Origin: Bugula neritina
Lineage: Eukaryota; Bryozoa; Gymnolaemata; Cheilostomatida; Bugulidae
NCBI GenBank assembly: GCA_964035545.1
Contig: OZ037768.1
Span: 171,501-235,500, forward strand
DNA: 64,000 nucleotides
Reading direction: 5' to 3'
Part shown: in pieces, positions 1 to 64,000 of the stretch
Layout of the letters: each line of letters begins with the position of its first letter
How positions within the stretch are numbered: the first letter of the stretch is position 1
Translations under genes and position numbers: made by a program
Notes under the pieces: model-generated
What the model was told of the DNA's origin: nothing
Databases searched by the model: none
Seen by the model: only the letters and a program-made list of their open reading frames with translations

Positions 1-175
1 TGGTAACTCGCAACTTATAACTGGTAACTCGTAACTTATAGCTAGTAACTCGTAACTTATAGCTAGTAACTCGTAACTTATAGCTAGCAACTTGTAACTA
101 ATAACTATTAATTAGTAACTTATACAGTAAGTAACTCATAACTAATAGTCAGTAGCTCGTAACTCTCAATTTGCA
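1..175. repeat. Degenerate minisatellite
   Basis: Units of about 20 bp built on TAACTCGTAACTTATAGCTAG repeat from the window edge and decay after about 120. From 180 to 400 I see AT-rich sequence with no exon I can support. Confidence 0.8.
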
Positions 176-407
176 TGTTTGACTTGCTTACCTAAGATTG
201 TACCTGAACTATTATCATTTTAATAACTACTTATATACATAATTAATTCTAATTATTAAAATGAGTGAGATGAAAGCTACGGGTTTTTACGATGTCATGT
301 GATATGTTATGATATTTTGTATAATATATCAATGTCACAATTGTAGAATAAAATGTACAACATAAACCCAGAGTCAAAGAAATGTGATGTCACTTCTATA
401 CCATCAG

Positions 408-2380
408 GTTACCCATTTAGACAGTACTGCGAAGGGGACAGTAAGTATACATTGTATATACAGTAAGTATATAATTATTATATATACAGTAAGTACACAT
501 TGTATATACAGTAAGTATACATTGTATACAGTAAGTATATATTATATATACAGTAAGTATATATAATATATACAGTAAGTATATATTATATATACATAAG
601 TATATATTATATATACAGTAAGTATATATTATACATACATAAGTATAATGTATTGTAGAAGTAGGTAGTTGGCGTATTTAATTAGGACGTCTATTTACTC
701 AGCTGTTTCCTCTGAAATTCTAAATCAGTATCCCAGAAGGCCCTTCAGTTAGCCTTGTTTCTCGTTACAGAGTCTCTTGACTTATTGGCAACTATAAATG
801 TGGGCGGAGAGGAAGCTCTGGTGTACAAGGTGCTAAATTCTAGTACCTCGTCACAAATCACCGTCTTCAAGAAGGATTTCACAAGAGTGTCATCTCTCAT
901 AGGACAAGACTTCTTAGGATGTAAGTCTGAAGTGTCCAATACTACTATATAGACGATGAAGTATTGAATTGTGTTTATGTCTGACATCTCCTTTAACATG
1001 TCTTCTGTCTAAGCTAGTCAACTAATTAAATCAAGATCATGTTGATGTTACAGTTCCCCAGTTTCTCGCCTACCAATATGGTAACACTTCGGATAAGATA
1101 ACTCACCAAGGGGTGTTTGATATTCCAAGCTTCTGTAACCCCCCCAAAGCAAAGCCTGCTGCCCCCAGTGCCCCCGCCAGAGTATGCAGCCTGCCGCAGT
1201 TTGAGATGGAGGCTATCGGCGAGATTGGGCAGGTGGTGAACGGACAGCCGATGCAATTCCCTTACGCTTTGAAGTCGTCTTGGGATTACACCAACAAGAT
1301 TGAGGCCACAGTTTCTGAGGCCTTCTATGATGGTCAAGTTTTCAAAACGGCAACAGTGACTGACTGGCGCCAGGTACTGTGTGATTCTGGGGCTTCAAGT
1401 GCATTTCACTTGAGACGCTGTGCTTCCTTTTCTATGAACATATGATTTATGCATCTTGTAATATGTTACTATCATAATAGCATGTGGTTTCTGCATGGTA
1501 AAACATATGCTGGCTGATACACTGTAGGGTAAAGTGTTTGTCATCGATCATATCAAAAGAACTTGCCAGGCGTTAAAGACTCCAGGACCTGATATGATAG
1601 AGTTGTGTTCTGATAATCGTGAGTTGTTATACACTAAACTATACTCATACAAGACATATATTATGCTATAACTTGTTATACACTAAACTATACCCATACA
1701 AGACATATATTATACTATAACTACTACTGCATGATAAACACATGAGTCGTTTATGTTTATAGCGATGCTGAAACTGGTGGCAGAATTCAGTGTGGGTGAC
1801 AAGATGGCCTCCATGTATGAAATGGTCTACGGGAACGTGTCCTCGGTTTCTACTATGTTTAGTGACACTTTTGAGCTGATATCTGGTGTGGCATTGCAAA
1901 CTCTTGCAGGATGTAAGTGAGATCTTGTATAATATACCACGTGACTCATAATATCAGCATGTGACTCATAATATACCATGTGACTCATAATATTACCATA
2001 TTACTCATAATATTATCATGTGACTCATAATATCACCATGTGACTCATAATATACCATGTGACTCATAATATACCATGTGACTCATAATATTACCATATG
2101 ACTCATAATATACCATGTGACTCATAATATTACCACATGACTCATAATATTACCATATGACTCATAATATACCATGTGACTCATAATATTACCATATGAC
2201 TCGTAATATTACCATGTGACTCATAATATCAACACAATGTAGCTGTTAGTATATTACTCTAACCTGATCTACTAACTTATATTTTCAGTCCCTCAAATGG
2301 TTGCTTCCCAGTACGGTAATATGACCAAAGGAATTACTGACAGGAGCGTGTTCAAGATTCCCTCCTATTGCAACCAGTAG
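408..2380 (+). CDS. Modular Cys-containing protein, 3' part of gene (unknown family)
   Basis: I do not recognise this family. Exons: 408-440 (tentative), 771-920, 1054-1373, 1528-1618, 1763-1912 and 2289-2380 (stop TAG 2378-2380). All joins keep one frame and use GT-AG borders. The protein holds two related modules. Exons 771-920 and 1763-1912 are both 150 bp and encode similar helical segments; each is followed by a matching block, YQYGNTSDKITHQGVFDIPS in the first and SQYGNMTKGITDRSVFKIPS in the second, both ending in Cys-Asn. A Pro/Ala-rich linker (PPKAKPAAPSAPAR) joins the modules. The tentative first exon ends in YCEGD, matching LCSDN at the same place in module 2. Spaced cysteines suggest a secreted or extracellular protein, but the N-terminus and any signal peptide lie outside what I can see. 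The gene is 5'-incomplete. Confidence 0.75.
441..655 (+). repeat. Intronic minisatellite starting at a splice donor
   Basis: About 20-bp units containing ACAGTAAGTATA repeat directly after the tentative exon that ends GGGGACA|GTAAGT at 440. Each unit therefore carries a copy of the exon end plus a GTAAGT donor-like motif. Confidence 0.75.
1926..2232 (+). repeat. Intronic minisatellite
   Basis: About 16 copies of an 18-19 bp unit, ACCATGTGACTCATAATAT, in the last intron of the upstream gene. The unit does not include the donor of exon 1763-1912. Confidence 0.9.
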
Positions 2381-2649
2381 TGGATCCAGAACCCCTTCCT
2401 TACACAGCACGTTGGACATCTTCTTTATTCTAGCTACTTATGATTTGACCTCCTTGAGTTACCTAAACTTTTATGTAAACATCTATCTGTAACCAACGAC
2501 TAAGATTTTAAATTTTACTACAGTAACTAATTTGACCTTCACCTTAAAAACTATTGCAGTGTGTAATTTCTTTATTTTGTAGTGTTACTGTAGTTGCTTC
2601 AAGATTCTTTTCTATACTATTCTGATTTCCTATTTACTGCTTTGTCATA

Positions 2650-2655
2650 AATAAA
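2650..2655 (+). terminator. Polyadenylation signal AATAAA
   Basis: AATAAA about 270 bp past the stop codon at 2378-2380. It is the first good poly(A) signal downstream of the gene and precedes the 30-bp minisatellite. Confidence 0.55.
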
Positions 2656-2689
2656 TCAACTGAAATGAAGATGTATTCTGCGTAGTTTC

Positions 2690-4032
2690 TGTATTATATT
2701 ATTATATACTATACTATGTAGTATTATATTATTATACAGTATACTATGTAGTATTATATTATTATACAGTATACTATGTAGTATTATACTATTATACAGT
2801 ATACTATGTAGTATTATGTTATTATACAGTATACTATGTAGTATTATATTATTACACAGTATACTATGTAGTATTATATTATTATACAGTATACTATTTA
2901 GTATTATATTATTATATACTATACTATGTAGTATTATATTATTATACAGTATACTATGTAGTATTATATTATTATACAGTATACTATGTAGTATTATATT
3001 ATTATACAGTATACTATGTAGTATTATATTATTATACAGTATACTATGTAGTATTATATTATTATATAGTATACTATGTAGTATTATATTATTATATACT
3101 ATACTATGTAGTATTATATTATTATACAGTATACTATGTAGTATTATATTACTATATAGTATACTATGTAGTATTATATTATTATACAGTATACTATTTA
3201 GTATTATATTATTATATACTATACTATGTAGTATTATATTATTATACAGTATACTATGTAGTATTATATTACTATATAGTATACTATGTAGTATTATATT
3301 ATTATACAGTATACTATGTAGTATTATATTATTATACAGTATACTATTTAGTATTATATTATTATATACTAGACTATGTAGTATTATATTATTATATAGT
3401 ATACTATGTAGTATTATATTATTATACAGTATACTATGTAGTATTATATTATTATACAGTATACTATGTAGTATTATATTATTATACAGTATACTATGTA
3501 GTATTATATTATTATATACTATACTATGTAGTATTATATTATTATACAGTATACTATGTAGTATTATATTATTATATAGTATACTATGTAGTATTATATT
3601 ATTATACAGTATACTATGTAGTATTATATTACTATATAGTATACTATGTAGTATTATATTATTATACAGTATACTATTTAGTATTATATTATTATATACT
3701 ATACTATGTAGTATTATATTATTATACAGTATACTATGTAGTATTATATTACTATATAGTATACTATGTAGTATTATATTATTATACAGTATACTATGTA
3801 GTATTATATTACTATATAGTATACTATGTAGTATTATATTATTATACAGTATACTATGTAGTATTATATTATTATACAGTATACTATTTAGTATTATATT
3901 ATTATATACTATACTATGTAGTATTATATTATTATATAGTATACTATGTAGTATTATATTATTATACAGTATACTATGTAGTATTATATTATTATACAGT
4001 ATACTATGTAGTATTATATTATTATACAGTTC
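2690..4032. repeat. 30-bp minisatellite, about 45 copies
   Basis: Tandem 30-bp units built on GTAGTATTATATTATTATAC plus AGTATACTAT. Variants (ACAGT/ATACT/ATAGT, TGTAG/TTTAG) are interspersed in a higher-order pattern. The unit length is a multiple of three and lacks stops in one frame, which gives a spurious open frame of 408 codons. Confidence 0.97.
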
Positions 4033-4547
4033 TATACTCTAAATGGATTCTTGTCACTCTACAAGTTTCACTACAAGTTTCAAAGTTGTCTTTTCTTAAA
4101 AAAGACAATTCCAAATTATTTGGCTTTTGCATAGCATATCAGTTATATAATATAAAATATGAGTTATAGCATATAGCATATGGGTTATAGCATATAGCAT
4201 ATAGCATATGAGTTATAGCATATGCCATATAGTGAAGGCTACTTGCAAGGGTACTAATAAACTACACAATAACACATTTCTTCTTGTCACTTTGTCACTC
4301 TGCTATCCCTTTCATGCTGCGTAATTAAGAGTTATCATCCACTCCTGTTTTATCTTACAAGCATTATTTATGAAGGTACTGTATATACATGGAAGCTACA
4401 GGTAATGCTATGTTAGAAAACTCATTACAGCAATCAACAGCTACCTAGCTGCCAACTCCACCAACATTTATTTCTCACTACTGCATCCACTTTATTTTTT
4501 TATAGAAGTTAAATTGTTAATGGATAGACAAGGAAACAGCTATTAGT

Positions 4548-4824
4548 TAACTAGCTGGTCTGGTAGAGTGACACTATACAGCAGGTTAGCTAGCTGGTCT
4601 GGTAGAATGACACTATACAGCAGGTTAGCTAGCTGATCTGGTAGAGTGACACTATACAGCAGGTTATCTAGCTGGTCTGGTAGAGTGACACTATACAGCA
4701 GGTTAACTAGCTGGTCTGGTAGAGTGACACTATACAGCAGGTTATCTAGCTGGTCTGGTAGAGTGACACTATACAGCAGGTTATCTAGCTGGTCTGGTAG
4801 AGTGACACTATACAGCAGGTTAGC
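4548..4824. repeat. 39-bp minisatellite, 7 copies
   Basis: Units containing CTAGCTGGTCTGGTAGAGTG and ACACTATACAGCAGGTTA repeat seven times with few changes. The 39-bp period creates matching open frames on both strands that I do not treat as coding. Confidence 0.95.
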
Positions 4825-5383
4825 AAATGTGGCCAATAGTTACCCTTTTGAGTAGCTGTTTTGTGATCACTCAACTATGTCTTGAGTTTTAATATCGCAG
4901 GTCAGTTATTGTGTTTGTGGAAATGGGGGAGTGGTCAATTAACAATTCTCCTTAAATTAGCATGTAAGTATAACATGTAAGTAGGACATGCAGGCATAAC
5001 GTATAAGCATAACTTGTAAGAATAGATATGAATACAGACCTAGCTGCTAAGCCATTATCCAGGTGTGTACCTCTAAAACCTGCAATTTGCTGTCTTCAGA
5101 TTTTAATGGCAGATTCTGTGTAGCCTAACAGAGGCTAAGTGGTATTGGTGACGTATTTAAATTGGTTTTAAGTTTGTAAAGTAGCGAGTATCTTATATCA
5201 AGTAGTTATGTTTTATGAGGTTGAGCTAAATCAACTTACATTTAGTCTGAAAACGAGTCAAATGATAAAGAAAATCTGTTTTTCGGGTTAAAACTGAAAA
5301 CTATAGCAATTTGAAATTTAGGTCAAAATTATAGCTGGTGCTTTGAAGCTTTTCCAAGAAGATGTTTCTTCTTTTTGTTTGCA

Positions 5384-5618
5384 GTCTCTGTTTAGTCTCT
5401 GTCTATTCTCTGTCTATTCTCTGTCTATTCCCTGTCTAGTCTCTGTCTAGTCTCCGTCTAGTCTCCGTCTAGTCTCCGTCTAGTCTCAGTCTAGTCTCCG
5501 TCTATTCTTCGTCTATTCTCCGTCTATTCTCCGTCTAGTCTCTGTCTAGTCTCTGTCTAGTCTCTGTCTAGTATCTGTCTATTCTCTGTCTAGTCTCTGT
5601 CTAGTCTCTGTCTAGTCT
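5384..5618. repeat. 11-bp minisatellite
   Basis: About 21 copies of CTGTCTAGTCT and variants (CCGTCTAGTCT, CTGTCTATTCT). Variants are clustered, suggesting stepwise local duplication. Confidence 0.93.
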
Positions 5619-6711
5619 TATTAATTTCCTCCCCTTTTGCCATATCATGTTTTATTAAAATTGTAATAACATGACAGTAAATATTAGTGACTGCAGAATG
5701 TGGAAGGACTCATTTACAAAATTGTGACCTGATTTGAGTGATCAGAAAGTTGAAACACATAAAAGCACAGCAGGTTATTATTCATATCAAGTCCTCATTT
5801 GTTAGCTCTCACCAGTGTATTATTTGATGAGATAAACCAAGGTCAAATATTCTACCAAAATGCCGTTTGTGTTTGAACTCTAAAGCATTGTAATCAGAAA
5901 TAGCACTAGTTTTAGCAATATATATATAGCATGAAAAGATTTTTGTCTGTGAAACATAGCAATTCCACTCCAAACCCACATGCTAGACTAAAGTTTACAA
6001 ACCTAAGCTAAGCAACTATCTAATTCTGTGTACCAGGATATTTTTGCATATCAATTAATTTTATTTCCATGGACTGCTGTGACAGGTTGAAGTGTAACCT
6101 TTCAGCCCCAACATGCTAATATAATGACTGAATGTAAATGGCAGGAGTGTAACTGATTGGGGGATTTTACATCCAGTGCTAATATCTACCAACTATTTTA
6201 CTAAACTGATATTTCTCTGCAAACATGAATATTATGCCATTGCTATAAATTTATTATATTAACCACAATCTATTCATGAATTATAAACTTTTATTGCCAG
6301 ACAATTTGGGACACCAAAAAAGCACAGAGTTGGCAAACCTTGGAAGACTATTCAATCCACCACTGTAAAGTCTTAAACACGACAATAACATAATTTCCAG
6401 GGTTTCCCCAAACATCATCATTATTTTATGTAGTAAAGTTTTTAACTTTTCAGTGCAGAAGTTTCTAAAACTCAGCATTGTAAGTATTCTAGAGTGAGAC
6501 AAGCACTGCAGTGTACAGGGCTAGCTAATCGGATATTTAATGCAGCGTACAGTCATATCAAATTAGTTTTATTTTACAAGATGAAAATGAGAAGATTTAC
6601 ACACAAAATGGTCTCTGCAAAACTTTAAATGACTGCATAGGGTTTTTGTTAATGGGTTGTACGTTGATTTTATTTATTGGTTATGTTTAGGCAGAAGTTA
6701 AACTTGAAGAG

Positions 6712-9700
6712 ATGAGCTCCAAGAATTCAGGTATTTTATAGACTAGTTATAGAGTAGTTATAGACTAGTTATAGACTAGTTATAGAGTAGTTATAGACTA
6801 GTTATAGAGTAGTTATTATAGAGTAGTATTATAGAGTAGATATAGAATAGTTATACAGTAGTTATAGAGTAGTTATATAGAGTAGTTATAGAGTAGTTAT
6901 AGAGTAGTTGTAGAGTAGTTATAGAGTAGTTATATAGAGTAGTATATAGTAGATATAGATCAGTTATAGAGTAGTTATATAGAGTAGTTATAGAGTAGTT
7001 ATAGAGTAGTTATATAGAGTAGTTATATAGAGTAGTTATAGAGTAGTTATAGAGTAGTTATATAGAGTAGTTATAGAGTAGTTATAGAGTAGTTATATAT
7101 AGAGTAGTTATAGAGTAGTTAATATATAGAGAAATGGTAGAATAATGATAAAGGAATATAAACTATTATAATTATACTGCAGGAAGAAAACACAAGCCAG
7201 CCAAATTAGAGAAATTTGCAATGAAATTCAGCTTTATTTTCTCATCAAAGAAAAGTGAGTGAATATTCTCTGGTATTATAGCGAGCTGTCTAACTCTCAC
7301 TGATGTCTAACTCTCACTGATGTCTAACTCTCACTGATGTCTAACTCTCACTGATGTCTAACTCTCACTGATGTCTAACTCTCACTGATGTCTAACTCTC
7401 ACTGATGTCTAACTCTCACTGATGTCTAACTCTCACTGATGTCTAACTCTCACTGATGTCTAACTCTCACTGATGTCTAACTCTCACTGATGTCTAACTC
7501 TCACTGATGTCTAACTCTCACTGATGTCTAACTCTCACTGATGTCTAACTCTCACTGATGTCTAACTCTCACTGATGTCTAACTCTCACTGATGTCTAAC
7601 TCTCACTGATGTCTAACTCTCACTGATGTCTAACTCTCACTGATGTCTAACTCTCACTGATGTCTAACTTTATTGTGTATATTAATCACATCAAACTGAC
7701 ACCCTAGCTCAAGGTTACTTTGCTGTAGAACCTATTTGAGTGTTATTATGGCAATGACAGTTGTTCAGTGAACTCACAACTTCTAAACTGACACCATAAA
7801 ATTAGATATTTCAGTTAAATACCAACTATTGGATAGAATCATCACCCAATAGCACCTGTCTTTCAATACTTCATTACTTATTGATCAGCTTGCCTGAGGA
7901 TGGCTACTCAGTAAGCCCACATCACTGAAATGTAGCTACTAACTGGTGCTTGTATTTCATATCATTGCGTCTTTTTTCAGCTAGAAAAGCTAAAGAGAAA
8001 TCGAAGCCTTCAAACTTGAAGAAAAATGTGCCTTTGTGTAAGTCAAAATTGCTCAATAAGATTTTAACTATAAATAATATTAAAATCATCTGTCTTGTTC
8101 CCACCAGGAAAGGATAGATCTGCATAATTTCATTTTCAGCAATGCACAATAGAAACTGTTAAGTATGTTTATTAATATATAATTTATTGTTGAGAATGAT
8201 ATTTATATTAGTGTTGGTAATATTGTTAGTGCTAATTGCTAATGCTGTAGTATTAGCATTATTGATGGTAAATACAATGCAATAAGAAACCAACTAAGAA
8301 ATTTGGGTAAAATATTGTCGAATTTCTAAAAAAGAGTTTTGAAAAACAGTTGTATGCTATTTTGTTAAATAATGAGTATAAATAACAGTAGGCATGTTCA
8401 TTCACATATTTGTCAGCCAGGGTGTGTGAGTAAAAGTAATATTTAGTATTCTTCATCATATTACAGTTGACAGGTCACACTCTATGTTAGACCTGACTCA
8501 GCACGAGCGAGACTTCTTAGAGGCGGGGCATTCCGAATATAAGGAGAACGACTACTGTAAGTCTAGCCTTAGTACCATGCTACTCTGTGTAGCCTTAGTA
8601 CCATACTACTCTGTGTAGACTTAGTACCATACTACTCTGTGTAGCCTTAGTACCATACTACTCTGTGTAGACTTAGTACCATACTACTCTGTGTAGCCTT
8701 AGTACCATACTACTCTGTGCAGCCTTAGTACCATACTACTCTGTGCAGCCTTAGTACCATACTACTCTGTGTAGCCTTAGTACCATACTACTCTGTGTAG
8801 ACTTAGTACCATACTACTCTGCGTAGACTTAGTACCATACTACTCTGTGTAGCCTTAGTACCATACTACTCTGTGTAGACTTAGTACCATACTACTCTGC
8901 GTAGACTTAGTACCATACTACTCTGTGTAGACTTAGTACCATACTACTCTGTGTAGACTTAGTACCATACTACTCTGTGTAGACTTAATACCATACTACT
9001 CTGTATAGACTTAGTGCCATAAGTTGATATGATATAATTTTAGTTGACACAGTTTCCCTCTGTAACCCAATACTGGAACATGCTGAAATGCCGTCTGCTA
9101 GGTGGAGTAGAGAGGGTAAGTGTCCCCAGCCAAGTGATAGAATGAAAGTTTACATCTTCTCAATATTCCTTATAATAGCTGACAACAGCTACCACAGTTA
9201 TTCCTAGTATAATGACATCATCTCTGACAGGGTGAGCATGCAACTCCAACTTGTGTCTAATGGTTATATTTCTGTGTAAATTCTGGGTGAAGTCTTCTAC
9301 TCTGCTGACTTCTTACAGCTGGCAGCGTGAGTCAGAGCAGCTTAGCAGCAGCGTGTGTGCTGTCAGCCACCAGCTACAACACCTCTGCCTCCCCTCGTAC
9401 TGGGAGCTCCTTCTATACTACTTACTGTAAGTTACATATCAGTATATATTACTTACTGTAAGTTACATATCAGTATATAACACTTACTGTAAGTTACATA
9501 TCAGTATATAACACTTACTGTAAGTTACATATCAGTACATAATACTTACTGTAAGTTACATATCAATATATAATACTTACTGTACATATCAGTATATAAT
9601 ACTTACTATAAGTTACATATCAGTATATAATACTTACTGTAACTAAGTTACATATCAGTATATAATACTTACTGTAAGTTACATATCAGTATATAATACT

Positions 9701-12700
9701 TACTGTATAAGTTACATATCAGTATATAACACTTACTGTACATATAAGTATATACTACTTACTGTAAGTTACATATCATTATATAACATTTACTGTAAGT
9801 TACATATCAGTATATACTACTTACTGTACATATCAGTACATAATACTACAGTATATGCTACTTACTTACAGCCAATACGAGGTCAGACAACCCCCGAAGT
9901 CCTGTCCCTGAGGAGTTTCCTTCAAGGAATGCTGGTAATACGTTAGACTTGTATCTTTATCAGACTGATTTTTACCTTTGTGTTGGAAGGGCTCGTTACA
10001 GTTCAGCCTCACAGTCTACTGCTGTCAATCTATAGTCAACATAAATAAGAGTAGAAATGGTTGCAGGGTTGATAATATGCATACTTGTTATTCTGATTAG
10101 CCCAGCCTGAAGAACTAGAGGAGAGTGGAGGTGAGATGGAGCCCCACAGTCACCCTCCCCAACTGACTGCACTGTGTGAGAAGCCAATGCCTCTTCAAGG
10201 TATATCAATGCTTATGTTTTGCTAAAGTCAATGTATGTTGCTTTTTCCCACTTTTTGGACCCATGTTTTTTAACAACATAATACAAATAATTATACCTAA
10301 TGAATCTTGGCCCCTTTCCTAACAGGCCTGACAACAGGTAGCAAGTACTTGCTGGTGGTCATGTCCAAGTGACAGCTTGTCTCCACTTCTGCAATGACCA
10401 CAACCAACTTGTCTACCTGCATACTGGAAGTTTAGATACTCAGCTTGCTAATCAATGTCTAATAATTTTCTACACTGCGACTGAAATTAGCACTTTTTAA
10501 AACTGATTGAAGCAGTTTCGATATCTTATTCAGAGCTTTCTGGTGAGTGTGACGGTGGGCGCTTACGCCGGGGAAGAATGTTGCCTGCTGCTACACGACA
10601 GCCTGTTGCTACACGACAGCCTGTTGCTACACGACAGCCTGTTGCTACACGACAGCCCTGTATCAACAACCAGTTTTCACAGAACAAAGAGCAGGAGAAA
10701 ATTCCAGCAGACCATAGGAGACAAGAAGAATGTAATAACAATAAAATATACCAAACCCCAAAGAGTGATGATGCATCAGAAGCACACGCGCCTAATGTGA
10801 AGCGAATGGTCGACTCATTCAATAGAGGACCCACACCATTTCAAAGAAGTAGAAGTTCATGGGCCTCAGTGAGTGGCAGAAGACAGAAACTTTCACCTCC
10901 TGTTGAAATGATGCAGAGAGAGGAGCCACCTGTTGAAATGATGCAGATTAAAGAGCCACCTGTTGAAATGATGCAAAAGAAAAAGCCATCTGTTGAAATG
11001 CTGCAGAAGAAAAAACCACCTGGTAAGTCTCCTCCCTCCCCGGCAAAGAAACCATCAGCAATCAGTCAAAATCTTAAGTTTTACAGTTCTCAAATAACTG
11101 AGAGACTGCGAACAGGCCTGCTAGATGAGACTTTGCCAACCACCACAAGTGAACACACTTCAGTCTCAGAATTAGTGAAGACTTTACCACAACGAGAAAA
11201 ACGTTCTCAGCTCACTAGTGCTACAAGACCTAATCAACCAATGACCAGCCAGATAACATCAAGCCGAGCAACAGCAAGTCAACCAATACCCAGGCAGCTA
11301 ATAACCAGCCAACCAATGCCCAAGCAGCTAGCTAACAGCCAACTAACAACTAGGCAACTAGACCAACCAGATACTTACCAGCCAGCCAATGACCAACAAG
11401 AGAACAACTCACCAGCCAACAGCCAGTCAGCTAGCAACCAGCCAACTTACAACCAGCCAGATAACAGTCAGGTGGCTAGAAGTTATAAAACTGACTTAGA
11501 CTCACAAGTCTACATACCAAATAAAACACCGCCGCAGTTTGCAGGTAATGAGCAGTCCGCAGTGAATAAGGAAGAACAATCAAACTCATTCCTGGCCGAT
11601 GAGCTACAGACACCCATTTCAAGTCAAAGTTTAAAAACCAAAGAGGGATCCTCAGAAGACAGAGATGGAGAGAAGCCGCAGCCATCTAAACTTCAGGCTG
11701 ATGTAGAGTCACAAGTATTCGAAGTACACAATCCGCGACAACCAGTTAAACTGAAAAGAAGTTTCAGGCAACATATATGTGACTTGAGTGCTGACCAACT
11801 TGTACTAGGAGCACATGCCTCAAAGGGGGGTGAGTGGAGATACGTTTCTTGAAGAAAAATATATTTCCAAATGCTACGATACAAATCAGTAATACGTCAT
11901 ATTCTCATTGACTTTGTTATCTTTTGTCGCAAAAAATAGGAAAACAAAACAAATAAATAACTATTCTCAGGTCATGATGTTTTGTATTTTCTTCTGTAAA
12001 ACGTAGAATGAATTTTTTAAACTCAAAGTTTTGTATAAATGGTTACTGATAAACTAAAAATAAAATCCAGCATTGTGTTCTTATAGTTCCTGACTCTCCA
12101 AATAACCTTGCAATGCCAGCTAGAATGCCCCTTGTGCAGGAGCCACCACTGGCAGCTATCAGTCAGAAAGTTGAGTCAGTCACCAATAGTGGTGAATCAG
12201 TTACCAATAGTAAGAAGTTAGTCACCAATAGTGGTGAGTCAAGTTAGAAACATACAAATACGCCGTAGACCATATAACTAAAGTAAAGTTGGTTCAATAA
12301 GTCAAAGATGGAACAACAAGCTTTGATTTATTTTAGTTTATATTTCAATTTTAGAACATAGAGCAAAGAGAACTGCCAGTAGAAAACGCTTGAGCGAGGG
12401 CAGCGTTGGGGAAAGAGCTGCCACTACTACAACTATCTCAATGATGTCACTCGCCACACAAACCGAGCAGCAAATGATGGAGTCAGATGAAACTCGCTCT
12501 GAAGCACCATCTCCAGCTGCTGAATTGCGGCTTCAAAAAGAAAATGATGAACTTAAAAAACTTTTAGACGCTGAGAAGAAAAGACACAGTCAGGAAAAAT
12601 TTGAGTGGCAGCAAAATCTAAAGAAAAAAGACGCGCAAATACTCAACTTGAATGAAAAGCTGCACGAGCTTGAGACCAACCCTCCTGAGATGAGGAAGTC

Positions 12701-12923
12701 TAATGCTGCAAGCGGTTTAAATGTAGTAGAAGTAAGCTCGGCTTTGGCTCAGCGTATAAGGAGAAAGATAGAGGGACTGTCTGGAAACGAGGCTGGTTCT
12801 TCAACCAATCAGCTGTTAGATGAAGTTGTGACATGGCGTCACCTTCTAGAGTTGATGGGAGATGACGGTGCAGAAGAAAGAGAGAAAACTCACAAGAATC
12901 ACGTGAGAACCTATCAAGTGTAA
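6712..12923 (+). CDS. Gene A: low-complexity protein with C-terminal coiled coil
   Basis: Unrecognised family, about 863 aa. Coding exons: 6712-6730 (exon from 6691), 7183-7254, 7981-8037, 8467-8556, 9044-9115, 9319-9426, 9872-9934, 10101-10199, 10534-11829, 12087-12233, 12355-12923 (stop TAA). Every intron is phase 1, so exons can be added or skipped without a frameshift. The start ATG at 6712 is the first Met in the first exon I can define; the frame is open upstream to the acceptor at 6690, so an earlier start is possible. The N-terminus is very basic (MSSKNSGRKHKPAKLEKF). The large exon carries four tandem QPVATR units near 10590, four PPVEMMQ-type units near 10900, then long Gln/Ser/Asn/Pro-rich stretches, so it is probably disordered. 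The last exon has a charged coiled coil (ENDELKKLLDAEKK onward, about 80 aa) and a conserved tail matching gene B at 27.1 kb. A nuclear or scaffold role is possible but not shown. Confidence 0.8.
6735..7127 (+). repeat. Intronic minisatellite
   Basis: About 35 degenerate copies of TATAGAGTAGT (10-13 bp) fill the first intron of gene A, starting 4 bp after the donor at 6731. Confidence 0.92.
7285..7670 (+). repeat. 17-bp intronic minisatellite, about 23 copies
   Basis: Almost perfect copies of TGTCTAACTCTCACTGA in the intron after exon 7183-7254. The uniformity suggests recent expansion or homogenisation. Confidence 0.97.
8552..9015 (+). repeat. 26-bp intronic minisatellite grown from a splice donor
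   Basis: The first unit begins CTACT|GTAAGTCTAGCCTTAG, where CTACT is the end of exon 8467-8556 and GTAAGT its donor. Later units read CTACTCTGTGTAGCCTTAG plus TACCATA. The array therefore starts inside the exon end, and later copies have lost the GTAAGT. About 17 units. Confidence 0.85.
9419..9860 (+). repeat. About 30-bp intronic minisatellite carrying splice donors
   Basis: Units read TACTTACTGTAAGTTACATA then TCAGTATATA. TACTTACT is the end of exon 9319-9426 and GTAAGTT its donor, so most of the roughly 14 units repeat the exon/intron border exactly. Confidence 0.93.
10326..10372 (+). other. Possible microexon or alternative last exon of gene A
   Basis: After an acceptor (CCTAACAG), GCCTGACAACAG|GTAGCA could be a 12-bp phase-1 microexon (10326-10337) joining exon 10101-10199 to 10534-11829 in frame. 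If not spliced at GTAGCA, it reads GLTTGSKYLLVVMSK and stops at 10370-10372, giving a short isoform. Neither choice can be proved from sequence. Confidence 0.35.
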
Positions 12924-13830
12924 TCTACATCAAGTGTAGTATACAGCTATTTAGTAGACTGCTCATCTACAGTACATAAAGTATAATCTACAGCAAGTAA
13001 ACTGTCTATATCTAGATAGACATATTGGTTTTCTAGAACAGTAAGTATGTGTAGATATATTCAGCAAAATGATTCTGGTAGTTGTATGGATAAGACTGAA
13101 TTCTCAGGTTGTTTGCAGTTACTTTTCTTGTAGGAAATCACGTAATGCTATTATTTCTTTGCCCAATATATTTTGCTATCAACGTCTGCTAGTATTATAA
13201 TAATATAAAATGATATATCTTGAGAATAATTGTATATTGTTCTTGTGTTATTAAAAGTGATTACACTGCCCCACGAGTTTGCTTTGCTACTTTAGAGTTT
13301 AAATGCTATGTTTTCACAGATTTTCATTAACCAATGAGTAGTAAACCATATTGTGTTCTTTAAGTAAGAAGACAATAAATTAAGTGCAATATCAGAAAAA
13401 AAGCATATGGCTAAATAACACTTGCACGTATAAGTACATTTTTTAAAATACAAATTGCAAATTTATAAAATATCTTTTTAGAAATTTGTAATTTACATTG
13501 AGGGATACATTTATCATAGTAACTGCATTTTGAAGTATTCTATCCCATCAAGTATTTTATGAGTCATTCAGTCACGTATCACATTGATTATTAGTTACAA
13601 TGTCAACTATCAAGCCAGGTATTCAGTTAATTGCATTATCAATAATTCAGTCAGCATTAGTTACAATTGAATTATGCAATAACCTTTGACAACTCAGCAC
13701 ACTTTAAAAAAGTATTTAAAAATATTTGACTTTAAACTGAATTGAGTTGAAATCTGGCTAAACTGTGCTTTCAGATAATCTCATGATTTTTTGTATTTTA
13801 ACATCCATGCATGGACTCCTTAGTGAACAA
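12924..13830. other. Intergenic after gene A
   Basis: AT-rich sequence without a supported gene. AATAAA occurs at about 13373-13378, though gene A may end earlier. It leads into the (TA)n tract that borders the first Penelope-like fragment. Confidence 0.5.
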
Positions 13831-13837
13831 GAAACAT

Positions 13838-15346
<1,509 letters not shown>

Positions 15347-15555
15347 GAGCATTTTATAATCCATACAATATGCTCACCAGCCTATTTTAAATATCATTAA
15401 TCCGCCAGCTTTTCAGCTTTTTACTATTTAAATAGTTCCATGTAATATATTCTTTAGTAGATTTAAACATTTTATCTGAAGAGTGTATATGTTAACATAC
15501 ATGAAACTATTAGTAATAAAATGTTTTATCAAATTTAACTGTGTCATTTCAATTC

Positions 15556-15558
<3 letters not shown>

Positions 15559-15634
<76 letters not shown>

Positions 15635-15648
15635 TATTAGAAAAAATA
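15559..15648. repeat. (TA)n tract
   Basis: TA microsatellite directly left of Penelope-like element 2. Bases 15347-15558, between the first fragment and this tract, are AT-rich and probably its 3' untranslated remnant. Confidence 0.9.
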
Positions 15649-15671
15649 TAATGAGATTTGATTAATATAAT

Positions 15672-15733
15672 GGCATTTATTACTAGTAGTTTCGTACACA
15701 AAAAACGATGTGCACTCGTCAGATAAATTTGCC
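15672..15733 (-). ncRNA. Hammerhead ribozyme (copy 1)
   Basis: On the minus strand: stem I GGC plus ATTTAT, core CTGACGA, stem II GTGCACA paired with TGTGTAC, core GAAA, a 3-bp stem III (CTACTAG region), cleavage triplet GTA, then stem I return ATAAAT and GCC. All invariant hammerhead positions are present. Confidence 0.88.
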
Positions 15734-15740
15734 ACTATGA

Positions 15741-16610
15741 TTGCTTACAACTATAAATACCCCTAGCATACTGAAAAACATACCAGAATCTATAAACCGC
15801 AGACTTTATGACATATCTACTAATGAAACTATTTTCAACAATGCCATCCCACAATATCAAGATGCGTTGGCTAAAAGCGGATATAATTACCAACTCAAAT
15901 ACAAAGACTACACTAACATCACCAATACAAGCATCAAACCTATAAGACAAAGACGAGTCATCTGGTACAACCCACCTTATAGCCGCAATGTAAAGACGAA
16001 AATCGGCTCCATATTCCTCAAGCTGATAAAAGATATATTCCACACCAAACACCCACTGCACAAAATATTTAATAAAAACACACTCAAACTCAGCTACAGT
16101 TGCTGCCCGAATTTAGAGCAGACCATCACTGCCCACAACAAAAGTGTTACTAAATGCAACACCGCCCCTATATCACAGGCAGGCTGTAACTGTAGAAATG
16201 TAGAGACATGCCCGCTTCCGGGAGAATGCACAACCCCAAACATTGTGTACCAGGCCAAAGTATCCGCCCCATCAAACGATACTGCCGAAACATATGTAGG
16301 AATTTCCTCCACTGCATTCAAGGCAAGATACTACAACCACCTTGCTTCCTTCAGACACCCAACCTTGGAAACTGAGTTGAGCAAACACATCTGGACCTTA
16401 AAAGACAAAGGTCTGGATTTTACCATATCCTGGAAAATTCTCAGAAAAGCTCAACCATACAACAACATCACTAAAAACTGTCAGCTATGCTCATGGGAAA
16501 AATATTTCATTCTTTATAAGCCACAGTTGTCTTCCCTCAAAAAGCGCAATGACTTTTTATCCATATGCAGACATAGTAGTAAATTTCTACTCAAGAATGC
16601 TGTAACATAG
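15741..16610 (+). CDS. Penelope-like ORF, C-terminal part with GIY-YIG endonuclease
   Basis: 289-codon open frame, truncated at its 5' end: the reverse transcriptase core is missing. It starts in the thumb/linker region (NIPESINRRLYDIS), then [29 protein letters not shown], a Cys cluster ([16 protein letters not shown]), and the GIY-YIG nuclease with IVYQAKV, ETYVGIS and [14 protein letters not shown]. It ends with the [15 protein letters not shown] block and a stop at 16608-16610. The nuclease nicks DNA to prime insertion in intact elements. Compared with element 3 it lacks 9 bp after RHPT. With no polymerase core it cannot be autonomous. Confidence 0.88.
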   Translation: MLTTINTPSILKNIPESINRRLYDISTNETIFNNAIPQYQDALAKSGYNYQLKYKDYTNITNTSIKPIRQRRVIWYNPPYSRNVKTKIGSIFLKLIKDIFHTKHPLHKIFNKNTLKLSYSCCPNLEQTITAHNKSVTKCNTAPISQAGCNCRNVETCPLPGECTTPNIVYQAKVSAPSNDTAETYVGISSTAFKARYYNHLASFRHPTLETELSKHIWTLKDKGLDFTISWKILRKAQPYNNITKNCQLCSWEKYFILYKPQLSSLKKRNDFLSICRHSSKFLLKNAVT

Positions 16611-16712
16611 CCAATTACTTCCAATGCTACCTCTTTGTTATATTTTGATCTTCTAGCTTTATTCTGTGTATATTTACATATTACATTATTTATAGTTGTA
16701 AGCAATCATAGT

Positions 16713-16773
16713 GGCAAATTTATCTGACGAGTGCACATCGTTTTTGTGTACGAAACTACTAGTAATAAATGCC
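16713..16773 (+). ncRNA. Hammerhead ribozyme (copy 2)
   Basis: Type I fold. Stem I pairs GGC..ATTTAT (16713-16723) with ATAAAT..GCC (16765-16773), with a two-base bulge. CTGACGA is at 16724-16730, stem II GTGCACA/TGTGTAC at 16731-16737 and 16745-16751, GAAA at 16752-16755, and a 3-bp stem III closes before GTA. Predicted self-cleavage is between 16764 and 16765. A very short stem III is typical of ribozymes in Penelope-like elements, which may act as dimers. Confidence 0.9.
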
Positions 16774-16874
16774 ATTATATTAATCAAATCTCATTTTATT
16801 TCTTCTAATGTTTATGCTCTTTTTTTATTTCTATAGAGCACTCTAGTAACGTTTTATAAACACTCATTTTACTA

Positions 16875-17010
<136 letters not shown>

Positions 17011-17039
17011 GAAATAAAATGAGATTTGATTAATATAAT

Positions 17040-17100
17040 GGCATTTATTACTAGTAGTTTCGTACACAAGAACGATGTGCACTCGTCAGATAAATTAGCC
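17040..17100 (-). ncRNA. Hammerhead ribozyme (copy 3)
   Basis: Minus strand; same core and stems as the other copies (CTGACGA, stem II GTGCACA/TGTGTAC, GAAA, GTA cleavage site). Loop II reads TCGTTCT and the stem I bulge is TA rather than AA. Confidence 0.88.
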
Positions 17101-17202
17101 ACTATGATTGCTTACAACTATAAATAATGTAATATGTAAATATACACAGATTAAAGCTAGAAGATCAAAATATAACAAAAAGGTAGCATTGTAATTAATT
17201 GG

Positions 17203-17931
17203 CTATGTTACAGCATTCTTGAGTAGAAATTTACTACTATGTCTGCATATGGATAAAAAGTCATAGCGCTTATTGAGGGAAGACAACTGTGGCTTATAAA
17301 GAATGAAAAATTTTTCCCATGAGCATAGCTGACAGATTTTAGTGTTGTTGTTGTATGGTTGAGTTTTTCTGAGAATTTTCCAGGATATGGTAAAATCCAG
17401 ACCTTTGTCTTTTAAGGTCCAGATGTGTTTACTCAACTCAGTTTGCAAGCGCTTGGTTGGGTGTCTGAAAGAAGCAAGGTGGTTGTAGTATCTTGCCTTG
17501 AATGCAGTGGAGGAAATTCCTACATATGTTTCAGCAGTATCTTTTGATGGGACGGATACTTTGGCCTGGTACACAATGTTTGGGGTGGTGCATTCTCCTG
17601 GGAGTGGGCATGTCTTTACATTTCTACAGTTACAGCCTGCCTGTGATATAGGGGTGGTGTTGCATTTAGTAACATTTCTGTTGTGAGCAGTGATGGTCTG
17701 CTCTAAATTTGGGCAGCAACTGTAGCTGAGTTTGAGTGTGTTTTTATTAAATATTTTGTGCAGTGGGTGTTTGGTGTTGAATATATCTTTTATCAGCTTG
17801 AGGTATATGGAGCCGATTTTCGTCTTTACATTGCGGCTATAAGGTGGATTGTACCAGATGACTTGTCTTTGTCTGATGGGTTTGATGCTTGTATTGGTGT
17901 TGTCAGTATAGTCTTTGTAAAAATTTTTCAT
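17203..17931 (-). CDS. Penelope-like ORF fragment with GIY-YIG endonuclease
   Basis: 242-codon minus-strand frame, nearly identical to the ORF at 15741-16610 but starting at the inversion junction (about 17925), so it keeps only [16 protein letters not shown] onward. It shows the Cys cluster [46 protein letters not shown] and the terminal [15 protein letters not shown] block. It lacks the reverse transcriptase. The few changes from element 2 suggest both inserted in a recent period. Confidence 0.85.
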
Positions 17932-18133
17932 TCTTTATAAGCCACAGTTGTCTTCCCTCAATAAGCGCTATGACTTTTTATCCATATGCAGACATAGTAG
18001 TAAATTTCTACTCAAGAATGCTGTAACATAGCCAATTAATTACAATGCTACCTTTTTGTTATATTTTGATCTTCTAGCTTTAATCTGTGTATATTTACAT
18101 ATTACATTATTTATAGTTGTAAGCAATCATAGT

Positions 18134-18194
18134 GGCTAATTTATCTGACGAGTGCACATCGTTCTTGTGTACGAAACTACTAGTAATAAATGCC
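18134..18194 (+). ncRNA. Hammerhead ribozyme (copy 4)
   Basis: Plus strand; same structure as copy 2 with the TA bulge and TCGTTCT loop of copy 3. Copies 3 and 4 share these variants, as expected for the two ends of one insertion. Confidence 0.88.
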
Positions 18195-18310
18195 ATTATA
18201 TTAATCAAATCTCATTTTATTTCTTCTAATGTTTACGCTCTAGATTTATTTCTATAGAGCACTCTAGTAACGTTTTATAAACACTCATTTTACTATATAT
18301 ATAAATATAT

Positions 18311-18733
18311 ATATAAAGCCGAAAATGTCTAACTGAATGTATATAATATATGAATGTATTGTATACTGGAATATATATTCTATGAACCTATTTGGATTTA
18401 CTGTTACTATACTGGACTATGGAAGGCAATGACCATCTCATTGGAAATAATGATATTGCATGATCAGACTCTATAGAAACAGCTACAAAACAGTCTACTA
18501 AACCTGAAAGGGAATCCAACTTCATTGAAATAATTTTCAATGAAGTTACTTCACAACCAATAGACTGATTGCTATGTTGAGTTGTCATTAGCTCATTAGT
18601 CTCAGCAACTGCAAGTTGTAGAACACGCTGCTGAAGCAAGGCAGTACACAAGGCGAGTGAAACAAGGCAGGTGAAACAAGGCGGGTGAAACAGGGCAGGT
18701 GGATTAAAACGAGAGTTATCCGACAGCGCTGTC
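18311..18733. other. Intergenic, upstream of sulfotransferase gene
   Basis: No gene seen. It presumably contains the promoter and 5' UTR of the next gene. A short GGCGGGTGAAACA-type repeat (about 10-17 bp, four copies) lies at 18635-18705. Confidence 0.5.
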
Positions 18734-21633
18734 ATGGCGTACCTGCTCAAAGGGAAGATTCTATACTCAACCCTGGGTGGACTAACAATGCTACTGGTGG
18801 TACACTTTTCTCTCAACTCTAATGGGAGCACGTGAGTGTCTTATTATATCCTCTCTTCTATCCCTGAATATCCTCTTTTATACCTCTGAATATCCTCTCT
18901 TATACCCCTGAATATCCTCTCTTATACCCCTGAGTAATATATTTTCATCCTACCACCATTAACACACCTTATAATAAACATTTTTGTGTTGTTGGCAGTT
19001 GGCAATCACAGCTTCTCCTCCATTATGTTGCTGTTACTATGAATAATCAATAAGTTATGTAATATGTGTATCACATATGCTAAGTAGAACTATTATATTT
19101 TTGTAGTTTCATTTGCTAAGCTGTTTTAATTTAAGCTCATCACCATTTTGTTATGCTTAGTTTTCTGCAATATTTAATTCTATCTAGCACGGCATTTTAA
19201 ATAAATGTTTCAATTCTGTAGAAAAAGTGAGACTACAAATTCAGTAGCTAAAGGGGGCGCACTTCAAGGCAGAGATGCTGAGCATGAATCTCAAAATATT
19301 CATAATATTTTGGTAAAAGATCAACAGTCTACTTCCGTGAACACTGCGCAGTTAAATAGCATCCAATCAACTAGTTCCAGGCTCTCCCCAGTCTCCTCCT
19401 CTCTGATTGGTTACTCATTAAGTCACCAGCCAATTGTACGTCCAGAGGAAAGGCTGAGTAGAGATCAGTGTGAAGAGTTACTCAACAGAGAGTTGCTGGA
19501 TGTTAGAGACTACCATATTCAGTTGATAGCAGGTGCCCCTGGCTCTGGCAATGACTGGTGTTTGCTGACTATTAGACTGTTTACCGGTAGGATTCATACA
19601 CCTACTGCACTACATTCTATTATTATAATAACAACAAAATGTGCTTTCATTGTATTTTTACATTTAACAAGTATTTTAAAAAAATTGTTTAGGAATGAAG
19701 ACAACAGGAACGTCTCCAACCAACCTGAAGGCCCGGGACTTTTCTGAACACCGAAAAGTCTACTTCTACTACAAAACCCACTACCCTTTTCAGTCTATGA
19801 ATTTACCAGTTCAGCAATACATTATTTCACACGCGGAGAGATTTGTGTTGACAATAAGAAACCCGCTAGATGCTGGATTTTCTACATATGTTATGTAAGC
19901 AGAGTGTATGTGTAATAGCATGCTCGGCTATCGTGTGTTAGTAGCTCTAGTATTACTAAACTCTATGTAATATTAGTATTACTAAGCTCTCTGTAATATT
20001 AGTATTACTAAACTCTCTGTAATATTAGTATTACTAAACTCTCTGTAATATTAGTATTACTAAACTCTCTGTAATATTAGTATTACTAAACTCTCTGTAA
20101 TATTAGTATCACTAAACTCTCTGTAATATTAGTATTACTAAACTCTCTGTAATATTAGTATTACTAAACTCTCTGTAATATTAGTATTACTAAACTCTCT
20201 GTGCTATGAGTCACCAGAGTTTATTAACTTAGAAACTGATTTGCATACTAGCTGCTGTTAATTCTATATATCTATAGGGTTAACTATTGAATCTTCAGAT
20301 TTTAATTTTCATAGTAATCTGTCAGCCAAGCTAGAATATTGATTTGAAGTTGCAATTTGATTGGACAACAATTGCTGCCAAACATGCACCACTTAGATTA
20401 GCGTTGCAAGCTAGAGGTGTATGTGTATGCTGCTTTATTATCATATTTAGCTTTTCATGACAGCGTAGCATTTCCATGGCAACTTAGAAATGTGTTCAAC
20501 GTTGATGTTGACGGAATGTTTCAGGTCTTCGATACACAAGATGCACTTTGCTAGTCGCAAGAAGTATGCCAACGTGACCACACTCTTTCACATGAACGAC
20601 TTCATAGTTTATGATAGCTCTGGTGAGCCAGCAATAAAAGTAGGTGAGACAAGTCATGAGTAGCTAATTTGTTTGCACGTCGTTATGGTTACCGTGACTT
20701 TTGGTATGTTTGGAACTTTCTCACCCTGAATATGCCGTCAGCTAGTAGCTGTGTCATTACAATCATCAAGATATTACTACTGAACCACTTAATAGAAAGC
20801 ATGAATTTGAATGAAACATTTTACATTGTGTTGTAATAAAGCACCCATGAATATAATATACTATGAGAGAAGTAGAAAGGGATTTGGAGGTGGCTGTTTG
20901 AGCACATCTTTATCAACAAGGGACAGTATTACTCGCAGCTGCTGTTAACGAATTACTGAATGAATTATATTACATATATGTTTTGTACATTAAGGCAAGT
21001 CATTATATATGTTGTAGAGCTCAAGTCATAATATATGTTGTAGAGCTCAAAGAATACTTGGAGCGATTCTTCCGCAACTGGAAATATCATCATGAATTTT
21101 ATCTAACTAAGTACACAGGTCCTTTAAAAGTTGTTCTTTACAGAAACTTAGCTGATGATATCTTTAACTTTAAAGATATTTTAGAATTTTTTGGATACAA
21201 TGTGACTGAGACTATAGAAAGGTGAGTAGTACTAGTGACTATATAACAGTGAGTAGGGCTAGTGGCTATATAACAGTGAGTAGTACTAGTGACTATAGAA
21301 AGGTGAGTAGTACTATAGTGACTATAGAAAGGTGAGTAGTACTAGTGACTATATAACAGTGAGTAGTAGTAGTGACTATAGAACAGTGAGTAACTCTAGT
21401 GACTATATCATAAAGGTGAATACTGTGTGGTTACATATTTCAGGAGACAACGATTCCAATGTGTGCTGGAGAATGATGCCTACACCAAGCAATGGAAGAG
21501 ACCAACAGTGTCTCTGTTAGACAAAGCTAAAGAAATTGTCAGAAAACTTTATAAACTAGAAATTACTTCTGTTATATCTTCAGTAGAGCAAATGTATTAT
21601 TCTAAGTATGGGAAGACGATTGCTATTGTTTAA
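18734..21633 (+). CDS. Membrane sulfotransferase, WSCD-like
   Basis: Six or more exons: 18734-18831, 19222-19586, 19693-19894, 20525-20643, 21044-21221, 21444-21633 (stop TAA); all joins keep frame. The product is about 383 aa. Residues 1-30 have a short basic start and a hydrophobic helix (LYSTLGGLTMLLVVHFSL), fitting a type II Golgi membrane anchor. A Ser/Thr-rich stem follows. The catalytic domain shows AGAPGSGNDW (PAPS 5'-phosphosulfate loop), the KTHYPF block, and FVLTIRNPLDAGFST (3'-phosphate binding). The C-terminal part, VVLYRNLADDIFNF then RFQCVLENDAYTKQWKR, resembles the WSCD sulfotransferase family, but no WSC domain is present. It probably transfers sulfate to a glycan; the substrate is unknown. 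The ATG at 18734 is chosen because the anchor follows directly. Confidence 0.8.
19948..20205 (+). repeat. 26-bp intronic minisatellite, about 10 copies
   Basis: Units of ATTAGTATTACTAAACTCTC plus TGTAAT in the third intron of the sulfotransferase gene. The array does not include the donor. Confidence 0.95.
21207..21420 (+). repeat. Intronic minisatellite carrying splice donors
   Basis: The exon ends GACTATAGAAAG|GTGAGTAGT at 21221. About seven following units read GACTATA(GA/TA)A(AG/CAG)GTGAGTAGTACTAGT, so each repeats the exon end with a GTGAGT donor. Confidence 0.92.
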
Positions 21634-21907
21634 GTATGGGAAGACGATTACTATTGTATAAGTATAAAAGAGTGGACAACTACTGACATGATGTAGAATC
21701 CTGATAGGAAAACAGACAATGAGATGTTGTGACAAATCAGCCATTGCAGATTATTATTTGTTTATCAGTTTTAATAATCAGAAAGTTTCTTGACTTAACA
21801 AATATATTTATCATGATCACTTAACCATTGAGTAGTTTTTTGCAGTTTTTAATGTATTATGTAGCACAGTGCAAGTATTAGCATGGATTAAAGAAAACCG
21901 TTATAGT

Positions 21908-22241
21908 TGAAACATTAAGCATAGTGAGTATATAATTACCTGAGAGTTACTCGAAGTATGTAGGTATGACATTGAAGTATCGAAAGAACAATAAACTTAA
22001 AGTGGGGTCTGGCCGGCCAGGGGAAATACAAGGACCAAAAGTATAGTACTGATTTATAATTATTTTATCACAAAGTCTATCGGCGTGTTTATCTACTGTA
22101 GGCTGACATCTTTCATCTCGTAGTCTCTCGTTCGTCCTTGACCCAATATGTATTTTAATAAACAAATGCACATGACATTATAACGTAGCATCTCGCTAGT
22201 CCGTAATTAGTGATAAACAAAAGACACATAATAATATAACA
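21908..22241 (-). repeat. 3' LTR of Ty3/Gypsy element
   Basis: 334 bp, TG...CA in element orientation, differing from the other LTR at about three positions (21920, 21966, 21988 region). Flanked on the left by ATAGT (21903-21907), one copy of the 5-bp target duplication. Confidence 0.96.
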
Positions 22242-22252
22242 TCTCCCTTCTT
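22242..22252 (-). other. Polypurine tract
   Basis: AAGAAGGGAGA directly upstream of the 3' LTR in element orientation; the expected primer for plus-strand synthesis. Confidence 0.8.
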
Positions 22253-22394
22253 AAGCAGGTGACTTCCTTCTATAACATTGTGATTAAGGTTGCTGAGATT
22301 AATAATATGATACGAGTATACATGATTAATATATGGATTGGGGATTAACAATGAAACTAAATAACTATGTACAGGGTGGGAAACGGCTAATAGC

Positions 22395-25300
22395 TTATCC
22401 CATGTGGAAGTCCTTGTATTTAGCGGGGAGGACTCCACGGTTGCTTCTGGGTTGACGCTCTGGTGGTGGTGCCCCGTTCCTGAGAGGTGTTGCAGGCAGG
22501 GCAGGCATGTGGGGGGATTCATTAGGAGCACCTCCAACATCAGTATCAGCAGCATCAGCGACACCAAGGGTCTGTGTGTTATCTGGTTTGAGGTGAACAC
22601 GATTCCTACGCACTATAGACTGACCGTTGTCAACCAAGTAGGATCTGGGGGAGTCATGCTGTTCGACAATCATTCCTGGCGACCATTCTTTGTCAGTGCT
22701 TGACCTGATTAGTGCAGGAGTCCCAGGTTCCAGATCAGCCAACGGCCGTGCATGGCGGTCATGGTACTTCTTCTGCAAGTTTTGGTTGGCTATTAGTTGT
22801 TGGCTAGCCTCAATAACAACTGGTTTAAGCGACTCGGCAGTGATTGGCAAATCACTTCTTAGGGCTCTGTTGAACAGAAGCTCAGCTGGACTGAAAGCAC
22901 AGCCAGTGATAGGAGATTGCCTGTACCTGAGTAGTGACCTGTATATATCCTCTCTTTCATCCTCACATTTTTTTAGAAAGGCTTTCATCGTTTGCACATA
23001 ACGCTCAGCCATTCCATTGGACTTAGGGTAGTGCGGACTAGATGTTACAATGGTGAAGCACCAGCTTGATGCAAAAGTCTGCATGATTCTACTGCTGAAA
23101 GGCATGTTGTCCGCCAGAATGGACACTGGCACCCCGTGTACAGCAAATATGGATTTCAATGCCAAAACCACGTCTTCAGCAGTCTTTCTCCTGAGTAATC
23201 TCAGCTCGGGGAAGTGAGAGTAACAGTCCACAACTACCAAGTAATCATTATTCTTATAGGACAGTATATCCATAGCCACTTTATTCCATGGTAGACTTGG
23301 CAGCTCATGAGACATTAACGGCTCTTTCTGTTGACGGTTGGAAAACTTAGCGCAGGTGAGGCAACTTGACACTTCATTCCGTATATCAGCAGATAGCCCA
23401 GGCCAATAGAATGATTTCCTCGCAAGCTCTCTGCATTTCTCAACGCCCAGGTGGCCCATGTGCAGCGACTTTAGAATGTGCTTCCTCTGTGACTTCGGAA
23501 CTATAAGCCGCTCTTCAACGTAAAGAAATCCATCCACATCATAGATGTCAGATCTAACATTCCAGTAGGGTTGGATTTCTGTGGGGGCCTGACTCCGTCT
23601 ACTCCATGACCAACCATCTTGCAGTGCTTTTTTCAGACTGTCCATTGTCGGGTCTTCAGCATATGACTGTCTCATCTCATTCATGGTGCTATCATCGGTT
23701 TCTAAGGCATGAACCATCACAACTTCACCTTCGAGATCACACTGATCATTTGTAACGCGCTGAAGGTAGGCTCGGGATAGTGTGTCAGCAATATATAAAT
23801 ACTTGCCCGGAACATATGTGAACTCAGCTATCCGGTATCTTTGTAGTCGCAGAAGTAGTCTTTGCAGCCTTGGGGATGCCTTGTGCAACGACTTGTTCAT
23901 TATCGGGACGAGAGGTTTATGATCCGTCTGTATGTGAACAGCACGTCCATAGAGGTAGCTGTGAAAGCGCTCACAGCCGAACACAACTGCTAGCAGCTCC
24001 TTATCTATTTGGGGATAGTTGCACTCAGTCTCAGTTAAGCTGCGTGAAGCGTATGCAACAGGTTTACCTTCCTGTAGTAACACTGCACCAAGTCCCGACT
24101 TTGAAGCGTCAACTTGTAAATGCGCATCCTTGGTAACATCAAAATACTGCAAGACAGGTTCGGATGTAAGCAAGCGTTTAATTACCTGGAAGCTTTCCAT
24201 TTGTTCTTTGGACCACACCCACTGACTATCACTCTTCAGTAGCACTCTCAAGGGCTCAGTACAGGCTGACATGTTGGGTATGTAGGCTCTTAGAAAATTG
24301 AGAGTACCAATCAGTCTTTGTACTCCCTCTCGGTCTGTTGGGTCAGGCATGGCCTCAATAGCTGCTATCTTGTCTGGGTCAGGACGCAGACCATCTTTCG
24401 ATACTATATGGCCTAAATAGCGTACCTCCGTCTGATTCAACTGAATCTTCTTGCGATTAAACTTCACATTAGCCTCTTTGGCCTTTACCAATAGCTTTCT
24501 CAGATTGGCATCATGTTCCTGTTGTGTCTTTCCAGCTACAATGATGTCATCAAAATACACTGAGACACCAGGCAAGTCTCCAAATATTTGCTCCACCTTC
24601 TTCTCAAAGACTTCAGCACTTGAGTGAAGACCAAATGGAAGTCTATCAAAACAGTAGCGACCATATGGGGTGTTGAACGTTGTGAGCAGTCTACTCTCTT
24701 TGGTCAAGGCTACATGCCAGTATCCATGTTTCATGTCCATGATGGTGTAGTATTGCATACCATTGAATCTGAAGGCAATGTCTTCTAATGTGGGTATCTT
24801 GTGATGTTCTCGTCTCACTGCTCTGTTCAGGTCCTTGGGGTCTAGGCATATACGAACCGACCCATCTTTCTTTTCAACGCATACCATACTACTCACCCAG
24901 TTGGTTGGTACGTCAACCTTAGATATGATTCCAGATGCCTCCATATCATCCAGCTCCTTTTTCACTTTGTCTAACATACTGAGTGGGACACGTCTTGGAT
25001 GATGAACCACAGGCTTCACATTCTCGTCAACACATATCTCGTGCTCTCCATCAAGTCTGCCAACTCCTTCAAACACCTCAGGGAACTCCTGAAGTATCGA
25101 GGTTGACAACTGATTAACTCTGCGGATCAGACCAAAAGATTCAGCAGCCTCGAGGCCAAGTATGGGAGGAAGGTCCTCATCAACCACCTCGAAGTGGACA
25201 CTCTGGCTATGCTCCTTGTGGTTCACGGTGAGTTGAACTGCACCCACATTCTTGATCTTGGCCTTATTATAGCCGTAAAGGCATACAGAAGTGGGCTTTA

Positions 25301-26309
25301 GAGTAGCACCAAGTGACTGAACGGTTCTTAGGTTGATGCAATTCGTTTCAGCTCCAGTATCAATCTTAAACTGAATATCATTGGCCTTTCCTTTGTCACT
25401 GACCTTCATCGGAAGAATCCAAGATTTCAATTTAGATTCATTAGAAAGAGCACCAACAGCACCTATGAACAAGCTATTCATTTGTTTCGCTGCAAGAGCT
25501 TTGCCTTTGCAGACTTTCTCAAAGTGATTTTTCTTCCCGCAGTTATGACATGTCTCGCCATAAGCAGGACATCTACCTTTGGCATGTGTATATCCACAAA
25601 ATTTGCAATCTATGTTGTCCTTACGTGTGTTACTTCTGGTTTTATTTTGCGTAGCGCCAGGCTGACTCTGCACAGTGCTGACTGCAGCATCATTTATCTC
25701 ATTGACTGTCTTCATAGTAGTATCACCGGCAGCCATTCTTGACATTTGCTGTTTGGTAATCTCAGCAGCACGGATGTCATCTAAGGCACTCTCAAGTTTA
25801 ACGTTTTTGTCACGGAGTAGCCGCTCCTTCAACTTTCCATCAGTGAGTCCAAACACAATTCTGCAGAGAAGCATTCGGTCTCGCAATTCGCCAAAATCAC
25901 ATTTTGTAGCTTGAGTTTTTAGACGTTTCACAAAGGTGTCAATGGGCTCTCCATCACTCTGACTGAGAGACCAAAAAACAAACCATTCATACAACACGTT
26001 ACGCCGGGGATTGCAATAGGCTTCAAACTGCTCCAAAACATCAGCCATAACATCCTTGCTTTTACCTGCGGGAAAGTCAAATTGACCATAAATCTCAGTA
26101 GCTTCCTCACCAGCCTGGTTCAGAAGTATAGCAACCTGACGTCTATTAATACCCGCATTCTCAGGAGGAGGCTCTTGGCCACTCTCTTGAGGCTTCAAAA
26201 CCAAATCACTTGCAAGCAAATAATTTTCCAAGGCCCTTCTCCACTTCCTCCAATTGTCTGACACATTACCTTCAAATGATAATTCTCCAGGGGCCTTCAA
26301 ACCTTCCAT
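22395..26309 (-). CDS. Gag-Pol polyprotein, Ty3/Gypsy
   Basis: A single frame from 26348; I prefer the Met at 26309 (MEGLKAPGELSFEGN), giving about 1304 aa. Order: Gag-like N-terminus; two zinc knuckles (CKFCGYTHAKGRC, CHNCGKKNHFEKVC); aspartic protease (FKIDTGAETNCI); reverse transcriptase (FDRLPFGLHSSAEVF, then VYFDDIIV with the catalytic DD); RNase H (QVDASKSGLGAVLLQ); integrase with an HHCC zinc domain (HMGHLGVEKC to CLTC) and DDE core (MDILSY, LADNMPF, SNGMAERY). The second core Asp is in DNM rather than the common DNG. Gag and Pol share one frame with no frameshift signal, as in several Ty3/Gypsy lineages of invertebrates. No stops interrupt the frame. Confidence 0.96.
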   Translation of the reverse strand: MEGLKAPGELSFEGNVSDNWRKWRRALENYLLASDLVLKPQESGQEPPPENAGINRRQVAILLNQAGEEATEIYGQFDFPAGKSKDVMADVLEQFEAYCNPRRNVLYEWFVFWSLSQSDGEPIDTFVKRLKTQATKCDFGELRDRMLLCRIVFGLTDGKLKERLLRDKNVKLESALDDIRAAEITKQQMSRMAAGDTTMKTVNEINDAAVSTVQSQPGATQNKTRSNTRKDNIDCKFCGYTHAKGRCPAYGETCHNCGKKNHFEKVCKGKALAAKQMNSLFIGAVGALSNESKLKSWILPMKVSDKGKANDIQFKIDTGAETNCINLRTVQSLGATLKPTSVCLYGYNKAKIKNVGAVQLTVNHKEHSQSVHFEVVDEDLPPILGLEAAESFGLIRRVNQLSTSILQEFPEVFEGVGRLDGEHEICVDENVKPVVHHPRRVPLSMLDKVKKELDDMEASGIISKVDVPTNWVSSMVCVEKKDGSVRICLDPKDLNRAVRREHHKIPTLEDIAFRFNGMQYYTIMDMKHGYWHVALTKESRLLTTFNTPYGRYCFDRLPFGLHSSAEVFEKKVEQIFGDLPGVSVYFDDIIVAGKTQQEHDANLRKLLVKAKEANVKFNRKKIQLNQTEVRYLGHIVSKDGLRPDPDKIAAIEAMPDPTDREGVQRLIGTLNFLRAYIPNMSACTEPLRVLLKSDSQWVWSKEQMESFQVIKRLLTSEPVLQYFDVTKDAHLQVDASKSGLGAVLLQEGKPVAYASRSLTETECNYPQIDKELLAVVFGCERFHSYLYGRAVHIQTDHKPLVPIMNKSLHKASPRLQRLLLRLQRYRIAEFTYVPGKYLYIADTLSRAYLQRVTNDQCDLEGEVVMVHALETDDSTMNEMRQSYAEDPTMDSLKKALQDGWSWSRRSQAPTEIQPYWNVRSDIYDVDGFLYVEERLIVPKSQRKHILKSLHMGHLGVEKCRELARKSFYWPGLSADIRNEVSSCLTCAKFSNRQQKEPLMSHELPSLPWNKVAMDILSYKNNDYLVVVDCYSHFPELRLLRRKTAEDVVLALKSIFAVHGVPVSILADNMPFSSRIMQTFASSWCFTIVTSSPHYPKSNGMAERYVQTMKAFLKKCEDEREDIYRSLLRYRQSPITGCAFSPAELLFNRALRSDLPITAESLKPVVIEASQQLIANQNLQKKYHDRHARPLADLEPGTPALIRSSTDKEWSPGMIVEQHDSPRSYLVDNGQSIVRRNRVHLKPDNTQTLGVADAADTDVGGAPNESPHMPALPATPLRNGAPPPERQPRSNRGVLPAKYKDFHMG

Positions 26310-26399
26310 GACAGCTCCAAGGCAGACCAACACAGTCCACAACAACAAACAACTAAAAGCTAAACAATCACCACTCCAGTGGCAAAGTAGGGTGCGAGT

Positions 26400-26417
26400 A
26401 CGATCTAGCTGCCACCA
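26400..26417 (-). other. Primer-binding site
   Basis: TGGTGGCAGCTAGATCGT begins immediately after the 5' LTR in element orientation. TGG matches the CCA end of a tRNA; I did not identify which tRNA. Confidence 0.7.
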
Positions 26418-26751
26418 TGAAACATTAAGTATAGTGAGTATATAATTACCTGAGAGTTACTCGAAGTATGTAGGCATGACATTGAAGTATCGAAAAAACA
26501 ATAAACTTAAAGTGGGGTCTGGCCGGCCAGGGGAAATACAAGGACCAAAAGTATAGTACTGATTTATAATTATTTTATCACAAAGTCTATCGGCGTGTTT
26601 ATCTACTGTAGGCTGACATCTTTCATCTCGTAGTCTCTCGTTCGTCCTTGACCCAATATGTATTTTAATAAACAAATGCACATGACATTATAACGTAGCA
26701 TCTCGCTAGTCCGTAATTAGTGATAAACAAAAGACACATAATAATATAACA
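26418..26751 (-). repeat. 5' LTR of Ty3/Gypsy element
   Basis: 334 bp; partner of 21908-22241. The second target duplication copy ATAGT follows at 26752-26756. Confidence 0.96.
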
Positions 26752-26884
26752 ATAGTAACAGGCAAAAATATAATTATACAAAACAGTAGACTAAAGTTTC
26801 GTTTACACAAATTGAACTTTTAGAAGATTGTACAAGTTTCTCATATAAATTTTAGCATTTCAGCACAATGCTAAAAAGCATATT

Positions 26885-27085
26885 ATAGTATAAGTATGTA
26901 TAGTATAGCATAGGTATAATATAGTATAACATAGTAGTATATAGTATAACATAGTAGTATATAGTATAACATAGTAGTATACAGTATAACATAGTAGTAT
27001 ACAGTATAACATAGTAGTATATAGTATAACATAGGTATAATATAACATAACATAATAGTATATAGTATAACATAGGTGTAATGTA
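26885..27085. repeat. About 19-bp AT-rich minisatellite
   Basis: Copies of TAGTATATAGTATAACATAG between the retrotransposon and the last exon of gene B. The spurious frames here are Tyr/Leu/Cys repeats. Confidence 0.92.
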
Positions 27086-27101
27086 CCAACATTTCTCTCA
27101 T

Positions 27102-30100
27102 TTACTTCCTGTATACAACTTCTATATAATTGGTTAAATGGAGCAAGAGAGACCTAGGTTCTGGGAGCCAGTTATTGGAAGATGCGGGTGGTTGGGGAGG
27201 AGAGACTTTCAGAGTTTCGTTAAGTGAGTGGCACATGGCCAACAGCCAACTTTTAGGGCAGACAACTCCAGGGGGAGAGTCTAGGAAAGAACTCAGCTGG
27301 GACTCCAGCCGATGAATTTTCTCAGTTAAAGAAACGATTACAGCATCTTTATCTGCTACGATCTTCGTCCATTCTGAATTGTGCTTTTTCATGTTTTCAT
27401 TTTCTTCTTTTAATCTTCTCAAAGATTCTTGAAGCTCCAACATTTGCTCTTTTACCGATTTCTCGGCAGCATCAGTATGACAGCATACACATGACTTAAA
27501 GGTATGTATGACAGCATATACATGACTTAAAGGTATGTATGACAGCATACACATGACTTAAAGGTATGTATGACAGCATACACATGACTTGAAGGTATGT
27601 ATGACAGCATACACATGACTTGAAGGTATGTATGACAGCATGTACATGACTTAAAGGTATGTATGACAGCATATACATGACATAAAGGTATGTATGACAG
27701 CATACACATGACTTAAAGGTATGTATGACAGCATACACATGACTTGAAGGTATGTATGACAGCATACACATGACTTGAAGGTATGTATGACAGCATGTAC
27801 ATGACTTAAAGGTATGTATGACAGCATACACATGACATAAAGGTATGTATGACAGCATACACATGACATAAAGGTATGTATGACAGCATACACATGACAT
27901 AAAGGTATGTATGACAGCATACACATGACATAAAGGTATGTATGACAGCATACACATGACTTAAAGGTATGTATGACAGCATATACATGACTTAAAGGTA
28001 TGTATGACAGCATACACATGACTTGAAGGTATGTATGACAGCATATACATGACTTAAAGGTATGTATGACAGCATACACATGACTTGAAGGTATGTATGA
28101 CAGCATACACATGACTTGAAGGTATGTATGACAGCATACACATGACTTAAAGGTATGTATGACAGCATACACATGACTTAAAGGTATGTATGACAGCATA
28201 TACATGACTTAAAGGTATGTATGACAGCATACACATGACTTAAAGGTATGTATGACAGCATACACATGACATAAAGGTATGTATGACAGCATATACATGA
28301 CTTAAAGGTATGTATGACAGCATATACATGACTTGAAGGTATATATGACAGCATATACATGACTTAAAGGTATGTATGACAGCATATACATGACTTGAAG
28401 GTATATATGACAGCATATACATGACTTAAAGGTATGTATATCAGCATACACATGACTTAAAGGTATGTATGACAGCATATACATGACTTGAAGGTATGTA
28501 TGACAGCATACACATGACTTGAAGGTATGTATGACAGCATACACATGACATAAAGATATATATGACAGCATATACATGACTTGAAGGTATGTATGACAGC
28601 ATACACATGACTTGAAGGTATGTATGACAGCATACACATGACTTAAAGGTATGTATGACAGCATACACATGACTTGAAGGTATGTATGACAGCATACACA
28701 TGACTTAAAGGTATGTATGACAGCATACACATGACTTAAAGGTATGTATGACAGCATGTACATGACTTAAAGGTATGTATGACAGCATATACATGACTTA
28801 AAGGTATGTATGACAGCATACACAACACACGATATAGTTTTATTACTTGCCTGCACTGGCAGATGCACTTTCTTCAACTGAGTGATTAGATAGGAGGTCA
28901 TTGTTAGAGTTGGTTACTTTAGAGTCGTGATGACTCACTAGGTTGATATTTATCTCCACACTACCCATACTCTTATTAACTACAAAATTTCAAATATCTT
29001 GTTGCTGTATTTATTTCAAGCATGAACAGCTTGCGCAAGATGCATGGGAAGGTTTGTGAAGTTAGTGTTGCTAAGAAATGTTGTCCAGGTGTAGATTAGT
29101 AATGCATATGTAGAAGTCAACTAACTAGAAGTCAACTAGAGGTCAACTGACTAGAGGTCAACTGGCTAGAGGTCAACTAACTAGAGGTCAACTGGCTAGA
29201 GGTTAACTGTCTGGAGGTCGGCTGACTAGAGGTCAACTGGCTAGAGGTCAACTAAAGTTCAACTAGAGGTCAACTGTCTATAATAATTTTACATAAATGA
29301 GTTTTCTTAATCATTTTGATAAAAGTCAAAGTTTTGGCACCTGAAAAGGTAGCTATCGTAATTATTAAATACTTTGCTTAGTAATTAACAATAATTTATC
29401 ATTTTTATTAGCAGACAACATTTTAGCGAGCAGTCATTTTTCTACTTCTCGGATTGATTTTTCGTCTTTCCATGGTCTTATTGCTTTGAGATCGATCTGA
29501 GTTCGAGCTCTACAGACCGACCAGCTCAGAACGACTGAGATCGATCTTTGCCGTCTTTCCATGGATCGATCTCGCCGAGATCGATCTGAGATCGGTACAT
29601 GGAAAGCCGGTGTTAGTCAACTGACTAGAGGTCAACTGATTAGAGGTCAACTGACTAGAGGTCAACTAGAGGTCAACTGGCTAAAACAGCTGCTTCTGTT
29701 TTGAGAAAACTAAAGTCAGCTTTTATTCACTGCTATCATGTTTCTTAATTTACTTGATTCTGAAGAAGAGGCTGTGTGGATGTGTTTGGGTGTGGCTTGA
29801 TTCTCGCTGCCATTTAATGCTCTTTGCTCCTGAGTCACCGGCTGTGAATCTTCTGCAGGCAATTGCTGAATACTGGGCAGTCTAGCGTAGATAGATTCTT
29901 CTTTGTAAACTAGAAAGGTGCATTCGACTTACTTTAAAAAAAGAAATAACATGGCAGATTTTATAATTTTACTAAGGAGTTAAAATTACAGCACATTTAA
30001 AACATGCTATTTATCAACAGTTTATTAAGCTTCATATTTATACTGACTGAGTTGCTTTCAAAATGAATTTTTGAGGTTTTAAATTTAAATACTTTTTGCT

Positions 30101-32182
30101 CGGGGACTGTAAGGAATTTTCTGACGTAACTCCCCAATGGATTGAGACCTTTCGCTCTCCGCTTTCGGCCAAGAAGATTTCTGGAGATTCATTGACTGGG
30201 AAAGTGCACCATTCACTAAAACATATAATGTAAGTGTGTAGACAAGGAAGTCCAGTAGAGTAAATGCCTAGCAACTCCTTCAAATAAAGCTGTGACTTAG
30301 CTGTACATGAAAATGAAGCACTTACATGTTTTTGTATTTACAGGTGTGTCATGTGCATAAATATATACATGTACATGACTAACCATGCAACTTAGAACTA
30401 GACATGTATATATTTATATTGAAAAATCAAATATATGGCTTCTGTTATGCGACTAATAACTCCACAATTTCCACAAACTTGCCTGCATTCAAACCTCTAT
30501 AAGGGGGATGTGGCCCTTGGTTAATTAATGGCAGGTGGTGTGAATGCGATAATTGTTTGCCGTCATATTCTTTGAAGTTTTTCTGATAATTGTCCAGTTC
30601 TGGTAGTTTGCTTTGCGATGTTGGAGACTTATAAATTTTGTTCTGTGAAGTATGTGTAACATCTCTATAAGAACCTAAAACAAAGAGATTAGCTGAATTT
30701 GTACTCAAGCATTTATTGCATGAAAGTAAATAACAAAAGGATGAAAGTGGGTGGTAACTTGAATGGGTTTATTAGTTGAAAAAATAAAATGAAATAATGA
30801 ATTCCCAAAATCATTGGCTCAATGAACTAACCTTAGAAACTGAAATTGAAAACCCTGAATGACTCACATAGTTTTTAATGGCTGCTTAATTGTAGAAGAT
30901 AACATCGTTCAACTGGAACTTTATTCTCACCAATACTTTAAAAGTGAAACTAAGTGTTAAATTACTATATTAAATTACTGATCTATTAAAACCCTTTCAG
31001 CATGTCACATGCTCGCATGCCTAACGTCTCACATGTTCAGCATGTCACATGTCCAGCATGTCACATGTTCAGTATGTCACATGTCCAGCATGTCACATGT
31101 TCAGCATGTCACATGTCCAGCATGTCACATTGTTCAGCATGTCACATGTTCAGTATGTCACATGTTCAGTATGTCACATGTCCAGCATGTCACATGTTCA
31201 GCATGTCACATGTCCAGCATGTCACATTGTTCAGCATGTCACATGTTCAGTATGTCACATGTCCAGCATGTCACATGTTCAGCATGTCACATGTCCAGCA
31301 TGTCACATTGTTCAGCATGTCACATGTTCAGTATGTCACATGTTCAGTATGTCACATACCTCTGTCTTGTGAATAACTGTGTCCATGATAACTTCCCAGA
31401 GTTGTGGTAGAGGCAGAGCTTCTACTTGCAGATGCTGAAATATATTATATTATATTATATTAGTATATATTATATCATATTGTAATATATTATATTATAT
31501 TAGTATATATTATATCATATTGTAATATATTATATTATATTAGTATATATTATATCATATTGTAATATATTATATTATATTATATTAGTATATATTATAT
31601 CATATTGTAATATATTATATTATATTAGTATATATTATATCATATTGTAATATATTATATTATATTATATTAGTATATATTATATCATATTGTAATATAT
31701 TATATTATACTAGTATATATTATATCATATTATATTATATTATAATATATTATATTACATTATATTGTATTATATTAATATATATATGATATTATATTAT
31801 ATTATATCATAATATGTTATATTAGATTGTATTAAATTAGTATATGTTATATTATATTATATTATATTGGTCACCTTTTAGTCACCTTTCACTGCCGTGT
31901 ATTATATTAATATATATTATATCATTATATTATATTATCATAGTATATTATATTATATTATATTATATTATAATATATTATATTATATTATATTATATTA
32001 TATTATATTGGTATACATTATATTATATTGTATTAGTTTATATTATATTATATTACTATATATTAAACTATATTAAATTATTTTAAATAAAATTGGTGTA
32101 TATTGAATTATATTAATATATAGTAAATTATATATATGAAATTATATATATAAAATTATATATATATATATATATATATATC

Positions 32183-32213
<31 letters not shown>

Positions 32214-33655
32214 GTCAAAAACTCAATCAATAAGTGTGTTGCTGTCATTTACTGCTTTTCTGAAGTATACATAAATGTCAACTCGGGAATACCTTGAGAT
32301 CACACTTGTTGACTTCCTTTTAAACTCTCCGATGACTTTTTAGACTTTTGAAGAGCTGAACTTTGCTTTTTCTCTTGCTGTACTCCTGTAAATAAAATTA
32401 AATAACTATGATAGCTAAAGGAAGTTAGAAGTTACACAAAATACTTTTGCTGTAGAAATTTCATGTTAAATCATAAGTTATGAACTAGAAATTATACTAG
32501 ACTTGAGGTTTCAGGAATTATTCTTTAGTTTGGGCATATACAGTGAAGAACATAGAATAGGTAATTAGAATTTAGGTTTTCTAGAAGTTTAAACGCAGAC
32601 ACTAACTCAGCACTGCTGACTTTAACTTACACAATTATCCCCCCATTAGCAAAGTCATACTAAATAGTTATTCTATTATACTTTGAACCAATTAGACCTG
32701 ATGGCTTGGAAGACAAAATCTGCAACCTTTCAACAATCTCCTTTTGAATTTATACAGGAAGTGAGCATTTAGCAATAATTATAAATAACCGTCTTAAGTC
32801 TGATTGAGTGCACAATACCATATTATGAATGGAAGCCATTTTGAATGTAAAACATAAATCCAAGAAAACTATTAATCATTTAAACGTCTTTAACTTAGTA
32901 ATAAGAATTTAAATAGCACTTTTAGCTTTGAACTATACAATTATTCTAAAGTAGACGTCAATGCTAAAACAATGAGTATATAATAACAAAATACACATGG
33001 TTAGCACACCACTTTACCTTTTTAAAACAGCAACTAAAAAGATCTATTAATATGTGTTACTTTTATCTCACTTAGTAAAACTAATTTACTCATATAAAGT
33101 TCTAAAAAACATTTAAAACCTAATATATATACACACTGATGTCTACTCCATATATACACACTGATGTCTACTCCATATACACATTGGTGTCTACTCCATA
33201 TATACACACTGATATCTACTCCATATATACACACTGATGTCTACTCCATATATACACACTGATGTCTACTCCATATATACACACTGATGTCTACTCCATA
33301 TATACACACTGATATCTACTCCATATATACACACTGATGTCTACTCCATATATACACACTGATGTCTACTCCATATATACACACTGATGTCTACTCCATA
33401 TATACACACTGATGTCTACTCCATATACACACTGCTGTCTACCTTTCTCATTTTCTGTGAAATAAGTCTGCATGCTTTGTATTGACGGTGATATTTGAAG
33501 TTTCCTGGGTGTATATTCTGATCCCTCCACTACAACAGCCAACCAGATGTAAAGAAGCACACAAAGCTAAAAGAAGCACACAAAGCTAAGTCAGAAGCAC
33601 TCTAACCTCTTGTATAACTTGTTGCATCTTTTACAAGCACTTCTATTATTTCATA
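27102..33655 (-). CDS. Gene B: paralogue of gene A, coiled-coil protein
   Basis: Minus-strand exons, 5' to 3': 33655-33607, 33529-33443, 32385-32293, 31434-31360, 30674-30483, 30215-30093, 29909-29754, 28979-28851, and a last exon ending at stop 27104-27102 (5' border unresolved, near 27480). All defined internal exons are phase 1, as in gene A. Exon 28979-28851 contains KVTNSNNDLL, resembling VTNSGES in gene A. The last exon has the coiled coil (LRRLKEENENMKKHNSEW, KDAVIVSLTEKIHRLESQL) aligning with gene A (KKDAQILNLNEKLHELE). Two donors are GC (after 30483 and 28851, both CAG|GCAAGT). Exon 32385-32293 has an in-frame TGA at 32302-32300. The last exon cannot be joined in phase to exon 28979-28851 with any AG I see. 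The gene may be decaying, or exons may be skipped. The 5' end is not found. Confidence 0.68.
27480..28822 (-). repeat. 31-bp intronic minisatellite, about 43 copies
   Basis: Units contain, on the minus strand, CATACATACCTTTAAGTCAT and GTGTATGCTGT. It fills the last intron of gene B and runs directly into the last exon: the reading frame of that exon continues back into the final repeat units. Units therefore carry an acceptor-like CCTTTAAG and possible exon-start sequence. Confidence 0.95.
29110..29685. repeat. CTAGAGGTCAACTG minisatellite split by an insertion
   Basis: Degenerate units of ACTAGAGGTCAACTGGCTAG at 29110-29278 and again at 29617-29680. The 29282-29616 block between them is unrelated and contains GATCGATC-rich palindromic sequence (TTTCCATGG near 29467 and 29567, ATGGAAAG at 29600), which looks like an inserted element. 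Confidence 0.75.
30998..31358 (-). repeat. About 16-bp intronic minisatellite
   Basis: Units of CAGCATGTCACATGTT/C, about 23 copies, next to the donor of exon 31434-31360 of gene B (minus-strand donor GTATGTGACATA). Confidence 0.93.
31440..32208. repeat. AT-rich simple repeat tract
   Basis: TATAT/TATTA repeats including a higher-order unit of about 50-55 bp in 31440-31720 and a (TA)n stretch at 32157-32208. It lies within an intron of gene B. Confidence 0.93.
33125..33440 (-). repeat. 25-bp intronic minisatellite at a splice donor
   Basis: On the minus strand the exon ends GAGAAAG|GTAGACAGCAGTGTG at 33443, and about twelve following units read ATGGAGTAGACATCAGTGTG. The GTAGACA donor sequence is repeated in every unit. 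Confidence 0.88.
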
Positions 33656-35077
33656 CTGTAATGGAGGTGCTTGTCACCTAAATCAAGGCTAAACTATGAA
33701 CAAAAGAGGTTTGATAACTAGGTCTGTACCTCTTTCACAGAAGATTCTAATCTAATCATGGGAAGGTTTCACTAACAATACAGTATCAGCAACACTAGAT
33801 ATCCCTTTGGTATTATAGCACCTTATTCTGTGGTGACTGGGTCTACCTATATAACTTCTGCCCTAATAGAGCATGATTTACTTCATTCTTGGAAATATAG
33901 ATTCCAACTTATTTATTAAAAATACATAACTATGCTGTTTTATAAGTCGTCATGATTCTAACATAAGCAAATTTTACATTGCACAACAGCAAAATAACAC
34001 AAATCTCATTATAAACAATATATTATTTCAAATACAATTAATTCCTATTACAAAACTTCAAATAGCACGAAGCTTTTGTAGCGAAGCAAGAAAGAGGTAA
34101 AGCTTGACCGTTTTTGTGGAATAATAAATCAATAATATAATTAATATTTTTTAAAGATGATGCGCTAAAAGATCAGAAAGCTATGTTATAAATAGTTTTG
34201 CTTTTTGTATCTCTTGCTTTAATTGTGCTAGTAATCCCTAATTTATCTGAAAATGCATATTTTCACACGTACAGGCTTTCACAGAGATATATTTTCCGTT
34301 GGATTTGCTGCAATGTATTTCTTAAGCTTAGTATCACAGTTAGAGAAAGTTGCACGCTACCTGAGGAGTGCTTCTTGCCACCTGGGGGGTGCTTCATGCC
34401 ACCTGAGAAGTGCTCCATGCTACCTGAGGAGTGCTATAGTTTACGTGTATCTACAATGAAGTGTTTGATACTTAAATTTAGAATAATGTTGACTTTAACT
34501 ATGACAGAGTGACCGTTAGTGATCTTGTAGTCTGAGTAGAGTCAGTCTGCGACTAACTCAGCTCCAACTATTACATCCTGTACCTTTTTTCAGGACTAGT
34601 ATACATACTGCATCTTACTAAACAAATACTGACTCTTTATCCATTATAATAGAGTTATATAATATAATATTAATATTATATAATGCAATATAATACAATA
34701 ATATATGTGAACTTGGATTAAAGAATTCAATAAACATCTATACAGGCTTAAATAATGAACTCTTAGCAAATATTACAAATTGCATTAGCAACACAAATTA
34801 ATTACAATTTAATTAGCGAGATTTAACTATCTTTCATTATTTATCACACATAATAGCTTACACTTACTCTTACACTCTATTTGTTAGAGGGAAGTCACTT
34901 CCAACTCAAAGTATGAACTGCCTTTTGATAAACAGCAGCTTTCATTTCAATTACATTATATAATGCAATCTTGACTTATTCTCAAAGCTTATGTGCCTGA
35001 TTAGGTTTTAATATTTGCTTTGCTATGAGAGAATGTATGGAGCAATGTTCACAATTGTGTTATTTGTTGAAAGGTTT
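33656..35077. other. Unassigned DNA left of the segmental duplication
   Basis: AT-rich; may hold further 5' exons of gene B on the minus strand that I cannot define. A four-copy repeat of about 25 bp (ACCTGAGGAGTGCTTCTTGC type) lies at 34358-34433; the open frame across it looks spurious. Confidence 0.45.
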
Positions 35078-35800
35078 GTTGTGTGCTGAATAACCATAGA
35101 TTTCTTACAATGTACAACTGTGACAGTTTCACCATCTCACTCTGCTCCCTATCAAAGTGATTAAGTCAAACAATCTTCCCTCCATCTATATTTTGATGCT
35201 AATAACATGTCCAACTAGCTGACCCTATTTCAGTCCCAACTCTGAGAGAGAAGAGTATTTGTTTGGGTTTTATTGGCTATATACATTATAACAGAAAGGT
35301 GTAAGTTATAACATGTATATTCTATTTGTAGATAATACAGCATGCTTATACACCTCACAATTTCATGCAAAATACTAAAGGGAAGATAAATCTAATGCTG
35401 TACACATAGTGTATGCTAACTAGTTTACCTTTGGCATATTATAGCTTTACTGTACATATACTATGTGCAGACAAAGGATATCTTATATCACAGAAAATTA
35501 TACATGGCCCTATTGATTATACTAAAAGCATCCCAAGATGTTACTTATAATAATGGCATACGAAACTCGTTGGTAGTTATAACAATTATTATACTAATAA
35601 TTTTAAACTTTTATACTGATGGAATATTTATATATTGTGTTTATATTTTTCTACCACTTGGCACTTGTATATGCTTAAAGACCAACTCAAATCGAGGCTT
35701 TCTGTTGAGGCATTCTATCCTTCTATAAATGGTACTAACAGTGATGCAAGTTCTATACGAACTAAAATTACCCACAAATCAACAGTACAACTGAAGCTGC

Positions 35801-36815
35801 TGAATAATACAAGGGAAGTCACACTATCGAATAATACAAGGGAAGTCACACTACCGAATAATACAAGGGAAGTCACACTACTGAATAATACAAGGGAAGT
35901 CACACTACCGAATAATACAAGGGAAGTCACACTATCGAATAATACAAGGGAAGTCACACTACCGAATAATACAAGGGAAGTCACACTATCGAATAATACA
36001 AGGGAAGTCACACTCCTGAATAATACAAGGGAAGTCACACTACCGAATAATACAAGGGAAGTCACACTCCTGAATAATACAAGGGAAGTCACACTACCGA
36101 ATAATACAAGGGAAGTCACACTACTGAATAATACAAGGGAAGTCACACTACTGAATAATACAAGGGAAGTCACACTACCGAATAATACAAGGGAAGTCAC
36201 ACTCCTGAATAATACAAGGGAAGTCACACTACCGAATAATACAAGGGAAGTCACACTACTGAATAATACAAGGGAAGTCACACTACTGAATAATACAAGG
36301 GAAGTCACACTACCGAATAATACAAGGGAAGTCACACTACCGAATAATACAAGGGAAGTCACACTCCTGAATAATACAAGGGAAGTCACAATACTGAATA
36401 TTACAAGGGAAGTCACAATACTGAATAATACAAGGGAAGTCACACTACCGAATAATACAAGGGAAGTCACACTACCGAATAATACAAGGGAAGTCACACT
36501 CCTGAATAATACAAGGGAAGTCACACTACTGAATATTACAAGGGAAGTCACAATACTGAATAATACAAGGGAAGTCACACTCCTGAATAATACAAGGGAA
36601 GTCACACTACTGAATAATACAAGGGAAGTCACACTCCTGAATAATACAAGGGAAGTCACACTACTGAATAATACAAGGGAAGTCACACTCCTGAATAATA
36701 CAAGGGAAGTCACAATACTGAATAATACAAGGGAAGTCACACTACTGAATAATACAAGGGAAGTCACACTACTGAATAATACAAGGGAAGTCACACTACT
36801 GAATAATACAAGGGA
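35801..36815. repeat. 27-bp minisatellite, about 37 copies
   Basis: Units of AATAATACAAGGGAAGTCAC plus ACTACTG. The period is a multiple of three, and frames are open on both strands (NNTREVTLL on the plus strand). The copy 2 version has only about 10 units and its leader is frameshifted, so I consider it non-coding. Confidence 0.95.
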
Positions 36816-38538
36816 AATGGAGGTACAAAATTAATGTAAATAAATATTTATCTACATTTGTTTAATTTGATGACCACATTTTTCTAGGCTAATTAATCTC
36901 TGAACACCTTCTCCTGAAATGTAAGCAGAAATGTGCGTACATATGTAAAAGCAAACCGTTACATTAATGTTATAAAATTGGGTTGTATAAATTAGGAAAC
37001 AGTGTGATGACATACACTATATACATTACACTTGCGCTATACAGTAGGCGATAGAAAGCAATATATGGTATACTGTAATAATAGTTTAACTATAGACCGG
37101 TGCAAGCTCCATTACTATTCTGAGAATTAAATTCAGGCTATAAATATACTTGACACGCAAGCCACTGACCTAGTTACTATTATTATGAGCTCAGTTTTTG
37201 TCCCACATCCTAAATATGGGAGCAAAATCCAGTTGTTTTACTAGAAATCCTAAAATTTGAGAGTTATTTCTGGACTGACAGTGACACCTCTAGATGTACA
37301 CATATAGGTGACACTTTGGAATAACCTCTGCTCTGTTTGACGTAGAATCAGAGGTTACATAACAATACTAATTCCAGCCACATACCCTCACAGTCTGTAG
37401 TTGTGGTAATAGCATCTCTTCACTCAACTGCTTTAGTATTAAGAGATTATTTTATGGCCAGAGATTATAACCTGCCTCTGCAGCATTTGAATTGATGAAT
37501 ATTTAAAGTATATCATATCACACTGAACAAGGAAATCTATTCATGAAATATTTTATATGCTATATGTAATAGTAATATCTAATATATCATTACAATAGTT
37601 GCTATTTTAGAGCTTTGTGGTTAAATTTGCAAAAACACTAAAAGTTTGCCTTAAATAAACAATCCTATTAGAAAACAAAGTAAACTATCAAAAGGAATCA
37701 CAATAATCAAATCTGGAGATTTCAGAGTTTTCTCTATTTACATACTAAATGGAAATACGGCTAGATTTACCAGAAGTGTTTAATCTTTCAATCATGGTCT
37801 AGCCTTAAGCAGAGCCTAATAACATATATTCTCACAGCCAATTATAATGATTCCTCTAAACCTATTTTTACTTCTAGAATGCTTAGTGTTTTATTTTGTA
37901 AATTTTAGATGAAACAATTATTATACGTCATATTATACCAAGCATCATTAAAATTATTATATATATTATAATACAATATTATATTATACCTGATTTTATT
38001 ATACATTATTTTGTAATACATTATTATGCTACATATAGTATTTTTAACTTAGAAGACTTGTCAATTATCAAACATTATAGTTTGAAGTTTGAAAATGGTC
38101 GTATTTATTTGCTGATACTAAGACCTGTTGATACTGGGACCTGTTGACACTAAGACCTGTTGATACTGGGACCTGTTGACACTAAGACCTGTTGATACTA
38201 GGACCTGTTGACACTAAGACCTGTTGATACTAAGACCTGTTGACACTAAGACCTGTTGATACTGGGACCTGTTGACACTAAGACCTGTTGATACTGGGAC
38301 CTGTTGACACTAAGATACGTTGACATGGAGATCTGTTGCGCTACTAATTACTTATAATTATATATATCCGGTATTATTCATTTCTCTGAATTAATATTTT
38401 TCCAGCTATAGTATAAATATAGTAATTGGATTTGGTGTCATATTTATAGCTTCTATACGCATGTATGCTGGTATTCTAGATCTAGTATTTAAATGGGCTG
38501 AACTCAGATATGAATTCAATTCTACTGATACATCAGCC
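36816..38538. other. Upstream region of secreted-protein gene, copy 1
   Basis: No exon recognised. Contains a 30-bp array at 38112-38320 (GACCTGTTGATACTGGGACC and GTTGACACTAA variants). The promoter and 5' UTR are expected here; the same sequence in copy 2 (50173-51567) is about 97% identical by eye but lacks a block near 37440-37790. Confidence 0.6.
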
Positions 38539-41500
38539 ATGAGGTACAGGGTATTCTATAATTATATATTACATATCATATAGAATTTTATAGAATAGTT
38601 TTATACTTTGTTTTTAAAGTTTTATGTTTCCTAAACATTAAGTTTTTAAATTTTTTTTCTATTCACATGGTTTCAGTTTTTTATATTGATTTTTTGATTT
38701 TTTTTGTAGAAAGCAATAAGTACGTGAAATTCAATATATTCGTCAAACAAATATAATAATAATAATAATATAATATGATATATTATATATTTATATGTTA
38801 TAATATAATATTGCGTTTAAGATATAATATTATATTAATATATTTACAGGGTAATTTCAGCAGTAGCTCTTGTCAGTTTGGTTGGGTACACCCTAGCAGC
38901 ATACCCAACTCAAACCAACAACCTGTACAATGCATTCAACACTTGCACCGTGAAGACTCAGTCAGATATAGACTGTATAACCACCGTAAGAGACGGGCTG
39001 GATAAGATAGCCGACTACATTCAGAAGGTATTGTGGTCTCAGTATATACTCTAACTAATGGGTATTCTACTGATTTACAAATTTATTTGTAAAGATTTCT
39101 ACTTGTATAAAGAAGGTGTACCATCTACCTAGCTCACTGAATTTTTTTTTTTAATTTAGATTAAAAAAATGAAACTTTTAAACGCTTTAATGAGACAAAA
39201 TTCAGCCTTTCAGGTATAAACAAGGTGCATATAATTTATAATTTAAAATCAGCCTTAAAAAGAAACATCAACTTAAATTGTTTTAGTAACGTACAACAAT
39301 TTCTTTTGTTACAATGAATTTAATTTTTATGTAAAAACATGTTGCTAATAAAAAAACTCCAATTGATGAATTTCTAAACAGAATTATTCAAATCACTTTC
39401 AAGCTTTATTCCAGTAACCTAATAAACACTGGAATAAAAGTTACTACTGTAGCATATTATTATAGTATACTGTAATAATATGCTACAGTATACTGCAATA
39501 TACTGTAATTTTATACACTGGAAGAGAGTAGAATTATATGAACTGTTGATAAGATGTTATTATATAATTTAACAGAACGTGTTATGGGATAGAGTTGTCC
39601 TCTCATATTTTATCAAATTTATTTTTGATACACACATCTTTATATTATACTGAGTGACTAATACAACACAGATAGCTGAGATATCCCCCCTGCTCTGTAC
39701 ATATAGCTGAGTTACCTCCCCGGTTCTGTACAGATAACTGAGTTATCCCCCTGTTCTGTACAGATAACTGAGTTATCTCCCCTGTTCTGTACATACAGCT
39801 GAGTTATCCCCCCTGTTCTGTACATATAACTGAGTTATCTCCTCTGTTCTGTACAGATAACTGAGTTACTTTTTATGATTTTGTTGAAAGGTGAGAAACC
39901 TGAAGACCAACATGGGCAGACTAAACACTGGTCTAGATACCTTCAACGCAGTTGTGGGCATCGCTAAGTACGCCCCAGCAATTGGCTCAGCCATCACAGC
40001 TCTCAAGTCTACCATAACTGCAATACGGCCCACATTTAACTCCGCCTACGCCAGGGTGAAAACCATTGATGCTAAAATCTACCCGTGGAAGAATGACGTG
40101 AATAATGGAAAGATTGCCTGTAACCAGGGTAAGTATTGCATGTGCACGTAAACAGGGTAAGTATTGCATCTGTACGTAACCAAGGTAACTATTACATGTG
40201 TACATAACCAGGGTAAGTATTACATGTGTACATAACCAGGGTAAGTATTACATGTGTACATAACCAGGGTAAGTATTACATGTGTACATAACCAGGGTAA
40301 GTATTACATGTGTACATAACCAGGGTAAGTATTACATGTGTACGTAACCAGGGTAAGTATTACATGTGCACGTAACCAAGGTAAGTATTGCATTTGCACG
40401 TAACCAAGGTAAGTATTACATGTGTACATAACCAGGGTAAGTATTACATGTGTAGGTAACCAGGGTAAGTATTACATGTGCACATGATCAGAGCTGCCGA
40501 TAGAGCAGGCAACTCCTTCACCCTGTAATCATACAAAGTTAGATATGTTGTGTTGATTATGCTGCAGCCATTTCTCAACTCAACCTACTGAAAACCGCCT
40601 GCACCAACGGGAAGAACTACGTCAACTCGGCTCGTAACTGCATCAACTCGATGGCTGCCGGCAGCGTCAAGACGTCTCTGGGCAACTTCATGGAGTCTAT
40701 GGGCGGAGCTATGTACACAACAACCAATAGCTTGAATACAGGTATACAAATATCACATGTCATATATACATAGTTCTCAAAGACACTTTGTAAAACTAGT
40801 TCAAATAATTCAAACAACTTAGCAGCAGCGAAAAGCTATAAACATATTTTCAGCCAATACTGTATTTGCCATTTATCTCTGCAGAAAATTAGTGAAATAA
40901 GTAATAAAACTGAATTTAAGAAATCAATTTTATCTATATTTATATTATTTTATCAACTGAGAATTTAGTAATGTAACTCATTTGTTTAAAACAGATCTTT
41001 AAAATAAACTTTGTCTGTTTTTGCCCCGGCAGCGCTAGGAAACATCGGCAGCAAGTGTGCAGCTATCAAGGCGCTGACAGACATTGCTCTCGGCTGGCCA
41101 GACATTGACTTCATTGATGTCTCCATCTCCGGCGTCTACGCCTCTCTCCAGCCAATCCTAGACTTCTTTGCCAGTCTTCAAGTTGCTCTTGATGCCAGAC
41201 TGTGTATTCCAAACCCTCTGGACGCTCTGGAAAACCTCAGAGAACTGGAGATTCTAGAGTAAGTATACATTCCCTCAACACTATGTCTTGTAGAGTAAGT
41301 ATATATTCCCTCAACACTATGTCTTGTAGAGTAAGTATATATTCCCTCAACACTATACCTTGTAGAGTAAGTATATATTCTCTCAACACTATACCTTGTA
41401 GAGTAAGTATATATTCCCTCAACACTATGTCTTGTAGAGTAAGTATATATTCCCTCAACACTATACCTTGTAGAGTAAGTATATATTCCCTCAACACTAT

Positions 41501-44500
41501 GCCTTGTAGAGTAAGTATACATTCCCTCAACACTATACCTTGTAGAGTAAGTATATATTCCCTCAACACCATGTCTTGTAGAGTAAGTATATATTCCCTC
41601 AACACTATACCTTGTAGAGTAAGTATATATTCCCTCAACACTATACCTTGTAGAGTAAGTATATATTCCCTCAACACTATACCTTGTAGAGTAAGTATAT
41701 ATTCCCTCAACACTATGTCTTGTAGAGTAAGTATATATTCCCTCAACACTATGCCTTGTAGAGTAAGTATATATTCCCTCAACACTATGCCTTGTAGAGT
41801 AAGTATATATTCCCTCAACACTATACCTTGTAGAGTAAGTATGTATTCCCTCAACACTATGTCTTGTAGAGTAAGTATACATTCCCTCAACACTATACCT
41901 TGTAGAGTAAGTATATATTCCCTCCACACTATGTCTTGTAGAGTAAGTATATATTCCCTCAACACTATGTCTTGTAGAGTAAGTATATATTCCCTCAACA
42001 CTATGCCTTGTAGAGTAAGTATATATTCCCTCAACACTATACCTTGTAGAGTAAGTATATATTCCCTCAACACTATACCTTGTAGAGTAAGTATACATTC
42101 TCTCAACACTATACCTTGTAGAGTAAGTATATATTCCCTCAACACTATGTCTTGTAGAGTAAGTATATATTCCCTCAACACTATGCCTTGTAGAGTAAGT
42201 ATATATTCCTCAACACTATACCTTGCAGAGTAAGTATATATTCCCTCAACACTATACCTTGTAGAGTAAGTATATATTCCTCAACACTATACCTTGTAGA
42301 GTAAGTATATATTCCCTCAACACTATGTCTTGTAGAGTAAGTATATATTCCCTCAACACTATACCTTGTAGAGTAAGTATATATTCCCTCAACACTATAC
42401 CTTGTAGAGTAAGTATATATTCCCTCAACACTATGTCTTGTAGAGTAAGTATATATTCCCTCAACACTATGTCTTGTAGAGTAAGTATACATTCCCTCAA
42501 CACTATGTCTTGTAGAGTAAGTATATATTCCTCAACACTATACCTTGTAGAGTAAGTATATATTCCCTCAACACTATACCTTGTAGAGTAAGTATATATT
42601 CCCTCAACACTATACCTTGTAGAGTAAGTATATATTCCCTCAACACTATGTCTTGTAGAGTAAGTATATATTCCCTCAACACTATGTCTTGTAGAGTAAG
42701 TATACATTCCCTCAACACTATGTCTTGTAGAGTAAGTATATATTCCTCAACACTATACCTTGTAGAGTAAGTATATATTCCCTCAACACTATACCTTGTA
42801 GAGTAAGTATATATTCCCTCAACACTATGTCTTGTAGAGTAAGTATATATTCCTCAACACTATACCTTGTAGAGTAAGTATATATTCCCTCAACACTATA
42901 CCTTGTAGAGTAAGTATATATTCCCTCCACACTATGTCTTGTAGAGTAAGTATATATTCCCTCAACACTATGTCTTGTAGAGTAAGTATATATTCCCTCA
43001 ACACTATGCCTTGTAGAGTAAGTATATATTCCCTCAACACTATACCTTGTAGAGTAAGTATATATTCCCTCAACACTATACCTTGTAGAGTAAGTATATA
43101 TTCCCTCAACACTATACCTTGTAGAGTAAGTATATATTCCCTCAACACTATGCCTTGTAGAGTAAGTATATATTCCCTCAACACTATACCTTGTAGAGTA
43201 AGTATATATTCCCTCAACACTATACCTTGTAGAGTAAGTATATATTCCCTCAACACTATACCTTGTAGAGTAAGTATATATTCCCTCAACACTATACCTT
43301 GTAGAGTAAGTATATATTCCCTCAACACTATACCTTGTAGAGTAAGTATATATTCCCTCAACACTATACCTTGTAGAGTAAGTATACATTCCCTCAACAC
43401 TATGCCTTGTAGAGTAAGTATATAGTCCCTCAACACTATACCTTGTAGAGTAAGTATATATTCCCTCAACACTATACCTTGTAGAGTAAGTATATATTCC
43501 CTCAACACTATGCCTTGTAGAGTAAGTATACATTCCCTCAACACTATACCTTGTAGAGTAAGTATATATTCCCTCAACACCATGTCTTGTAGAGTAAGTA
43601 TATATTCCCTCAACACTATACCTTGTAGAGTAAGTATATATTCCCTCAACACTATACCTTGTAGAGTAAGTATATATTCCCTCAACACTATACCTTGTAG
43701 AGTAAGTATATATTCCCTCAACACTATACCTTGTAGAGTAAGTATACATTCCCTCAACACTATACCTTGTAGAGTAAGTATATATTCCCTCAACACTATA
43801 CCTTGTAGAGTAAGTATATATTCCCTCAACACTATGTCTTGTAGAGTAAGTATATATTCCCTCAACACTATACCTTGTAGAGTAAGTATATATTCCCTCA
43901 ACACCATGTCTTGTAGAGAAATTGCCTCATGCTGGTTTGTGGAAGTAAAGAGCATCTTGTTCTTGTAGAGAAATAGCTGAAGGGTTGAATCCTGGAAACT
44001 GGGGATGGAAACGTCGCAGAGCTTTGTCATCCCAGAAGAGGAACACAGTGAAGATTAGCGAGGAGAAAGCCAACTCCTACCTGAGTTTGGAGAAGAGAGG
44101 AGACATCTGTTTCTCAGCGCAAGACATCCTAGACGGCATCGATGCCATCTTTTCTGCTCTCATAGACTTGGCTAACAAAGCCATACAAGCTGTACTGAAT
44201 GCCCTGCCAAGTTTCAGCTTACCAGGTCAGCTCTCTACTCCATCACTGTGACTATGAGTCATAGCTATTCCATAGCTATGACTATGAGTCATATCTACTC
44301 CGTCACTGTGACTATGAGTCGTATAGCTACTAATCACAATGCTTCATTTAGGAACCGTAGCGAAGAAATTAAGATAACCCAAGTTCTTTAAATTTTTTAA
44401 AATGTTGGTTGAAATTCTTGCGAGAACATAACTTCTTTTGCTACACTTTTAGTCTAGAACACAGGCTTTTCTTAATTTCTCTCGCATTAATATGGAGCTA

Positions 44501-45381
44501 GATAAAAAGCTTAAAATATGCTATTCAGCTGTTGAACCGTATAGCGTATCGCTATATCATTGAAATGTTGATGCTGTAGGTATGCCCAACTTTTCCAATC
44601 TCTTCAGCTTGAACATCAACTTCAATCTCCCGACAATAGACTTCTCTCTGGATCTACCTCTCTTTGATCTCATCTTCAACTTCAACTTTGGGTGTGCCGT
44701 TGACGTGAAGAACGCCTGTGCGGCAGTATCTGGAGCCGTCAGCTTTGACTGTGGCAATGCCTATGGCAAGAGATCTTTGTAAGCCAACACTCTAAAACTC
44801 GGCTTATTCTTGCAATATTTTTACCGAGTTTAAACTGTTTGCATTTCTCTAAAATCAAACTATAGTCTAATTAGATAAAGCTGAACAATTATCAACTATT
44901 TCCAAATATTCTCTATATTAGACATGCATGGCAGAATGATGGAATATACAGCTTTCTGTTTTAGAATCTCTGAGGCAAGTTTGACCGAACTGGACTTTGC
45001 CAAGAGAAAAATGACAGATGCAGAAAGTAGGTTGCTTTACGAGCCAATTGTTACAGCTGAGTTTTCCTGCAGTTTGGAATCCTTAAGTGATTGTAGCACT
45101 GAAACTACTGCGGGCTAATCCACATTTGTGCTTGATTCTGTAAAGACAGACCTAAACAGACACAACACGTGATCTAAACATCCCCCTCTCTGACTCTATA
45201 TCTCATTGAGTAAACACTTATCAGGGTTTTACTTTTCCCTTCAGATCTGGAGATGGAAGTTGAGAAAAGGAAAGTTGACTCCAAGCACATGACAGAGGCA
45301 GAGGCCCTTGCTGCCATGCAGCACCTGACAGAAGAGCAGCTCCAAAAACTAAGTGAGATGATGCAACAGAAACATGGATAG
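38539..45381 (+). CDS. Secreted helical protein, copy 1 (unknown family)
   Basis: Nine exons: 38539-38543, 38850-39027, 39891-40128, 40568-40741, 41033-41258, 43969-44225, 44580-44778, 44965-45026, 45245-45381 (stop TAG). They sum to 1476 bp, 491 aa, all in frame. The first coding exon is only ATGAG; splicing gives MRVISAVALVSLVGYTLAAY, a clear signal peptide. The mature chain is mostly amphipathic helix with scattered cysteines (FNTCTVKTQSDIDC, TACTNGKNYVNSARNC, IGSKCAAIKAL, RLCIP, DICFSAQDI, NFGCAVDVKNACAAV). A basic KRRR lies near WGWKRRRALSSQKR, a possible cleavage site. The C-terminus is charged (MTEAEALAAMQHLTEEQ). Exon 44580 onward would stop at 44780 if its intron were retained, because the TAA overlaps the donor TT|GTAAGC. 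I know no matching family; function is not assigned. Confidence 0.88.
39680..39872 (+). repeat. About 30-bp intronic minisatellite
   Basis: Units of TAACTGAGTTATCCCCCTGT plus TCTGTACAGA, six to seven copies, ending 20 bp before the acceptor of exon 39891. The copy 2 counterpart (52690-52985) has about ten. Confidence 0.92.
40118..40490 (+). repeat. 26-bp intronic minisatellite carrying splice donors
   Basis: The exon ends TGTAACCAGG|GTAAGTATT at 40128. About 14 units of GTAACCAGGGTAAGTATTAC plus ATGTGT follow, each repeating the last exon bases and a GTAAGT donor. Confidence 0.95.
41250..43917 (+). repeat. 36-bp array of intron-like units, about 74 copies
   Basis: Each unit starts GTAAGTATATATTCCCTCAA, continues CACTATGTC or CACTATACC, and ends TTGTAGA. 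It thus has a perfect donor, a short body, and an acceptor-like CTTGTAG, with a single A between units. The exon before it ends CTAGA|GTAAGT (41258) and the true next exon follows TTCTTGTAG|AGAAAT (43968), so unit and borders match. A few units are 35 bp. All long frames through it are artefacts of the 36-bp period. Confidence 0.97.
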
Positions 45382-46736
45382 AGTGAGTACTCCCTCGCAC
45401 TACAACTTTGTAGCATCTTAATATTACTAGTTACACATAACATGTAGTATTGTAGTACATTGCAACATATTATAATATATATTACATATTATATATCTAT
45501 ATATATATATTATAAATTACATATTATATATTATATATATTATATATTACATATTATATATTATATATATTATTTTGCTTTTCAAACACAAATTGTTCTG
45601 ACAATTCTTATACTTTAAGTTTTAGAAGACAAAACTATTCATTGAAGAAAAATGCTCTCAGCAAGAAACCCAAGCAGCTGGATTTAGTACTCGCATCTTT
45701 CAATTTGTGTGAATATATAAAAATTGTTCGAAAATAAACTTGAATGATTTATTTTTATCCGTTGTTTATCAATCAAATATAGTGACTTTAAAAATTCTAT
45801 GGAGTTGTGGTGGTTATATATATTTACATAATGCATAATGGAGTAATACATAATGGAGTAATACATAATGGAGTTATACATAATAGAGTAATACACGATG
45901 GAGTTAGACGTAATAGAGTAATACATGTTATATGAATTACACATAATAAAGGATTGCATGATTACGATTTTATTATAAACAATTAACACTTGATTAGAAG
46001 TTTAAACTATGGAATGCACCCAATAATTTATAGGCAATTCATATTTTGGGGCTTCTTTATTCATGAGGATAGAAAATTATTTTCAATAGTTTCTCAAGGA
46101 ATGACAACTCCGATTTAAGTGACTCACCAAACATTTTATGTTAAGGTTTAAGTGCTTTAAGCTGCAATTTCAGCAATACAGTGTACAACACATTATTATC
46201 ATCATTAAACTCCATTTCTTTATCAAATAATTGCAAACATTTTACAGTTAAAGCAAGTTCTAACTAAGTTGTCAATATTGAGCTATCTAAGCATTGAAAT
46301 TTTGCAAAATATACATGCGTGCAAGCAAATACATACAATGTAAACTAAAATAGTTATTCTCAAGAAATGTGACAACTCCCCAAACGTATTTGTATAATAT
46401 CTATACTCATGTGTAAAGAGTTTAATTCCTACCAGCAGCATGTCCTGAGATACAGCATTAAATATATTTGTAAATTCAATTTTACAAAATCATTAAGAAC
46501 TATAAACATTATAATATAAATGATATCACTAACTACATTGAGTAAGCAGTACGATTCCAACCACCAAATAAACTGCAAGTATGATAATTTTCCTGTCCTA
46601 ATTACGTTGTAAGACAAACTGTTCATTTAATATATTTACTAACAACTACAACTCCGTTTAAATGTTGAATAAAATTCTACTGAAGTGTTAGTCAACAGAC
46701 TGAAAACTCATAAGCCATCAAGAGGTACTTGAAGGT
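45382..46736. other. Intergenic between secreted-protein and beta-propeller genes, copy 1
   Basis: Convergent gene ends. Holds AT-repeat sequence at 45470-45570 and ATAATGGAGTAATACAT repeats at 45832-45950. No gene recognised. Conserved in copy 2 (56580-57912). Confidence 0.55.
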
Positions 46737-46919
46737 TTAGTATTTTACTGTATATCTTCTTAAGCCATCCGTGTAGCATCCCAGAAACAGCACATCTCTG
46801 CGCACAGCTATGTCATACACGTCTTTTATTTCACCTAATTGTTCTTGTGGAATCACCCGTAACAAAGTGCCTAGTTAAAACAAAATATTGGTATTTTAGT
46901 ATATCATCTAATAGTCAAA

Positions 46920-48095
46920 TGTCCAGCAGATGAGCCTGGTACATACAGATGAGTTTAGTACATACAGATGAGTCTGGTACATACAGATGAGTCTGGTACA
47001 TACAGATGAGTCTAGTACATACAGATGAGTCTGGTGCATACAGATGAGTCTGGTACATACAGATGAGTCTGGTACATACAGATGAGTCTAGTACATACAG
47101 ATGAGTCTAGTACATACAGATGAGTCTAGTACATACAGATGAGTCTAGTACACACAGATGAGTCTAGCACATACAGATGAGTCTAGTACATACAGATGAG
47201 TCTAGTACATACAGATGAGTCTAGTACATACAGATGAGTCTAGTACATACAGATGAGTCTGGTACATACAGATGAGTCTAGTACATACAGATGAGTCTAG
47301 TACATACAGATGAGTCTGGTACATACAGATGAGTCTGTAACATACAGATGAGTCTGGTACATACAGATGAGTCTAGTACATATAGATGAGTCTAGTACAT
47401 ACAGATGAGTCTGGTACATACAGATGAGTCTAGTACATACAGATGAGTCTGGTACATACAGATGAGTCTGGTGCATACAGATGAGCCTGGTACATACAGA
47501 TGAGTCTGGTACATACAGATGAGTCTGGTACATACAGATGGGTCTGGTACATACAGATGAGTCTAGTACATACAGATGAGTCTAGTACATACAGATGAGT
47601 CTAGTACACACAGATGAGTCTAGTACATACAGATGAGTCTAGTACATACAGATGAGTCTAGTACATACAGATGAGTCTAGTACATACAGATGAGTCTAGT
47701 ACATACAGATGAGTCTGGTGCATACAGATGAGTCTAGTACATACAGATGAGTCTGGTACATACAGATGAGTCTAGTACATACAGATGAGTCTGGTGCATA
47801 CAGATGAGTCTGGTACATACAGATGAGTCTGGTACATACAGATGAGTCTGGTGCATACAGATGAGTCTAGTACATACAGATGAGTCTAGTGCATACAGAT
47901 GAGTCTAGAACATACAGATGAGTCTAGTACATACAGATGAGTCTGGTACATACAGATGAGTCTAGTACATACAGATGAGTCTAGTACATACAGATGAGTC
48001 TAGTACATACAGATGAGTCTGGTGCATACAGATGAGTCTAGTACATACAGATGAGTCTAGTGCATACAGATGAGTCTGGTGCATACAGATGAGTT
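46920..48095 (-). repeat. 19-bp minisatellite, about 62 copies
   Basis: Units of GTACATACAGATGAGTCTA/G. Copy 2 has only one degenerate unit at this place (58105-58120), so the expansion happened in copy 1 after the duplication, or collapsed in copy 2. Confidence 0.96.
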
Positions 48096-48114
48096 TCTAC
48101 ATGCTTTGATACTG

Positions 48115-48716
48115 CCCCATGCACTGGGATTCGAACCCGGGACCTCTAGCTTGCAAGTGTAGTTTAGAGAACTGGGTGGAATGTAGTGTTGAGTTTACCC
48201 AGTGGTGTAGCAGTTAGCTTAAGGCCACACGACGCGTTTTACACGTTCGTGGCGTGCGAGAAAACCCGTTTAGTTCAAAAATAGGACGTTGTGTGCAAGA
48301 TTTTCATGCGTTTAACATGCTGAGCAAGAAGTGCGGGAAGCTCGTGCGTGTTTGATCTAATTGGCCTATTATCATTTAGCGAGCACATTTTTTTAATTTT
48401 AATTCATGGTTTAGCTTTTAGCGAACCGAATTAAAACAGTTTCATATAATTTGCATTTCCGCTTTTATAATATCTAAAGTCACTTTGCCGATGACGTAGT
48501 TTTATAAACAAATGTCTGTAGGCGAGCAGTATAGTTTAACGCTAACATCATTAGCTAATCAATTTTTGCACTTGCAACACACGCACTGTGTGTGGCAGGT
48601 CTATACGGGTACGGGTTTCCTCGCACGTCACGAGCGTGTAAAACGAGTCGTGTGGCCCTACGCTTAGCGCACCTGCTTGCAAGTTGGAGGTCTCGGGCTT
48701 GAATCCCAGTGGGGGC
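48115..48716. repeat. Pair of inverted tRNA-like sequences split by an insertion
   Basis: Left arm (minus strand) has a B-box-like GGGTTCGAATCCC (in 48125-48145); right arm (plus strand) has TGGTGTAGCAGTTAGC, then GGTCTCGGGCTTGAATCCCA. The two arms are imperfect inverted copies. The right arm is interrupted by the 48219-48663 element. It resembles tRNA-derived SINE heads rather than a working tRNA gene. Confidence 0.65.
48219..48663. mobile_element. 445-bp non-autonomous DNA element (MITE-like)
   Basis: Ends are inverted repeats: GGCCACACGACGCGTTTTAC at 48223 pairs with GTAAAACGAGTCGTGTGGCC at 48638-48657, and the repeat continues inward for about 38 bp with three mismatches. TTAGC flanks both sides (48214-48218 and 48664-48668) as a 5-bp target duplication. 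Copy 2 lacks it and shows the uninterrupted site (GGTTAGCACGCCTGC near 58275). It has no coding capacity. Confidence 0.9.
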
Positions 48717-49904
48717 AAAATTATTTAACTGCTGCGCTTGAGAAGAAGTAAGCTGCGCTTGAGAAGAAGTAAGCTGCGCCTTAAAAGCAAATGAGTCCTA
48801 TTTTTAAAAGTGCTAATTGAAGCATTCTGCAAGAGGAAGAGGGGTCCGTTCAGTGTACAGATGTAGATCACTTCAGATCTTTCGTCATAAGATATGCCAG
48901 TTGGATCTGGAATTTGTGGGGATTTCCACAACTCAATAAGGTCCGAGTTTGTTACTTTATATCTGCTCACTCGACCACTCTCAGCGGCATCTCCTATCAA
49001 TATGGTGGAGTCAGGGAGGATGCACACTGTGACCGGGTTTCCCATTTGAAGAATTGGAGATTTGGAGAGTTTGCAGTGGAGTAAAGAACAGACAATCAGC
49101 TGGTTTTCTTCAGTGTCTACCATATAAACTACAGAGCTTTGCTGAGATATTGTTGTGTGCTGAATAACCATAGATTTCTTACAATGTACAACTGTGACAG
49201 TTTCACCATCTCACTCTGCTCCCTATCAAAGTGATTAAGTCTTCCTTCCATCTATATTTTGATGCTAATAACATGTCCAACTAGCTGACCCTATTTCAGC
49301 CCCAACTCTGAGAGAGAAGAGTATTTGTTTAGATTTTATTGGCTATATACATTATAATAGAAAGGTGTAAGTTATAACATGTATATTATATTTGTAGATA
49401 ATATTATAGTGCACTTATAAACCTCACAATTTCATGCAAAATACTAAAGGAAAGATAAATCTAATGCTGTACACATAGTGTATGCTAACTAGCTTTCCCT
49501 TGGCATTTTATAGCTTTACTGCATTAAACATAATATTCTATGTGCAGACAAAGTATATCTTATATCACAGAAAATTATACATGGCCCTATTGATTATACT
49601 AAAAGCATCCCAAGATGTTACTTATAATAATGGCATACGAAACTCGTTGGTGGTTATAACAACTATTATACTACTGATAATTTTAAACTTTTATACTGAT
49701 GGAATACTTATATATTGTGTTTATATTTTTCTACCACTTGGCACTTGTATATGCTTAAAGACCAACTCAAATTGAGGCTTTCTGTTGAAGCATTCTGTCC
49801 TTCTATAGATGTTACTAACAGTGATGCAAGTTCTATACGAACTAAAATTACCCACAAATCAACAGTACAACTGAAGCTGCTGGATAATATATCCTCTATA
49901 ACTG

Positions 49905-50172
49905 CACACTACCGAATAATACAAGGGAAGTCACAATACCGAATAATACAAGGGAAGTTACACTACTGAATAATACAAGGGAAGTCACACTACTGAATAA
50001 TACAAGGGAAGTCACACTACCGAATAATACAAGGGAAGTCACATTACTGAATAATACAAGGGAAGTCACACTACCGAATAATACAAGGGAAGTCACATTA
50101 CTGAATAATACAAGGGAAGTCACACTACCGAATAATACAAGGGAAGTCACACTACTGAATAATACAAGGGAA
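49905..50172. repeat. 27-bp minisatellite, about 10 copies
   Basis: Copy 2 counterpart of the 35801-36815 array. Confidence 0.95.
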
Positions 50173-51351
50173 ATGGAGGTACAAAATTAATGTAAATAAA
50201 TATTTATCTACATTTGTTTAATTTGATGACCACATTTTTCTAGGCTAATTAATCTCTGAACACCTTCTCCTGAAATGTAAGCAGAAATGTGCGTACATAT
50301 GTAAAAGCAAACCGTTACATTAATGTTATAAAATTGGGTTGTATAAATTAGGAAACAGTGTGATGACATACACTATATACATTACACTTGCGCTATACAG
50401 TAGGCGATAGAAAGCAATATATGGTATACTGTAATAATAGTTTAACTATAGACTGGTGCAAGCTCCATTACTATTCTGAGAATTAAATTCAGGCTATAAA
50501 TATAATTGACACGCAAGCCACTAACCTAGTTACTATTATTATGAGCTCAGTTTTTGTCCCACATCCTAAATATGGGAGCAAAATCCAGTTGTTTTACTAG
50601 AAATCTTAAAATTTGGGAGTTATTTCTGGACTGACAGTGACACCTCTAGATGTACACATATAGGTGACACTTTGGAATAACCTCTGCTCTGTTTGACGTA
50701 GAATCAGAGGTTACATAACAATACTAATTCCAGCCACATACCCTCACAGTCTGTAGTTGTGGTACGCAATACTGACTCAATAACATTTCTTCACTCAACT
50801 GTTTTAGTATTAAGAGATTATAGTTTATGGTCAGAGCCTAATAAAATATATTCTCACAGCCAGTTATAATGATTCCTCTAAACCTATTTTTACTTTTAGA
50901 ATGCTTAGTGTTTTATTTTGTAAATTTTAGATGAAACAATTATTATATTCGTCATTATACCAAGCATCATTATTCTTATTATATAACTATATATTATAGT
51001 ACAATATTATATGATACATTATTATGTTGCATAGTATTTTTAACTTGGAAAGACTTGTCAATTGTCAAACATTATAGTTTGAAGTTTGAAAATGGTCGTA
51101 TTTATTTGCTGATACTAAGACCTGTTGACACTAGGACCTGTTGACACTAAGATACGTTGATACTGGGACCTGTTGACACTAAGACCTGTTGATACTAAGA
51201 CCTGTTGACACTAAGACCTGTTAATACTGGGACCTGTTGACACTAAGACCTGTTGATACTAGGACCTGTTGACACTAAGACCTGTTGATACTGGGACCTG
51301 TTGACACTAAGATACGTTGACATGGAGATCTGTTGCGCTACTAATTACTTA

Positions 51352-51399
<48 letters not shown>

Positions 51400-51567
51400 G
51401 TATTATTAATTTCTCTGAATTAATATTTTTCCAGCTATAGTATAAATATAGTAATTGGATTTGGTGTCATATTTAGAGCTTCTATACGCATGTATGCTGG
51501 TTTTCTAGATCTAGTATTTAAATGAGCTGAATTCGGATATGAATTCAATTCTACTGATACATCAGCC
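50173..51567. other. Upstream region of secreted-protein gene, copy 2
   Basis: Matches 36816-38538 with a deletion near 50770-50830. The 30-bp GACCTGTTGA array lies at 51115-51320. A (TA)n expansion at 51356-51396 is absent from copy 1. No gene recognised. Confidence 0.6.
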
Positions 51568-54500
51568 ATGAGGTACAGGGTATTCTATAATTATATATAA
51601 CATATCATATAGAACTTTATAGAATAGTTTTATATACTTTGTTTTTAAAGTTTTATGTTTCCTAAACATTAAGTTTTTAAATTTTTTTTCTATTCACATG
51701 GTTTCAGTTTTTTATATTGATTTTTTGAATTTTTTTTTGTAGAAAGCAATAAGTACGTGAAATTCAATATATTCGTCAAACAAATATAATAATAATAATA
51801 ATATAATATGATATATTATATATTTATATATTATAATATAATATTGCGTTTAAGATATAATATTATATTAATATATTTACAGGGTAATTTCAGCAGTAGC
51901 TCTTGTCAGTTTGGTTGGGTACACCCTAGCAGCGTACCCAACTCAAACCAACAACCTGTACAATGCATTCAACACTTGCACCGTGAAGACTCAGTCAGAT
52001 ATAGACTGTATAACCACCGTGAGAGACGGTCTGGATAAGATAGCCGACTACATTCAGAAGGTATTGTGGTCTCAGTATATACTCTAACTAATGGGTATTC
52101 TACTGATTTACAATTTCATTTGTAAAGATTTCTACTTGTATAAAGAAGGTGTACCATCTACCTAGCTCACTGAATTTTTTTTTTAATTTAGATTTAAAAA
52201 ATGAAACTTTTAAACGCTTTAATGAGACAAAATTCAGCCTTTCAGGTATAAACAAGGTGCATATAATTTATAATTTAAAATCAGCCTTAAAAAGAAACAT
52301 CAACTTAAATTGTTTTAGTAACGTACAACAATTTCTTTTGTTACAATGAATTTAATTTTTATGTAAAAACATGTTGCTAATAAAAAAACTCCAATTGATG
52401 AATTTCTAAACAGAATTATTCAAATCACTTTCAAGCTATATAGTTCTTATTAAACACTGGAATAAAAGTTACTACTGTAGCATATTATTACAGTATACTG
52501 TAATAATATGCTACAGTATACTGCAATATACTGTAATTTTATACACTGGAAGAGAGTAGAATTATATGAACTGTTGATAAGATGTTATATAATTTGACAG
52601 AATGTGTTATGGGATAGAGTTGTCCTCTCATATTTTATCAAACTTATTTTTGATGCACACATCTTTATATTATACTGAGTGACTAATACAACACAGATAG
52701 CTGAGTTATCCCCCCTACTCTGTACACATAACTGAGTTATCTCCTCTGTTCTGTACAGATAGCTGATTTATCCTCCCTGTTCTGTACATATAACTGGGTT
52801 ATCCCCCCTACTCTGTACATATAGCTGAGTTATCCCCCCTGTTCTGTACATATAACTGGGTTATCCCCCCTGCTCTGTACATATAACTACATTATCCCCC
52901 CTGTTCTGTACAGATAACTGAGTTATCCCCCTGTTCTGTACATATAACTGAGTTATCTCCCCTGTTCTGTACAAGTAACTGAGTTAATTTTTATTATTTT
53001 GTTGGAAGGTGAGAAACCTGAAGACCAACATGGGCAGACTAAACACTGGTCTAGATACCTTCAACGCAGTTGTGGGCATCGCTAAGTACGCCCCAGCAAT
53101 CGGCTCAGCCATCACAGCTCTCAAGTCTACCATAACTGCAATACGGCCCACATTTAACTCCGCCTACGCCAGGGTGAAAACCATTGATGCCAAAATCTAC
53201 CTGTGGAAGAACGACGTGATTAATGGAAAGATTGCCTGTAACCAGGGTAAGTATTGCATGTGCACGTAACCAGGGTAAGTATTACATGTGCACGTAACCA
53301 AGGTAAGTATTACATGTGTACATAACCAGGGTAAGTATTACATGTGTACGTAACCAGGGTAAGTATTACATGTGTACGTAACCAGGGTAAGTATTACATG
53401 TGTACGTAACCAGGGTAAGTATTACATGTGCACGTAACCAAGGTAAGTATTGCATTTGCACGTAACCAAGGTAAGTATTACATGTGTACATAACCAGGGT
53501 AAGTATTACATGTGTAGGTAACCAGGGTAAGTATTACATGTGCACGTGATCAGAGCTGCCGATAGAACAGGCAACTCCTTCACCCTGTAATCATACAAAG
53601 TTAGATATGTTGTGTTGATTATGCTGCAGCCATTTCTCAACTCAACCTACTGAAAACCGCCTGCACCAACGGGAAGAGCTACGTCAACTCGGCTCGTAAC
53701 TGTGTCAACTCGATGGCTGCCGGCAGCGTCAAGACGTCTCTGGGCAACTTCATGGAGTCTATGGGCGGAGCTATGTACACAACAACCAATAGCTTGAATA
53801 CAGGTATACAAATATCACATGTTATATATACATAGTTCTCAAAGACACTTTGTAAAACTAGTTCAAATAATTCAAACAACTTAGCAGCAGCGAAAAGCTA
53901 TAAACATATTTTCAGCCAATACTGTATTTGCCATTTATCTCTGCAGAAAATTAGTGAAATAAGTAATAAAACTGAATTTAAAAAATCAATTTTATCTATA
54001 TTTATATTATTTTTATTAATTGAGAATTTAGTAATGTAATTCATTTGTTTAAAATAAATCTTTAAAATAAACTTTGTCTGTTTTTGCCCCGGCAGCTCTA
54101 GGAAACATCGGCAGCAGTTGTGCAGCTATCAAGGCACTGACAGACATTGCTCTCGGCTGGCCAGACATTGACTTCATTGATGTCTCCATCTCCGGCGTCT
54201 ACGCCTCTCTCCAGCCAATCTTAGACTTCTTTGCCAGTCTTCAAGTTGCTCTTGATGCCAGACTGTGTATTCCCAACCCTCTGGACGCTCTGGAAAACCT
54301 CAGAGAACTGGAGATTCTAGAGTAAGTATATATTCCCTCAACACTATACCTTGTAGAGTAAGTATATATTCCCTCAACACTATACTTTGTAGAGTAAGTA
54401 TATATTCCCTCAACACTATACCTTGTAGAGTAAGTATATATTCCCTCAACACTATGTTTTGTAGAGTAAGTATATATTCCCTCAACACTATACCTTGTAG

Positions 54501-56579
54501 AGTAAGTATATATTCCCTCAACACTATACTTTGTAGAGTAAGTATATATTCCCTCAACACTATACCTTGTAGAGTAAGTATATATTCCCTCAACACTATG
54601 TCTTGTAGAGTAAGTATATATTCCCTCAACACTATACCTTGTAGAGTAAGTATATATTCCCTCAACACTATGTCTTGTAGAGTAAGTATATATTCCCTCA
54701 ACACTATGCCTTGTAGAGTAAGTATATATTCCCTCAACACTGTGCCTTGTAGAGTAAGTATATATTCCCTCAACACTATACCTTGTAGAGTAAGTATATA
54801 TTCCCTCAACACTATGCCTTGTAGAGTAAGTATATATTCCCTCAACACTATGTCTTGTAGAGTAAGTATACATTCCCTCAACACTATGTCTTGTAGAGTA
54901 AGTATATATTCCCTCAACACTATGCCTTGTAGAGTAAGTATATATTCCCTCAACACTATACCTTGTAGAGTAAGTATACATTCCCTCAACACTATACCTT
55001 GTAGAGTAAGTATATATTCCCTCAACACTATGCCTTGTAGAGTAAGTATATATTCCCTCAACACTATGTCTTGTAGAGTAAGTATATATTCCCTCAACAC
55101 TATGTCTTGTAGAGTAAGTATATACTCCCTCAACACTATGTCTTGTAGAGAAATTGCCTCATGCTGGTTTATGGAAGTAAAGAACATCTTGTTCTTGTAG
55201 AGAAATAGCTGAAGGGTTGAATCCTGGAAACTGGGGATGGAAACGTCGCAGAGCTTTGTCATCCCAGAAGAGGAACGCAGTGAAGATTAGCAAGGAGAAA
55301 GCCAACTCCTACTTGTGTTTGGAGAAGAGAGGAGACATCTGTTTCTCAGCGCAAGACATTCTGGACGGCATCGACGCCATCTTTTCTGCTCTCATAGACT
55401 TGGCTAACAAAGCCATACAAGCTGTACTGGATGCCCTGCCAAGTTTCAGTTTACCAGGTCAGCTCTCTACTCCATCACTGTGGCTATGAGTCATATCTAC
55501 TCCGCCACTGTGACTTTGAGTCGTATAGCTACTAATCACAATGCTTCATTTAGGAACCGTAGCGAAGAAATTGAGATAACCCAAGTTCTTTAAATTTTTT
55601 AAAATGTTGGTTGAAATTCTTGCAAGAACATAACTTCTTTTGCTACACTTTTAGTCTAGAACACAGGCTTTTCTCAATTTCTCTCTCATTATGGAGCTAG
55701 ATAAAAAGCTTAAAATATGCTATTCAGCTGTTGAACCGTATAGCGTATCGCTTTATCATTGAAATGTTGATGCTGTAGGTATGCCCAACTTTTCCAATCT
55801 CTTCAGCTTGAACATCAACTTCAATCTCCCGACAATAGACTTCTCTCTGGATCTACCTCTCTTTGATCTCATCTTCAACTTCAACTTTGGGTGTGCCGTT
55901 GACGTGAAGAACGCCTGTGCGGCAGTATCTGGAGCCGTCAGCTTTGACTGTGGCAATGCCTATGGCAAGAGAGCTCTGTAAGCCAACACTCTAAAACTCG
56001 GCTTATTCTTGCAATATTTTACCGAGTTTAAACTGTTTGCATTTCTCTAAAATCAAACTATAGTCTGATTAGATAAAGCTGAACAATTATCAACTATTTC
56101 CAAATGTTCTCCATATTAAACATGCATGGCAGAATGATGGAATATACAACTTTCTGTTTTAGAATCTCTGAGGCAAGTTTGACCGAATTGGACTTTGCCA
56201 AGAGAAAAATGACAGATGCAGAAAGTAGGTTGCTTTACGAGCCAATTGTTACAGCTGAGTTTTCCTGCAGTTTGGAATCCTTAAGTGATTGTAGCACTGA
56301 AACTACTGCGGGCTAATCCACATTTGTACTTGATTCTGTAAAGACAGACCTAAACAAAAACAACTTGTGATCTAAACATCTCCCTCTCTGACTCTATATC
56401 TCATTGAGTAAACACTTATCATGGTTTTACTTTTCCCTTCAGATCTGGAGATGGAAGTTGAGAAAAGGAAAGTTGACTCCAAACACATGACAGAGGCAGA
56501 GGCCCTTGCTGCCATGCAGCACCTGACAGAAGAGCAGCTCCAAAAACTAAGTGAGATGATGCAACAGAAGCACGGATAG
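51568..56579 (+). CDS. Secreted helical protein, copy 2 (unknown family)
   Basis: Nine exons with lengths identical to copy 1: 51568-51572, 51883-52060, 53009-53246, 53630-53803, 54096-54321, 55201-55457, 55779-55977, 56163-56224, 56443-56579 (stop TAG); 491 aa. Same signal peptide. About ten substitutions from copy 1, for example YPWKNDVNNG to YLWKNDVING, GKNY to GKSY, IGSKC to IGSSC, SEEKANSYLS to SKEKANSYLC and AVLNAL to AVLDAL. The reading frame and all splice sites are intact, so both copies look functional. The loss or gain of Cys (YLS/YLC) may affect disulfides. Function unknown. Confidence 0.88.
52690..52985 (+). repeat. About 30-bp intronic minisatellite
   Basis: Copy 2 counterpart of 39680-39872, about ten units, just before the exon at 53009. 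Confidence 0.92.
53236..53550 (+). repeat. 26-bp intronic minisatellite carrying splice donors
   Basis: Copy 2 counterpart of 40118-40490, about 12 units, each with GTAACCAGG|GTAAGT. Confidence 0.95.
54313..55150 (+). repeat. 36-bp array of intron-like units, about 23 copies
   Basis: Copy 2 counterpart of 41250-43917 with the same GTAAGT...CTTGTAGA units; all are full length, and some carry TTTGTAGA. Confidence 0.97.
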
Positions 56580-57912
56580 AGTGAGTACTCCCTCGCACTA
56601 CAACTTTGTGGCATCCTAATATTACTAGTTATACATTATATGTAGTATTGTAGTACATTGCAACATATTATAATATATATTACATATTACATATTATATA
56701 TATTATATATTACATATTATATATTATATATATTATATTACATATTATATATTATATATACTATTTCGCTTTTCAAACACAAATTGTTCTGACAATTCTT
56801 ATACTTTAAGTTTTAGAAGACAAAACTATTCATTGAAGAAAAATGTTCTCAGCAAGAAACCCAAGCAGCTGGATTTAGTACTCGCATCTTTCAATTTGTG
56901 TGAATATATAAAAATTGTTCGAAAATAAACTTGAATGATTTATTTTTATCCGTTGTTTATCAATCAAATATAGTGACTTTAAAAATTCTATGGAGTTGTG
57001 GTGGTTATATATATTTACATAATGCATAATGGAGTAATACATAATGGAGTTATACATAATAGAGTAATACACGATGGAGTTAGACGTAATAGAGTAATAC
57101 ATATTATATGAATTACACATAATAAAGGATTGCATGATTGCGATTTTATTATAAACAATTAACACTTGATTAGAAGTTTAAACTATGGAATGCACCCAAT
57201 AATTTATAGGCAATTCATATTTTGGGGCTTCTTTATTCATGAGGATAGAAAATTATTTTTAATAGCTTCTCAAGGGATGACAACTCCGATTTAAGTGACT
57301 CACCAAGCATTTTATGTTAAGGTTTAAGTGCTTTAAGCTGCAATTCCAGCAATACAGTGTACAACACATTATTATCATCATTAAACTCCATTTCTTTATC
57401 AAATAATTGCAAACATTTTACAGTTAAAGCAAGTTCTAACTAAGTTGTCAATATTGAGCTATCTAAGCATTAAAATTTTGCAAAATATACATGCGTGCAA
57501 GCAAATACATACAATGTAAACTAAAATAGTTATTCTCAAGAAATGTGACAACTCCCCGAAGGTATTTGTATAATATCTATACTCATGTGTAAAGAGTTTA
57601 ATTCCTACTAGCAGCATGTCCTGATATACAGTATTAAATATATTTGTAAATTCAATTTTACAAAATCATTAAGAACTATAAACATTATAATATAAATGAT
57701 ATCACTAACTACATTGAGTAAGCAGTACGATTCCAACCACCAAATAAACTGCAAGTATGATAATTTTCCTGTCCTAATTACGTTGTAAGACAAACTGTTC
57801 ATTTAATATATTTACTAACAACTACAACTCCGTTTAAATGTTGAATAAAATTCTACTGAAGTGTTAGTCAACAGACTGAAAACTCATAAGCCATCAAGAG
57901 GTACTTGAAGGT
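56580..57912. other. Intergenic between secreted-protein and beta-propeller genes, copy 2
   Basis: Same content as 45382-46736; AT repeats at 56660-56760. No gene recognised. Confidence 0.55.
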
Positions 57913-58788
57913 TTAGTATTTTACTGTATATCTTCTTAAGCCATCCGTGTAGCATCCCAGAAACAGCACATCTCTGCGCACAGCTATGTCATACACGTCT
58001 TTTATTTCACCTAATTGTTCTTGTGGAATCACCCGTAACAAAGTGCCTAGTTAAAACAAAATGTTAATAGTTTAGTATATCATCTAATAGTCAAATGTCC
58101 AGCAGATGAGTCTAGTGCATACAACTGATATTTTTTGCTTTTTAGTTTCTACATGCTTTGCTACTGTAAAGTAATCTTGCCCCATGCACTGAGATTCGAA
58201 CCCGAAACCTCTAGCTGGCAAGTGTAGTTCAGAGAACTGGGTGGAATGTAGTAGTGAGTTTACCCAGTGGTGTAGCGGTTAGCACGCCTGCTTGCTAACC
58301 GGAGGTCTCGGGTTCGTAACCCAGTGGGGGCAAAATTGTTTAGCTGCTGCACTTGAGAGGAAGTAGACTGCGCCTTGAAAGCGAATTTGGTCCTAATTGC
58401 TTAAAAGTGCTAATTGAAACATTCTGCAAAAAGTAAAATACAAATAGACTGGGTACCATCAAGAGAAATGAGGAAGAGGGGTCCGTTTAGTGTACAGATA
58501 TAAATCACTTCAGACCTTTGGTCATAAGATATGCCAGTTGGATCTGGAATTTGTGGGGATTTCCACAACTCAATAAGGTCCGAGTTTGTTACTTTATATC
58601 TGCTCACTCGACCACTCTCAGCAGCATCTCCTATCAGTATGGTGGAGTCAGGGAGGATGCACACCGTGTCCGGGTTTCCCATTTGAAGAATTGGAGATTT
58701 GGAGAGTTTGCAGTGGAGTAAAGAACAGACAATCAGCTGGTTTTCTTCAGTGTCTACCATATAAACTACAAAGCTTTGCTGAGATATT
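57913..58788 (-). CDS. NHL-like beta-propeller protein, last two exons
   Basis: Exons 58788-58457 and 58046-57913 (stop TAA 57915-57913), joined in phase 1 through donor GATG|GTACCC: the product reads FLISLDG|GTLLRVIPQEQL. The first of these exons follows acceptor TACTTTAG and starts in phase 2, so upstream exons must exist, but I find none before the CDYL-like gene at 60242. The repeated pattern of short beta strands (ILPDSTILIGDAAE, IPDPTGISYDQ, VIYICTLNGPLFLISLDG) suits the C-terminal blades of an NHL or SMP-30-like propeller, as found at the end of TRIM-type proteins. No RING or B-box is visible. The region may be a truncated copy of a longer gene elsewhere. Confidence 0.65.
58175..58333. 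repeat. Pair of inverted tRNA-like sequences (intact site)
   Basis: Left arm on the minus strand: GGTTTCGGGTTCGAATCTCA (58190-58210). Right arm on the plus strand: TGGTGTAGCGGTTAGCACGC (58268 on), then GGTCTCGGGTTCGTAACCCA. The arms are imperfect inverted repeats of about 70 bp with A-box and B-box-like blocks. Uninterrupted version of 48115-48716. Confidence 0.65.
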
Positions 58789-59044
58789 CTAAAGTATCTA
58801 ATCTTATCTATAGAGTACCTGTAAATAGTTCGAGTCTTTTTCACACACACACACGCACGCGCGCGCGCGCGCACACACACGCACACGCACACATGTAGTC
58901 ATTTCTTATTGCTGTGATGTAGAGAGGACAACTTCACAAGGCAAAATAGATGTCTAGAAACAAACTATAAATGCAAGGATGGATGGCAAGTGTTGGTGAA
59001 TCTATACACTCATTAGATCCCATCTGTTCACTATAGCAATGCAG

Positions 59045-59440
59045 CTTCTCTCCACCTTTCTCCTTTCACCCTCCATCCTATACCCTCCTCCTTCTACCCT
59101 CTTCTCTCCACCCTCTACCCTTCTCCTTTTACCCTCTACCCTTCTTCTACCCTCTACCCTTTTCCTTCTACCCTTCTACCCTTCTCCTTTTACCCTCTAC
59201 CCTTCTCCTTCTACCCTCTACCCTTCTCCTTCTACCCTCTACCCTTCTCCTTCTACCCTCCTCTCTCTACCCTCTACCCTTCTCCTTCTACCCTCCTCTC
59301 TCTACCCTCTACCCTTCTCCTTCTACCCTCTACCCTTCTACCCTCTACCCTTCTCCTTCTACCCTCCTCTCTCTACCCTCTACCCTTCTCCTTCTACTCT
59401 CCTCCTTCTACCCTCATCTATCTACTCGCTTCCCACTATC
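59045..59440. repeat. Polypyrimidine minisatellite
   Basis: About 20 degenerate copies of CTACCCTCTACCCTTCTCCTT. One strand is almost pure pyrimidine, so it could form triplex structures. Confidence 0.9.
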
Positions 59441-59992
59441 CTCAACTGTATCCATCCAGAATTTAAATCAGATAAAATTAAACAGTCTGTAATCGAGGTG
59501 ATGAAATGCCAAATTAAGATATCTTTTCTCTGAACAAAGCTACTTAATTTCATGAGCACACAACTCCATGTCACTGCAGATAATCTCCATGTTTCAACAA
59601 CTGATCTTTCAAAATGGTTTGTTTTACTCAAATAAATTCATAGAAATGAAGTCATCAGGCCACGATACATTGAGGGTTTATTTATTACCAGGATACAAGA
59701 GGGTTTATTTATTACCATGTTGATTAGTAGAGTACACTTTAATTGACAATTGATCAAAAGTCAGAGTGGAGCCCACATATCTATATAAAAATGCACAAAG
59801 AGAATTATGTTGAAAGTTTATTTATAATATAAAACATGATGCTACATATTCTATAGACAACAGTGTAGGAGTGATAGTGTTGATACTGAAGGTTGGCAAA
59901 CATTATTATTATATACACTAACATCTATTTACAGTAATTTATATTTCACAAAATAAAACAACTTGCGGAGTGAGAAGTTAGTGTTGAGTTGT

Positions 59993-60190
59993 GTGAGTAT
60001 ATACTCTGTAACTGTGTCTGTAACTGTGAGTATATACTCTGTAACTGTGTCTGTAACTGTGAGTATATACTCTGCAACTGTGAGTATATACTCTGTAACT
60101 GTGTCTGTAACTGTGAGTATATACTCTGCAACTGTGAGTATATACTCTGTAACTGTGAGTACAGACTATGTAACTGTGAGTACAGACTAT
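59993..60190. repeat. Minisatellite of GTGAGTATATACTCTGTAAC
   Basis: About eight units with 14 to 32-bp spacing. GTGAGTATATACTC is itself a palindrome-like motif. Just downstream of the CDYL-like stop codon. Confidence 0.85.
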
Positions 60191-60241
60191 GACTGTGACT
60201 AGGAATTAGTACTGACTGTGACTAGGAGTTAGTACTGAGTA

Positions 60242-63200
60242 TCACTGATGCTGCCGCAGAGACGCCTTCATAAGACGCTGACACTCTGCTCCTGGCCATA
60301 GCCGAGTCAGCATAGAGCACTCAGCGTAATTAGCCGCCAGAACTTTTTCCTTGCTCTGAGATTTCAAGAGAGATTTCGTAGCATTGAGCACGTGCGCCGA
60401 GCAGGAAGTGGCCATGTTGACTACTCGCGGGATGACTTCCTGCATCAGACTAGTTGGCCAGAAGACGTGAGCCACCAGTCCGGCCTGATACGCTTCGAGG
60501 GCAGTCAGTACCCGCCCCGCCATCAGCATCTCATTAGCCTGTGAACCATAGAATACTAATAGTATAGATATAGAATACTAATAGTATAGATATAGAATAC
60601 TAATAGTATAGATATAGAGTAGTGATAGTATAGATATAGAGTAGTGATAGTATAGAGATAGAGTAGTATATAGTATAGATATAGAGTAGTATATAGTATA
60701 GAGATAGAGTAGTATATAGTATAGAGATAGAGTAGTATATAGTATAGAGATAGAGTAGTGTATAGTATAGAGATAGAGTAGTATATAGTATAGAGATAGA
60801 GTAGTATATAGGATAGAGATAGAGTAGTATATAGTATAGAGATAGAGTAGTATATAGTATAGAGATAGAGTAGTATATAGTATAGAGATAGAGTAGTATA
60901 TAGTATAGATATAGAGTAGTGATAATATAGATATAGAGTAGTGATAATATAGATATAGAGTAGTATATAATATAGATATAGAGTAGTGATAGTATAGATA
61001 TAGAGTAGTGATAATATAGCTATAGAGTATTGATGTCTAGAGAGACTTACTAATGCTGAGCCAACAACAGTGGGAAGAGAGTGAGTGATGCCGGCCTCCG
61101 GTACTTGACCTAGCCGAGTGTATGGAGTGGAGAACGTAGCCTTGTCACTAGCATACACGACGTCAAAGAGGGGGAGGATGGATACCCCGCACCCTATAGC
61201 TTCACCATTCACCGCAGCAACCAAAGGCTTGGGGAAAGACAGCGTCACTCTAATAAACTCGCTGTCGAAATAGAGAAACCCTTATCATTATATGTAGAGT
61301 AGAGTAATACACAGTAGAGTACATATAGAGTAGAACGCACCACAAGGCATCACACAGAGATCTGGCAGCATATATAGAGTAGAACGCACCACAAGGCATC
61401 ACACAGAGATCTGGCAGCGCACTCCACGTCTCCAGAAGTCAGGTACACCAGATCCATTCCGGAACAGAAGGTACCGTTGTCAGCACCGGTAACCAGGATG
61501 ACTCGAGACGCGTCGTCATGCTTTGCGGCGTCATTGAGTACATCAGTTAGTTCTCGTAGGGCCTGGTGGGAGAGAGAGAGTAATTACCCAGTCAGGACTA
61601 GTAGTTGTTACCTTAACAGTGAGGACTAGTAGTAGTTACCTTAACAGTGAGGACTAGTAGTTACCTTAACAGTGAGGTGAGGACTAGTAGTTACCTTAAC
61701 AGTGAGGACTAGTAGTTACCTTAACAGTGAGGACTAGTAGTAGTTACCTTAACAGTGAGGGCTAGTAGTAGTTACCTTAACAGTGAGGACTAGTAGTTGT
61801 TACCTTAACAGTGAGGGCTAGTAGTTGTTACCTTAACAGTGAGGGCTAGTAGTAGTTACCTTAACAGTGAGGACTAGTAGTTACCTTGGCAGTGAGGACT
61901 AGTAGTAGTTACCTTAACAGTGAGGACTAGTAGTAGTTACCTTAACAGTGAGGACTAGTAGTAGTTACCTTAACAGTGAGGACTAGTAGTTACCTTAACA
62001 GTGAGGGGTAGTAGTTACCTTAACAGTGAGGGGTAGTAGTAGTTACCTTAACAGTGAGGACTAGTAGTAGTTACCTTAACAGTGAAGACTAGTAGTTGTT
62101 ACCTTAACAGTGAGGACGTTTCTACGATTCCCCACTGAGGCGTTGAGTATTATCTGGGTGTAGTGGGTCGTTCTCTTCACTAAGATATCTGTTGTCTGAC
62201 TGGCTGGTGATACCTCCTTATTGCTGGCCCCTAAACACCAGGACATGGAGCTGTATATCTACCCCAGTCTAGCACTAATTGGCATAAACTTGATTTAGAA
62301 AAGTAAGTTATATTCAAATATCAAATTTCAAGAAATATGCAGCAATTGTGGATTTTCAACCATAGAAATGCCCTAAATTCAATAATTCAGACAGAACACA
62401 GATCTTACCATGTCTAGTTTTATCAGACCCTGACTTTCTAGAGTTTTCAAGGGTAGGCTTGCTACTTCTAGAAGCTGATTTTCTAGAGTTTTCAAGGGTA
62501 GGCTTGCTGCGTCTGGAAGTTGATTTCCTAGAGTTTTCAAGAGAAGGTTTGCTGCGTCTGGAAGTTGATTTCCTAGAGTTTTCAAGGGTAGGTTTGCTGC
62601 GCCTGGAAGTTAACTGTTTGCTACGCCCGGAGGTTAATTTCCTTGAACTCACAAGTTTAGATTTTTTACGCTTGGAAACTGATTTTTTTGCAACTTCTCG
62701 AACTGGTTTGCTGTGACTAGAGGTGACATAGTTGTTTAAATGAGATACTTTTGTAGGCCCCTGAGAAGCTGTTAGGTTGAGAGAACCAGCAGATGAGCTA
62801 CGCGGGTTAGGATTGTCACCATAACAATTGTCAAGATGAGTTGACGTATTAGATGTGCTAAAAGGTGAACCCTGAGGAGAGGTTCCACTCAGAGAAGACC
62901 TGAGGTGTCTATTATAAGGTTCCTGTGTAACACCCTGCGGTTGGATGTGTGAGGTGTTAGCTTTAGACTCTGCATGTGAAATATTCACATTAGTGTTTAC
63001 TGCTGGAATTCTAACAACTGAAAATATTAATATTCATTTAGAAACTTGTATATACAACTATTGATAGGCACACCAGCTTATATTCAACTCATATTCACCT
63101 ACTCATCAAAACACTAATACTCACCTAATTCAGCAGGTGCGTGCCTCAGTCTGTTAATACCCGGTTTTGATGCCAAGGGTCGCTCAACATTTTTTGCAGA

Positions 63201-63569
63201 ATGTTTTTTATCGAATGGCCACGTTAATTTAGAAGCATCGTCTAACATGCCGAATAACCTACGCCTGCCAGGCCTTCCTTCAACTCTACCAGATTCTTTA
63301 TGGCTGGACAAGGAAATTCCCCACAAGTGTTTATTAGGGAGAAGGTTATTTTCAGCTTCATCAACCAACCGCCGAAGTCTCTTGGTATCTCGCCGGTGGC
63401 TATTTTTGTTCCCTTTGTTCTGAGAATAGCTGAGGAATGAATTCTCTGTAGACTGGTGGAGTTTGCCTTCATCATTACATTTCTTACTCTCCTCCAACTC
63501 AAGCTCAACTCCGGGCTTCATTTCCCTGGCATCCACCCTTGTCCAATACATGTTACAGTTATTGAGCAA
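60242..63569 (-). CDS. CDYL: CDY/CDYL-like protein, C-terminal part with crotonase domain
   Basis: Minus-strand exons: from about 63569 (5' border uncertain; first Met at 63551) to 63125, 63017-62409, 62230-62103, 61562-61390, 61261-61051, 60538-60242 (stop TGA). All joins keep frame. The linker region is basic and Ser-rich, with about four units of KPTLENSRKS(T/A)SRRS. The C-terminal 260 aa form a crotonase fold: DILVKRTTHYTQIILN, RVILVTGADNGTFCSGMDLV (oxyanion-hole region), KPLVAAVNGEAIGCGVSILP, FDVVYASDKATFSTPYTRLG, ANEMLMAGR, LVAHVFWP. The STPYTRLGQ and ANEM blocks are signatures of the CDY/CDYL family, nuclear chromatin corepressors that act on crotonyl-CoA. The usual enoyl-hydratase Glu in the PEI block is replaced (PYT). 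The chromodomain expected at the N-terminus would lie beyond the window. Confidence 0.88.
60545..61030 (-). repeat. Intronic minisatellite
   Basis: About 24 units of ATAGAGTAGTATATAGTATAG in the last intron of the CDYL-like gene. The unit does not contain the donor of exon 61261-61051. Confidence 0.93.
61341..61439 (-). repeat. Two-copy tandem duplication across a splice donor
   Basis: The last 29 bases of exon 61562-61390 plus its donor (GATGCCTTGTG|GTGCGTTCTA) and about 10 further intron bases are repeated once, 49 bp away (second donor border at 61341). The copies are identical over the repeated exon end and donor. Confidence 0.95.
61590..62118 (-). repeat. Intronic minisatellite carrying splice donors
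   Basis: On the minus strand the exon ends CGTCCTCACTGTTAAG|GTAACAACTACT at 62103. About 20 units of GTCCTCACTGTTAAGGTAAC plus TACTA follow (22-28 bp), each repeating the last 15 exon bases and the donor. Confidence 0.95.
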
Positions 63570-64000
63570 CTTGCTTGCAGTTTAAAAACATAATAGCAAG
63601 TCCAAGAATACATTACGCATTTCTGATAACCCAAGTCGTAGTAACTCATAACTGATAACTCATAGGAGTAATAGTACTGATACTTATAGTGATACTGATG
63701 GTAGTAATAGTACTGATACTTATAGTGATACTGATGGTAGTAATGGTACTGATACTTATAGTGACACCCATAATTATAATGGCTTCCTTAGCTGATGTAC
63801 AATTCTTAAAGTTAAAATTAAACTTTAAACTTGAACCGTTGAATTTAAGATTACAATTCAATCCCTATGACTTATGAGTATTACCACTAGTAGCTCATAA
63901 CTTATTATAAGTATAAGCATAAATATTAATATAACTATAAGGCATAAGCATAATAACAATCACTATTTCGTTGCGATTGTCTATTATGATTAAAATTGTG
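63570..64000. other. Right edge: intron or intergenic
   Basis: Probably an intron of the CDYL-like gene on the minus strand. Three 36-bp units of GTAGTAATAGTACTGATACT type lie at 63660-63765. No exon with a chromodomain signature is visible. Confidence 0.5.

Follow-up and report, generated by a model that had tools for sequence, protein, structure and literature searches.

The closest described counterparts of the arrays analysed here are the 'mirage' minisatellites of amphioxus, found in Adh3 and in the globin genes BflGb6 and BflGb9, which were reported to leave regular splicing undisturbed and were proposed as a way to new introns (PMC3087553), and the 'exon stuttering' or 'sequence stuttering' of chicken, described for 236 introns in 115 genes of the dot chromosomes (PMC12954441). 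In human duplicated genes, internal tandem repeats at exon-intron boundaries have been described along with 27 intron modifications in segmental duplications, with RNA support (PMC2812944), and in the Rogers model of intron gain, too, the duplicated sequence contains splice signals (PMC4974935, PMC2395259).

We analysed a window of 64,000 nucleotides from chromosome 4 of the Bugula neritina assembly tzBugNeri2.1, together with additional stretches sampled from the same genome. An earlier note on the window knew of no genome-wide pattern of this kind; the cited amphioxus and chicken accounts, as far as they go, describe the same anatomy, and the border-copying arrays of Bugula are a new example of an already known oddity. 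Like the mirages, they span the exon-intron boundary and contain a splice signal in many units, but the mirages are described in the cited account as single chordate loci, the repeat unit measuring 10-72 bp in Adh3 and about 150-160 bp in the globin genes, whereas the donor-spanning arrays of Bugula occur in many genes and reach 74 copies. Common to chicken stuttering, as described, and Bugula are private expansions between exons, of which a subset copies an exon edge with the donor or acceptor, as well as fast length change; the chicken expansions are also concentrated in one part of the genome, and those of Bugula may be, judging from the sampled stretches. The SMC2 gene of Bugula similarly has intronic expansions with intact exons, its protein being gapless at each tested junction. 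In the chicken account, the setting is GC-rich dot chromosomes, the exon parts are 20-187 bp long and the median is 4 copies, whereas the Bugula sample has a GC content of 35%, which is not a high-GC setting, exon parts of about 2-26 bp, often at least 10 copies, and arrays that are denser near chromosome ends within the sample. The human repeats resemble those of Bugula in that minisatellites of ~30 bp at boundaries alter introns of recent paralogs; unlike in Bugula, arrays that fill whole introns do not figure in the cited part of that account (PMC2812944). The Rogers model, as cited above, concerns new introns, whereas the introns of Bugula seem to grow. These comparisons suggest that a distant invertebrate, too, has border-copying intronic minisatellites on a large scale, for which the amphioxus and chicken studies each use a name of their own.

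Arrays at exon ends in the window

The exon ends considered here are mostly predictions of a self-trained gene finder, with splice-site profiles built without array-borne sites and with the transposon-rich stretches L002 and L017 excluded from its coding training; in a second, penalised gene model, array bases carry a penalty. The gene finder with these profiles agrees on the exon ends at 8556, 9426, 21221, 40128, 41258, 53246, 54321 and 62103; instead of 33443 it gives 33410, and the penalised model places the end at 33443. That the exon ends are predictions, and that the penalised model shifts two of them outside the array (9426 to 9396 and 62103 to 62118), would fit the view that exon ends are wrongly placed and the arrays simply lie close to exons. 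This is scarcely credible, being contradicted already in the homology-checked genes: 15 of the 15 tested junctions of SMC2 (stretch L020, 0.8 Mb from the window), including the one with the donor-spanning array at L020:4223, are gapless in comparison with homologues of three species, and the junction 62103/61562 of a CDYL/ECI2-like crotonase gene (60242..62258, minus strand) is gapless against PDB 2gtr. A Pfam scan of five gene models gave no match for three, one weak match for one and three weak matches for another, all below the curated cut-off.

At all ten sites for which arrays at donors had been noted earlier, the array is present; exon-end bases and donor recur in the unit at 9426, 21221, 40128, 53246, 41258, 54321 and 62103, and do not at 8556 and 33443. 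On the plus strand, the array at 9414..9828 (31-bp unit, 13.5 copies) takes in 13 exon bases, by its TRF start, and the donor, occupying most of intron 9427-9871, and the one at 21210..21407 (27-bp unit, ~7 copies; intron 21222-21443) takes in 12 exon bases and the donor GTGAGT. On the minus strand, within the crotonase gene, the array at 61589..62117 (28-bp unit, 19.4 copies) copies 15 exon bases with the donor GTAAC and fills intron 61563-62102 but for the last 26 bp.

The other border-copying arrays lie on the plus strand in a gene that is present twice, with gene-finder copies at 38861..45381 (8 predicted exons) and 51883..56579 that are 97.8% identical in the CDS (1428/1460), which points to a recent duplication. 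The two copies contain the same two arrays at different copy numbers. A 28-bp unit, with 9 exon bases and the donor, makes up the array at 40120..40480 (12.9 copies, intron 40129-40567) and its paralog at 53238..53547 (11.1 copies, intron 53247-53629); a 36-bp unit, with 4 exon bases (TAGA in the first gene copy) and the donor, makes up the array at 41255..43918 (74.1 copies, intron 41259-43968) and its paralog at 54318..55150 (23.1 copies, intron 54322-55200). Since 40128/53246 and 41258/54321 each pair up corresponding sites of the duplicated gene, the seven introns, which lie in five predicted genes, represent only five independent events. The 36-bp array differs more than threefold in copy number between such similar paralogs; thus, array copy numbers change quickly.

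The array after 8556 (8564..9021, plus strand, 26-bp unit, 17.6 copies) begins 7 bp within intron 8557-9043, and its unit includes no exon-intron border, so that the exon end is not copied. In one of the two gene models, the minus-strand array at 33125..33442 (25-bp unit, 12.9 copies) adjoins the exon end at 33443 and begins at the first intron base; here again the exon end is not copied, with matches at 7 of 14 junction bases. At the window edge, the plus-strand array at 438..647 (22-bp unit with ACA/GTAAGT, ~9.5 copies) has 3 bases (ACA) in common with the presumed exon end at 440.

Placement of arrays relative to donors and acceptors

We favour, with moderate confidence, the explanation that arrays grow in introns generally and that border copying is the visible margin of this growth, which is tolerated at donors and not aimed at them. 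On this view, short intron stretches (units mostly of 10-60 bp) undergo tandem duplication and local amplification, most strongly in the sampled stretches near chromosome ends, and introns grow as private minisatellites, as the sampled stretches show; a duplication that overlaps the 5' splice site would carry the exon end and the donor into the intron. If the 59 curated intronic arrays were placed uniformly, 7.6±2.4 of them would be expected to have the 5' edge past the donor or at most 2 bp from it, and 10 were observed, a non-significant difference; thus, the donor appears to be a permissive edge and not a proven target. For this test, 12 of 67 array-intron pairs were removed (split artefacts within arrays, paralog duplicates, and coding or doubtful arrays), among them past-acceptor rows (27495-28938, L013 1757-2438 and 10932-11006) as well as past-donor rows, and four rows were then added by hand; before curation, 15 of the 67 pairs passed the donor and 6 passed the acceptor.

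Some results fit better with donor-targeted duplication, in which the 5' splice site is a preferred start and arrays begin there more often than intronic placement predicts, possibly because GTAAGT words are prone to slippage or because exon ends incur R-loops or co-transcriptional breaks. In contig 1, among the matches listed, donor words lie in multi-copy loci in 15/121 cases compared to 3/280 for control words (p = 2.8e-6; the donor-word count includes one locus twice, and 15/120 gives p = 2.5e-6); this test takes in the first 100 listed places per word, with the TGAATGGA and TTTGCAGG clusters counted by eye. We fetched 10 of the 15 donor-word clusters (five two-site clusters were left out) and 2 of the 3 control-word clusters. 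Among these 12 arrays of chromosome 1, seven begin in a predicted exon end, the bases of which are copied, and the L037 array, which begins at an unpredicted first donor copy, probably does so as well; three others begin no more than 2 bp from a predicted donor and one does not. Border copying thus recurs outside the window. Ten of the 12 start inside a predicted donor or at most 2 bp from it, the two control-word arrays included, but donor words had been used to pick 10 of the 12. The junction 16-mer is the first repeat copy at 15 of 293 donors and at 314 of 11,444 intron-interior positions (5.1% vs 2.7%, p = 0.028), but with the conservative, penalised gene models the proportions are 12/287 and 354/11,353 (4.2% vs 3.1%, p = 0.30). 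Across the genome, 1052+559 pairs of GTAAGT at a spacing of 6 bases compare with 86+86 of the reversed pattern, with some long runs weighing heavily. The word and junction counts are higher than flat placement requires, and these, the control-word arrays that start at a donor, and the thin donor/acceptor asymmetry (see below) count against general array growth. Given the uniform-placement result, we nevertheless regard donor targeting as rather unlikely. Accordingly, the earlier assertion that arrays sit at borders far more often than by chance is borne out in the comparison with control words and fails under uniform placement, and special over-representation of borders beyond the general placement of arrays in introns is not supported by that test. 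A more sweeping view, namely that exon ends are the preferred birth points of minisatellites here, through transcription- or splicing-linked duplication common to amphioxus mirages and chicken stuttering, with intron length set compartment-wide by a general unnamed mechanism, seems to us improbable.

Among the 59 curated arrays, 10 have the 5' edge past the donor or within 2 bp of it and 2 have the 3' edge correspondingly placed at the acceptor (p = 0.039); counting true overlap only, the numbers are 7 and 1 (p = 0.07). The asymmetry comes mainly from the window (7/23 vs 0), the other stretches having 3 vs 2 of 36. Overall, 5' edges are not closer to the donor than 3' edges are to the acceptor (32/59, p = 0.60), and last-copy junction words show no depletion at acceptors (10/293 vs 239/11,444 interior positions, p = 0.14). 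Copying at the acceptor is exemplified by L020:6273 and, in the window, by a 26-bp duplication (20996..21050, plus strand, 2.1 copies) that extends 7 bases beyond the acceptor at 21043. Large arrays that cross the 3' splice site seem rarer, a weakly supported observation; under general array growth, additional acceptors downstream of the branch point would bring copies into the mRNA, which may be the reason.

Donor choice and internal donor copies

Beyond the first donor, every open frame runs into a stop within 40 nt in 14 of the 17 donor-spanning arrays, so that splicing at a downstream donor would as a rule yield a truncated or frame-shifted protein. Judging from the reading frames, the first, exon-adjacent donor is probably the one used; all later copies would then stay intronic, and border copies would be harmless for this reason. 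The earlier suggestion that copies are tolerated because each has its own splice site is therefore probably incorrect, as use of the first donor suffices. An intron with repeated donors offers a natural setting in which to test how a donor is chosen for splicing, and the chromosome-scale assembly, Ensembl gene annotation (20,264 genes) and deposited second haplotype (GCA_964035465.1) of Bugula neritina (PMC11480708) make donor choice, rate and polymorphism testable by combining public data.

In an ungapped count, all 69 copies after 41258 retain GT, and donor columns have fewer distinct variants across 13 independent arrays (p = 0.027), as would be expected if internal donors had a function (U1 binding, or splicing of a recursive or alternative kind) and were maintained by selection. 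Five of these 13 arrays, however, were picked for intact donor words, and the other eight give p = 0.14; by mutated fraction, the values are p = 0.27 for these eight and p = 0.12 for all 13. Donor columns after 9426 and 62103 are more variable than the rest, and the stops after the first donor also speak against functional internal donors, which we hold to be highly improbable. Strong conservation of internal donors, suggested by the ungapped alignment, was not upheld for arrays not picked by words when we used gapped wrap-around alignment, which retains copies with indels; hence, we do not claim selection on internal donors. An apparently higher donor strength in donor-spanning arrays (p = 0.001) was likewise rejected, as eight of the 17 arrays came from word searches and the nine others give p = 0.60.

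Intron length and the distribution of arrays

Of the 128 predicted introns in array-rich stretches, 47 contain at least 60 bp of array, and their median length is 540 bp compared to 208 bp for the 81 array-free introns; in the homology-checked SMC2 gene, 13 of 15 introns contain a TRF array of at least 2 copies. The proposal that tandem duplication over borders is a route of intron growth is thus upheld as regards repeated border-spanning duplication and the lengthening of introns by arrays, and not as regards borders being specially favoured.

The same arrays could reflect intron creation, as opposed to enlargement, by tandem duplication of AGGT-bearing sequence (Rogers-type gain). In L039, intron 832-1549 is filled by a 42-bp unit that reads as a complete mini-intron (GT...CAG); array also makes up nearly all of the introns after 9426 and 62103; and in array-rich stretches the non-array remainder has a median of 128 bp compared to 208 bp in array-free introns (p = 0.008). 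This short remainder, however, does not appear in array-poor stretches (379 vs 322 bp, p = 0.90), the listed donor-spanning arrays stop ahead of a non-repeated 3' part of 14 to 445 bp, and AG exon ends at donor-spanning arrays have no better acceptor scores than other AG donors (10 vs 105, p = 0.93), which makes intron creation very unlikely.

Stretches less than 2 Mb from contig ends have a median array content of 17% (n = 7, two of them chosen near the ends once the trend had been suspected) compared to 0% for the others (n = 20; p = 0.008), and the rank correlation has p = 0.048, or p = 0.005 without L021. Decayed repeats show a small excess over shuffles, in array-free introns and intergenic DNA alike. 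Two interior stretches, L023 and L021, are array-rich.

Arrays at exon borders

The genome totals 215.8 Mb, and the window lies on contig 4 (171501-235500); chromosomes 1-4 of tzBugNeri2.1 measure 35.64, 33.58, 32.42 and 24.8 Mb (PMC11480708). There are 114 TRF rows for the window, and arrays of period at least 9 cover 30% of it. Inspection of the borders shows the exon end and the donor inside the repeat unit after 9426, 21221, 40128, 53246, 41258, 54321 and 62103 (minus strand). Of the splice-site arrays listed in the earlier note, these seven are confirmed; at 8556 and 33443 the array adjoins the donor and its unit holds no copy of the exon; the 440 array has three bases in common with a presumed exon end.

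Exon ends were predicted with a hidden-Markov gene finder that was trained on the window and 25 stretches of 10 kb, with splice-site profiles built without array-borne splice sites; it placed ends at 8556, 9426, 21221, 40128, 41258, 53246, 54321 and 62103. A version that penalizes arrays retained 8556, 21221, 40128, 41258, 53246 and 54321, shifted the 9426 and 62103 ends outside the array, and added 33443. At 62103, the junction of the crotonase gene aligns to PDB 2gtr without a gap. The SMC2 gene, located 0.8 Mb from the window (L020, contig 4, 1.0 Mb), has SMC2 of the bryozoan Watersipora subatra as its best protein match (75% identical). All 15 tested SMC2 junctions are gapless within 8 residues against Watersipora, Mytilus and Nematostella, and comparison with the solved SMC2 chain (9f5w) yields a single one-residue gap across 792 residues. 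A tandem array, in some cases of just two or three copies, is present in 13 of these 15 introns, including one donor-spanning array (L020 4223, 13 exon bases) and one acceptor-spanning array (L020 6273, 6 exon bases).

Border-spanning arrays exist and persist in this bryozoan, where they are real and recurrent, and their kind is already known from amphioxus and chicken; exon borders are possible seeds of arrays. In amphioxus, 'mirages' are minisatellite-like duplicates of intron-exon boundaries that are possibly general among cephalochordates (PMC3087553). In chicken, 'sequence stuttering' is a massive expansion of intronic repeats on dot chromosomes; exon edges recur as copies in 236 introns, spread over 115 genes, with more than 90% no further than one base from the border (PMC12954441). 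In human, 27 introns have been altered by tandem repeats at exon-intron boundaries (PMC2812944). Amphioxus and chicken offer cases of the same kind, and the notion of a pattern without precedent falls; no bryozoan report of border-copying arrays was found in searches of openly licensed papers or in sections of the Bugula note (PMC11480708) and the Flustra paper.

Chance expectation and the donor side

Three tests of donor arrays against chance differ in degree. The first repeat copy is the junction word at 15/293 donors vs 314/11,444 interior positions (p=0.028), or at 12/287 vs 354/11,353 with penalized gene models (p=0.30), these counts taking in paralog pairs and split artefacts, with interior positions that are not mutually independent. 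Over the initial 2.6-3.1 Mb of contig 1, donor words (AGGTAAGT, AGGTGAGT) lie in multi-copy loci in 15/121 cases, compared to 3/280 for three control words (TGAATGGA, AGTAGTGA, TTTGCAGG; p=2.8e-6). In the third test, the 5' edge lies at most 2 bp from the donor, or past it, in 10 of 59 curated intronic arrays, where uniform placement expects 7.6±2.4. The second test sets donors against all sequence and the third against intron space, and the claim of placement far beyond chance holds in part. In our reading, introns commonly hold arrays and the donor is no barrier to them.

Twelve clusters on contig 1 were chosen by words only (seven AGGTAAGT, three AGGTGAGT, two AGTAGTGA). Seven (L027, L028, L029, L031, L032, L035, L036) have their start in a predicted exon end, of which 2 to 26 bases are copied; L030 (other strand), L038 and L039 start no more than 2 bp from a predicted donor, with one exon base copied at most; L026 shows neither arrangement. 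The L037 array starts 15 bases ahead of the first donor copy, and the gene finder reads on through its 30-bp unit, open throughout, as far as the last copy. The share among the twelve is biased because ten came via donor words; the two control-word arrays are unbiased. The 42-bp unit of L039 (contig 1, 2135900-2137800; locus 832-1549, ~17 copies) fills the intron end to end and by sequence itself looks like a complete mini-intron (GT...TTGCAG then GT).

Of the 59 curated arrays, 2 reach the acceptor with their 3' edge and 10 the donor with their 5' edge (p=0.039); before curation, 15 of 67 array-intron pairs extended past the donor and 6 past the acceptor. A donor/acceptor asymmetry for large arrays is suggested but not established, because the contrast stems from the window (7/23 vs 0; 3 vs 2 of 36 in other stretches), the 5' edge-donor distance is overall not smaller than the 3' edge-acceptor distance (32/59, p=0.60), and junction words form the last copy, mostly with just one additional copy, at 10/293 acceptors vs 239/11,444 interior positions (p=0.14).

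Reading frames, intron length and chromosomal position

Reading frames were followed in 17 arrays that span a donor: eight come from the window and grid stretches, eight from word searches and one from L033. In 14 of them, no open frame runs further than 40 nt past the first donor before a stop, so a downstream donor would usually ruin the protein; the 440 array has a stop at this distance in one of two frames, and frames in L033 and L037 stay open for more than 150 nt. These stops argue against the idea that copies are tolerated since each bears a usable donor. Judging from the frames, the first donor would be the working one, provided that the genes are functional. Candidate origins of the duplications are slippage, repair and meiotic conversion. 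Donor columns of internal copies, compared in a gapped alignment for constraint, reach p=0.027 over all 13 arrays and p=0.14 over the eight that were not chosen by word, which falls short of demonstrating selection on internal donors.

In array-rich stretches, 47/128 predicted introns carry 60 bp or more of array; their median length is 540 bp compared to 208 bp for the 81 array-free introns. Elsewhere, 9/183 predicted introns carry this much.

Between paralogs with 97.8% CDS identity, one donor array has 74.1 vs 23.1 copies and a second 12.9 vs 11.1. The window holds a recent tandem duplication of a gene plus its minisatellites (35620-45381 / 49905-56579), with 37.7 vs 9.9 copies of an upstream 27-bp array. 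At 43919-43968 and 55151-55200, the acceptor and first exon bases apparently occur twice, ~52 bp apart, after a 36-bp array; this seems to be an acceptor-side duplication common to both paralogs.

Seven stretches less than 2 Mb from a contig end, two of which were picked once the trend had been noticed, have a higher median array content (17%) than 20 others (0%; p=0.008). The rank correlation of -0.38 (p=0.048) becomes -0.54 (p=0.005) once L021 is left out; L023 is array-rich yet interior. L021 (contig 2, 19.0 Mb) is one tandem satellite over its entire 10 kb, possibly centromeric. The (TTAGGG)x4 word has zero matches across the whole assembly; telomeres may be missing from it or of a different type.

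Other elements of the window

An open frame at 10491-11852 contains several minisatellites within coding sequence (e.g. RQPVAT repeats). Frames in both orientations at 13762-17934 adjoin long AT repeats and resemble a Penelope-like element whose end is of GIY-YIG type. At 22395-26456 (minus strand), a Ty3/Gypsy-type retrotransposon has a long open frame that is 99% identical across 89% to a protein from an ENA contig.
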